A stretch of DNA of 64,000 nucleotides. Source: Sipunculus nudus (taxonomy: Eukaryota > Annelida > Sipuncula > Golfingiida > Sipunculidae). The translations under genes were made by a program, and so were the position numbers. Each line of letters opens with the position of its first letter. Position 1 is the first letter of the stretch. The stretch covers positions 14,558,576 to 14,622,575 of the forward strand of contig CM049309.1 in NCBI GenBank assembly GCA_026874595.1, in the 5' to 3' direction. Shown piece after piece: positions 1-64,000 of the stretch. The notes beneath the pieces are model-generated. The model was given only the letters and a program-made list of their open reading frames with translations. It had not been told where the DNA came from and did no database searches.

Positions 1-855
1 CATATTTGTTCAACATATGGAAAATATATTAATATTTTTTATTTTGAATGACATCGTAATTTATAACTGTATTTTTAATGCCGTATTAGGGTTTATTATA
101 CCATATTTATTATTCAGTGGTGCTTCCATAGAGGGCGCAAGCCCGTTCAGACGTAATATCTCTCACTTTATCGAGTTCTTTTCCCATTTATTCGTAATTA
201 ATTTTCATTTCTTTTCCAGATTACTTTTTTATTTCCTAGCAATTTCATTATTATATTTATTACTTTCCAATTCATAAATTGGTGATTTACTCCACTGAGA
301 GAGCATCCAAATATATACTAGTATAATGAGAGAGGAAGTATTTCCGTTATCACACTTTTCTCGATAATAACACCGACGAATCCCAATCCCCCCATCGCAT
401 TACCGTGTGAGTCATGCACGGTCTTCCCACAGAGCTGAGCTCGGGGTGGGATCGACCGTGAAAAATCTCACGGCTCTTCGGCTGATACTCAGACTGGCGC
501 ACTGTGTTCTGCTGTCCGAGCCTGTGCGCTCACAGATCACAAATGTCGGGAAAAAATGCAGAGATTGTCATAAGACTTAATCATATCAACTGTTTAACAA
601 TGAATACTACATTTAAATACTAGGAGTGACATTTGCCAGTTATAAATGTATAGACGCGCATTTCATCATTGACATTAACATGTTACGAACTTTTGAATAT
701 TTGGACTTTCCAGTTTATACCGTAATTTTATAGAAATATAAATATTAAAGCCCAACAACCTAAAGTTTGAATACATTGTTCAAAAACATGTAGGAGAAAA
801 GTTACGGAACAGAAAATCAATCATAATCTTGAGATGGGATGAAATATATTAAGTG

Positions 856-894
<39 letters not shown>

Positions 895-1577
895 TTTACA
901 AATAAAAAAATTAAGAACTTATAGTTTTCCGATTATGTATCATGTTTTGTATTATACACTCATTAAAAGCAGAATCATGCATAAGCAATTTTAATATATG
1001 CATGCAACTATAATTATAATGAAACTGCATTTGGGCACAAGTTTACCAGTGCGTCTCTGTGACTTCCGAGTTATACACATTGGGTAACATCCAAGTACTT
1101 CTGACTGACTTCCGAGATGGCTTCCGAGCACAAAATCTTCCATAACGTTCAGATTAAACAATGGATAACTATTATTCTTCACAGAATGATGAAAAAGATC
1201 TTATTCAATCGGGGAAAAACAAAACGGTATTGAAGCGTTAGCATTTTGTATATGCTTTAAACAGCTTTCGTTGGTTTCCGGCTTCCGACTTCCAAGTTTG
1301 CATACACGACCGCGCCATGACACATTTAGTTTTGAATGAGAAGTACCGCTTCATGTGAATCGGTGCCACAGTGATGAAAGGAGGTAATAAATGTAATTAT
1401 TTTTGTGTAACAACATTTTTTCTTTGATATTAAGCACATATAATACGACTTCATAAGCCTGTGATGCCAAATAAGTCCAGACAGGAAATATTTTGATCCG
1501 ACCCTTAGAATGGGCGTTCTGTTGTGACTGCCATCATGACTCCAGGCCCTATCAGTTTATTTCCGAAGGCCTGAGTG
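1..1577. other. left edge of window: presumed mucolipin intron
   Basis: No exon for the mucolipin N-terminus was found. It holds a (TA)n run at 860-890 and a more GC-rich, CpG-containing patch at about 390-540 of unknown meaning. Confidence 0.4.
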
Positions 1578-1931
1578 TCATGTTGTCATGGCTAGTATCA
1601 CCTTTGTTATTTCAAAAGAGGTTATTCTTTTATTCAGTTCTGATTCTTGAGAACTTTCATGTGCATCCATGTTTGGTATAAATAATTCTGTGACATGTTC
1701 AGAAGTATTATTTGAGTAGTTTTTATCAGTATACAACTGTTTAAAATGCTGATACCATTCCAGTTTTGATATGTTGTTTCTGTGATTAATGTACCCTCTG
1801 ATGCGTTTCATTGCTTGCCACATTTCCTTAGTTGATTGACATCTCAACAAGTTCTCTTTTATTTTCCTCTCCGGTATTTCTTTCTTTTTAGCACAGATTT
1901 TTGAATACCTTTTTCTTTTCTCTATATACAA
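1578..1931 (-). pseudogene. non-LTR retrotransposon (LINE) ORF2 fragment
   Basis: A 117-codon open frame with KKKEIPERKIKENLLRCQS, then TKEMWQAMKRIRG, LEWYQHFKQLYTDK and LNKRITSFEITKVI. This is the pattern of the linker between endonuclease and reverse transcriptase in LINE ORF2 (W..i..., F..LF, L...IT..Ei..ai). No RT catalytic box follows, and stop codons appear on the N-terminal side, so it is a dead fragment. Confidence 0.6.
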
Positions 1932-2065
1932 CCTCTCATTGGTTTCCTCTTACTTCTTCAGGAAATTTTTTACACAAGCTTTGGGATTAAACAAGTAGAA
2001 GTGCTCTGATAAAGTTTGAAACACATGAATGATTTGTAAGAGTTGATAATATTTTATATTTGCAG

Positions 2066-2162
2066 GTTAATTAGGGCGGAGATGTACCTGAACCTTGATA
2101 CCATTCACCTTAAGGAGTTGTCTACATTAGACACACCTGACTGTTACAAGTTTCAAGTCAAG
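2066..2162 (+). CDS. MCOLN: mucolipin exon a (luminal domain)
   Basis: The acceptor is tttgcag at 2059-2065 and the donor gtgaga at 2163. The first base completes a codon from an upstream exon outside the window. It encodes [16 protein letters not shown] then [13 protein letters not shown]; the PDCY motif is a mucolipin luminal-domain signature. Confidence 0.88.
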
Positions 2163-5100
2163 GTGAGATGAATACTGTGCACAGAGCTTAAATAACATCA
2201 CTACCCAGTCCCAGGGACAGTAAACAAACAGTACATTACATCCACCTCTGAAGAAAATGTCAGGATGATTATAGGATGAGCCAGAATGATTTTTTGATGA
2301 GCCAAAAAGTATCACTACCCAGAATCACTCATTTCAGAATGATTATGTAGAACACAAAAAATTCTTAACATAGACTTTACTAAGTTCAGCTTAGTTAACA
2401 TAAATACAGCTCATGTAACTTATATCTACAGCTAAGTTAACATAAATCTTCAGCTTTATTAACATTTATATATATCTACAGCTCAGTTAAAACAAATATG
2501 TAGCTTAATCAACATAAATGTACAGCTCAGTTAAAACAAATCTACAGCTTAATCAACATAAATCTGCAGCTCAGTTAACATAAATCTACAGCTCAGGTAA
2601 CAAGTTTAAACCGCAGATAATACTAAGACCTACAGCTTGTTTAACATAAATTAACAGCTCAGTTAACATAGATCTGCAGGTTTATGGTGGATACCGTTCA
2701 TAAAAAGCATGGTCAGCAACATCATAATGCATAATTTTATCTCTATTTGTCACTTTTCCTTGTTTCTCACTCTTTTGTTTACTTTTTTTGCCAAACAGAT
2801 TATATTTGACAATGGTGGTCATAACGGGCGGGTGCTGGTTGACTTAGATGTCATTGACGAGCCACGGAAGTGTAATGGCTCCATCCAGTATGAGCATGAA
2901 GGTGAGACACACAGCCCTCGATTTATTGTATCTGCCAGGAGGGTATGTGTTCATTCCCGTTCATGTGTTTGTGTGTGTGTTCATTCACAACATAACTCAG
3001 TCTTGAACTGAATCCCATGAAATTTTCAGGGCACCTCAAGAATTCACCAATGAAGAATCAATTGGATATTGGTGTGGGGTCAGCTCATGATCATATGCAA
3101 AAATGAATCTGGGAATATGGGCCAATAAGCAAACAAAAACAAAGGTTGGGGAATACCCTACATCAAAGACTGCCCACATGGGGAGGCCTGCATTCCTAAG
3201 ATTGCATATTTCTAGTTCATAAATGTGGTGTATTTTGCTGTATGAGCTAAAATTTATTCAAGGGGATAGGGCATTGCTTAGTAGTTAGGTGTTGGACCAT
3301 GGACAGGAAGAGTCACATTTTGACCCTTGCTTGAGCCTTGAATCAGATTGGTGAAATCTTTATAGAACCTTGGAGATCAGCTGTTATGTCTTAATGGCAT
3401 GTTATAATTTTTAGCCCTCAGCCCTTAGGCTGATGGGCTATTGTCGTCACCCAAGCTGTCCGTCCATGCGTCCGTCCGGCGTCCGTTAACTTTTATCTTG
3501 TGAGCGGGATATCTTGAAAAGGATTCACCTTCAGAATTTTATTTCCTCGGTAAAGATGTATATCGACAAAATCTCGGTCAAATTCGAAGATGGGTGACCT
3601 TGACCTATTTTTCTACATTTTAGAGCTGATTATAGAAAAACACTTAGATGCTTATTACTCAGTAACCATTTGGTGGATTTTCACAAAACTTACTATGATT
3701 ATTGGGACTGATAGTCTGTACCTGCTACACAAGTTTGGTGGCGCCACCTACAATTTCTGATTTTTAATTAATTTTTATCGGATTTTTCAACTTTGGGCTT
3801 GTGAGCGGGATATCTCTAAAAGGATTCACCGTAGGAATATTATTTTTTCGGTGAAGATGTATATTGACAAAATTTCGGTCAAGTTCGAAGATGGGTGACC
3901 TTGACCTGTTTTTCTACGTTTTAGAGCTGATTATAAAAAAACATTTAGAAGCTTATTTCTCAGGAACCATTTGGTGGATTTTCAAAATACTTACTATGAT
4001 CATAGGGACTGATGGTCTGTAACTGCTGCACGAGTTTGGGGGCGTCACCTACAATTTCTGATTTTTAATGAATTTTTCTTGGATTTTTCAACTTTGTCCT
4101 TGTGAGCGGGATATCTCTTAAATGATTCACAATAGTAATTTTATTTCTTTGGTGAAGATGTATATGGATAAAATCTCGGTCAAGTTCGAAGATGGGTGAC
4201 CTTGACCTACTTTTCAAGGTCACAGAGCTTATAATAGAATAAAACTTAGAAGCTTATATTTCAGGAAGCATTTGGTGGATTGTTATGAATCATGGTACAT
4301 ACCTCTCCATTTTAAATTTATAACTTAGACATGTACAGATATACATCCATGTGAGAACAGATATTTAGTACTTGTTACTGTTACCACCTCTAAACACTGT
4401 TCTTTTGGCTGAGGGCTTTTGTCAGCTTCTGCTGATATTCTAGTTTGATTAGTCATAGCCTGTGTTTATAAAACCTAAAATCCAGATTATAACTAACTTA
4501 TTATTCTTATCATAAGATCATCTACATTCAGTAAATAGTGCCACAAACAGGCCATGGCTTTATCCCTTTAAAAAAAAAGAAAAGAAGATAAAAGAAACTA
4601 ATTCAGAAAATTTATAGACCAGGATAACCCACAGATTTACCAAAAATTTATTTTCCCCTGTCTTCAGCAAAATCATAAAAAAATTACAATCCATTTATCT
4701 TAATTTAGAAGAGAACTAAAAAGAAAAAAGAAAAACCTTTAGCTTGACTTAAACTACATAAACAAACATGTTAATTGTACACCTTTTTTTCAATTACCCA
4801 TGGATATGTACGCTCTTTACACAGCGCTTTACCTATTGGGCTACTTACTATATCGTAAGGCGCTGTTTGTTATGACCTCGTATCCTGCTTTGCAACACCA
4901 GGTGGGAGCACTGTATTTTTGTCCAATCAGATGAAACTTTGTGCTGGAAGACAAAGCCAAGCGAGGAATACACGGAGCCAATCATATTCATTTCTTTTTG
5001 AGTGACAGCTCATCCCCCAGCGTAACCGTCTAAACAGGCCACAGGCTCAGAGAGAATTGCCCCTGACGTGGTTTGCTTAGGGCCTTGGGCACATAGGATG

Positions 5101-8100
5101 CTCGGCCGGTGAGCTGTAATTCAAACGAAACGTAACAACAAAGGCTGCGTGCACACCCCGCTGGCTGGTTTCAGTTCTGCAGACAACAGATACATGGCTA
5201 CGCTAACACAGTCATAATGTCATAATCGAATTGGTCGATGATGCGAGAATGCAGAGGGAGCAATTTAAATTCAACCGGAAACTCATCAAACGCTTGAAGC
5301 GCGGCAAATGGCGGAGCCAGGATGCCTGTTGAGTGTTTGTTTATTGGCATCTGATTGGCTGCTTGTCACATCGTACGCACGTTTATTTCAGTGGACAACA
5401 AACCGCCATCTGGTGTCTAAATATATCATGAACGGTCAAAGCTGGCAGCGTGAAAATCAGTTGCTTCTTTAGAAGCGCAAGATTTCTGCTGCCTCAGGAG
5501 CGTAATGGATATGTTAATTGATGAATTAACAAAGACTTTGCTTAAATAGCTTAAATATTTGTTTAATTGCTTGCAAGGGCATGATAAAGAACAAATAGCA
5601 AGGTTAAAAAGATAATGTATAATGAATTTTGCAAAGCTGAATGTAATAGAAGAGAGATATATGGTTGGGAGTGGAGGTGTTTTCATGATGTTATCTCATA
5701 TAACTCCTTTTCACAGAGAGGGATAAAATAAAGGAGATTATGGTGACTCTCTTTGATGTACTTGTGATCGCTATCAGCCTGGGGTCCATGCTGCTGTGTT
5801 TGAGGTCCATCTGTAAGGCACAAAAGCTCAAGTGGGTAAGTAGGATCTGTCTAGTGGATAAATATTAATCTGACAAATGGTCTTTTTTTTTGTAATGGTC
5901 TTTTCAGTGGCCATCCTTCCTATGGAGAGGGGTTACAGGAAGAAGGCCCCTTCCTTCGACCACCCCCCCCCCCCCCCCCACCATGACCAATCATGCTTCA
6001 GGGCTTTAAAGAGACTGGGTTACCTGCACCTGGTACTCTACAGGTCATAGGGTTTAGGAATGGCCAAAGTGATTGTATATGTGACACTTTCTAATTCTTG
6101 TCATGACTGAGCATATTGAGGCTTTAATTCCATCAGTTAAGCTTAGCTAATATGACCGCTCCTATGTTTGTTATAGCGATAAGTAAGGCGAACTATCACA
6201 TTTCAGCGTACAATGTAAGTACCTGATGTGAGACCCCTGTCACATTAGGGACGCACTCTTTTTTTGTATGCAGGGCCTGAAAGTTTTCATTTAAAAATTT
6301 CTTTCCTGTTTAATTATTTTCTCCATTGCATGTTTTCTGATAGATTTTACTGAAGGCAGGCTTTTATTTTGCTCTCAGCATGGACTGATGGTTGCCATTT
6401 GGTGCTAATAAACAGTGTCTGTTACAATGGTCTTTCCCTGACACAATTTTCATAGAGTCACCACAGTTTGGAAAATAAACTAGAGTTTTTGCGATTTGTA
6501 TAAACAATTGTAATTTCATCATGTGTGTATGGTATATTATTTTAATAATCATTTATTATATTATTTTAAAAAATCTTTTCAGATGATGCATTTTTTAATT
6601 AAATTTGTATTTGGCCCAATAATTGCAATTAGTTTTTAATAAAAACTTAAAATCTCTTATCATTTGTGCTAGTGCTACTCTGGGTATAGGTGACCTGTAA
6701 TTATTGAATAACGGTTAACTCCTTTGTAAAAAGCATGATAATTAACATTACTTACAGTGGATATTTTTTAGCTCAGCTGACTGTAAGTCAACTGAGATAT
6801 AGGAATGGCACTTAATCTATCGTGGGCGTCCAGCCGGCCTTTAGCAGGACACCAATGGTAACTGCTAGTCCTAGACACTTCTAATTGAACATCCAGGGAA
6901 GTCAATAAAAAATCTCCTAAGAAACCTGAAATAAGGTCACTGTGACCTATATCCTTTGAGCTATCCGTCCATCCACACAAATTTGTTTCCAGATGGTAAC
7001 TCCAGGTTGGATTTACACATGTCACATGGATTTCAAACTTGTCTTACATATGGCCCATCACTTAAAAAAGGACCTATATGATTTTGGGGTCACAAGGTCA
7101 AAGTCAAGGTCACAGGACTCACTTATTTAAAAAGATTATGACTGCATTTTAAGCCAAGCTTTTCATCCAAAACTTTGCATCTTGCGCATTTAGCTGACTT
7201 GCCAGGGAGAGCATAAATGAATTTGAGGTCAAAGGTCAAGGTCACAGGGGCCATCTGTTCATGAATTAGTTTCCAGATGATAACTCCAGTTAAGTTTGAC
7301 ATATAGGTTTCAAACTGAATTTATATATGGCTCGCCACTAAAGTAAGAACTGTGTCGATTTTGGGGGGTCAAAGGTCATGGTCACAGGACCCATTTATTT
7401 TTATAAGAATGCATATGTATTTGAAACAAAATTGTTTTTGCAAACCTTCCATCTTCAAGGTATTTCTAACTTGCAAATATCGGAAGATTCTGTTCGATTT
7501 TTGGGTCATAGGGTCAAGGTCTAGGTCACAGGGCCCATCCATTAACAAATTAGTTCATGGATGATAATTCTGCTTTGGATAGCCAGATTGGCTGCAAACT
7601 TGATTTAATAATGACCCACCACTAAAGTCAATTCATTTTGATTTTCAGGGTCCAGAGATCAAAGGTCACAGGAGCGACATCTTTAAAAAGATTATGGATG
7701 CACTTTAAATCAAACTTTTCATCCCAAACTTGCCATCTTTCACACATGGCTTACTTGCCCAAAGTGAGGAAATCTGTAGATTTTGAGGTTACCTATTCAG
7801 AGGTCCAGGTCAAGGTCACTTTTTAAAAGACTGTGACAATAATCTAAATGCTTTAAGTTCAAGTATAATAAGTTCTAAGATTATTTGGTCACAAGGTCCT
7901 TGGTTAAGCACAGGACTGTCATTCTGAAAAATTTCTTTAAAAAATTCCTTATAGACAAATTCAGCTGAGCGTCGAGACCCATGGGTCCCTAGTTTTCAAA
8001 TACAGTCAGTCCCATTTAAATGAATATCATATTTGTCAACTGATTATATTCATTTAAGCGGGCTATTCAAATAAACGGGGTGTTAATCTTCAAGGTTGTA

Positions 8101-11100
8101 GATGTCACTATGATACTATGAATTGCTATCAGATGGCTTTACTTTTACTTGCGTGTTTCTAGTCTTTCTGCTTTGGATTTTTTTCCTTAAATGATGTTTC
8201 AACATTAGTTAATATTTTATTTATTTGTAATATCTACACCTTCTGCAGAAAAATACTGTATATTCACCTGTTTCCATTTATTATTGATTCAAATGAATCT
8301 CACTGCCAATGGCTGATAGCTTACCGATCACGTGAATATATAAAATGCTGTCAAAGGTTTAATACGATTCCTCAAGGATTCTGAGTTACCATGAAACATT
8401 AATTTGTTTCAATTAAGAAATAAAGAATTTCTGTGCATTCACCTGTTCGAGTATATTATCTGTAAAAAGTGGTGCTGCAAAAATGGCTGACAGCTTAATG
8501 ATCATGAGAATGTGTCTAAGATCATGAAGATCAGCAAAATTTATAAACACATATTGATTTTTGTAACACATATTTTCTTCTTTATTAACTCAGCTGACTA
8601 TAAGCCAACTGAGCTATAGTCGTGGTCCTTTGTCCGTCGTCCGTCCGTCCGTCTGTTAGACTGGCACGTTTTGAAACTGTTAGACCTACGAATCCAAAAT
8701 TTGGCACACTGTTAGATGTCCCCAAGATCTCCTACCAAACTAAAAATTGGGTCACTGCGACTTTGTTCCTTCGTGAAATTAAGGAAAAAACTCAAATTTC
8801 AATAAAAATCCTATTATCACACTTCAGGACTGCCTTATATCAAAACCACTGATCTGTTTTCCTGAATATATTAACCAGAAGTATTCTCCGATATATTTCC
8901 TATATTAACACTAGAACTAAGTTTGTTAAGTGTAATTTCTTGAAGTTATGAACCTTGACATAATGCACTGTGTAAAAAATCAGGAAAAATATTTGAGGTA
9001 ACCCTTCAAAGCTGTTGGGCTAGCAAAATCAAAGGCTAAATAGCGCACCAAGCAGTCAGTAGTCCGTGAGACGGTTGTCGCACATGAATATCCGGGATTG
9101 TTGTGCATGATGGACGAATTTTACTATACAATTACTCGATATATAAATTTATCAGATATTCATATAAATGGAGAATTTTTATTAAGAAGACATAGGAATA
9201 GGTTTTGGTTTTCATTATTTTATACAATTAAATGGGATATCCAGTTATATGATATACAATTAAACAGGACCGACTGTACTTCTGCTGCAATATAGATAAA
9301 GTTATTAGGCCAAGTCAAAACCTGTGTGACAATAGCACTCCTTTTCCAAATGTAAATAATATAAATGACATCAGCCCTCTTCCCTCTCCAAGGAATTTAT
9401 CAAATTCTTTACATAACTTGAGTTAAACACCATCCTCCTCATAAATCAGCTTATTTTAACAGACAAAACCAACATTTGTCTCCCCCTTCTTCCAAAGTAT
9501 ATTTTATGATCATGAATAACAGCTGAGCGCCATGACCCATGGGTCCCTTGTTTATTTCTCTTTTAATGTTAATTTCATGTTTTGTAGAATTTTCTTATTC
9601 TGATTTTCATATTAATATTTCATATATGTATTGACCATATTTTTGGATGTAATTCTTCTCAAGGAGGTAGTGAAGTTCTTTCAAACACGATTCAAGAAGT
9701 CGCTGTCCGTGTATGACCAGTGTGAGTTCTTCAACACCTGGTACTTCCTCATCATCATCAATGACTTCCTAACCATTACCGGGTCTGTGCTGAAAATTCA
9801 GATTGAGAGTAAGGTAAGGTTTTCTTTCAAGAAGCTTCAAGCATGAGCTTAATGTTACTGTGGTTGGCTTCATATTCGCGAGGCTGAAATTTCGCGATTT
9901 TTCTATTTTTAATGTTTTGCGAGGGTTTCATTTTCGCGATCTCACAAGAACCTAAATCAAATCTTTGGCAAAGCCATATACCTGTGTGTATTATAAAATG
10001 AGAATAAGTCATGAGTTTGTGACATTTTCTTATATAATGATGGGCCCGCACACACAGCATAGGTGGTTTAGTTCAAATTTAAGGCTTACATTTACCTATA
10101 CCTGCAAGGAAGTAATTTATTAAAAACAATTCTCTCTGTTCTAAACTATTACCATACAAGTATTGATTACACTAAATAAGAAGGACATTCTCAATTGGCC
10201 GATTATTCCCGAGGGTTGCATTTTCGCGATTATTTCCCAATCGCGAATATCGCGAAATTAAAACCCTCGCGAACAAAAAGGCAACCACAGTATTTTTCAA
10301 CATTTCCTATGTACTGTAACATTAATTGATAACATTATATCTAAGGGCCTGATCATACATATGAGTTACGATAACCTGCAACAGGTTCTAGGTGAAGGAA
10401 ACAGGCAGTTGTGGTGACTGGCTGCTCCTATTTGCATAAAAACAGTTGCCGTGACATTAGGAAAGCCTTTTGCATGAACATTGCACAACTACCAGTGACC
10501 AACTGCAACCTTTCTTGTTATGACATGTCGTAAAACCAGCGTAAGATCATCCATAACCATCTTACAACTAGTCATGTGGTCATGCGGTAGTCTTATAACT
10601 GCTAAAAGACCACCTTTAAGACTAATTGCTGGTTGTTACGGCATTATTGGTTGTTGGGACTGGGTAAAACTATTGTGAGTTCTGTATTATTGCAGAAAAA
10701 TGAATCTTAGGTGGACTTTGTTCAAGTTTAATAAATGATTTTTGGCTGAATTATTGGACCTTTAACAATGAAAGGGTTGTGAGATACTTAGGTAGACAAA
10801 GCTAGTAGATTTATTGTTGTAACAGACTAATTTCTCTGGGTATGTAAGCAGAGCTGTTCAGGCAACATAAATAATTAGTGTCTATAAATAGCTTGGCAGA
10901 TTGCCAACTATTTTAGATTTGACAACAGGCCAAATTTGAGTCTGTATATATTTCTAAGTTTTGCAGACTGCCAACTGTATCAGATTAGGCAACAGAACAA
11001 AAGTTCAGTCACTGCAGCCAGGTATAGGTCAAGAGTTCACTTATTGCAGTAGCTACACCTGGCACTCAGCCATTATTGACTTAGGGGGCAACTGCCTTCC

Positions 11101-14100
11101 TTAGCTCAGCTTGGTCAGCTGAGTGGACCCAGTTCAATTGAAGTTTGATGTTTGGGCCTGAAATTTTAGATGCATGTCTATGCATCTTTGACGGCTTTCA
11201 TGTACACAAGATTGGTGTCGCCACCTGCAGTGATATATGCACAGTGTATTCCCTGCTTATTTCTCAGGAGGGATTTAAAATAAAAAACCTGAAATTGTGC
11301 ATATCTGTACATTTGGGATAGCTTTGTCATGGACAAGATGCCACCTACAACTGTTTAAGGTTTCATGCATCTGTGCACATAACTCGAGAATGATTTGAAG
11401 TATGTCCCTGAAATTTGACTGTCCGTACATCTTCCCCTACCATCAATTTTGTGTTGTGTACATTCATGTAAGCATTCTAGAGGGATGTATGTGTAATTGG
11501 TGCTTGTACTCAGGTGTTCTAAATGTTTAGTACTTCCTTTGTTCATGTATGTGTCAAACGTACTTGTAAAGTACTTTTCCAATAATGGTCAAGCATGTTA
11601 CCATGGAAGCATTATACCTGATGTATATCCCATTGCACGGGTTCAAATTAGGCCTGTAAGCTTTGTTTGTGTATCAGAATCATGCAGAATATGTCTGGTT
11701 TTAGGATTCCCACAAATACGAGTCCTGTGGTGTTCTACTGGGTACAGGAAATCTGCTAGTGTGGTTTGGAGTTCTACGTTATTTGGAGTTCTATCCTAAA
11801 TATAGTGTAAGTACAACTGAACTTTGAAAGATATATTTGTACACTAGAGATCAAACTTTGTCATGAATGAAGAATCAAGTAATCTTGCATTTACACCATC
11901 AGTGTGTGTTTCTTCAGAATGATTACAAATGCTGCCATTACAAAGTTGTAAACTGATTGAATTCAAATTAATTTAAAATATTGTAATTTAGATATTTGAA
12001 TTTTAACAAATATTTTATTAAGTAACCAGTAATTTATACCATGTTAAATTTATTTTGATATAATGTATGTCATAATGATAATAATATATACAACATCATT
12101 TCTCTCATATATGCACATCGAAAATTCTCTATAGGGGGGTCTCCTACCTTATCACAAGCACCTCTCCATATAGGTGGCCCTGTGGGAAATAGATTTAGAC
12201 ATCTGTTACCTGTGATAAAGGCACCTCTATAATAGGCAGTAATCCATGTGTAACCAATGTACAGAATTGGGAGGTTGCACTGTAAATGTTGTTCCATGTA
12301 TACTGTTCCATATATAGCACGTATATAAACCCTGTATGTTGACATTTTCTTTGTCATATTTGTCAGATATTAATCCTGACCATGAAGAAGTCCGCGCCCA
12401 GCATCATGAGGTATCTTGTATGTGCTGGTATCTTCTACTTGGGCTTTATGTTTTGTGGCTGGGTGGTTTTGGGACCATACCACATTAAGGTGAGTAGATA
12501 GCTCAGCTGACTTAAAGTTGGCTAAGCTATAGTGATCACCCTTTTCTTCACCCAGAAGATCTCCCTTCGTGACAAGCCTGTGTTCATACTTATTAAATGT
12601 GTCTCATTGTACATCAGTTGAACTGAAAATTGCTTCTGTGTAGTTAATGAAAATTCCTTTTATATATTTTAATTTTCCTTCAGCATAACCATTGATAAAA
12701 CATATATCAAACTCAAAATAACTGTTAATTAGTAATTAATAAAATTTTTTTACATAATTTAAAATATCTGTTTAATTATTAATTAATAAAATGTTTATAC
12801 ATATTTTAAATTATCTGTAAATTTATTTGTATACATCATGATATTTTACATTTTTTTTTTCATAGCTGTTCCAGTGTATTTAAATTATTCTCTTTCAGTT
12901 TCGAAGTCTCAGCTCAGCATCAGAATGTTTATTTTCGCTGGTGAACGGCGACGACATGTATGTGACATTCTCAGCCATAGAAGAGAAGAACTCATACGTG
13001 TGGTGGTACAGTCAGGTCTACCTGTACGTGTTCATCAGTCTCTTTATTTACGTGGTGCTAAGCGTGTTTATCTCCGTCATCATGGATACATACGAAACAA
13101 TAAAGGTAGGCATATAAGAAAATATTGAAATTGATGCTTTAAAAAAATAAAATACATTTCTTGTCCAAATACATTTCTTGTGACCAGCAAGGCAGCACTA
13201 GACATCGGAGAGGCAGTAGAGCAGGGTTTGGGTCGGTTTAGGTGACTACTAATTAGTCTAGTAATTAAGCTGATTGGCTTTAAGGTCATGCGACCAAACA
13301 TATATGGCATTAGTCACATACCTTGAGACTGGAGAAACTATCCTGATCAATCGGAAAACAAGAATCCTTGTTAGCAGTCTGTGAAAATAAAACATCAAAT
13401 TTTTCTTAAAGTACAACAATATATTTACATGCCTTTTTCACTGCAAGGTTGTTTAACAGTCAGATTTTATATTTCATGGCATGTTCACAGGAAATAGTCA
13501 GAAAACCAGATGCAAATAGATAGGGCCCTGAGCAGATCCTGATATACCTATTACCTAATAAAGGTTTAGCTCAAGGACATCACTATAATCACTAGTAGTG
13601 TGCAAAATTGATAATATTGATGATTGGTCGTTATCTTTCAGAATTGATTAAATCAGTTGCATTTTTGCATCATCATTCACAAAGGATAATGTATGCAAAG
13701 CCAAGGAAGTCATATTATATTGATGAAATTTTCTAGTTCTGTCAGAGATCTGAGAATGACTGGGCATAAACAGCGATTTTGAAGGGCTGTAGAACCCCAA
13801 AGAGTTGCCAAGGAATATGGTAAAATATCAGCAGAACCCTAAGGGTATACTCCAATATAGTTAAGATGGGATTTGATGTGTGCATTATGCCTAGCTTTCC
13901 AAGGAAAATCTCAGCTTGTTAATAACAATCATATTGTATGCTGACCGTGATAAGCATACTATTATATAACTCAAAATAAAAGAAATCTGAGATATGGCAG
14001 GGCTTTTTGAATTACTGCTTCTGTGAGTTAAGATTTATAATCTTTATAATGTATTCTTAGATTGAACACATAAATTATTACATCTTACCTGAATGGTTTA

Positions 14101-17100
14101 ATATTCTATGTAATAACTATTTAAAAACTTAGAATTTTTTTATTTCATGTTGCAGCACCACTATGAGCATGGATTTCCAAAGAGTGATCTGTTTAAATTT
14201 ATTGATGAGTGTACAGACCATCCGACATCTCCGCTGTATCTGGAGGATGCAGACCCTTCATGTTTCAGCTGTCTAAACGGGTGAGAGCCGTTACCAGTTA
14301 AAACCATGACATTTTACAGCTACATTTAAAACGTCACCAGGTACTTGTTGATTTTTTCACATCTCAGCTGGCTGTAAGTCATCTGAGGTATAGGGATCAC
14401 CCTTCATAAGTCGGGCAGGCCATTAACAGGGCACTTATTGTAATTGTTAGACCTAGAACCTTCTGACTGTATATCAAGGGAAACCTGAAATTAGGTCAAG
14501 GTGACCTATATTCTGCAACCTATGTGCCAAAAACATGATTTGAGCACCCAGACAGTCAGAAGGAGCACAAATTATATCCTCTAGGCCTGGAATCTCCTAA
14601 TCAGTAATGTAACATTCAGAAAGGTCCTTAGAAACATGAAGTTAGGTGACTGTATATTCTGCAACCTTTAGGAAAAAAGATGTCATAAGAGCACCTTGAA
14701 TGTCAGATGGGCACAAATCAAATCTGTTAGGCCTAGAATCTTCTAACACAACATTCAGGGATGTTCTGTGCAAATATTGCTGAGCATCATGGTCCATGGG
14801 CCACTTGTGTCCACACACCAGTAAGACTTTCAGGCTAAATGAATATTATGCTTTCGAGCTTCTAAATTTTAGGGTAATATGCTTCTACCAGGAAATAACA
14901 GGCTGTCTTTTGATCAAGACCAGGGATTTTTTTGGGGGTGGGGGATCAGGGGAAGGAGATGAGTTATGGTTATATGGTCATGTTCTTTGCTGCTCTTATA
15001 GTTTTGTCTGTTTACAGTAGCGAGTGAATGTATCTCTTGCCTGTTGCCAGTACAGTACAAAAGATTTGAGGGGGGGGGGGGGGGGAGGAGGGATTCTCCT
15101 AACAAATTTTGTTCTGTGATCATTAGGAAAAATAATATTTAGTGCATCTTTAACGTTGGACAGGGCACAAATCATAACTGTTGGACCTTGAAACCTCATA
15201 TTTAAAATTCCAGGGAGGTTCTGTTGTAAGTTCTACTTAAACTTGAAATCAGGTCACTGTGGCCTATATTTGGTAAGCTGTGGGAAAGCTGATAATCAGA
15301 TAGTCAAAAATCAAAATAATTAGACCTTGAACCTTCTTACTTCAGATCAGGCAAGTTCCCTGGAAAGAAATCTCCTTTGAAACCTGAAAAAGGTCACTGT
15401 GACCTAAATTTTGTAAGTTATATGAAAGAACATGATTTTGGCATCCAGAAAGACAGATGTACACAGAACATAATATTTGGATCTAGAAACTTCTAACTTA
15501 ACATCTTGGGAGTTCCTTGTGAACTCTTCTGGGGAACATCAAATGATGTCACTGTGGGGTTAAAACTTGATTTTCAGCACATGATGTTATACCACGCAGA
15601 TTGTCAAGGTTACTTAACAAGAAATAATGGATTGCCTAGATATGTAAAAGACAGCTAAGCATCATGGCCCATAGGCCACTTGTTACATATTAAGTGCATA
15701 ATAATAAGAATAATACATAAGTATATTTTAGTATTAAATACACAGATACAATATTAGTTCATGTACTAATATATTTTGCAATGACCTTTTCTCATGTCCT
15801 TGTTATAAAGATCAACATAGAAATTACTATTGGAATAAATTCTGTTAGAATTAATTTATATGTGGTTGTACACAAAACCAACAATGGAATTTAAATATTT
15901 CAAGAATATCACAATGGAGGTGGTCAGCTTGACTAAGTAGGCTGGAGGGTGTACTTCTTATGTAAAAGAAACCCTGATGTATAATCAGTCACACCTCCCA
16001 AGTAAAACCTGGGTTTTGTATGATAAGCAAAGTCAGCATTATACAGTGATCTGACTCATTACTTGAGTGTGTTGATTACAGCCTTTATTTTTTGTATTTC
16101 AGTGGCAGTGGTTCAGCCCAGTCATGCCTAGACAAAATATTTTGTACAACTTGTTGCTGTGTCAGAGAGTAAGTACTGAAGGATGCTGTATTACGTTATT
16201 AACCCTTTACTGTTTACAAGCCACTAAAGAGCACTCAAAATGGGCCACTAGAATACCATGATATGTATAGATTCTTTCATGACAAAAATATTGCATATTA
16301 TTTCTAAGTTTCAATGATTTTCAATAATCTTCAGCAAACCCTCTTAGATGGAACTGTTGAAAATTTGATAAGGATACAAAAAAAGCTTGAAAAGATATGG
16401 CTGTTAGAGTTAATATAAATAGTGTCAGAATTTGTTGGAAATCTAAAATAAATGTAAACAGTAAAGGGTTAATAAACATAGTGCTTGTTTTCAAATAAAT
16501 ATATAAATTAGATGTAAAAATAGATAAATATATCTGCTATAGGATTTGTAATGATTTCACATATCATGTGACAGGAACCCCAGTTAAAAGGTATATTTAC
16601 AATGGAAAACCTGTACTGTTGTCACCTTCTAGACTTGAACAAATCATTATTTTTGTTTATTGTCGACTGATGGCGGCAGTCTGGTTTTATCTATATGGCA
16701 GACTGTGGTAACTCTGTTGCCTGAAAAACTTAAAATTTGTGGGAAAATATTTTACCCTAAACAATTTTGAACAGCTTATACATGAGTCTGCCTTTTACAT
16801 AGGATTTTGCAGTATATTTTCTGACAGAAATTTGGGAGTAGCCAGACATTTGCAGAGCATCAATGAAATTATTGATATCTTATGAATGATGTATTATAAA
16901 GCACATTACTTTTTAACATATTCTTAATCGGGGCTTAGTTCTGTACAGATATGATTTGATAATATATTCTCTTGACAAAAAATGCTTTTCCCCTTATTGT
17001 ATTGTTTAATCATTGATAATTTATGCATTAATAAATTATAATAGCATATACTACATATGATACTCTGTATAATTGAATAAATGCTGCAGGACCAAATATC

Positions 17101-17714
17101 AGTCATCAGATTCTTTTCAGAGTGTCAAATACTGTGGTTGCCTTTTTATTTGCAAGGGTTTTATTTTTGGGAAATTCGCGAATGGGAAATAATCACTTAT
17201 ATGAAACCCTGGGGAATAAGATGTCCCACCAAATAAGATGACCTCTTGAATTTGAAACCACCTAATCAGCAATCTAATCTATGCACGATATCGAAATTGG
17301 CCCATACATCCAAGCATTAATTATTGTAAAACACGCCATACTCACTGAGGCTATATTGACTGTGATACATGTCATAAGTTACTAACTAAACAAGAAATGA
17401 GTGAGATGTTGTAGGATTCATTTTAACTTTAAAATTGTTTACAAACACTACTGAAATTTGATTTTATGGTTTCTGTTGAAATCATAAAAAGGAAACCCCT
17501 GTAAAACATCCAAAATGAAGAAATCGTGAAATTTCAGCCTCGCAAATATAAAGCCAACCACAGTTTTTCATTTAAAATTGTGATTAAAAGATACAAGCCA
17601 TTTTATCCCTATCGCTTGTGGAGCAGGATGGCTATTACAGTTGATACCTTCTGTCTTTACTACAGAGCCAGAGATGGCCCAGCGCCAAATGAGACGACGC
17701 GGCTGATATCTTAA
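2066..17714 (+). CDS. MCOLN: Mucolipin (TRPML) cation channel, 5'-partial, ten exons
   Basis: Joined exons: 2066-2162, 2799-2901, 5717-5835, 9664-9813, 11705-11806, 12367-12489, 12899-13105, 14156-14280, 16103-16168, 17666-17714. They keep one frame across all nine junctions and give 379 residues ending in TAA. Mucolipins are endolysosomal non-selective Ca2+/Fe2+/Na+ channels gated by PI(3,5)P2. Visible in order: the second half of the luminal domain ([15 protein letters not shown]), TM2 ([17 protein letters not shown]), TM3 ([17 protein letters not shown]), TM4 ([17 protein letters not shown]), TM5 ([16 protein letters not shown]), pore and filter ([16 protein letters not shown]), TM6 ([18 protein letters not shown]), and a cytosolic tail. 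Family length is about 550-600 residues, so TM1 and the first luminal half are missing; I found no exon for them in 1-2065 and infer they lie to the left. The tail has a cysteine cluster and ends NETTRLIS, an [DE]xxxL[LI] sorting signal. Introns are repeat-filled. Which vertebrate paralogue is closest cannot be told from here. Confidence 0.96.
2384..2683. repeat. short-period tandem repeat (CAGCTCAGTTAACATAAATC-like)
   Basis: About ten degenerate copies of a unit of roughly 20-30 bp, each built from cagctcagttaa and cataaatcta, in the mucolipin intron before exon b. Confidence 0.75.
2799..2901 (+). CDS. MCOLN: mucolipin exon b (luminal domain)
   Basis: The acceptor is ccaaacag and the donor gtgaga, leaving phase 1. 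It encodes [17 protein letters not shown] then [13 protein letters not shown], matching the ITFDN...G.. stretch of mucolipins. The cysteine in RKCNGS and that in PDCYKF of exon a fit the second luminal disulfide. Confidence 0.93.
3413..4440. mobile_element. non-autonomous element with three 301-bp internal repeats
   Basis: Starts TTAGCCCTCAGCC and ends GGCTGAGGGCTTTTG, so the ends are inverted. After a (GTCC)-rich stretch come three copies of a unit starting CTTGTGAGCGGGATATCT at 3497, 3798 and 4099, each with tgaccttgacc. The first unit carries GGTGGCGCCACC at 3737. No coding potential; it lies in a mucolipin intron. Confidence 0.75.
4860..5472. promoter_or_regulatory. CpG-containing intronic island with CCAAT boxes and a 54-codon ORF
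   Basis: Inside the intron before the TM2 exon, this block is distinctly richer in CpG than its surroundings. It has ccaat motifs at about 4921 and 4978 and an inverted attgg at about 5353. An ATG in strong context (gcaaatggcgg) at 5308 opens a 54-codon frame to TAG at 5470-5472, with no recognised domain. It could be an internal promoter, an old insertion, or chance. Confidence 0.35.
5717..5835 (+). CDS. MCOLN: mucolipin exon c (TM2)
   Basis: The acceptor is ttcacag and the donor gtaagt. It encodes [20 protein letters not shown] and then [17 protein letters not shown], the end of the luminal domain plus TM2. An in-frame ATG (5740) precedes TM2. Confidence 0.95.
6768..7992 (+). mobile_element. 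hairpin-ended bivalve repeat, copy 1 (GGTCAAGGTCACAGG-rich)
   Basis: It begins TTTAGCTCAGCTGACTG..., where gctcagctgac and gtcaactgag form a hairpin, and ends CAGCTGAGCGTCGAGACCCA then TGGGTCCCTAG. The inside has several degenerate units of about 180 bp containing ggtcaaggtcacagg and a perfect AGGTCA-CTG-TGACCT at 6934-6948. No coding potential. It resembles the pearl/HINE type of bivalve repeat in layout. Confidence 0.78.
8588..9552 (+). mobile_element. hairpin-ended bivalve repeat, copy 2 (short subfamily)
   Basis: Starts CTCAGCTGACTATAAGCC with the inverted half GAGCTATAG. It is followed by gtccgtcgtccgtccgtccg and TGGCACGTTTTGAAAC, and ends CAGCTGAGCGCCATGACCCA then TGGGTCCCTTG. Its first 400 bp match the copy at 41964. 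It lies just before the TM3 exon. Confidence 0.8.
9664..9813 (+). CDS. MCOLN: mucolipin exon d (TM3)
   Basis: The acceptor is ctcaag and the donor gtaagg, with phase 0 at both ends (50 codons). It encodes [17 protein letters not shown], then [20 protein letters not shown]. The basic FKKS/W.E.vN.WY pattern leading into TM3 is typical of the family. Confidence 0.96.
9857..10292. mobile_element. TA-flanked MITE, copy A (CpG-rich)
   Basis: Terminal inverted repeats ACTGTGGTTGgCTTcataTT and the complement of CAACCACAGT, with TA at both borders. The inside is rich in cgcga. A Tc1/mariner-type TA duplication fits; no transposase. Confidence 0.82.
11705..11806 (+). CDS. MCOLN: mucolipin exon e (TM4)
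   Basis: A 34-codon exon with acceptor ggttttag and donor gtaagt, phase 0 at both ends. It encodes [18 protein letters not shown] then [16 protein letters not shown], matching the conserved YD.CS.LLGT...VW.GV.RYL.FF..Y block. It restores the TM4 sequence that would otherwise be missing between exons d and f. Confidence 0.94.
12367..12489 (+). CDS. MCOLN: mucolipin exon f (S4-S5 linker and TM5)
   Basis: The acceptor is tttgtcag and the donor gtgagt; 41 codons, phase 0. It encodes [17 protein letters not shown] and then [19 protein letters not shown], the linker and TM5. Confidence 0.96.
12499..12570 (+). mobile_element. solo start of the hairpin-ended repeat
   Basis: gctcagctgac, ttaaag, ttggctaagctatagtgatc and caccctttt match the 5' end of the family; no 3' end follows. 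It starts about 10 bp after mucolipin exon f. Confidence 0.6.
12899..13105 (+). CDS. MCOLN: mucolipin exon g (pore, filter, TM6)
   Basis: 69 codons, acceptor tctttcag, donor gtaggc. It encodes [20 protein letters not shown] followed by YVTF. NGDD is the mucolipin selectivity filter, whose acidic pair faces the luminal pore mouth. TM6 ([18 protein letters not shown]) and DTYETIK follow. Confidence 0.97.
14156..14280 (+). CDS. MCOLN: mucolipin exon h (proximal C-tail)
   Basis: The acceptor is gttgcag and the donor gtgaga, leaving phase 2. It encodes [20 protein letters not shown], then [18 protein letters not shown]. This corresponds to the cytosolic segment after TM6, where mucolipins have an ...C....SP.SG.F-like stretch. 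Confidence 0.9.
14361..15684 (+). mobile_element. hairpin-ended bivalve repeat, copy 3
   Basis: Begins CTCAGCTGGCTGTAAGTCAT then CTGAGGTATAGGGATCACC. One terminus-like copy (TGCTGAGCATCATGGTCCAT, GGGCCACTTGTG) lies at about 14779 and another (CAGCTAAGCATCATGGCCCA, TAGGCCACTTGTT) at 15652-15684, so it may be two head-to-tail copies. Units of about 150 bp carry perfect AGGTCA-N3-TGACCT sites at 14493-14507 and 15391-15405. A poly(G) run lies at about 15069. Confidence 0.72.
16103..16168 (+). CDS. MCOLN: mucolipin exon i (cysteine cluster)
   Basis: A 66-base exon, acceptor gtatttcag, donor gtaagt. It encodes [21 protein letters not shown]. The CTTCCC run lies where vertebrate TRPML1 has a cysteine cluster that is palmitoylated; palmitoylation here is inferred by position. 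Confidence 0.87.
16203..16468. mobile_element. piggyBac-like MITE, 266 bp
   Basis: Perfect inverted ends CCCTTTACTGTTTACA and TGTAAACAGTAAAGGG, each directly flanked by TTAA (16199-16202 and 16469-16472). TTAA duplication and CCC/GGG termini are the piggyBac signature. It inserted about 30 bp after the mucolipin cysteine-cluster exon. No ORF inside. Confidence 0.88.
17132..17563. mobile_element. TA-flanked MITE, copy B (CpG partly decayed)
   Basis: The same ends as the copy at 9857 (ACTGTGGTTGCCTTTTTATT, and AGCCAACCACAG). The cgcga motifs of copy A are often tgcaa or cgtga here. It lies in the last mucolipin intron. Confidence 0.8.
17666..17714 (+). CDS. MCOLN: mucolipin last exon (dileucine tail and stop)
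   Basis: The acceptor is ctttactacag. The exon encodes [16 protein letters not shown] and TAA. ETTRLI fits the acidic dileucine consensus for AP-dependent lysosomal sorting. A TA-flanked MITE ends about 100 bp upstream of the acceptor. Confidence 0.86.
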
Positions 17715-20448
17715 CCATCATACTAACCAGATGGCACCAGCATATTTCAGTGGTGTACGTATTACAGAACAGATCTGAACCAAATGTCTGTGCACATAAT
17801 CAAAGAAATATGGTCTCCAACCAAAATACCCACATTGGTGCACCTGGTTTTAAAGTGAAAAGAGTGTCTATATATTCGTTAACCTGCAGAAAGTGAAAGA
17901 TATATGTAAAGTATTATTTGACTGTAGTAAAACAGTTGGCTTAAAACAGTTGTACCTTGAAAGGGAAAACAATGATACTTGTCAAGTAAATGTTAATGAG
18001 GATTATTTTTTGATCTCACAACAAGGGGTATTATTCAATGAGGTACAGATGAGAATGGTATATATAAGTCATCATCATAGGTCTGTCTAAATTAGGAGTT
18101 TCATTATGATTGGCAGACTATGAGTTATTACTGCCATAAATCTTTTTGTATTATTCATCCATCCATTTGTCAAAATACAATTTTATGAAAATAGTGTCCC
18201 TCAAAAGTTAAAAAAAAAATAAATAAAAGTGTGATGCAGATGTATATTTTATGATTTAATTATTTAAAGCTGGGTCTTTGGCTGACTGTTATGACCAGGG
18301 ATATTAGAGACACGCTGGCTCTGTTTTTACATTTTGGTCACATCAGGCCTTATTGCCAATAATTCATTTTTACACACAAGCCTGTTAACAATGTGAAAAT
18401 GTATTCCTTATGCATGAATCAAAAGTCAAGTTCAGGTCTGGCGCAGTAAAGATCTGTGCATGTATTTATCTTTTGAAACCTTGTATGAAAGAAACTGTGG
18501 TCACTGTGGTCAGGCTCTGTGTGAAAGTACAGCTGCTGGTAGATAGATTTCCATTCCATTATATGTGTTTTGTCTGTTTTCTTTTATTTTTCCTTTAACT
18601 TTTTCTGCCTGAGTGATCAGTAACCAGTAAAATATAGATAATGGCTTTATGCAAAAAGAGGTACAGAGGCTGAACTATGTGTAACCTACATGTGTTCTGC
18701 AGAATACTAATTTCTTTTAGATACAGATAAGGATACAGTACACACACACACACATATATATTGTGCTTTTATTCAGTTAAACCAGCATTAATGGCATCAC
18801 AGATTAGAAATTCCATACAAATTTGTGTGTACAAATTCAACATCAGTTGCTACACAACTGTGTCGGTGAAGTTAGAGTACCCAAAGTCAGATGTTAAAAA
18901 TTAGAAAGACTACAATTTTTCTAATAGTGAACTCAAGGGTATTTCATTGAAAAATTTATATACATGCAACCCTTGTGCAGTAATTCATGTGTACAACCTG
19001 TGACCGACCTGCGTCCATCTCATACTGACAGAATGTATTACATACCAAAGAGGCGCAGAGTACAGTGTACAATACAGTAAGTAGGCCTACCTCCAGTAAG
19101 GCAGAATATCCAGGACTATTTTTACTGATTTATCAAGAAGTGTGCCTGTACTGGGATTAAAACACAGGCTGCAGTCCCAGTGAGTACATGTACTATCCAC
19201 TTGAACAACTAGCCCACTGTGCATGCTTTCAGAAGTTCAGTTCCTGTTAGGGTTTTGAAGGGATTCCACAGGAAATGGAGAGGCATTCCATCGGGGGGGG
19301 GGGGGATCTTGATCTAGTAGACCCTGATTCACACCAAATTGCAATAGATTATCCTTATATCCTTACCCATTCATACCATTAACTGCTTGGATCTTTTCTG
19401 ATAATCCAAAATTTATTTACCTAAATGAAAAAAGCCGTCATCCAGGACATTGGTGATTAACTTACAAACAGTTCATTGGAAATGCTTCTCTTAGTTCCAG
19501 TTCACAACCTTTGGTAAGGGGGGGGGGGGGGCAGCATTGATTTGTCCATGCATTTCTTTTGGTTTGTCATCTGTCATGTTAGTCTTTGCAGAACTTTCCT
19601 TAACATTATCCAGTTCTGTGCAAATTTTAAACAGGGCTTGCTTAACCTCACATTGGGTCTCCTGTGTAATCACAAATATTCCACTTGCACGTATAATTTA
19701 ATATCTGTATTCCTTTACAAATGTTTTTATATATTAATTATGGAGGCTTAAGCGTGCTTACTAAATTCCATGAATTTGTTTCATTGGTTGTGCTTAAAAC
19801 CCACAGCCATGTATATAATAAACCATATTGGTATATAGTTATAGTTAAGTGCTGTCAAGGATAAACTTCTGTTTTGAACAGAGTGACAAGACTTGGTACA
19901 AGTCACAGTCTTTCTGAGCTGCTGTGTTTTGGCTTTTGGGATAATTTTACAATTTTTTTTTTCCAGTTATTTTCACCTAAAAATACTTGTTTCCTGCATT
20001 ACACATATAAATATATATATATAATCAAATTCACAACACAAGGCATGGCAACCACCCATGGACACTAAGGACAAACTTTAAGACAAAAAAAATTATTGCA
20101 GACACACCCAATTATGCGCGGATTAAAATGGCAGCAGCTGTATTTAGCTGCTGACCTATCTGTCTGTGGACAAATTGTAGTGTTGCTTGTAGAAACCCAT
20201 CGAAAACTGTAAGGGTTGTAATATGTGATTGTGAAATGATGATAAAGAAATCCACATTGTCAGCATCAGGACTGAGCTCCCCCGAACACTGTACACTGCT
20301 ATTGTAGTAATTCTGCAGGCAGACAAAATACCAAAATACTGTTGTTGACTTTGAATATATGTATGAGTGATATTTTGTTGTTTCACAAGGGTTCCATTTT
20401 CCCAGGTTGACCATACAATAACCAAAAGATAATGTATCCCCAACCTCA
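17715..20448. other. mucolipin 3' region and intergenic sequence
   Basis: Presumed 3'-UTR to about 18230, then AT-rich DNA. It holds a (CA)n(TA)n tract at about 18738-18762 and poly(G) runs at about 19294 and 19518. A faint tRNA-like SINE relic lies on the minus strand at about 19135-19225 (only weak box A/B). No gene seen. Confidence 0.5.
18218..18227 (+). terminator. putative mucolipin polyadenylation signals
   Basis: Two overlapping AATAAA hexamers lie about 505 bases after the mucolipin stop codon, following an A-rich run. They are the first good pair downstream, so they are the likeliest 3' end. There is no transcript evidence. Confidence 0.5.
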
Positions 20449-20450
20449 TA

Positions 20451-20858
20451 CTGTGGTTGCCATTTTGTTTGCAATGGTTATTAATTTGCAAATTTTGTGA
20501 AAGAGGAATTATTGTGAATATAAAACCTTTGTGATAAGAGCCCCATCATGAAAGGAAAGTTGAAAAGTAAATGACTGATATTAAACCTGAATAATGATAG
20601 AGTTTTGCATGTTCAAAGATTTCTATTATAAATGATATCAAATCTTTGAAATTATGCCATTAATGAACAGTTAATTCAGTTCTTTAATAAAATATCCAGT
20701 TACCCAATTATTAAGATTTTGTGCACATACTATTTTATATAATTAATGCATATAAAAGGTTTGCTGTAGGTTTTTCATATTGGTAGAACACCCTCGCAAA
20801 ACATAAAAACTGTAAAGATCATGAAATTTTAACCCTGTGAATATGAAGCCAAGTACAG
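20451..20858. mobile_element. TA-flanked MITE, copy C (CpG fully decayed)
   Basis: Ends ACTGTGGTTGCCATTTTGTT and AAGCCAAGTACAG; the inner motifs read tttgcaatgg and cctgtgaat in place of the cgcga forms. Copies A and B share this layout and length. Confidence 0.78.
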
Positions 20859-20965
20859 TATAGTTATATAATTATGTGCACAATCTGAGGGGAACCAGAC
20901 GAAAAAATGGTACAAGTGAAAATTGGTGTTCATTACTTGTAGAAAACATAAAGGTGTAATATTTT

Positions 20966-21174
20966 TGTCCCCTGCTTCCTTAGAACATTGATTTAGGTTT
21001 GTATGTCTGTCTGTCCGTTCAACAGGTTTTTGTTTCCATGTGATAACTTTCCTAAATATTTTCCTATTTCATTCAAAAAAATTATGACATGTGGAGACAT
21101 CTTCAGGGAACAATAAAAATTTAAACATATTGGTCAGGCAAGCAGGGGACAACAAAATGCAGAAGCGGGGGACA
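20966..21174. mobile_element. short inverted-repeat element, TGTCCCCTGCTTC ends
   Basis: TGTCCCCTGCTTCC at 20966 and the near-complement GAAGCGGGGGACA at 21162, with a second inverted copy AAGCAGGGGACAA at about 21140. About 209 bp, non-coding; superfamily not assignable. Confidence 0.55.
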
Positions 21175-21390
21175 TAAATTCCTGGAATTTGCTTGTTTAT
21201 ATGTTATATATAACATAATACAGTTTCAATCTTTTCAATCTTTTGACACAACAGGCATGGATAACATACACAAGATGTCAGTTGATGAAGCTGTATAGCA
21301 TGAATGTTCGTGTGTGTAGGTCAGGCGTCTGATTCACAATGAAAGGTATTATATTCCAGATAATATCCATTTCATGAATATCACAGATCT

Positions 21391-21420
21391 GGAAACCTTG
21401 TGAATAAAAAGCCAACCACA
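21391..21420. mobile_element. 3'-end fragment of the TA-flanked MITE
   Basis: ggaaaccttgtgaataaaaa followed by gccaaccaca matches the 3' end of copies A-C. No matching 5' end was found nearby. Confidence 0.5.
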
Positions 21421-23087
21421 CAATGCAGATATTGTGTATGGGATGATTTAACCTAGGGCATGTGTACTGTTCTGTACATTTCAGCTGGTATTTTCACTTA
21501 TATTTATTTTAAATAATGGATAAGATATTCTGTATATCATCATTAATCATCACACCAATTATTCACCACACCAATTTAATCATCACACCAATTTAATAAT
21601 TACACCAGTGTTGTGTAATTTTTTCCAATCCTTTCACCATCGATTATTAGTCATCCATTCATGGATAGCTCAAAATGACAAGCTCCTGAATTTAAGAGCT
21701 TTCTAAGTCGTGTAGGTGTACATTTAAAGGTTCTGTATACATTAAATAAACCTGACAAGATGGATATAATAATTTAACAACAAGCACTTAATGTTTAGCT
21801 GAGGATTCTTACATGGGTTTAAACAAGATTGGAAGGAACCTTTATAACTCGGCTAACTTTAATTCTACTAAGCTTTACTGATCACCCCTACCAGCATCAT
21901 CATCATCATGCATTTCATTTCCAAATTTTGTCATTGTTTTCTGATTTTTCCATTACTGTTTATGCATGATCCTAAATGTTGTTATGCTGTTCTCTTCTGA
22001 TATTTCTTATAAAACAGATTTTTAGGCAACAGTTGAATAGGAGGACATGAAAAGTATGGAGAAAAAAATGGCAGAAATCTTATTGTCGAGTACATTTCCC
22101 TAACAACAAAACCTGTATACATTTTTAAAAAGCATTTATTTCTATGTCATGATATAAAATATAACCGAGAATGCCATATACATATTTAGATGTATTTTGC
22201 ATTGTACCACATGTAGAAAAGGTTAAACATCATTATGTCATAATTGATGATACATCAAAATAACTGATATCTTTATCATTGAGTATTGAAATTTCAGTAA
22301 CCGATGGACTGTAGTTTGTTTCAATTCTGAGGCAGATATCTATTGTCAGTTAAGCATCTTGCACCATGCTTTGCAGTTACTTATAGGCATTTTTTTAATG
22401 GATTAACCATGGAACTGATATTCCTGTAAACCTAAATGTAGTTTAAGATATTATATATGTCAGACAGATGTCCTACATGCCCAGGTGCATGGTTGTGACT
22501 TGTCTGTTTGAATGAATGTACCGGTGTTTGTCTCCATCTATACTCGCTCTTACAGTGTGGTCAAGCAAGTATTTAATGTTGGTCAAATTTGGTGCAATTA
22601 TGTTATTGATTAAGTGTATTTGTTTTATATATATGTTATGCATATTATTAAGAAGCTCTATCATACTCTTGATTTGTGCATTATTTGAGTAAAAACTATA
22701 TTAATAAAATTCTGGTCTTCAGTTTTAATTTATTTAGTCTTCAGATGCAGTTTTTATGCACCCATCTATGAAAGTATACCCACAGTTCATCTGTCCATCT
22801 GGTAAGTTTTAGTGGCACCACGATAACTTACCATGGATTTGGCAGATTTAAAAGAAAATCATAACTTCTTATCAATAAAAAGTCTGGCTTGAGTTTAGAT
22901 TATAGACAAAAGCCACACATATTTAATGAGGTCAGGGGCTGGCAAATTTGAGTTGTTCCTGCAGTTACTTACCAGGAAAATGATGGATTTAATAGTATCT
23001 CACCTGAGGTTGATTCCCAGCAAAATCCATGCATATTTAATTAGGTCAGAGGTCACCATACTTTGGTGGCTCATGATGACTTCCCAA

Positions 23088-26000
23088 CAAGTGACCCAGG
23101 GGTCATGACGCTCAGCTGACCAGGAAGACATTGACAAAAGTAATTTTATCATCTGAATGTCAAATTTGAATGAAATACTTTTTCCAAACTTGACCTTTTG
23201 TATAAAATCATCCAATATTCATTGGGGTACTATGGAGCTCTGTAGCATGAAGGATATGGGTAACAGACGCCTATTTTCAAGGTTTACAAGATGACTTTTC
23301 AGGGGTTTCCCAGCATGTCAAAAAATAAAATTCTAGGTCCAGTTATTATGATTTGTGCCCTGTTAACAAATCCAAATGTTTATTCTGGGGGGTATTTCAA
23401 AGCCGCATAGGATGAAGGATATGGGTAACAGAGATGTAATTTCAGGTGCACAAGGAGACTTTTCAGGGGCCTCCCAGCATATCAAGAAAGGAGATTCTAG
23501 GTCAAGTCATTATAATTTGTGCTCTGTTAACAGATGACCAAATCTTTATTCTGGGGAGTACTTCGGAGCCCCAGAGCATGAAGGATATGGGTAACAGGGA
23601 CCTTATTTCGGGTTTCCATGTAGACCTTTTATGGGCTTCCCTGGAGGTGAGGACAGAAGATTCTAGGTCCAGTCATTATGATTTGTGCCCTGTTAATATA
23701 TGACCAAATCTTTATTCTGGGGGGTACTTCAGAGCCCCATAGCTCACAGAATATAGGTAACAGGGACCTTATTTTGGGTTTCCATGTAGACCTTTTATGG
23801 GCTTCCCTGGAGGTGAGGACAGAAGATTCTAGGTCCAGTCATGATTTGTGCCCTGTTTACAGATGACCAAATGTTTAAAGATCACAAAAGTAGAGAACAA
23901 AAATCGTAAAAAATAAAAAAAATATAGGTGGCGCCACCAATCTCCAGAAATTGATGAAACACTCCATGATAAATATCCATGCAAAGAATCATGGTGATTA
24001 ATGCATTAGTTGTTCAGATACTTGAGCTTTTGTATTAAATTTTGCATTATTCTGGGGGGTACTTCAGAACCCCATAGCTCGAAGAATATAGGTCACAGTG
24101 ACCTAATTTCAGGTTTACAAGGAGAATTTCCATAGACCTCCCAGGATGTCAAGTAAGAAGATTCCTGGTCTAGCGGTTACGATTTGTGCCCTGTTAACAG
24201 ACAGACGCCTGGATGGCCGGACGGACGACGGACAAAAGGTGATCCCTACAGCTCAGATGACTTTCAGTCAGCTGAGCTAAAAATTGAAAAAATACAGGTG
24301 GCGCCACCAGAATGCAGAAACTGATGAAACATTTCACGATCAATATCCATGCAAAGAATCATGGTGATCAATATAATAATTGTTCAGATACTTGAGCTTT
24401 TGTATCAAATTTTCCATTATTCTGGGGGGGTACTTCGGAGCCCCATAGCTCAGAGGTTATGGGTAACAGAGACCTAATTTCAAGTTTTTAAGGAAACTTT
24501 TCATGGGCCTCTCAGCATGTCAAGAGAGAAGATTCTAGGTCCAGTTGTTACAATTTGTGCCATGTTAACAGATGACCGCATCTTATGAGGTCTCAAAAAT
24601 AGAGAAAAAATTCGTAAAAATAAAAAAAATACAGGTGGCGCCACCATACTGCAGAAACTGATGACACATTCCATGATCAATATCCATGCAAAGAATCATG
24701 GTGATCACTGCAATAGTTGTTTAGATACTTGAGCTTTTGTATCAAATTGTCCATTATTCTGAGGGATACTTTAGATGACTTACAGTCAGCTGAGCTTAAA
24801 AAACTTAATGGTCAATATCCATGCAAAGAATCATGATGATCTCCGTATTAGTTGTTCAGATACTTCAGCTTTTGTATCAAATTGTCCATTATTCTGAGGG
24901 ATACTTCAGAGTCCTATAGCTTGAAGGATATGGGTAACAGAGACCTAATTTCAAGTTTCCACAGGCACTCTTCATGGGCCTCCTTGCATGACAAGAATGA
25001 AGTTTCTAGGTCCAGTTGTTGCAATTTGTACCCTCTTGATAGATAACATAGGTGGCGCCACCAGTCTGCAGGAACTGATGGAACATCTCATAATCAATAT
25101 TTATGCCAAAAATCATGACCATCAGTGATGTAGTTATTGAGATATTGAAGTTTTTGTATTAAATTTTTGACTACTCTAGGGGGGGTACTTTGGGGCCCCA
25201 TAGCTCGAAGGATATGGGTAACAGAGACCTAATTTCTGGTTTCCATGGAGACTTTTCATAGGTCTTCTAGTGTGTTGAGAATGAAGATTCTAGGTCCAGT
25301 CGTTACTATTTGTGCCATGCTAACAGATGACAGCATCCTTAAAGGTCTCAAAAATAGAGGAAAAAATCGTAAAAAATCGAACGATACAGGTGGCGCCACC
25401 AGTCTGCAGGAACAGATGACACATCTCATGATCAACAGTTATGCCACAAATCATGACCATCATTCAAGTAGTTAATGAGATATTGAAGTTTTTGTATGAA
25501 ATTTTTTACTTTTCTTGGGGGTACTTTAGGGCTCCATAGCTCAAAGAATATGGGTAACAGAGACCTAATTTTGGTTTCCATGGAGACTTTTCATAGGTCT
25601 CTCAGTGTGTCGAGAATGAAGATTCTAGGTCCAGTCGTTATGATTTGTGCCACGTTAACAGATGACAGCATCCTTAAAGGTCTCAAAAATAGAGGAAAAA
25701 ATCGTAAAAAATCAAACAATACAGGTGGCGCCACAAGTCTGCAGGAACTGATGGAACATTTCATAATCAATATTTATGCCAAAAATCATGACCATCAGTG
25801 ATGTTGTTATTGAGACATTGAAGTTTTTGTATGAAATTTTTGACTACTCTGGGGGGGGGGGGGGTACTTTGGGGCCCCATAGCTCGAAGGATATGGTTAA
25901 CAGAGACCTAATTTCTGGTTTACATGGATATTTTTCATGGACCTCTCAGTGTGTCAAGAATGAAGATTCTAGGTCCAGTCCTTACGATTTGTGCCATGCT

Positions 26001-29000
26001 AACAGATGACAGCATCCTTAAAGGTCTCAAAAAATAGAGGAAAAATCGTAAAAAATCGAAAAATAAAGGTGGCACCACCAGTCTGCAGGAAGTGATGACA
26101 CATCTCATGATCAATAGTTATGCCACAAATCATGACAATCAGTCACGTAGTTAATGAGATATTGAAGTTTTTGTATAAAATTTTTTACTTTTCTTGGGGG
26201 TAATTTGGGACTCTATAGCTCGAAGAATATGGGTAACAGAGACCTAATTTCTGGTTTCCATGGAGACTTTTCATAGGTCTCTCAGTGTGTCAAGAATGAA
26301 GATTCTAGGTCCAGTCTTTACGATTTGTGCCTTGTTAACAGATGTTTACATTTTGAAAAATCTCAAAAATAGAGAAAAAAATTCGTAAAAAATTGAACGA
26401 TACAGGTGGCGCCACCAGTCTGCAGGAAGTGATGGAACATCTCTTGATCAATATGTATGACAAAAATCATGACCATCAGTCAAGTATTTAATGAGATATT
26501 GAAGTTTTTGTTTGAAATTTTTTACTTTTCTGGGGGGGAAGTTGGGTCCCCATAGCTGGAAGGATATGGGTAACAGAGACCTAATTCTGGTTTCCATGGA
26601 GACTTTTCATAGGTCTCTCAGTGTGTTGAGAATGAAGATTCTAAGTCAAGTCATTACGATTTGTGCCTTGTTAACAGATGTTCACATTTTTAAAGGTCTC
26701 AAAAATAGAGAAAAAAATTCGTAAAAAATCGAAAAATACAGGTGGCGCCACCAGTCTTCAGGAACTGATGGAACCTCTCATGATCAATATGTATGCCAAA
26801 AATCATGACCATCAGTCAAGTAGTTAATGAGATATTGAAGTTTTTGTATGAAATTTTGGACTTTTCTGGGGGGTACTTTTGGGCCCCATAGCTCGAAGGA
26901 TATGGGTAACAGAGACCTAATTTCTGGTTTCCAAAGAGATTTTTCATGGACCTCCCAGGATGTCAAGTAAGAAGATTCCAGTTCTAGCAGTTACGATTTG
27001 TGCCCTGTTAACGGACAGACGCCCGGACGGTCGGACGGACGACGGACAAAAGGTGATCCCTATAGCTCAGATGACTTTCAGTCAGCTGAGCTAAAAAAAC
27101 GTAAAAAATAAAAAAAAATATAGGTGGCGCCACCAATCTCCAGAAATTGATGAAACACTCCATGATCAATATCCATGCAAAGAATCATGGTGATTAATGC
27201 ATTAGTTGTTCAGATACTTGAGATTTTGTATTAAATTTTGCATTATTCTGGGGGGTACTTCAGAACCCCATAGCTCGGAGAATATAGGTCACAGTGACCT
27301 AATTTCAGGTTTACAAGGAGAATTCCCATAGACCTCCCAGGATGTCAAGTAAGAAGATTCCAGATCTAGCGGTTACGATTTTTGCCCTGTTAACAGACAG
27401 ACGCCTGGATGGCCGGACGGACGATGGACAAAAGGTGATCCCTATAGCTCAGATGACTTACAGTCAGCTGAGCTAAAAATTGAAAAAATACAGGTGATCA
27501 ATATAATAATTGTTCAGATACTTGAGCTTTTGTATCAAATTTTCCATTATTCCGGGGGGTACTTCGGAGCCCCATAGCTCAGAGGTTATGGGTAACAGAG
27601 ACCTAATTTCAAGTGTTTAAGGAGACTTTTCATGGGCCTCTCAGCATGTCAAGAATGAAGTTTCTAGGTCCAGTTGTTACGATTTGTGCCATGTTAACAG
27701 ATGACCACATCTTATGAGGTCTCAAAAAAAGAGAAAAAAATTCATAAAAATAAAAATAAATACAGGTGGCACCACCAGACTGCAGAAACTGATGAAACAT
27801 TCCATGATTAATATCCATGCAAAGAATCATGGTGATCAATGCAATAGTTGTTCAGATACTGGAGCTTTTGAATCAAATTTTCCATTATTCTGGGGGGTAT
27901 TTCGGAGCCCTATAGCTCAGAGGTTATGGGTAACAGAGACTTAATTTCAAGTTTCCAAAGAGACTTTTCATGGGCCTCCCGGAATTTCAAGAGAGAAGAT
28001 TCTAGGTCCAGTCATTACAATTTGTGCCCTGTTAACAGATGACCACATCTCAAGAGGTCTCAAAAATAAAGAAAAAAATTCGTAAAAATCGAAAAAATAT
28101 AGGTGGCGCCACCAGACTGCAGAAACTGATGAAACATTCCATGATCAATATTCATGCACAGAATCATGGTGATCAATGCAATAGTTGTTCAGACACTTGA
28201 GCTTTTGTATCAAATTTTCCATTTTTCTGGGGGGTACTTCGGAGCCCCATAGCTCAGAGGTTATGGGTAACAGAGACCTAATTTCAAGTGTTTAAGGAGA
28301 CTTTTCATGGGCCTCTCAGCATGTCAAGAATGAAGTTTCTAGGTCCAGTTGTTACGATTTGTGCCATGTTAACAGATGACCACATCTTATGAGGTCTCAA
28401 AAAAAGAGAAAAAAATTCATAAAAATAAAAATAAATACAGGTGGCACCACCAGACTGCAGAAACTGATGAAACATTCCATGATTAATATCCATGCAAAGA
28501 ATCATGGTGATCAATGCAATAGTTGTTCAGATACTGGAGCTTTTGAATCAAATTTTCCATTATTCTGGGGGGTATTTCGGAGCCCTATAGCTCAGAGGTT
28601 ATGGGTAACAGAGACTTAATTTCAAGTTTCCAAAGAGACTTTTCATGGGCCTCCCGGAATTTCAAGAGAGAAGATTCTAGGTCCAGTCATTACAATTTGT
28701 GCCCTGTTAACAGATGACCACATCTCAAGAGGTCTCAAAAATAAAGAAAAAAATTCGTAAAAATCGAAAAAATATAGGTGGCGCCACCAGACTGCAGAAA
28801 CTGATGAAACATTCCATGATCAATATTCATGCACAGAATCATGGTGATCAATGCAATAGTTGTTCAGACACTTGAGCTTTTGTATCAAATTTTCCATTTT
28901 TCTGGGGGGTACTTCGGAGCCCCATAGCTCAGAGGTTATGGGTAACAGAGACCTAATTTCAGGTTTCCAAGGAGATTTTTCATGGAACTCCCTGGATGTC

Positions 29001-29150
29001 AAGTTAGAAGATTCCAGGTCCAGTGGTTACGATTTGTGCCTGGTTAACGGACAGACAGACGGACAGACGGACAGACAGACTGACAGACAGACGGAGGACG
29101 GACAAAGAGTGAACGCTGTAGCTCAGATGACTTTCAGTCAGCTGAGCTAA
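23088..29150 (-). mobile_element. 6-kb composite tandem array of the hairpin-ended repeat
   Basis: On the minus strand this starts at 29150 with TTTAGCTCAGCTGACTGAAA and TCATCTGAGC, followed by a (GTCC/GTCT)n run, and ends at 23088 with GGTCAGCTGAGCGTCATGAC then CCCTGGGTCACTTG. Between lie about four units of about 168 bp (23229-23900) and then about 14 units of about 338 bp. Each 338-bp unit holds a 168-bp core (gggtacttcggagcc to ctgttaacagatgacc) and a second half with GGTGGCGCCACC. Extra copies of the 5' end sit inside at about 24250-24285, 27055-27098 and 27437-27475, with a partial one at about 24775, so several elements are stacked head to tail. Short ORFs here are repeat artefacts. 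Confidence 0.85.
27554..28958. repeat. apparently exact 675-bp tandem duplication within the array
   Basis: Sequence from about 27554 repeats at +675 without visible difference over more than 650 bp; open frames at 27630/28305 and 27714/28389 translate identically. Each duplicate spans two 338-bp units. Other neighbouring units differ by many bases. Confidence 0.85.
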
Positions 29151-29159
29151 ATATCTTTG

Positions 29160-30954
29160 ATTTATTTACATGAAACTATAAATATCAACCAGAAGAGTTT
29201 CTCCCCGTAATTCAATTCTTGAAAAACTTCACACATATTCAATGAGGTCAGAGATCACAAGACACTACAGCATAATATGCACTCTTGCGTTGCTCTTGTT
29301 GGTATTATTAATTCCATAAATTCTGTAAAGAGTCTACCAGCAAAAAAGAAAAGCTCTTGAATCACAGCTTGGAGGACATTAGTAATTTCTGGCTTCAGCA
29401 ATGCTGTAATATCCTCAAGGGCTTGGCAAGAATTCTTTTATACAGGCCTTGCCTTTTCAGCAATATCTGTTGACATGCTACATGGCTCCACTAGTTCATT
29501 CTCAAAGGATAAAGCAATCCAAGATTTAATATGTGCTCACCATTTTCAGAAAAATCCATTAGGGGCCATCCCTGCAAAATGTGAACAGTTAAAATTCTGT
29601 GAACTAAAACTAGCTACATGGCATCATACATTGGAACAGATTGTTTAAGATGTACAAGCATACCAAATTTCAAAATAATCCACAAGGCCATTCGCTGCAA
29701 ATATCTTTTTATATAAATTGTAGTCGGAATAGACAAACAAAAGTAAAGGTCACAAAGAGTTGAGATTGTGAAAAAAAATTTTAATGAAATAATTGTTGAA
29801 ATTATTCAGTTCTGGAGGATTGTTTAGGTCACTATGGTACTCATGATATCTGTGTCAGGGAACAGAGTTGTGATTATATTTATTATTAAGACGCGGCTTT
29901 AATATCCATAGACTTCATATAGAGTTCTAAAATCAATGTATCAGTAGATAAGAAGCCTGTTTTATAACTGGATGAATATGATGTGAAGGATTCTACTACT
30001 TTCATGACCTTTACATAATATTACAGCAAAAATCCTTTATTAAACAGTTTAATTATAGATTTATTAAATTCGTATGTCAAGCAAAACTTGGTAATAGAAA
30101 ATATAGAAAAAAAACTCCAGGATGGTCTTCATTTGTTAGTTGAGCAGTTTCATTATCAAGTCGAGGGACAAAAGGATGGTGAATATATGTAAGCTACAAA
30201 TACAAAGTATGAAATAACACCACCTAGTACCATCACAGGACTGTATTTGATTAAAGTGTATATAAAGTGTGCAATCAATTACATTTCATCTACACTTGAC
30301 ACTTCTGTCTTGTGCACATTGACAGTCCATATAGAATGTTCACTCATCCCACAGCTTGATTTACCAGAGTTTGCAAGATTTAACCACCAGGAGGCTGGGC
30401 CAACATATAATTCGACCAATGAGAAGAGGGTATCACATTGTGCATCCAGCTCCTGATTGTTCTTTCAGAATAGATCAATCTCACTGGTCCAACATGCAGT
30501 GTGTTGCAGTCTATTTATCCATCAGATAATCTGGTAGGGCTAACTAAATATAAATTGATGTCACCGATCAGTGGCTCTGGTAGGCGATGATACCATTATC
30601 AGTGACTCTGTTAAGAACTTGTACAATTATCAAGGACAGCGCAAGAATACAAATAATAAATGCAGTCTTAATAAACAGTTGAGTTAGTCTTCATATATGT
30701 AACATGGAAACCATTACAAAAAGAATTGAGAGAGTATCTATTTAATGGTAATGTATATGCAGTTGAAACAAGGACCCTTTTTGCCTGATCAAGACTTGGT
30801 ATTTGAATAATTATAGTTAAATTCTGGCTAGATATTAACACTTTCCCCGATAGCCAGCCCTACTTTACTGGAGTAGTTGTCACTTTAGTTCATTCATCTG
30901 TTCCTGCCCTCCTCACTAGTGATGCTTAATTTGTTTTAACTAATGATATGTTAG
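29160..30954. other. intergenic sequence, convergent ends of mucolipin and clpP
   Basis: AT-rich. 29205-29260 shares a catattcaatgaggtcagag-like block with 22915-23060 and 49020-49070. A weak coding-like stretch on the minus strand (29315-29540) reads SFENELVEPCSMSTDIAEKA, a stop, then CQALEDITALLKPEITNVLQ and is broken; see findings. No other gene seen. Confidence 0.5.
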
Positions 30955-31070
30955 CTATGATTGTGCAGGTTCATCTCCTGGCATGGGAGGGTGCTCCAGT
31001 ACAGAGTCTATCAGTCCAAAATCCTTGGCCTCTTTAGGATTCATAAACTTGTCTCTCTCCATGTTTGCCT
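30955..31070 (-). CDS. CLPP: clpP exon 6 (catalytic Asp, C-terminus, stop)
   Basis: The acceptor is ccttacag. It encodes [20 protein letters not shown], then [18 protein letters not shown] and TAG at 30957-30955. The Asp of ERDKF completes the triad. The acidic/proline tail is short. Confidence 0.96.
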
Positions 31071-33671
31071 CTGTAAGGAAAAATATTAAATTCTTGTGAA
31101 TTTGAAGATCCTAACTATTTAATGAGACAAATTATCTTCATTTTAACTATAACAACACAAATTATCTTCATTTTAAGTTAAACATGTGAAAATAATATTT
31201 CTGATTTCACAATAATCATTGTCTTTCTGTTCATGAAGCAAGGTAGCTCTGTGCAGTGATGCAGGACTAAAGTCTAGACATGGCACATGTCCACTTTTCT
31301 AGGGACTCTGACTCAAGGGTGATGGACAAGGAGGTAATGATCCAATTTATCAAGCCGAGTCAACCTTGAGTTCAAAACAAACATAAAAACTCTGTCACAT
31401 ATTATAAGGTCTTATGCACATGTATGAACTACTACCAGAAGATAACAAAGTTATAACACTATATATACCAATTTTTGCTAAGGAATGGGAGCTATAAATG
31501 TTATCAGCCATTATAGTAAAAGCATGTATGAAATATAATTTAAAGATGCACATGATATTCTGAAATTTCCATTTTTAATTGCTTTTTAGGATATCTGTAT
31601 TGGACTCGGCCTTAGACTCAGGTTCTAAATGACTAGCACTTGAAGGTTTACTTGCACTTGAGCCTCGAACTTGGCCTCGGGTGGCCTCGACACAGACTTA
31701 CATTCAGACTCAGATAGTGTGGACACAAAACCTCACTGGCTGTGTGCCTTTTAATGTTGCCACAGTGAAACCCCACCTGACAACCACCCAACATCATGGC
31801 CACTCTGCTAACCTGACCACAGTTATTGGTCCAACCTTAGTATTTTATAATTTTCAAAGTTTTAAACCACCAAACTCTATGAAAAGGGAAGTGCTTGAGA
31901 TGTTAAAACTTAAATGTTTCAGGTTTTGTAAATGAGCTTGATCAATCTTTTCACTTTTGAATCTATATGTGTATTGACAGTTGCAGATGTTGTTGACCAT
32001 TTAACCAGCTGATGTTAGATGACTTTTCAGGACATAGTCATAACATGCAGAATTAGTTTATGTCTGTGTGGATAAATATGGCTCTTACCTATCTACTATC
32101 AAAATCTGCATAATATTCACATACATTTTCAAAATAAAGAAATGTATAAAACTGTCTTTATACAGTCCCTGGTTTTGCGAAATAGTTGCAATTTATAAAA
32201 TGCTTGAGACCCACCTACTGTCTTGAGTTCTTGTTTTGTATGTTTAACATAGAGATTGTTAATCTGGGTTTTCATCTTCATAATCTCCTCTGCCTGGATC
32301 TGTATATCTGTTGCTTGGCCCTGAAGTAAAAAATGTATATAATTTTATTTTTTAAATAATCAGCTTCCTATGGTTCTCATTTGATTACATGTTTGTTATC
32401 TTTAGTTTCTACTAAAAAAATAGGCTGACATACAATAAAACTATCAAAAGCAATGCTTATTACAAAGAATTGTTTCTGAAGTTGTGTGCTATGATTGGTC
32501 AATTCACTTCAAAATTCAATATAGCAAGGCTTTTTATGTATGGGCAAACTCGTTTAAACAGGTGTTATGACATATGATATATAAATATGCAATTATAATT
32601 TTAAAAGTGAATGGTTTCTTAATTAGTAAGAACTATAGAAGAAGTTCAGATATTATTTTCTTGTTTGATAGTAACTTCAAATAAATTAACGTATTAATTA
32701 CTCATTACTCATTACTCATTAAATCATAAAGTTTAAAGTTTACATTTTGGTACACCTATCCTACATCAGGTTTCAGCATGAACAAATTTCAGTCAGGAGT
32801 TACTGAGGACTAACCATGGCCTGGCCTGATGGTTGATGAATCATGATACGAGAGTTTGGCAGAGCATGGCGCATCCCCTCATGTCCAGCACATAATAACA
32901 AGGACGCCATACTGCATGCCTGACCAACACACCAGGTGGCGATAGGAGGCGTGATGTACTGCATTGTATCATAGATTCCTAGACCTGCTGTTACGGAGCC
33001 CCCTGCGCAAGCAAACGCAGTACATACAGAATTATTATGTGTGTATGTGTGTGTGTGTGTGTGTATATATAAAATAAGATAAAGAGGCCTTGGTGAAACC
33101 TGTTTTTTTTTTCACAAGTGTGCGAAGCTTAGAGCTCCTTCATCAGCTGGCAAGTGAAATTTATATTAATAGCGGCTGTATATGTATAATTAACAATTTA
33201 TAATAACCATAATGTGTGGTACAGTGACTGTGATAGTTCACTGACTCGCTACTCTGTGCTTGTACCATGATGTTCCAAGTGGGTTATGGTTCCATTACCT
33301 GTAATGCCAAGTTAAAAAGGTCCAATCAAGGTATTTGGGTTATGTTGAGTTCATGCCCTCTGACACATTAATGGTTTGAAGTTCATCAGTAGCATTCATG
33401 GGCATAAATGACCATTAGTATAATAGTAATGGAGTTGTGTAAGTCTACAAATATATATATACATATGACTGGAGTTAACACTGGCATAAAGAGTATATTG
33501 AATAATTTATTAAATAGTAAGCATGAGTAATTTTACACACATGTTGATAATGTCTGTAGTTAACTAGAAATTACTGTTCTTAATTTATGCCAATGCCAGT
33601 GCTATTTATTTACACTAAGGCATCTTAATCTTATTTTCTACACTGAGAGACTAACACACTACCCCCATTCT

Positions 33672-33730
<59 letters not shown>

Positions 33731-36700
33731 TATAATTTTTCTCATAATACAATTTGAATTCTATAAAATCAATAGTAATAATAAATTATAACTATAATAA
33801 TAAAATCAACCACAATCAAATGTTCAGAAATAACATAACTGACTGAACAAAGCTGTCATATTTCTAAAACTGCTTCGAAAGCCCTAAAATATCAGGTCTT
33901 GCTTGAGAATGCTAGCTACAGCTGGTATTCATAATCACATATCATTTTATTTCACAAAACTGCATCAAAAGATCATACAATGAGTGTGCTATGCATGCAT
34001 GGAGTACCTGGGCTGTTGATATACATATGGACAGGTTTCTTGCTGCTTTCTGACTGCAAAAACAGCAGCTGTGCCATCACTAGACTTGACATCTCATCTG
34101 TGACCTTAAAATAATTAATAAATGATCAATGTACATACCAGCACAGCAGCAGTAGTGAGGATAAGTGGTTCTTTTTAATCTTTTTTTTCACATCACTTGC
34201 TTTCTTGAAAGCATTGTATTTAGCATTGCTGCTTATGACAAAGTATAAAATCTGAAAAAGAAACATATAACATCTGAAAAAAAATAAAAATCATTCCTGA
34301 CACAAAAATGTGCAACGTTTCATAAATGGCAGGTTGTATCTTTTTTCACAAATTACCTTTGGGTTAGTTTCTTCAAGAATTTGATGAGCTACTAATCAAT
34401 AAGATATATCTCCCAGTCTCAAAAGGTTTAAAAATATATGTGTAAAGAATCTGCAACCATCATCTTGTAGATGAATAATAGGATATTTGGAGAAAGAAAT
34501 ATAACAAATAATTATACCTTGAAAAATCAGAACAAATGTATACAAAAGTACTCCTTCCATAAAAAAATAAAATAAAAAAAAAATCAAATTCATATAATAA
34601 TGAGGTGAAAATAAATACAGTAAATATCTCTAACTTTAAAATCATATTCTCCCACTCTCCAATAAGGCAAAGATTTACATGTTTAACAAGAACTGATTAA
34701 GTATTTAACCTTTTTTAAATCAAAAGTTTATTCATTAGTAAATGCCTTCAGTCAAATGTGTGCAGCAAGTTAGTAAAAAAAAGCAATTTAATGATTACTT
34801 ACTGGACCCATAACACACACAATTCTTTCCTTCAACAAGCGTGAGTAGATATCATAAGCTCTCTCCCCTCTACCAGTCTGCTCTATAACAATGGGAACCA
34901 TAGGAACGTGCCGTCTCAATGAGGTATGGAAGTGTCTTGATTGACAACTCTGTTTCAAGACCTGAAAAATATTAATCATGCTTTATAGGTAATTAGACCC
35001 CTTTAATCAGTATACTGGATAATAAATTATTAAAAAAAAAATGCTATAGACACAAGTAGTGGTATAGACAATATATTTTTTTGAGGTCCTCTGAAATACC
35101 CAGGGCAAAAAAAACATGTTTTGGGTAACTGTAATGGAACACCAATTAAACACTCATGAATTTTACTTCAAATTTGAAGCCAAAAACTCACTGGCAATGA
35201 TTGACAAATTATTATCTGTAGAATGCAACTGTGAAGTATTGTGGCATAAATGCCAAGACCTGAAAAATATTGATCATGCTTTATAGGTTATTAGGCCCCT
35301 TTAATCAGTATACTAGATGATAAATTATTTTAACAAAATGCTATGGACACAAGTACTGGTATAGATAATATACTTTTTTGAGGTCCCCTGAAACACCCCG
35401 GGCAAAAAAAGAAAAAACATGTTTTGGGTATCTGTGATGAAACACAAATTAAACACTCATGAATTTACCTTCAAACTCAATGCCCTAAACTCATTTGTTA
35501 TGATTGACAAATTATCATCTGAAGAATGCAACTGTGCAATATTATGACATATATTTTAACAATATTCTGATTAATCATTTGAATAATTTTTTAAGTTTGC
35601 ATATTATTCTAGCTGTAAATCAAGTATTTTTCAAAGTATATAGAAATGTTATATTTGTTTCATCAGTCAGTGACAAGGCATGGGGTAATTGTAATAATAA
35701 TTACATGTAGCAGCATAAGTAATAGAAAAGAGCTTTTCAAAGTAACAGTAATAGACAAAAAAAAGCTGCAATAATAAGAGTAATAGAAGACAAAATAAAA
35801 GGGTAATGTACATTAATTTCTGTTCCTTAAAAAATGTTTGCTGACTTATTATGTATAAGAGTAGATAATGCACAATTTGTTCTGGTCCAGTGACTGCCTT
35901 GGAGGTGCCTATATTGTTAAGGTCAGCATGGGCCAGCTTTATCTTTAGGTGATCACCATTGGTGCTTATTACTTTACTAGAAATGTTCCAGCCAGGATAG
36001 AGCCATGCGGTTTAGCTTCATAGACCTTCATGTATTATATCTCACTGTTTTATTTAATATCTCAGTTGATTGTGTATTAGACTCAACATTTGTCCTAATA
36101 TTAATACATTTTATCACATTTTCAGGGTATTCCTGTCATTACAGCAGAAACAAGGGCAGAAAGCTATTTCTGGCGCCATGGCAACTGCCAGCAGAAACCA
36201 AGCTGGAAATGGCAATGGAAGAAACCTGCCAACCTTGGAGCCCCATCTATGGAAGGTCAGGCTAAGGAGTTCCCAAGAGGTTCAATGAGGGGTTATAATT
36301 AGACATCATGGAGTTGTAATGGTGGGGGAACCCCCACACCCTATCACATTCAATGAAAGCTAAGACAATGTCTGAAAATAAGAGTGATAGTAATGAAGTG
36401 TGAATACAGTATAGTTTCACCTCTTTTGAAAAATATCCACCAGCTGTTCACAAGTCGGAGATATAGACAGATTTCTGAAAAAGCACCCAACTCTGAACAC
36501 ATACTGAGTAAATGATTTATGGAGCAGCCAAGCTATTGAATCTGTCCTACATTATCTGTCCAACACTGATTTTATGCACATCAAATGATTTCTACCTTTG
36601 CAGCTCTGACATTCATCACAGACCCAATTATATTCTATAATCCACTGTTGTCTCTCACATTTTAGTAGTTATAGTATCATGCTGGCACTTGTTCAAAATT

Positions 36701-37424
36701 GGCTCTACATGTCTGCTTCGTAAAAACAGGTTTCACATAAATTATTGATATTAATTACAAAGGCTGGTCATCGAATCATATTTTCCTGAGAAATTCCCTT
36801 TTATTGTCTTACTCACACCTTGAGTTCATTATATGAGAGGAGAAAGAGTCCAGGGAGCCTGAGCAGGATAGCAGCCACCACTTTACATTAACTTAAGCTT
36901 TTCAAGTACAAAATGGTTCCCAATTACGCAATAGAAGGCACTTCACTCAGAGCTGCCAAAAACATGCCCACTGGTATCTCTTCTTCACAACTCAGTTAGT
37001 AGCATTTATGGCTCTTGATCTAGATATCGTAGGTATTTTCCCCAATTCAGGCAACATCTGATATTCACAGGTACCATAGCTCATGTCAGAATAGGTGAAA
37101 TGAGTGTAGGGACATCTGCAGGGAAACTTAAGAGGTAAAAATGAGGCTGTGTGAAGAGATTTTCATGTTTCAGAATGTAGGACCATTTCTGAACACCCTC
37201 CATCATATTGTTTGTTGTAAATATCCAACCTATACAGTAGGATGGATTCTATAGCCAGTGCTAAAATTGTTGAGAAAATTATGTGTGGCAGAATTGCTAA
37301 TCAAATTAAATTTTGATTTGCAATTATTGAATTTTGATTAGCAATTTTTGTATTTATCAGATTTGATTTAGATAAAGTGTTGAAATGTTGTCATGGACAC
37401 TATTTGGTAATATATATACATGGT

Positions 37425-37462
<38 letters not shown>

Positions 37463-39988
37463 GTATAAATGATTCAGTCGCCAATATGGTAAATTTATAT
37501 TTATTTAATAGTGGGCAAAACATACCTATACAAGTAATGGATATTCAAAATTAAAATGTAAATATGATCACTTCATGATTTTTAAGTTATTGCTCAGCTG
37601 GAGATTGTAAATATTATATATATATCTGTAGGGGGAGATTCAGGTAAAAGTAGACACTTTTTTTAAGTTATTACTGTCATTTATAGAGAAAGTTACAACT
37701 GAACATATATGAGCTGTCAAGAGCAATAAACTCAAATGATTTCATTTTCAGCTGTTTATTGAATAAATTTAATCAAATAAATAATAAATCAAAGCAATTG
37801 CAAAAATTATATCATTATCGCAGTTTTTGTATAAATATCTGCATTACCACCAAAGCGTAAAATACTGTGCTGTCCACAACAGTTGTGAACAGGGTTGGGG
37901 CCAGGTGCTTGTACCTGTACTTAAGTACACATTTCAGAGTACCTGTACCTGCCGGTCATGAGTAGGAAGTACCTTGTACCTGTACCTGGAACTAACTTGA
38001 AGTACCTGTACCTGGTGCAAGGTACTCCAGGTACATTTTCATATTTTCAGTTTTTTAAAGTTTTTTTCTCTTTTAGATTTAAATTTGGTTACCTGTAGTG
38101 TATAATAATCAGCAAGCCATCAGTGTGATAAACTGCTGATGAATTGAATTGTTATCACACCTCCAGAATGGTCACATGTGTTAAATCAGCTCTAACCATT
38201 TATTAAGAAAATCATTCGATTATACTGTACTTGGGGCCGTTACTTTAAGTACACAAATATCATGTTTGTGAAGTATGGTGTCATACTGTACTTGGTGTAG
38301 TTAATGGACTTTCAGTAGACTTGAATATGATGTTTGTGAATGGACGGTGCCATACAGATAATAAGTTCTTAATAAATATACTTGAGCAAATTACTTCCAG
38401 TATTTTTTTATAGAAAAAAAGGCATGTTAACTTGCATATACGTGAATTTATGCCACTATTATTATCCGTAAAAATGTTTTTGAAGTAATCCTAAAATAAA
38501 TGTTCCTGTACCTGTACCTAGGTACTTGTTCCTAGGTACTTTGTGAAAATCAAGTACCTGTACCTGGCCAATTCAGAAGTACCTGTACCTAGGTACTTTC
38601 ACTTGTACCGGGCCCCAACCCTGGTTGTGAAGATCCTTCAACAACACTGTGTACTACATTCTGTAACGCTGCATCTGCCTCACTTTGTCTGCACGTTTTA
38701 ATTGAAACATGACAAGTTCATTTGAGAGGTTTATTCATATGGCCAGTTTCTTTAAAATAAATTTGTATAATAATATAAGGGTAAACCTTCCAAATATAGC
38801 AGAAAACAAACTTTTTTTGTTGACAAGTGAGTGGGACTTTTTCACAGGGATTTCCAATTCCTGCTGCGTGGGCGGGTATTTCTAAGTTATATATCTACCA
38901 TCACCGTGACAGAACGAAATGCCCAGAAAAGCTGATCAGATAATAGGATAGGGACAAAAGAATACAATATTTATTTTTGTTTTCACCACATTTTAGCATA
39001 ATCGGGAATTTACTTGTAATGTTGAATTGTCACTGACAATGTGAAAGGCTGACATCGCCGCCACTAGCACTTTGCTGGACTTGGTTATGATTTTGATGAA
39101 ACAGTAAAACACAGTCACACTGTAAGGGCATATAGCCTGTTTAATGAACGTGGATAATTTGTTGTGCTAAAATAATTACAGATAGTTTCCTTTTTGATTC
39201 ACACTGGGAACACTACACAGCAGGTCAAGTCCATGAAAGCAGGACTGTTTTGTCAGTGTAGTGTAAAAGCATAGCAGTCAGACAGTAGCACCAGCAGAGG
39301 TCGGAGGTCAGAAGAAGTGTATATTCGAATAAAGTTGAGGTCAAACAATAAACGCATGGGTCAAATGACGTCAAAGCAATGTCAACCTATGGGTGTGTGG
39401 GTCAGGTGTCACAGGTGTCAGTAGGATTAGCTTTCTGGGAAAATTATGCAGCAAGCACGTGTTACGTTACGTATACTTTGTTCAATGAAGCTTGCTCACA
39501 ACCCCACGGTCTTTGTCACGCACTTGCATTTCTGATATACATGTTTACTGTTCTGATTACGCTGCATTTCACCACACAGGGGTCACAGAAATTATTTACC
39601 TCAAAAGGCCAGACATGCATTTTAACTGATTCACAGACAGAGCCATACAAAGGGAAATTGGTTGGCAGTGCGTCTATTTTGCGTTGCAAATTGTGATGCG
39701 ATACCAGTCATTTCGAGTGCTGATAGTCGCTCAAAGTTTCTTCACAGTTAATAATGGAACAAACAAGGAAAGGGGGAAAAAAATTCAAACATGAACTAAA
39801 GCTTCAAATATTATTTCAAATTTAAAACATACCACAGCAAATTTTTAACATAAACTTAGGCAAAAAGTCAGTTGAACTGCAGACTACATTGGGCGATAAT
39901 AAGTGCATTTTTATAATATTTATTTATTTCTCACATTAAGAAATTTGAATTGATACAACGTTACCTTTAATAAAGATCCCCTTATCAT
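30955..39988 (-). CDS. CLPP: Mitochondrial ClpP protease subunit, complete, six exons
   Basis: Reading on the minus strand: 39988-39965, 34961-34803, 34104-34008, 33002-32815, 32320-32215, 31070-30955. The join is in frame throughout and gives 229 residues plus TAG. ClpP forms the heptameric peptidase chamber that works with ClpX in the mitochondrial matrix. The residues needed are present: Ser124 in GQACSMAS, His149 in [10 protein letters not shown], Asp198 in ERDKFMNP, spaced 25 and 49 apart as in the family. The body starts at [16 protein letters not shown], and MYINSPGGSVTAG forms the oxyanion/substrate strand region. The N-terminus [17 protein letters not shown] followed by HFHTSLRR is basic, Ser-rich and free of acidic residues, as expected for a transit peptide. 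The start chosen is the first ATG in its frame, with an upstream in-frame TGA (40150-40148) and an A at -3. Length is typical after allowing for a short C-tail (vertebrate forms are extended). An ATTAAA at 30746-30741 could be the poly(A) signal. Confidence 0.95.
32215..32320 (-). CDS. CLPP: clpP exon 5 (handle helix)
   Basis: The acceptor is tacttcag and the donor gtgggt. It encodes [20 protein letters not shown] and then [15 protein letters not shown], the handle helix that interlocks two ClpP rings. Confidence 0.96.
32815..33002 (-). CDS. CLPP: clpP exon 4 (catalytic Ser and His)
   Basis: The acceptor is ttgcgcag and the donor gttagt. It encodes [16 protein letters not shown], then [19 protein letters not shown] and [16 protein letters not shown]. 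It holds the nucleophile and the general-base histidine. The second position of the usual GQAASM motif is Cys here (GQACSM). Confidence 0.97.
33028..33070. repeat. (TG)n(TA)n microsatellite
   Basis: A dinucleotide tract in the clpP intron between exons 4 and 3. Further (TA)n tracts are at 860-890, 33681-33727, 37428-37457 and 41253-41345. Confidence 0.9.
34008..34104 (-). CDS. CLPP: clpP exon 3
   Basis: The acceptor is attttaag and the donor gtactc. It encodes [20 protein letters not shown] and then [13 protein letters not shown], ending in phase 1 inside the conserved INSPGG motif. Confidence 0.96.
34803..34961 (-). CDS. CLPP: clpP exon 2 (presequence cleavage region and N-terminal body)
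   Basis: The acceptor is atttttcag and the donor gtaagt. It encodes [19 protein letters not shown], then [20 protein letters not shown] and [24 protein letters not shown] is nearly invariant in ClpP. A decoy copy of this acceptor lies 298 bp upstream (see findings). Confidence 0.97.
34956..35550. repeat. tandem duplication, period 298 bp, at clpP exon 2 acceptor
   Basis: 34956-35250 is repeated at about 35254-35550 with roughly 85-90% identity by eye. The shared sequence starts with the first six bases of exon 2 and its acceptor (minus strand), so intron 1 carries a decoy acceptor at 35259. Confidence 0.85.
36178..36255 (+). CDS. candidate exon with optimal start context, opposite strand in clpP intron 1
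   Basis: An ATG in perfect context (gcgccatgg) opens 26 codons, [20 protein letters not shown] then EPHLWK, up to a possible donor gtcagg. A ttttcag acceptor-like site precedes it at about 36119-36125. Not recognised. It may join in frame to 42700-42809. Low confidence without transcript data. Confidence 0.25.
36300..37881. other. clpP intron 1, no feature seen
   Basis: AT-rich; apart from a (TA)n tract at 37428-37457, nothing recognised on either strand. Confidence 0.5.
37890..38623. mobile_element. hAT-like non-autonomous element, 734 bp, 8-bp target duplication
   Basis: Inverted termini CAGGGTTGGGGCC and GGCCCCAACCCTG flank the element. The 8 bp gttgtgaa occurs on both sides (37882-37889 and 38624-38631). 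An 8-bp duplication and CAGGG...CCCTG termini are the hAT signature. Both subterminal regions are dense in gtacctgtacct, in direct and inverted copies. No transposase ORF. It lies in clpP intron 1. Confidence 0.92.
38640..39960. other. clpP intron 1, promoter-proximal part
   Basis: No repeat or exon recognised. CpG content rises from about 39300 toward clpP exon 1. An open frame at 39379-39696 has no recognisable domain. Confidence 0.45.
39965..39988 (-). CDS. CLPP: clpP exon 1 (start of transit peptide)
   Basis: Eight codons, MIRGSLLK, followed by donor gtaacg. The phase (0) fits exon 2 exactly, and the joined N-terminus reads like a mitochondrial presequence. The surrounding 150 bp are richer in CpG (for example cgcggccg at 40118) than most of the window, as for a promoter-proximal exon. 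No transcript evidence, so this is the least certain exon of the gene. Confidence 0.68.
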
Positions 39989-40200
39989 TGTGAGTCTATG
40001 GTGACCTAAAGTAACTTCGAAATAACAGCAATGCGGCCAAAGGTTTGTAAATTTATGCAACAACTTCAATCTTTCCACTCTTTGACAAGTATGACCTTGA
40101 CCCTGAAACGGCAAAACACGCGGCCGTTTGTAGTTGTTGTCCACATGTCACTGTTGACAGTAAGGCAGAATATGTTGTGATAAGCGAAAAATTATAGATT
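39989..40200 (-). promoter_or_regulatory. likely clpP 5' leader and promoter region
   Basis: The sequence just upstream of the inferred clpP start holds several CpGs and a short GC-rich core (cgcggccg) in otherwise AT-rich DNA. No TATA box is evident. The call rests on position and composition only. Confidence 0.35.
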
Positions 40201-40671
40201 GATTTTCAGTTGTATAAAAAATCTACATATTTGTGACCCGGTTCTGTTAAATTATTATACAGGTAATACGGTTTAACCCCAGTGATTCAATCAACTACTA
40301 ATAGTTATATTTGTTTGCAAATAAGTGTAGATTTATCATTATAAATGTTTTAAATAATTTGTACTATTACAAGAGTGATATTGATGTCTGTGATGTGACC
40401 CATTTATTTGTCTATGTCATAACATATTCTGATTATTTTAAACATTTAGATGTTTTTCTGCATTTTTCTGTATTTGCTTTAGATCAAATGTGATAGTTCT
40501 ACAGTGTACTAAAATTAAACAAGTATCAATTTTGTTACTAATTATATATATGCTGTTTAAATTAGAGGTTGACCAAGATGGTAAAAGATGGCATGTCTAG
40601 CAAATAACCACTAAATTTACTGGATTTACCTGAAGAAAGTGTATGAAGAGTACAAATTCTGAAGAGAGAGA

Positions 40672-41283
40672 TATATTTATATGTCGAGGGAAGAATGAGA
40701 ATCTCGAAAGATCCGGAATCCTCCCGGGAAAAATGAGAATTCTGATTTTTCCCAGGAATAATGGGAATTTCCATTCTTCCCAGGAAAAATAAGAATCATT
40801 TCATACTATGATTTGATTCTCATTTTTCCCGGGAAGAAAGAGAATACTGATTTTTCCCAGGAAAAACCAGAATTCTTATTTTTTCCAGCCAGCTCCATTT
40901 TGTAAAATGATATCCTTTTAATAGTTAAGGTGGGTTAAGTTTGCTAATTTTACTATGTTATTATAACCAAACTTTAATGTTATTAGCTGACCATTATTCC
41001 TAAAAGAACAGTAACATTTTTTGTCATGAAAAAAAGTAGAAAACACATTTCTGTTAAAATCAGTTTTATTCACACTTGATTTTATATAATAAGGAATAAA
41101 CACATCTTATACCCGTTAGTTGAAAATAAGCACACCTGATATTTACATAGTAGTTCTTAGCACACATGATTCAGTTATAAAGATTTCTAGATGTGAATAT
41201 TTTTAATCTAAATTTCAGTGAAGATAAAGGTCTATGTTAGATTGACTAACAAATAATATATATATATAAATATATATAAATAA

Positions 41284-41349
<66 letters not shown>

Positions 41350-41815
41350 ATTTTTGTCAACTTCATATTTTATTCACATATTTTTATTTTGTGTGAGTGT
41401 ATTATTTATTTCTTTTTTCAATACTTGAACAGTTCAGAATTAATGTGAAAGGAAGATGATCAAAGTTTCTTTCAAAAAAAAGAGAAATAAGTATGAAAAA
41501 ATTTAAAAGAGTTAAGCTGGCATCAATAATGCCCATTCTTCCTGGGAAGAATGAGAATTCTCATTTTTCCCAGGTTTGAATTTCAAAACTGAATTCCAAT
41601 CTCTCCTGGGAAAAATGAGAATTCTCAATTTTCCCGGGAGAGACTGGAATTTTCATTTGTCCCAGGAAGAATGAGAATTCTCATTCTTCCTGGGAAGAAT
41701 GGGAATCCCTTCATACCATCTCTGGATTCTCATTTTTCCCGGGAAAAATCAGAATTCTAATTTTTCCCAGGAGGATTCTGGATTTTCCCAGATTCTCATT
41801 CTTCCCTTGACATAT
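40672..41815. mobile_element. fold-back element built of CCCGGGAAAAATGAGAATTC palindromes
   Basis: The left arm (about 40672-40895) starts tatgtcgagggaagaatgag; the right arm (about 41525-41815) ends with the near-complement ctcattcttcccttgacata. Both arms consist of repeated gaattc-centred palindromes (tcccgggaaaaatgagaatt and complement), so each arm can also fold on itself. The core holds a (TA)n tract at 41253-41345. No ORF. Confidence 0.78.
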
Positions 41816-41963
41816 ATATTATAAATTTTTCGTCAAAGTTGTTAATTATATATGGATGCTTAAAGCACAGAATGTGTGACTGTATATTTGATGGTAAACA
41901 GAATGTTTTAATTCTTGTATCTAGTCATCAGACAAAAGTACTTTTCTTTTCTCCTAGAGTTTT

Positions 41964-43872
41964 TTAGCTCAGCTGACTATAAGTCATCTGAGCTATAGTC
42001 ATGGTCCATTGTCCGTCGTCCGTCCGTCTGTCCGTCCGTCCGTCCGTCCATCCGTAGATGTGGCACGTTTTGAAACCGTAGGACCTATGAATCCAAAATT
42101 CAGCATAATGTTAGATGTCCCCAAGATCTCCTACCAAGCCGAAAACTGGGTCTTTGCGACTTCGTTCCTTTGAGAAATTAAAGAAAAACCTCAATTTTTT
42201 ATTAAAATCCTACTTTCACACTTCAGGACTGCCTAATATCAAAACCACTCATCTGTTTTTCCTCATATTTACCATAAATATTCCTCTATATAGTTCCTAT
42301 GTACATGCCAGAAATTAAGTCTGTAAAGTATAAATTCTTTAAGTTATGGGCCCAAACATAATGGACTTTGTAAAAAATCAGGAAAAATAATAACTCACTT
42401 AAAATGAAAAATTTTGAAACTAGAGTCTATTTTCTCAAGTATAATACTATGTTTAATTAAGATTTAATTGTTTACCCAAAATTAGATATGAATTTTGTAA
42501 ATTTTTTAAGTTATTAGCATAAAAAAAAAATCAGTACCTTAAATTTTGCCCAACTTTGACCATGGCACGTTTTTTTCCTGTAAGCACCATAGATTTAATT
42601 TTCACAGCATGTAAACATAAATATTTAGTTTGTCTAAATCTGAAATTTGAAAATGAAAGCTTGAAAATTAAGCTAGTTATTGATTTTTTTTTTCTGTAGT
42701 CACTTGCTTTGATTACAGATGCAGGGTCCCACTCCAGGTCACTGGAAGTCAGCTATGCCAGGGTTTCTGATTTGTTACAGTCATTGGGGGAGATCCCCTG
42801 CTGTGACAGGTGTACAGTTATTCTCATATCACCACCCCAATCACCCCCCCCCCCTCCCCCCCCCCCCCCGCAAACCCAACCCACCAAGTGTTATGCAGTA
42901 ATTGTTATTGTTTTCACTGTATCTCCTTAATTGTAATGCTGTTTCCACTCCGATATGCAAAAACTTTCCTTAAAAAAATAATTTAAGGTGTAATCCAGAA
43001 GATGCAATGTTGTGTAATATAGCATTTTTAAAGAAATCAATTTTCTTTTAAATGATTTTAACAAATATAAATGAACCCATCAGTATGCTTATTATTATAA
43101 AATATGAAGCACATTATGGATAAATTAAGACACAATTAAAAATTGTGAAATCTAAATCAAGTATTATTTTTAGATATTTATTGTTTTGCAGATTTAAAAG
43201 ATATATTTTTGTGGTAAAAAATAAATAAACATTTGTATGCATGATGTGGTGTTATCTGACAAGATTGAGATTTATGATGATGCAATTGAGAATTATGAAT
43301 CAACTTTTATATTCAGATATATATGTTAAATTGGAAATGTATAGAAATATAAACTTAAATTAGAAAATAATTGATGTGATAAAAAAATCAGGATTTAATA
43401 CAAACATTTGTTCATTATTTTCCTGCCTCAGCAGAATTTGAGATCAGGCTTTGTTTGCCCTGTTTTATGTTGTTAATTAGCTATATTTCAGCTGTATACA
43501 TTTCATGAAAAAAATACATATATAATTAAAAATATATATTATGCAAAAAAATAGATTCAATTGAACAAATGTGTAAACTACTGAAATGTCAACAGTTAAT
43601 CGAAAAACCAACTAATGATCATGGTAATAGTACAGATCATTTGTTCACAAACTGCTCACATGCTTTAGTTTCAACATTAGGAAACACATGGTCAGGTCAC
43701 AAAATATTTTTTGCAACAATTTCTTGCTCATCAATACAAACCAATCATATAAACCAACCATGGCCTTTATTACCTCTTCCTCTTACACTTTATCTCCATT
43801 AGATATTATTTTAGATTTTTACCTTCAAGGTTAACGTCAGCTGAGCACAGTGACCCATAGGTCCCTTGTTAT
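41964..43872 (+). mobile_element. hairpin-ended bivalve repeat, copy 4, ending 80 bp before TRMT13
   Basis: Starts TTTAGCTCAGCTGACTATAA then GTCATCTGAGCTATAGTCAT. It is followed by (GTCC)n and a 450-bp region matching the copy at 8588 (tggcacgttttgaaac, atgttagatgtccccaagat). It ends GTCAGCTGAGCACAGTGACC then CATAGGTCCCTTGTT. About 1.4 kb in the middle is not shared with the 8588 copy and contains the candidate exon at 42700. Confidence 0.7.
42700..42809 (+). CDS. candidate exon upstream of TRMT13
   Basis: Bounded by a polypyrimidine tract with tctgtag and a possible donor gtgtac. It encodes SLALITDAGSHSRSLEVSYA then RVSDLLQSLGEIPCCDR, without stops. The phase allows joining to 36178-36255 before it and to 43953 after it, where it would read nine more codons to TAA. 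It could be a TRMT13 leader exon, part of another gene, or chance. It lies inside the span of the repeat at 41964-43872. Confidence 0.25.
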
Positions 43873-43952
43873 GATATTGATATCACTTTGAATTGCAATG
43901 TGCAGCAGTGATCTTTATATCAAGGAGTATTTAAAGATGTCTGTAATTGTAG

Positions 43953-44031
43953 ATGGCAGCACAACCTGGACGTGACATAACAGCAGAAAACTATGAAGAC
44001 AGAATGTCATCCATGGAGCAAAATCAAGATG
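43953..44031 (+). CDS. TRMT13: TRMT13 exon 1
   Basis: It encodes MAAQPGRDITAENYEDRMSS then MEQNQD, with donor gtaata in phase 1. This stretch is not conserved; it is assigned by phase and by lack of a better start. The preceding ttgtag may be a splice acceptor for an untranslated exon. Confidence 0.7.
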
Positions 44032-47000
44032 GTAATATAAGAAAAAGAATTTTCTGTGTTTGCTGAGAGTTTTTGAAATGTGTGCTATTAGTTCTGAGGT
44101 GAAAGGATGCAAACATGGGTTAGGGAGCAGCCCACAATAGCGACTCAACCATGGTGGAGGCATGCATCCACAGGGATGCAGATTTCTAGATTTTTATTTG
44201 AACATGATATTTATGACTTCTCCAAGGACAAACTAATAAAAAAAATTATTGCATGTGGAATTTGTAATTAAAGTTATAGGTGAATATTTGTGTAGTTAAG
44301 GTTTTATTTTTATCAGCTTCATCAATTAAGCTCACTCTGATGGCCACTCTAAATATAAACAAAATGTTTAGTTACCATCAGGCTTTGAAGAATGAGGTGA
44401 TGTGAATGTTGACAGAATTGACTTGAGTAGTAATGCAGATAACATGGAATAAACTTCAGTCCTGGTCATTACTGTGTAGAGACTGTTCAGTAGAGCTCTT
44501 GTTGGTTGGGTTATTGTTGCTCATGACAAGCCAAACTAGATGTGTAAAATTCAATGAGTGATCGGGAGAGAGGCCTCCCCTGTCAAAAATAAATATCAGG
44601 TGCAAATCTTTGACCTAGGACTAATATTGTGCCTGGATATCAGCTTTTGAAAATCAGCCATATTGGAGATCTAGTGCAAACAGGAAAGGGCAGAAGAAAG
44701 AAAAGATAAGGAAGGGAACAAAAATTTGATATTGATGGTTTTGCACTAAGGGGACCCTAAGAATTAAGGTCCTCCCACAAAAATTGTTATTGAATATGGA
44801 TGTAGAAATAAACTCATCAACCAATAGAAGTCTCCCTACAGGTGGAGGCTTCATCAAGTTTCTGAGTAGAGACGGACTGTTTACAAGCTTTAAAGGGACC
44901 TTATCACCTGTCTCACCTTTACAAACTAAGGTATAATCCCTTGGAGCTTTAAATAATAATAATAGGCCAGAAAATGAGGATTTGTTTATATCAACCTGTT
45001 CACAATATGTGCGGGCCCCCCAAAATAAAATTCAACAAGGGCATCTTGCAGCAAGTCAAATAACCAAGAGCTTTGCAAATGGCATTTTGCAACAAGTGAC
45101 CTTTCTACCTCCGCATATATGCAACCTAGCACCTTAGGTTACATGTTTTTCCTGTGTTTCAACATTGCTGTGTTTACAAACATGTTGTTGATAAACAAGT
45201 TCAGTCCTCCTTTGAACATTAATATATACACAGAGGAAGCCAGAAATCACATAAATTCTTCTTCAAAATATAAATGAATGGCTTAACCTTTAAATTTACA
45301 TAACTTGATGCTTTGTGACTTTCCTGTTTGACAGTGACTGATGAGACCAGTCATCATGCTGCCAAAAGAACAGCCAGTGAAGACACTGCAGCTTATGGTA
45401 AAAACAAGCGAAATAAAAAGAAGAAAAAGGACATAAACCTGGATGAGATACCCCCTCCCCCACCTGGCTTGTGTGCTTATTTCCTTCTGAAGAAGAACAG
45501 ATATTGTCGCTTCAAACCCAACAAGGACAAGAAATATTGTGTTGAACACTTGTATGAATTAGGAGTATGTCATATTTTTTTTCATCTTTATACTTATCTT
45601 TACATACATGCCCTTCTCACAATCTTAAATCATATTTTTATCTCAAAAAATTTTGGAGGATACATTTGTTATTACCTGGGTTCTTCTAAGTTATTAAATC
45701 AGTCTAATAAAATACTATCAAACAAATTATTATTCTCAATTTCAATGAATCAGATAAAAATTTGGCACTTGTTACTGAAATGTCTTGATCATGAGATCCA
45801 TTTTATAATGTATATTTATTATAACCAGTGCTCTTGATTGACAAAACTGAACTGCCTTGGTTCTTGTGTAAAGTGTACTTCATTGGAAAATAAAGCAATG
45901 TGCACTTAAAACTGTTAAACAGCATCATGATGCGTTTTTAACTACCCTGGAATGCGCCATTGCCTCTTAACTTTTAAAAATATTTCTGCATTCCCCGTCT
46001 GAGCCCTTCCTATTCTCAAATCCCATTTCTGCCCCTGCTTTCTTCATTTGATCATGGAAATACATTTTATTTGTTATCATTGGTGTAACAATAGGACAGC
46101 AAGGAAGAAAATATATAAGATTACTTATGCTTTTGCAGGAAACAGATGGCAGGAGACGTGTGCCGTGTCCAATCAATCCCAAACAGTAAGTACATAGAGT
46201 AAAACATCACCTAGTGACCACCTCAAAATAACAACTACTTTTTCATTGTCTCAATTCTATTTGCCCTTTATATCTTTTTTTATTAGACAATCACCTTGAA
46301 AATGTGACCACTTTATCTAGGTTCCATTGGTGGTCATTATTTCATGGTTTCACTGTACCCTTTTGTTAAAGCAATAAATTCCTTTTCCAGATGAGATTTG
46401 TACATTGTGTAAGGGCTAGCACAGTTTGCTGATTTTAACCATTTATACCAACTGGAGAAAACTGGAAATATTGTTGCAGCAGTTGAAAATGATTTCTGTT
46501 TGAATTCTTGACTTTTTTTATATGTAATACCATCACTCCCACTTGAATTCATTCTGTCACTGCTAGACAATAAAGTTACTTACATGGTCCAGTGTACGTA
46601 GCTCCTGTACCTGGGGTTTGAGACTGTTTTCGAGTCTCAAGGAACTTTTAATAAACAATGGGGGGTTAGGCATGTTCTTCTTTTTTTCTTTTCTTTTTTA
46701 AAAAATTTTATTAAAGATTTTTTTGGTGGAAGAACCATCTCAATTTTTTTAATGCTTGCTGAACTAAGTATATATACATCTGCAGAATCCCATTCCTGTT
46801 TTTGACTACATGACAGTGGCTTAGATAAGATAATTCCAGTGACAACCAGGCTCCTGTGGGTCCTGGATGTGTGTCATCCCCATTGCTTGATCATAACACC
46901 AAGGAACCTTCACAAGGTGCACTCATTTGTGAGTGAAACAAGACTGTGGGGCACAGTCTCTCCATTAAGCCTGCAGAACTCTCACTCTGAGAGGGGGCCA

Positions 47001-50000
47001 AGGCTGAGATTCAAACTCATGATCTCCCGGCTTTGAGCTCTGTGTTCTACCCCAAGACCATGAAAGCTGGTTTCTTCTTTTTCTCACACTGGCCAAAATG
47101 ATAGACCTTTAGCTTTAGTTTGCACCAACCACTCTGTGTAAGATGACATGGTTTTTTCAATATTTTTCAGTATTATTTAGAAAAAAAATCACTTTCTAGT
47201 GTCATTATTATGGTTCATTAATCATCTGAGGTATTGAAGTTAAATGAATAAAGAATTAATATAGTTTAATTATTTTCCCAATGGCATCTTTCTGGAATTT
47301 TACATTTTAATGATCATTTTGAAATTTATAGTTTGATTTGTACTGACATGTATAATGTCTGACACTATAAATCTCAGAACTTGCTGTATCTATCAGGAAT
47401 AATTATTACAGACATCTTGATCTTGTCCCTGGTATGCAGCATTAAGCTATAAGTGGCACCAATGCTTAGTTACAGCTGCCAAGGTATTTCCAATGTCACT
47501 GTCTTATTACATTTTAACATAGTGCTTACAATCATGCACAATGACACAGAGTGATTTAAAACCTCTGAATCTATTGTTATATGTGCAGTGAGCCTCCTTG
47601 AGCTGGAATAAATGTACAAATATGTTTTTATCTTTTATTAAATGTGCAAAACCAGTTAAATATTGATATATTGATATGACAGACTCATTAACAGCTTGTG
47701 TGTCTTAAATATTGTTATATTGATATGACAGACTCATTAACAGCTTGTGTGTCTTAAATATTGTTATATTGATATGATAGACTCATTAACAGCTTGTGTG
47801 TCTAAAATATTGTTATATTGACATGACAGACTCATTAACAGCTTGTGTGTCTTAAATATTGTTATATTGACATGACAGACTCATTAACAGCTTGTGTGTC
47901 TTAAATATTGTTATATTGATATGACAGACTCATTAACAGCTTGTGTGTCTTAAATATTGTTATATTGACATGACAGACTCATTAACAGCTTGTGTGTCTT
48001 AAATATTGTTATATTGACATGACAGACTCTTTAACAGCTTGTGTGTCTTAAATATTGTTATATTGATATGACAGACTCATTAACAGCTTGTGTGTCTTAA
48101 ATATTGTTATATTGACATGACAGACTCATTAACAGCTTGTGTGTCTTAAATATTGTTATATTGATATGACAGACTCATTAACAGCTTGTGTGTCTTAAAT
48201 ATTGTTATATTGATATGACAGACTCATTAATAGCTTGTGTGTCTTAAATATCGTTATATTGATATGACAGACTCATTAACAGCTTGTGTGTCTTAAATAT
48301 TGTTATATTGACATGACAGACTCATTAACAGCTTGTGTGTCTTAAATATTGTTATATTGACATTGCAGACTCATTAACAGCTTGTGTGTCTTAAATATTG
48401 CTGTATTGATATGGCAGACTCATTAACAGCTTGTGTGTCTTAAATATTGCTGTATTGATATGACAGACTCATAAACAGCTTGTGTGTCTTAATATGCAGA
48501 CACTAGGTTGTACAATGTGTCATTTTCCTAGAGCTATTTACTTAATGAGAAATAACCATAATTAATATATTTCTTTCAGCACTTGTTTTGAAGAGAACTT
48601 AGAAAAACATCTGAAGAAGTGCAACAGTAGGGAGGATAATTTACCAGTAAGACCAACATTTGTCTTATTTTTTTAATTTATTATTTACTTTTAATATTTA
48701 CAGAAGACTTTTAGCAAATTGAGAATGATCCTTTCTGTCATCTTATTAAAGCCAGCTATTCACCTACATTTTCAATAGAAGTTATGTAATTTCTGGATTA
48801 TTCTGCATACATATTAATTAACTCTTGGTAGTCCAAGTTGGGAAAAGTTCTTATAACATCTCTGTGACCCATGTATGGGCTTGTTTAACAAGCTGTTAGT
48901 AAACACAGCAATATTGACAAACAGAAAAAAATGTGTAACCTGAGGTGGTTGGATGCACATATGCAGATATATCCTACTCATTATAAATATTAACCAATAG
49001 ATTTTTTCCCCTGAATTAAAATCTTGGCAAAACTTGTGCATATTTAATGAGGTCAGAGGTCCCAAGACATACGTCATGGGTAAAATGTTCAAGGCAGTAT
49101 CTCTAGTTAATGGACGTCAGATATCGCATTAGGCCCCTTAAAGTGAAAAATTGTTATTATCTGCAGAGTGTATCCTTTGAAGGACCTTGGCAGAAGAGGA
49201 ATGTTAACATTTTTACATGTCCATTATTCATAGATGAACTTAAAAATATAAACTTCTCTTGGATTGCAACTTTGAGACTTGTTTAAAATATTTATATGTG
49301 AACAGGTGAATATACTTTTGAAATGTTTTGTATAAATGAAAATAGTGTTAACTCTAAAGGATAATTGATAGTAACAGTCCTCTTTGATCGTAGTTTTAAC
49401 CGTAGCTAAATATTGTGTTTTATAAATTCATTTTCCATAGTACCTTATTACAAACATTAGTTTTATTACTGTTTGAAATCTGCCTGTTTTCTCATGTTAC
49501 ATGAAATATATCTCCACAGATGTACCATGTGAAGAATATAAATGCTGGTATTGGAGAAGATGACGAAATGAAACCAGAAGATAAAGTAAGTGTGAATATA
49601 TTTGAAATAAAACATTAGGATATGGGTTTAATTTGGGTTCACAATCTCTATAAAATATGAGATGAAGGTTACACTTTTTATATAGGAGCATGATTATGAC
49701 CACCTGTGGAATTGTCCTTGTTGGAAGTGCTTTTAGCAGTGAAATATGACTGATCTGTGAGTCAAAAAAGTATTCAGGCCTCAGTAAGACACTGTTAATT
49801 CAAATCATAACCTCACTATGCATCTTACCAAAAGGTTGAGTATACATTTGGAAACTACATCCATGAAGTCCAAAACCAGAAAAAAGTGAATTATGTGCCA
49901 TTATCGGAAAAAAATTAAAGACTAGTTCTACCCTTAGACCATAGGACTGAAAGCTTTGAGATTGTTATTTCAAATCTTAGTAGGTGAATGGTAAGTGCCT

Positions 50001-53000
50001 TCAGACATAATGGGTAGGTTGTGCCCCACAACCTTGTATTACTCATAAACAAGTGCACCTTTGGAGGATCCTTGGTGTTATGACCTATATAATTGCACAC
50101 CTAGGACATGTAGATGTGATAGACACCAAGCCTGGGCAACTTAAGGAATATTATCAGATGATGCATATGCTAACATCCTGTCACATGATCCAAACACAAA
50201 TGAATTTTTCTGTTGAACAGAGTTAGTGAAAGTAAGCATTTTAAAACATGGAAGTAGTTACCACCACAAAAAAAAGAAATTAAAAAAAAAAAGAATTTGG
50301 ATCCTATTGAGAATTTTTAAATATATCCTATAGCCATTTTCAACTATTGTGCTTTTGTTAATTATCAGGATTCCCTGGGTCTGGATGATAACATTTTTAA
50401 ATATGCCTTACAAATCCCTGAAACATTTCTGTGCAGAAACTTTGTAATTAATATAATTAGCAGCTACATGTTTCAGGTTCATTTACTTTCTATTCAGTAA
50501 TTGTTTAAATTATAATTGCCTAATGGAAATATGGCTTTGCAGTCTATACATCCTTGCAAAGTCCCCAAGGTTGTACACCCTAAAAAAAGCAATAATTATA
50601 ATTTCATTAAAATTTCAATGTTAGTTCATACATTACATAAACATCAACAGAATGTTAAAATAAATTTGTATGATGTACAACTTTTTACCTGTTTTTTTTC
50701 TTTGTTTACATTAGGTATCATGTGTGAAGGTGCCATTAGAAGAAGTCATGAATATGGTGACCAAACTGGAGGCAATAATAACAGGTATTTTAGTTGAAAT
50801 GTTTTACCTTCTGGGTGAAATTTTACAACTTCTCACTTCCAATTTAAAGTCTCAGCTTGTGCTAGAAAACTTTCCCAGCCTGAGACTGTGTGCTGAAACA
50901 TAAGGATTTTGTATCACTTACAGGATGATGTATGACATCCTGCAGTTATAATATACACACTGGTCATTTATAATGTAAATTTGCCATTAACTGGCTTCTG
51001 TGGTCAGGGGGTAGACTACAGGTTTCTAAGCCGGGAGGTCTTGAGTTCAGGTCCCAGCCAAGGAATGGTGAGATGTTTCACCATTCGCCCCCTCTCAAGA
51101 TGAGCACCCTGCAGGCTTTAATGGGAAGGCTGTGCCCCAAAGCCATGTATCACTCACAAAAGAGTGTCTTTAGGGGGTCCATAGATGTTTTGACCCAGCA
51201 ATGGGAAAAAATTACTCACGCTAGAATTAGATAAGACAACATAAAAAATGGAAGTAGTCACAACCACCAAAAAATCTAAAATAAAAATGAACTTTTGTGC
51301 ACTCAATTAAAGCACATTTTGCTACTGAGCTGTAACATGAAATATCAAGATTATGTCTGCATCTAAATAATATTTTCCTTGATAGTGGTTGAGTGTTTGC
51401 TATCATCCACAGAGTACAACATTAAGGCCCCTGAGGAGATCTTATTTCATGAAGTCTTAAGGGAAGAGGTTGAGAAAGAGACAAATGGAGCTGCTGCCTG
51501 CAAACACTTGCTGCAACAAGTGAGTAACAGCATACAATGTTCATAAAGCTTTAAAATGTTTACTTTTCCGCTAAAGATGCATCCTATCCTTATATTAAAC
51601 TTTAATTCAGTCACTTAAAATTTTGACATTCCTGTTGAATGGTTAACCTGTGTCATTATGGTGCAGTATTTGAATGGCAACACCTGGCAATCTATTTGTT
51701 ATGTATGTTGTAATTGAATACAGGCCTGAGTAACATAACAAATTGGCAAATTAAATTTCCAAAGTAAGAATGGGGCTGGGGTTTAGAATGACACTTGGCT
51801 CTGTTATGGTTCTGCTGCTCTGCAAATCACTGTGGTCTATTTCATTAGCACTGTGAATCCATAATAGCACGGGGTACCAGTGTAGCTGGGGATTTCCAAG
51901 TTACCATATTGTAACACCTTGGAATGGGTTATGCCCATGTAGGTTCAGGGTTCACTGAGTGGGAAAGCCCTAGTTTGAAGTCTCAATACATGCAAACTTT
52001 TACACAGATTCATACATAAACTTCAGATTCCAAAGTGGTAGTAAACTCTTTTAATATGCATTGAAAAAACCTACAAGGGAGTAATAGGCAAGGTCGAGGG
52101 ATGATGCGGTTCACTGGCACCCCCTGCTACACAGTTGCATAAATTTACCCAGGTAATAATCCTGTCCCACAAGTGTGAATACCCAATGCAGGCAGTTGTA
52201 TAATCCAACAGTAAAAACTTCACAAAATGCTACTCCTAAAAGAATGAATAATAAATCATGATCTCTTTAAACTGAAGTGGTGGGAACTGAAGCAAGTACA
52301 AACTGTGTGTCCCCCAGATAGGCGGCAGCTTTTTATACTGCCTCTGACCCCCTGCTGTCCTGTCTGTCTATGGCCCAAGCAATAGACACATAGCCCTGTT
52401 TCCTTGCTGTGGTAATGGGCTGGACACTGATGACTGAGAAACTGCCCACCCTTTGGTTACAGGACAGCTTAACCCTAGCCGCTTGCACCTGCAAACCGGC
52501 ATCCTTGGCCCAGACCGCTGTCAGGATCAACACAGTATTCATTGCAATATTATTTCGTATTTTTGTGTATTTTTGTGTATTTTTCTTTATTTTAATGTGG
52601 GAAACATGTGGGAGTCACTTTGCCAATGGATTGAACCAATCCTTTCTGTGTGTTTGCTTGTCTGAGACACGAAGAAAGGCATTATTTTAACCCCTGGGTG
52701 TAACATAAAGAGAGGTCTGCCATATTTCCTGGTACTAGATCCTTAAAGGGACCTATTCACAAACCTGGCATGCTAAATATACATGCAGTTTAGGGTATTC
52801 TGCTCAAAACATTATGGTATCTGCCAATATTTTGTTCTAAGCCTAATTTATTTCTCGTATACATGAATGCAAATAAGCTTGCATCGGGCGTAATCAGTGG
52901 CACTAATATAAACAAAGAGTACACATGACCTATCAACTGTACAGCACACATCCATAAATACAGATTTATCAAGCTTCCCACTGGTGTTTCCTCTGTGCTT

Positions 53001-56000
53001 ATATTTTTTATAATTCCTCTCCTTATTTTGGAGTTGCTGTGCATGCTCAGGATTGAACCTCTGACTACCATTTTAAAAATAGAAAATTTAACATATAAAA
53101 TTTTAATACTCTTTAAGAGTGACAACCAAAAGCAGTTTTACCATTAGAAATGATTATGGATTTCCTACTAACCAAATAACTCTTTCTCACTTCAGCAATA
53201 ACTTATTAATACCAATTTGTGTCACCAGGTGTCTGCATCATTGCAGGAGACAGATGCCTGGTCAAGTAATGTCATTACATGAAAATATGTGCTAGTTGTA
53301 CTGCTGTGGTAGTACACAAAGTAAATACCTTTTACTTGAAATTATATTCCTTTAAACAAAAACAGGGGAACATCTGCATATATATTTTTAGGCTGAAAGA
53401 TACTTGTAAAGAATATTCTTAAAACAGTTATTGAGGAAAACATGTGGACAGGATACTGGGACAGACTGTACCGTTTTGAGCTGTGGTGAAACTTATTTAT
53501 TCTGCCACATTCCTTGAACAGTACAGAGAAACCAGTTTTATGAGACCACCATATGGGGCTGACCAGAAATGGTCTTAATTCACAAGTGGTCTTATTAGAC
53601 AGGTCAGTTTTAACAAATGTGAATGCTTTCAGTCCACCCAACAGTGGTATTAATGGACAGGTGGTCTTTAAGACAGGTTCCACAATATTCCACTTTAAAA
53701 TAGTAAATCAGTGTGAAGTATTGTCCTTTAACACTCATACAACAACCCAATCTTCTACTTTGAATTATACAGGTGTACATTAAGTGTACATTTTGATATG
53801 TTTTTATCATACCTGTGAGTATATATGATGTTTTCATGTAATGACATTACTTGACCAGGCATCTGTCTCCTGCAATGATGCAGACACCTGGTGACACAAA
53901 TTGGACAACAGCATGGTCTCTAGGTTAACCCATACTATCTCAAAAATGGCAGGAGCTAGCATCACTACATTTTAAGCAAGAATCAGTCATCTTTCAAACT
54001 CTATTGGATTGAGCTTATTTGGGGCCATCTGCATTAACTTAGATTTTACAGAGAAAAAGCTAAAGAAAAATTTACTATATATTTTTTCTGTTATCAGGCT
54101 TCTCTGATTGGCCACATGGAGAAGGCAGGACTGCTTCACGATGATGCGGTTTATGTAGAATTTGGTGCTGGCAAAGGTAAGAAGCATGGTTCATTCACAG
54201 TCAGTGGATCTCCTCTCACTCTCTCTTTGTAACTTTTGGTATGAAAACTTCAGTTGATCAGTTATGAATTTCTCTTTAATTTCCTCATTCCACCGATATG
54301 AGTAAGAGATTGGTCAGTAGTGAAATTAATATATTTGCATGGTGGTTCTTATAAATCTACAATGCATACTTTAATTATTGTTTAACAATGAGAGTTTTAT
54401 AATACACTTTAAAATGCATATCCAAAATAATAGTAAGTGTGCAAACTGATGAAAGACAACATTAGTGTTCACAGAATAATTGCCTGACAAGATATATGTA
54501 AAATATGAGAATATTATAAAATTAGCTTGCTGTTTTTTCATGAAATATGATGCTATATATACTATAATGAAAGAAGGAATAATTGCCATTATGGTGTTCA
54601 TTATTATATTCAGGTGCTCTGTCTCATTGGGTCCAGCTCGCTCTTCGTGACTGTAAAAACACACAATTCCTGCCAGTAGAAAAGGCCAGTGTTCGTTATA
54701 AGGTAAGCTGGTAGAGGGCTCAAAAGATATCTGCAAGGTTATAACTAGTGGTTGAAATCAGTCATAAGATCATAATGATGATTGAAAGATAAAAAACAAA
54801 CAATGATTGATTATAAATCAATTATTTTATGTACGGTGAAATATAATGTATATTACTGTGAAACATGCTTTATAGAATTATATCTAAAATATCAACCAAG
54901 TAAATTCAGTCTATCTTGTACATCAAGCTGAAAGGTCAAGGTAATGGCCGGGGTGTTGACACTTACTAACTGCATAAGGTTAAGTTTTAATGTTGTTCTC
55001 TGTTTTGTGCATTGTCTTTCTTATATCTCTGACAAAATATGAATATTTTCTTAGGATAATATGACTTCTTTGAATTTGCATACATAATCATTTGCGATTG
55101 ATTTTGCAAAAATGTAATCAATTTAATTGATAATGAAAGAAAACAACGAATCATCAGTATGAAAGATTAACTGGCACACCACTAGTAATAACAAGAGGTT
55201 CATGCTTTAAAGTTTGGACTAACATAGGCAAATATGGTTGAATCTATATCTAAATTTATGTCACACACCTGCTGAGGCCACTCCTTGGATGTACCCATGT
55301 TGGTTTGGGACTGTTGAGAATGGGGAGGGATTTCCCATATCTTCCCATAAATCCTGAGAAATTTTACATTATTTTGAAATGGGTCTTTTACAAGGCCATC
55401 TATCAGGAAATACATGAACTATGCATGAAGGAGTATGCTTGTAGACATAAATGGTGAATCCAAAAATATTTTTATGTTTATATAACCAAAAACAGAAGAT
55501 TGGTCTAAGACATTAAAACTGATTGATGGAACAAGCCACTGGAATACCTGTACATACAATCAGTAAGCATTCAGATTGGATAGAAAAAAACTTTTTTGAG
55601 TCATTATGGTTAGCATGGATGAAAACTTAACCTTAGGCTGCGGCAATCAATAATAAAGTGAAGATATAATTCAAATGAATAAAATAATAATCAATAAACT
55701 TACAGCTGCAGCGGGAGGAGTTAAGGTTGTTATCTTTAAAATTCTGGAAAAAAATCTGTAATTTGATAGTTTCACTTCTTGTTAAAGGGGACTATTCAAA
55801 TATCTGACTACCGGTATTCTGATATTAACTAGTCTGTTGAACCGTTTAGGCCAGAAAATGCTGATCCCACCACACACCTAAAGGCTGTTCATTTTCTTTA
55901 TATCCACAAATTTATATTATGTGGGGGGGGGGCACGGCAAAATAATACAAACACATTCAGTGAGGACCTCTGATGGCATGTCAGACAAACAAGAGTTTAG

Positions 56001-59000
56001 CGAATGGCATTTTTGCAACTAGTGACCTTTTAACTTGCCCACATGTGCAACTACCACCTTAGGTTACATGGTTTTACCATTTGTCAACATTGTTGTGTTT
56101 ACTAACAGTTTATATATAAACAAGCTCATATATCCATGGAAGAGGCATTATAAGACCATTTCTTAACAGGAAGTACTTCCAGTTCATTAATGTATACCCT
56201 GAGTAAGCCAGAAATCACCTACATTGTACAGAAAAGGAAGGTGAATAGCTGGCTTTAAGTTCTTGATATGGTAAGTTTTTGAGTTTGTTGTAGGTTGAGC
56301 ACTTGAATGAATCAACTGTTTTACTGTTTTTGAAGAAAGACAATTACCACAAAGGAGAAGACCAGGGGCCCAGCTTTGAGAGGTTACGTATGGACATTGA
56401 ACACCTTTGTCTGTGTAAAGTACCTCTCATAGAAAATACCAAGACCCCAGTCATTGGTATCGGAAAACATCTGTGTGGGGGTGCCACAGGTAGGAGAGCT
56501 AGTTAAAGACTTATAGTACTTGAGTTTTTCTTTTTTTTTAAACATATTTTTTCTGGGCTACGTGACAGGGTGGAAACACATGATTATCCTGGCGTCAACC
56601 AGGCTCTGTGTAAGGCATCAGCGTGTAACACTGAGGAACCCCCTAAAGGTGCACTCGTTCATGAGTGAATTTCTACTTTTTCTTCACCATCTCCCTATCA
56701 AACCTGCAGAGTGCTCACCGATGGTGGGGGCCATTCATGAAAAATCTCACTGCCCCTTGGCTGAGATTCGAACACACCAAAATTCGAACTCGGCTTTGAG
56801 CCCTATGCTCAACCCCTAGACCACAGAAGCTGGTTTCATGAGAAATTCAAGATGATAAAATGTGACAGATAAATTCCTTTCCAGAAAAATTCTAAAATCA
56901 CGTCTGCATCTGAGGAAATAAACCTTCAAGGATTGTTCACCTTAACAAGATGCCCAGTAGTCTGCTTGTTGTTCTTGCCTGATGAGATGCACACAAGTTT
57001 GTGATGATTAGTGTCAAATGATCGAATCTAAGTTAGATATGTTTCCAATACAGGATTGTATGGAAACTTCAGCAACAGAAAAGGAAATCTCCAATTCCAA
57101 CACAAGTTTTATTTTTAAAGGCTTTAGATTTACAGATTTTTTTTATCAGAATCCATTAATTGCCTTTTATATGTGAATATTGATATATATATATATTTCA
57201 TTGGTGTCTTTGACTGCTACACTATAGTTTACATGTTGTGACAAAATAGACTGTTTTTACATATATTAGAGTAATTGTTTGCACAAAATTATTGTAACGT
57301 ATAACATCTGTTTTCTTCAAAATAATTGCCAGAGAACCTGATTTATTCACAGCACTGCAGGAATTTCTTTTATGGAGTTTATCGAATAAAAATAGTAAAT
57401 AAATATAACATTTTCAAGTGATAAAGCTACTGATGGATGCAACAAAAGAGAAGTGTAAACCTGCATTATGTGTCAAGTCTGATAAATGTATAGATTATGA
57501 TCTTAGTACTAGTATTCACTCACATTATATTTATTCTTCATTGGCTTGAAAAAATCAGAAAAAAATAATATTTTATCTAAAATTTGTAAAATTTAATTCA
57601 TTTACATCAGAAAAAAAAACCACTATGCATTTATTTGGTTTTGTAAAAACAAATTCATTTAGATAAGATAGAATACAGTATGAGCCTAGACATCTGTGAA
57701 ACACAACACCTGTGCAGGTACTGAAACATGTTGAGAAAAAATGTGTCTTTGGTTTTGATATGAGCGGCACATAAACACTTTAGCTTTTATAATACTGGTA
57801 GATTATTTGCAGACTTGGCATTAAGGTGCATGGTGATAGCTGAGGAAGAAACAAACCAAACAAAGGATGGATCAAGGTTTGTGTTTAAGATGTGGTAGTT
57901 TATTGTTGCCATTATTAAATTACATTAATTAAATGATAATTATAATTAAATAACTTTCCAAAATTTTTAATTATTCTCAGACATATCGTTACCTTTCATT
58001 TACAATTTGTATGAAAAGTTTTCTGCACACCTGGGGGGGGGGGGGAGATATTATGGATGTTAATGAATTCTGATAAAAGTAGAGAAGTCCCAACAAATGG
58101 CCCTTAAACTCTGTAATCTGCACACTCTAATATCTACACAAAATGTATCATCCTTCTTTTATATATTTTACATTTTTTCAGCCTTATTGAGGGTATAACT
58201 TTAGCCCTCTGCTGTCATCATCGCTGTGAGTGGCCTAGCTATGTCGGGAAACAGTTCTTTAAACAGTGTGGGCTGGGACCAAGAGAATTCTACCTGCTTC
58301 GCAGTATGACCAGTTGGGCGACCTGTGCAAGCACTTCTGCAACAAAGGATAAGCCACCTGAGGTTGGAGATAAGCCACATCAGGATGGAGATAAGCCACC
58401 TCAGGATGGAGATAAATCAGCAGAGAAACCAGTTGCGAATGCAGAAAATCAGGAGAAAAATACCAGCTCCCAGACTTACAACCACTTCAGGTATGTGCTT
58501 GTCAGGGTAAGGGATTAATTTTAGCTAAAAGGACTTTGACTTTCGTGTGGTAGAACGCACTCTCCCCCGGTGACTCAGGTTCAATCCCCAGCGTGGCTAT
58601 AAGAGTGGGTTGTAGTGGCTCATCCAAGGTCGGTGGTTATCTCTTGGTTCCCTTGTTTCCTCCAACCCTACAGACAGACTACCCAACACCACCATCTCAG
58701 CCATAGAGAGAGCCTTGTATTAGTTTTTATAAATAGTTGTACAATCCATGGATAATAAATAAGTTTATATCATATAATAATTAAAATAACCTGGTTGCCT
58801 GTGTTTACCCATATAAAACCAGTATATAACATGTTGCATTAAAAGTGACTGATATATTAATCAAGAAAATAACAGACATAGACACCAAGGCAGAGCTGTT
58901 CAGTGTTTCAATCCATGGTTAAATATACACAAAAATGTGGACATATATCATTAAACACAAGTCCAATAGTGAAAAGAAGCTGGGATAATACTTTTTGGTG

Positions 59001-59476
59001 ACCATGCCCACATTGGTGAATCATAGCAGGATGCTTGGGTATTTTATCATACTGCAGGAATATACAACTTTATATATCAGTTTACCAGAGTACCAGTGTA
59101 TTGTTTCAGGTCTTCTACATATAGTACCACTACTAGATTAGATCATTGACTATGAAAGTTACATATCTCTGCTTTGACCATTTCTTCAGTCCTTATGTCA
59201 TATCCTGAGCTGATGATGGCATTTTAACCATGGAAATTAGATTTGATTAATTATTCAATTAAGCTGATAACTTTCAGGTATGGCAGCTTGACACCAGAGA
59301 GAAGAGAATATCTGGGGAACCTGTGCAAGCTGCTGATAGACTTTGGAAGAACTAAATACTTGGAACAACATGGATTTGATACTTCCCTTACCTCTTATTG
59401 TGACAAAACTATCTCATTAGAAAATGTTGCTTTAATCTCAACAAGAAAAGAGTGTATAAAGCAGTGTAATGTCTAG
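43953..59476 (+). CDS. TRMT13: TRMT13 tRNA 2'-O-methyltransferase, complete, thirteen exons
   Basis: Exons: 43953-44031, 45335-45564, 46139-46185, 48580-48646, 49520-49585, 50715-50784, 51386-51519, 54098-54176, 54614-54702, 56336-56489, 57813-57876, 58182-58490, 59278-59476. They join in one frame to 528 residues. Trm13 uses S-adenosylmethionine to 2'-O-methylate residue 4 in the acceptor stem of some tRNAs (Gly, Pro, His). Domains in order: a basic/Lys-rich N-terminus with PPPPP; a CCCH finger at about 73-98 (Cys73, Cys84, Cys95, His98); a CHHC finger, PCPINPKHTCFEENLEKH then LKKC, with spacing C-x5-H-x9-H-x3-C; the SAM loop VEFGAGKG at about 251-258; IGKHLCGGATDLALRC at about 330-345; ALCCHHRCEW at about 368-377; and the C-terminal LGNLCKLLIDFGRTKYL block. 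Human TRMT13 is 481 residues; this one is longer because of the N-terminus and a repetitive insert after SWATC. The ATG follows directly on a tag that could be a 5'-UTR acceptor. Confidence 0.96.
44870..45285. repeat. dispersed repeat, copy 1 (TRMT13 intron 1)
   Basis: Shares, with gaps, a long block with 55780-56260: gcaaatggcattttgcaac, agtgacctttctac, accttaggttacatg and attgctgtgtttac. The left edge is ttaaagggacctta-like. Non-coding, family unknown. Confidence 0.6.
45335..45564 (+). CDS. TRMT13: TRMT13 exon 2 (CCCH finger)
   Basis: The acceptor is tttgacag and the donor gtatgt. It encodes a Lys-rich run, five prolines, and GLCAYFLLKKNRYCRF then NKDKKYCVEHLYELG, the Trm13-type CCCH zinc finger. 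Confidence 0.95.
46139..46185 (+). CDS. TRMT13: TRMT13 exon 3
   Basis: The acceptor is ttttgcag and the donor gtaagt. It encodes ETDGRRRVPCPINPK plus a split His codon: the first half of the CHHC finger. Confidence 0.93.
46810..47078 (-). mobile_element. tRNA-derived SINE, copy 1
   Basis: On the minus strand: tggtcttggggtagaac (A-box-like), then gagtttgaatctc (B-box-like), then a body with ccccctctcagagtgagag, ctgtgccccacagtcttg and tccttggtgttatgatc. The same body occurs at 51001, 49925 and 56560. Confidence 0.75.
47646..48495. repeat. 49-bp minisatellite, about 17 copies
   Basis: The unit ttgatatgacagactcatta, acagcttgtgtgtcttaaat, attgttata repeats every 49 bp from 47671. Copies differ mainly at gata/gaca. 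It fills a third of TRMT13 intron 3, between the two halves of the CHHC finger. Confidence 0.97.
48580..48646 (+). CDS. TRMT13: TRMT13 exon 4 (CHHC finger)
   Basis: The acceptor is tctttcag and the donor gtaaga. It encodes TCFEENLEKHLKKCNSRED then NLP, completing the CHHC finger. The long intron before it holds the 49-bp minisatellite. Confidence 0.94.
49520..49585 (+). CDS. TRMT13: TRMT13 exon 5
   Basis: The acceptor is ctccacag and the donor gtaagt, 22 codons. It encodes MYHVKNINAGIGEDDEMKPE then DK, matching the Y...dINAG segment of the family. Confidence 0.92.
49925..50285 (+). mobile_element. tRNA-derived SINE, copy 2 (decayed head)
   Basis: A weak tRNA-like head (cccttagaccataggactga), then the shared body gtgccccacaaccttgtatt, caagtgcacctttggaggat and ccttggtgttatgac. 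The tail is catggaagtagttaccacca and a poly(A)-rich end. Confidence 0.65.
50715..50784 (+). CDS. TRMT13: TRMT13 exon 6
   Basis: The acceptor is acattag and the donor gtattt (phase 1). It encodes VSCVKVPLEEVMNMVTKLEA then IIT, the helical linker before the methyltransferase fold. Confidence 0.85.
51001..51285 (+). mobile_element. tRNA-derived SINE, copy 3 (best preserved)
   Basis: A-box-like tggtcagggggtagacta, B-box-like gagttcaggtccc, the body cgccccctctcaagatgagc, ctgtgccccaaagccatgta and tttagggggtccatag, and a tail aatggaagtagtcacaacca then A-rich. It lies between TRMT13 exons 6 and 7. Confidence 0.78.
51386..51519 (+). CDS. TRMT13: TRMT13 exon 7
   Basis: The acceptor is cttgatag and the donor gtgagt. 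It encodes VECLLSSTEYNIKAPEEIL, then REEVEKETNGAAACKHLLQQ. The final KHL.QQ is shared with the family. Confidence 0.9.
53212..53904. repeat. perfect 74-bp inverted repeat with 545-bp spacer
   Basis: The left arm 53212-53285 (ccaatttgtgtcaccaggtg ... tcattacatgaaaa) is the exact complement of the right arm 53831-53904. The spacer is non-coding. In TRMT13 intron 7. Confidence 0.93.
54098..54176 (+). CDS. TRMT13: TRMT13 exon 8 (SAM loop)
   Basis: The acceptor is ttatcag and the donor gtaaga. It encodes ASLIGHMEKAGLLHDDAVY then VEFGAGK. The next exon supplies the last Gly of VEFGAGKG, the SAM-binding motif I. Confidence 0.96.
54614..54702 (+). CDS. TRMT13: TRMT13 exon 9
   Basis: The acceptor is atattcag and the donor gtaagc. 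It encodes GALSHWVQLALRDCKNTQF then LPVEKASVRYK, with LSHWV and VEK..R.K as family landmarks. Confidence 0.94.
55780..56260. repeat. dispersed repeat, copy 2 (TRMT13 intron 9)
   Basis: Matches the copy at 44870 in several blocks (gcgaatggcatttttgcaac, accttaggttacatg, attgttgtgtttac). The left edge is ttaaaggggactattcaa and the right edge ggtgaatagctggctttaag, whose complement also occurs at about 48750. Confidence 0.6.
56336..56489 (+). CDS. TRMT13: TRMT13 exon 10
   Basis: The acceptor is tttgaag and the donor gtagga. It encodes KDNYHKGEDQGPSFERLRMD, then IEHLCLCKVPLI and PVIGIGKHLCGGAT. FERL..DI.HL and IGKHLCG are strongly conserved in Trm13. Confidence 0.96.
56560..56838 (-). mobile_element. 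tRNA-derived SINE, copy 4
   Basis: On the minus strand: tggtctaggggttgagcat (A-box-like), gagttcgaattttggtg, then gttcgaatctcagcc (B-box-like), and the shared body. It starts about 70 bp after TRMT13 exon 10. Confidence 0.75.
57813..57876 (+). CDS. TRMT13: TRMT13 exon 11
   Basis: The acceptor is tatttgcag and the donor gtttgt. It encodes DLALRCMVIAEEETNQTKDG then a split Ser. DLALRC continues the preceding motif. Confidence 0.92.
58182..58490 (+). CDS. TRMT13: TRMT13 exon 12 (CCHHRC motif and repeat insert)
   Basis: The acceptor is tttttcag and the donor gtatgt. It encodes GITLALCCHHRCEWPSYVGK, then FFKQCGLGPREFYLLRSMTS and WATC, followed by an acidic/Lys/Pro insert with three copies of a GDKPxQD unit. 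Confidence 0.95.
58537..58725 (+). mobile_element. tRNA-derived SINE of a second family
   Basis: A-box-like cgtgtggtagaacgcactc and a B-box ggttcaatccc 30 bp on, then a body (gtggctcatccaaggtcggt, tctcttggttcccttg) not shared with the other SINEs. Directly after TRMT13 exon 12. Confidence 0.65.
59278..59476 (+). CDS. TRMT13: TRMT13 exon 13 and stop
   Basis: The acceptor is aactttcag. It encodes YGSLTPERREYLGNLCKLLI, then DFGRTKYLEQHGFDTSL and SLENVALISTRKE, ending CNV and TAG. L..LCKLLID.GR..YL is the family's C-terminal signature. Confidence 0.96.
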
Positions 59477-60134
59477 CCTTTACCATTCTTTAGCCAATTT
59501 TCATTTTACCTACTGTTTAGTAAATATGAAACCTATCATACAACCTTGAGTCCATTATGGCTCTTGTGTTAAAATCTTTAGTTCCTGCAAAAATTAGATA
59601 AAGCATTACCAAGTGTACATACTTGTGACACACTTGGTGAGTATTAGAGATTCCTCTCAGTTCCTCCTTCTTTTGTTATTTCAATCAGATATACTGCATT
59701 GAATAATGCACGCAACTTGCGGAAGGTGTCTTTATTGTATGAACTGTCCATATGAAACAGAATCTTTGAAGTTTCCTCCCAGTAGCCCTTTCAGGTGTCT
59801 ATAAGGCCATAGGCGCTGATCTCACTTTCATCATTCACTCATAATTTTATCCCTCTTGTGTCCTGGACGAGCCCCCAAACATAACCTGGCAACAGATGCA
59901 AGGGCCTTTTTGTATTGTAATTTCTGTTCGTGGTTGATGAATTTCAAGGTAATTCTTTTTAGCTCATAGACACTTTTCTTTTTCATAAAATTAAAACTCA
60001 AGGATGTGTGGATGAGGTGTTATATCATTTCTTACATAATGTATAAGATTGTAATTTTACTAAATTTATTAATCATGTATAGCATGCCTGTTCTTATCCA
60101 GTCAAATCACATGCAGCAGTTTTTTTTTTATAAA

Positions 60135-60140
60135 AATAAA
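60135..60140 (+). terminator. putative TRMT13 polyadenylation signal
   Basis: AATAAA about 660 bases after the stop codon, the first canonical hexamer on this strand. Position-based call only. Confidence 0.4.
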
Positions 60141-60329
60141 ATATGTTGAACAAAACATCTTGTTGTTTTCTTTTAACCATGGCTGTTTGTTATTTCATAT
60201 ATAACATTCATATATAACTGATTTAAGATGAATGGGGAGGGGGCTGGGAGGAACAGAATTATTTCAGTACTCCCTCCTCTCATGGCAGGAGACCAGTTTC
60301 ATCACATGACTGATTTGTGATTATATCCT

Positions 60330-61440
60330 GCAGGTAGCGTCATATCGACCCTCTGGCATTACGGCCAGATTACTGGCGCCAGAGTGTCTTGACATCTTCC
60401 AACATGACATTCAAGGAGGTCCCGAGTAAATATCCGTGGAAACCTAAAACTAGGTCATGGTGACCTATATTCTGCGAACTACGGGCCAAAATGTTGATAT
60501 TTAGCACCCAGACTGTCAGACAGGGCACATAACTTAACTGTTGGCATTAGAATCTTCTAACTTGACATCTAGGGAGGTCCTTGAAACGTCTCCCTGGACA
60601 CCTGAATTTTGGTCACTGGTATTGGGCCTGTTATTGAACCCCAGAATATTCAACCATATGATAGAAAAGCCCCAGTATCTAAATAAGTAATGCATTGATT
60701 CTTTCTAACCATGGAGTGTTTCATCAATTCCTGAAGACTTGTGGCGCCACCTTTATTCTGTCTAATTTTACGTATTTTTCTATATATTGAGACCTTCAAA
60801 TGATGCAGTACAGTCGTTAACGGGGCACAAACGGTAAACGTTGGACCTAGACCCATGTAATATGACATCCAGGGATGTCTTGGCAAGCCTCCTTTGATTC
60901 CTGAAATTTATAAACTGATATAGTCAGAAGAGTACAAATCAATACGGTTGTACATAGAACCTTCTAACTTATAATTCAAAGAGGCCTTAATCTCCTTCAA
61001 CCCCTGAGATTAGGTCTCGATGATCCATATTCTGTGAACTTCAGGCGGGAATCCTGATTCTGAGCAACGAGAAAGTCTGGCAGGGCAAAATTTGTAACTG
61101 TTGGATCTGGAAATGTCTTTATTAATGTTGAGGGAGGTCTTTAAAAAATCTCCTTAGACATCTGAGGTAAGGTCACTCTGACGCATATTCTGCAAGAGAT
61201 GAAAAAAAGAACATGAACACCCTATAAGACAAATTTGCATGATTGGTTATACAGTTGGACCTAGAAATTTATAATTTGATTGAGATCCAGGGCAGTTCCT
61301 GTAAAAACTCTTTGGAAACATGAAATACTGTCACATTGACGTATGTTCTGTGAGCTATGTGGAAGAACATGATTTCAGCACCCTATTAGTCTGAAAGGCT
61401 ATGGGCAGAAAGCATGATTTTGAGCACTCTGGAAGTCTTT
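60330..61440 (+). mobile_element. degenerate copy of the bivalve repeat family, no clear ends
   Basis: Units of about 150-170 bp with acctagaa..cttctaactt, ggtcatggtgacctatattc and gagcaccctg resemble the inside of the copy at 14361. One half-unit carries tgtggcgccacc (60740). A perfect AGGTCA-TGG-TGACCT lies at 60452-60466. Neither hairpin end is visible. Confidence 0.6.
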
Positions 61441-61461
61441 TTACCATTGGCGTTCCTGGTT

Positions 61462-61690
61462 ACGGGGGGGGGGGGGGGGCGCCCCAATCGGCACATTTTT
61501 AGGGGCGGCATTTCGGTGATTTAGTATAATGAAGAGGCATGAGGATTTCCTCAAAACGTACAAATTTATATGTACAAATCTGACCCTTTTTTTAAAGATT
61601 GGTTGGGAAAACGTAATTTTTTTTTTTTTTTTTTTTTTGGGGGGGGGGGGGTTCTTTTCTGTGGTTGCCCCCATTTTATTTTTTTTCAGG
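61462..61690. repeat. homopolymer patches (G and T runs)
   Basis: Runs of G at about 61465 and T/G at about 61617-61651 in otherwise plain sequence. The adjoining short ORFs reflect the homopolymers and are not genes. Confidence 0.8.
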
Positions 61691-61759
61691 AATTATAAAC
61701 TGGGCAATGGAACCAATCAAATGATTCACGAACGGTTTCTATGGGCAAGCTAAGCAAAA

Positions 61760-62370
61760 AGAAATACAGATCTGTTGTTATTCTTTATTAGATCAGCGGA
61801 CTGGCAATGCCACAAAGCCATCGACAATTTGAAAAGTCATGCAAAGGCATGCGTTTCATGTCGTCTACGTTTACAGAAATTCTTAGGGCGCATTAACCAT
61901 GTATCTCTCTTATAACATATATATTGTGTAGAAAATGTTATGACGAAATCTGTTGATCTTTGTTTGGATTGTGTAAAGAATTTCCACTCTTGAATTCACC
62001 AAAATACCATGATATTGAAAAAGGCTTAAACAATCTAAAATGCTCTTTTCTACGATTCCTCTTATTGTTACAACAGTCTCATTTAAATACAAACGTGACA
62101 CTATCCTGAAAAACTTAAGTATTATCTAAATTTTTGTTTTGTCTCTTGATTTCCCACTGATTATAAAATTTGATGTTAATCTTTCCTGGTCTTTTATGTA
62201 ACGTGAATAATAACAATCTATCACCAAGACCTATGTAGGAGTTATTTTTATTTTGTTAAGTAAACAGATGTAATTGCATTTTAAATATTAATCTATTATA
62301 AATGTCCGGGGGATGTATCCCCCTGGCAGCTATATGCCACACGTTCGATTTATGTATCAAGTATCAGTGT
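61760..62370. other. intergenic, no feature seen
   Basis: AT-rich sequence without a recognisable exon, RNA gene or repeat on either strand. Confidence 0.5.
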
Positions 62371-62372
62371 TA

Positions 62373-62705
62373 AGCTGCGTGTCCACTTATGCGGTACGGA
62401 TACGGATGCGGATGCAGACGCGTTTTAAACGCGCATATGGAATAAAGAAGGAGTGTATCCACTGATGCGGTTCGGAGTGCGTGCGGAAACGGATACGTTT
62501 TTTTTTTTAAAACCGGACCATGTAGCCGCGGGTACGGAAACGCATGCGGAAACGCATGCGGAAAGTGCCATTTTGTAGAGGTGAAAGAGAGTGATAGACC
62601 TAAAAACGCACTGAAAAACGTATCTAATGGACACACACGCACAAAATATTCGCATACGTATCCGCACCGCACACGCACCGCATCCGTCAAAGTGGACACG
62701 CGGCT
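62373..62705. mobile_element. PIF/Harbinger-like MITE, 333 bp, CpG-rich
   Basis: Inverted termini AGCTGCGTGTCCACT and AGTGGACACGCGGCT, with TTA on both sides (62370-62372 and 62706-62708). A 3-bp TTA/TAA duplication is the PIF/Harbinger signature. The inside is a run of degenerate gcggatacggatgcgg and complement. The ORFs across it are by-products. Confidence 0.85.
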
Positions 62706-62709
62706 TTAC

Positions 62710-63890
62710 TGTTTATACTTCAAAACTGAAAGAAAGATATATTTGCTTGCACTCTTATTAACCGTTTAACTGTATGATCTACTACCAACAGTCAATCATT
62801 GTAAGTTGTTCTTAATCATTTCAAATAAATTACTCAATATATAACTCACTAATTCTTAAATGAAATTGATGTAGCCTTGAATGAAAGCATGGGTTTTACT
62901 TTGAAAAATTGTAACTAAACAAAAACATGACAGTTTATCGGAACAATCTATTTATTATCTGAAAACAATAAACATTCCCTGAACACATCGCCTCTTGAAA
63001 TAAATTCCCCGCTTTTCAAAAAGAGGAAATCTTGGACGACTGCATTGAATAACCGCTGCATGAGGAATGCATCGGACCAGTGGTTTTCTGAGCCTCACTG
63101 AGATTTATGTTCTGTTCTCTGCTGATGCAAGTGCGACACTGCAACCTGATTTAATTCATGTCGGATGTCACAGCTATACCAACATGAGAGCCACCTGTGA
63201 CAGCTGTAATGGTATTATCAGTTTCATAAATGTGTTCCTTTATTAACCACAAACACGCAATATTGCACATGCACATTAGCAGAACATTTGATCTCTTGTT
63301 TAGATTCGAACAGATTATATCTCCATTAGCTCCTAATTAAAAACAGTTTGTGGGTTTAATAAAAAGTTGTTTAGTAATTAAAAGTTTAATTATAGGTTCC
63401 TCATTTTTATCACGTATATAAATACAAGTGCCATGTACAAACTGCTCGGATACTAGCTTTTAGGTCTCGATTTATAGATTTAAGATAAAGGTGAGGCAAA
63501 AAAATACCAGAAGATCATGATAAATGTTTGAGCAAGGCCTAAAAACATTAAAGGTATGGTTCTCAGGCACCGCCTGCTTCAATTTTTATCCCCCGCATCA
63601 AAATTTTTTATTGATTTTTATTAGAAACTTACCTATTTCGTGCTCTAGCCGCTCGGACATTTCCTTCAAGAATATAAATTATACAAATTTTGATACAATT
63701 TCCTTTGTTTTAAAATTTACTTGTTTTACCTGAAAACGTTTGTAGATGGAGAAACTAGTCTTGAATACGAGATGGAGGTATCTAAGATCTATGATCATGC
63801 CCAATTTTCAGCCCAATACATTTAACCACTCCTGAGATTAGGGATATATTTTCTGTAAAAAGGACTCACAGATGGACACTTTACAAAAAA
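62710..63890. other. intergenic, no feature seen
   Basis: AT-rich; no exon or repeat family recognised. Confidence 0.5.
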
Positions 63891-63894
63891 GGAA

Positions 63895-64000
63895 TGTCGG
63901 TGGCGCCACCAAACCTTGTTAGGCACCAGTTCACCTGTGACCCGATACTTATGCCGGGCTTCAAAAAGATCAGTCCAGGGGTCTCAGAAGAGTTCTTCTG
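63895..64000. mobile_element. edge of another GGTGGCGCCACC-bearing repeat
   Basis: A perfect GGTGGCGCCACC at 63899-63910, with flanks (ccaaaccttgttaggcacca) unlike the array at 23-29 kb. The rest lies outside the window. Confidence 0.4.

Follow-up and report, generated by a model that had tools for sequence, protein, structure and literature searches.

The six perfect AGGTCA-N3-TGACCT palindromes found in the window, i.e. the whole 64-kb stretch of DNA that was analysed, all sit at an equivalent position within a single family of tandem monomers, ~140–166 bp in length. This family forms the core of elements with ends of the HINE (non-autonomous Helentron) type; its palindromic site has evolved slowly in dispersed copies and is lost from most copies of one local array. 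We consider it probable that the palindrome is an ancestral, moderately constrained box of the HINE core monomer that resembles a protein-binding site.

Every coordinate that the original prediction gave for the six palindromes was recovered, as was the near copy at 15251–15265. In sequence, all six 15-mers match the oestrogen response element GGTCAnnnTGACC. A chance origin was ruled out, as the largest count of perfect sites in 100 dinucleotide shuffles was 0; when up to two mismatches were allowed, the window yielded 13 matches where 2.24 would be expected. The sites at 24090 and 27286 lie on minus-strand copies, and after turning, their flanks agree with those of the other sites. The monomers holding these two sites are 97% identical. 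As the six sites correspond to one another within a single repeat family and two of the monomers are this similar, they represent about five lineages. The sites are real but go back to a single inherited feature, so the earlier figure of 0.004 expected occurrences cannot be read as if the events were independent. In the hand-outlined elements (13.3 kb), the half-site AGGTCA, in either orientation, was counted 35 times, whereas base composition predicts 5.4; in the remaining sequence, it was counted 32 times, with 18.5 predicted.

To describe the family, we built a profile from nine seed pieces of ~165 bp, selected by the presence of the site with at most two mismatches. In the window, it detected 32 monomer copies or pieces (nhmmer, E<1e-5) at five places: 6.9 kb, 14.4–14.8 kb, 15.2–15.6 kb, 23.2–29.0 kb and 60.4–61.4 kb. 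When the 15 site columns were masked in a model trained on the same 32 copies, which it therefore recovers by construction, just two weak hits were added (E 0.001 and 0.27); this gives no sign of many missed copies without the site. Two distant monomers were recognised in further elements. The one in E3 (8.7 kb) aligns to consensus columns 1–121 of 144 and reads GGGTCACTGCGACTT at the site position, and the one in E4 (42.1 kb) aligns to columns 1–101 of 144 and reads GGGTCTTTGCGACTT; in both cases, 0 of 500 shuffles aligned as well. No match was found in the genome contigs searched. Two viral-contig matches, which contain the same G+C-rich stretch and agree with the monomer model along 27 bases, were taken as chance, and the viral contigs searched with the 5′ end gave no match.

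The carriers follow the HINE plan: a 5′ subTIR hairpin, a GTCC microsatellite, a tandem core, a complementary 3′ subTIR and a palindrome. In all, 26 of the 32 copies lie within elements that have at least one such end, and the remaining 6 lie in the fragment E7, which has none. An end-profile search (profiles built without the 5′ end of E4 and the 3′ ends of E3 and E4) revealed recurring 5′ ends of the form AGCTCAGCTGACTG-AAGTCATCTGAGCT, in most cases followed by a GTCC-type microsatellite, and recurring 3′ ends in which TCAGCTGAGC precedes a GACCCATGGGTC-like palindrome and a CTTGTT-like terminus. The 5′ subTIR AGCTCAGCTGA was matched at 9–11 of 11 positions at the 8 5′ ends examined; 10 are listed on the main strands, and two partial ones were excluded from scoring. 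Its complement TCAGCTGAGC was matched at 7–10 of 10 positions at all six 3′ ends, and a palindrome-like stretch comes after every one of them. Two 5′ ends folded better than shuffles (z −2.6 and −3.7), and two 3′ ends folded no better than theirs (84 and 105 of 200 equally good). GTCC/GTCT runs follow the 5′ ends of the array, E3 and E4 and are eroded or absent in E1 and E2; T runs precede several 5′ ends. No Rep or helicase of an autonomous Helentron was detected in 10 translated pieces, which cover a small part of the window. The prediction had placed all the palindromes inside hairpin-ended repeats. This holds in part: no end was recognised for the sequence surrounding 60452, and that of 15251–15405 has a 3′ end alone.

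Table 1. Palindromic sites and carrier elements in the window (element outlines drawn by hand)
Feature	Position	Strand	Description
Element D	3434..4420	+	Drawn by eye; 301-bp units that bear GGGTGACCTTGACCT and boxes resembling GGTGGCGCCACC, a hairpin-like 5′ end and a GTCC-like microsatellite
Element E1	6765..7998	+	5′ hairpin end, one palindrome monomer, about six ~140 bp GGTCA-run units, 3′ subTIR and palindrome
Perfect site AGGTCACTGTGACCT	6934..6948		Opening monomer of E1
Element E3	8582..9553	+	HINE ends; single distant monomer, GGGTCACTGCGACTT at site
Element E2	14356..14815	+	HINE ends; three monomers or pieces
Perfect site AGGTCAAGGTGACCT	14493..14507		Opening monomer of E2
Element E2b	15150..15690	+	3′ end present, 5′ end not found; three monomers or pieces
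Near copy AGGTCACTGTGGCCT	15251..15265		One mismatch; in E2b
Perfect site AGGTCACTGTGACCT	15391..15405		In E2b
Array	23080..29155	-	Four 5′ ends and a 5′-end fragment (~24.8 kb), a single 3′ end; 19 monomers of the palindrome family; higher-order unit of 337 bp
Second palindromic box GGTGGCGCCACC	23927..28788		14 copies (10 perfect), in the alternate half of the 337-bp array unit
Perfect site	24090..24104		Monomer 24027–24178, adjoining an inner 5′ end (24283) of the array
Perfect site	27286..27300		Monomer adjoining an inner 5′ end (27479) of the array
Element E4	41960..43872	+	HINE ends; single distant monomer, GGGTCTTTGCGACTT at site
Fragment E7	60370..61420	+	Six monomers or pieces; ends not recognised
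Perfect site AGGTCATGGTGACCT	60452..60466		First monomer to survive in E7

Elsewhere in the window, exon-like frames that match TRM13 tRNA methyltransferase were observed on the plus strand at 45319–45834 and 58117–58515 (Pfam E 1e-11 and 3.6e-18). They indicate a eukaryotic host, and the HINE plan together with monomers of ~165 bp may hint at a mollusc. A 49-bp tandem repeat spans 47656–48492 (17.1 copies, 96% matches), and inverted repeats at 53212–53904 (77-nt arms, 99%) and 40675–41819 (94-nt arms, 88%) are possibly MITE-like.

Direct half-site runs, which had also been predicted, do exist: a DR1-like run begins at 7226, and GGGTGACCTTGACCT occurs at 3592, 3893 and 4194. The runs at 7.1–7.8 kb (type C) and 3.5–4.3 kb (type D) belong to monomer types other than the palindrome monomer (type A), which corrects the prediction. 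These types were compared by alignment against shuffles that preserve single-base make-up alone. Kinship of A and C was rejected, with scores not above those of shuffles (17 vs 18.5, and 16 vs 17.5 with the motif masked). The alignment of A and D scored 31 against a shuffle mean of 20.4 (sd 3.2; 6 of 500 as good) and fell to 18 against 20.1 after motif masking (419 of 500 as good); thus, this likeness rests on the motif. In E1, the units of type C follow the palindrome monomer at 6951–7830, and the 3′ half of the opening monomer itself (6951–7004) resembles such a unit, the switch coming directly after the palindrome. Counted over the window, the box GGTGGCGCCACC has 12 perfect copies and 7 with one or two mismatches (23927–28788, 3737, 11214, 60740 and 63899). 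It is present in several elements, and the copies at 11214 and 63899 lie beyond the outlined ones.

Whether conservation in the site exceeds that of its flanks depends on which copies are considered. All 12 site positions are present in 27 of the 32 copies, 8 of them dispersed and 19 in the array; five incomplete ones were dropped (14581, 14724, 15477, 60536 and 60838), three of which reach the site and are damaged there. Among the dispersed rows that have letters, identity to the locus-balanced consensus reached 0.897 in the site; the 14 columns upstream gave 0.78, the 12 downstream 0.815 and the remainder 0.70. The difference between the site and its near flanks gave p=0.013 in a Fisher test on cells, which are not independent of one another. 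In the array, by contrast, identity was 0.75 in the site, 0.717 in the rest and 0.871 in the 14 upstream columns.

These figures bear directly on the possibility that the site is simply ancestral and seems to decay slowly owing to chance, to the small number of lineages and to rates that vary along the monomer. The small number of lineages and the position of the site within a wider conserved block are consistent with such neutral inheritance, as are the lack of excess conservation in the array and the loss of the site from 17 of the 19 array monomers and from half of the complete dispersed copies. On the other hand, four of the eight dispersed copies are perfect, where the flank identity of the individual copies would predict 0.17 (4 of 11 when the three damaged incomplete copies are added), and so are 6 of all 27 complete copies, against 0.81; within the array, 2 perfect sites were found and 0.64 expected. 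None of 1000 random sets of 12 columns was as conserved as the site in the dispersed set. When a tree was computed with the site left out, its eight terminal branches for dispersed copies carried 9 site differences against 26.1 expected (Poisson 1e-4), where the differences are hand-entered departures from the consensus and the branch lengths are estimates, some of them long. Taken together, this makes the neutral account possible but, in our view, doubtful.

Among the 130 windows of the 6-N3-6 form in the dispersed set, the 12 fixed columns ranked 2nd by pairwise identity, and no other window had at least three identical copies (4 of 8 in the site). With the variable spacer counted in, as a plain window of 15 columns, it ranked 12th of 130 by pairwise identity, and by identity to the consensus, it came 5th, behind four windows that overlap it. 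As the windows overlap, ranks alone carry little weight. On the site-free tree, the perfect copies are scattered (4 label changes vs a shuffle mean of 5.6), which is expected if the site is ancestral and frequently lost.

Position within the element may matter as well, which we note with reserve. Perfect sites were observed in 5 of 7 first (5′-proximal) monomers and in 1 of 20 others. When two first monomers that are near-duplicates of each other were counted once, the ratio was 4 of 6 to 1 of 20 (p=0.005); the label "first" was assigned by hand, and E7 has no 5′ end. The first monomers of the array (24027, 26862, 27224 and 28879) show 0.77–0.84 identity to the family consensus, vs 0.63–0.77 for the other array units.

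According to the reading that we prefer, a constrained box in the HINE core, rolling-circle copying by a Helentron acting in trans would spread the monomers along with the element. Unequal exchange would then have amplified a derived monomer at 23–29 kb, where 10 array monomers read exactly AGGTCTCTGTTACCC. In the dispersed copies, the site, set within a wider conserved block of ~40 bp, would be retained through recognition of its half-sites by a sequence-specific protein; that the half-site letters are preserved there favours such recognition. The most natural candidate recogniser would be a dimeric GGTCA-binding host factor, putatively a nuclear receptor. According to PMC7492417, related HINEs can have unrelated core repeats, so the core is not essential for mobility as such. 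Any benefit of the site would act via expression or chromatin; alternatively, the apparent constraint could stem from the small sample. About five lineages are present within 64 kb, and the search seeds were picked by the site itself.

WAWNTRGGTCA is the consensus used for comparison with ROR/Rev-erb-type receptors, and it was matched on both sides in 4 of the 6 sites (3 lineages). This makes such receptors candidates beside ER, although the outer flanks are A+T-rich in any case. Together with the exact match to the oestrogen response element, it makes binding of the palindrome by a nuclear receptor plausible at the level of sequence. An ER-like DNA-binding domain from a snail is reported to bind GGTCAnnnTGACC in a gel shift, but mcERR did not bind the ERE (PMC3778743). 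The form amplified in the array breaks both half-sites. We find it rather unlikely that a host ER, ROR/Rev-erb or related receptor binds the palindrome, be it to the advantage of the element or after co-option of the site by the host. Less likely still is a scenario in which the HINE family would have seeded an animal genome, probably that of a mollusc, with inverted ERE/RORE-like sites, maintained by purifying selection in 5′-proximal monomers and bound by a constitutively active receptor, thereby helping the element or rewiring host genes. Among the titles and abstract openings listed by literature searches, which cover few subscription journals, none dealt with receptor sites within the core repeats of HINEs. 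Should the host be a mollusc, mobile copies bearing the exact site would pinpoint one location of many EREs, and copies with the intact site would offer a clean contrast to those with AGGTCTCTGTTACCC in binding tests.

The suggestion that the palindrome is kept for its hairpin or cruciform shape, which would aid repeat replication or recombination, we judge very unlikely: a single strand can fold into a 6–7 bp hairpin (−3.9 and −4.5 kcal/mol, equalled by 16 and 4 of 200 shuffles, respectively), and palindromes are reported at or near the junctions of some mollusc repeats (PMC5139131), but none of the 27 site strings carries a compensating change, the main array form reduces the paired positions from 6 to 3, and the array that was amplified is the one mostly devoid of symmetry. 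Such loss without compensation argues against the idea, put forward in the original prediction, of a palindrome useful to the element as such.

In vertebrates, transposon-borne nuclear-receptor sites are known, i.e. repeats that bear receptor-type motifs. They belong to another class of element, and the sites in the window are candidates by sequence. Drosophila DINE-1 and the mite HINEs share the end architecture and the class of mobile element with the carriers studied here, but the passages of PMC4067079 that were compared, by description, mention no receptor-like palindrome for them.

With pearl and the BIV160/Cg170 satellites, the likeness to AGGTCA-N3-TGACCT is one of description, not of letters: as presented in PMC5139131, two motifs at set places in a monomer of ~160 bp are well conserved between related monomers, which otherwise diverge, and in the pearl-related element DTC84, a palindrome close to the junction of the repeats is conserved. 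The palindrome of the window could concretely represent one of the motifs conserved in mollusc core repeats. A further resemblance is to Cg_HINE of Crassostrea gigas, as described in PMC7492417 and compared by description rather than by monomer letters. One array in the window differs from it in its multiple 5′ ends and its higher-order unit of 337 bp. Shared with Cg_HINE are the 5′ subTIR, the complementary IR and the GTCY/GTCC-type microsatellite, the core monomers of 140–180 bp in short arrays, the 3′ subTIR followed by a palindrome, apparently the T-rich insertion sites, and the location in and near genes.
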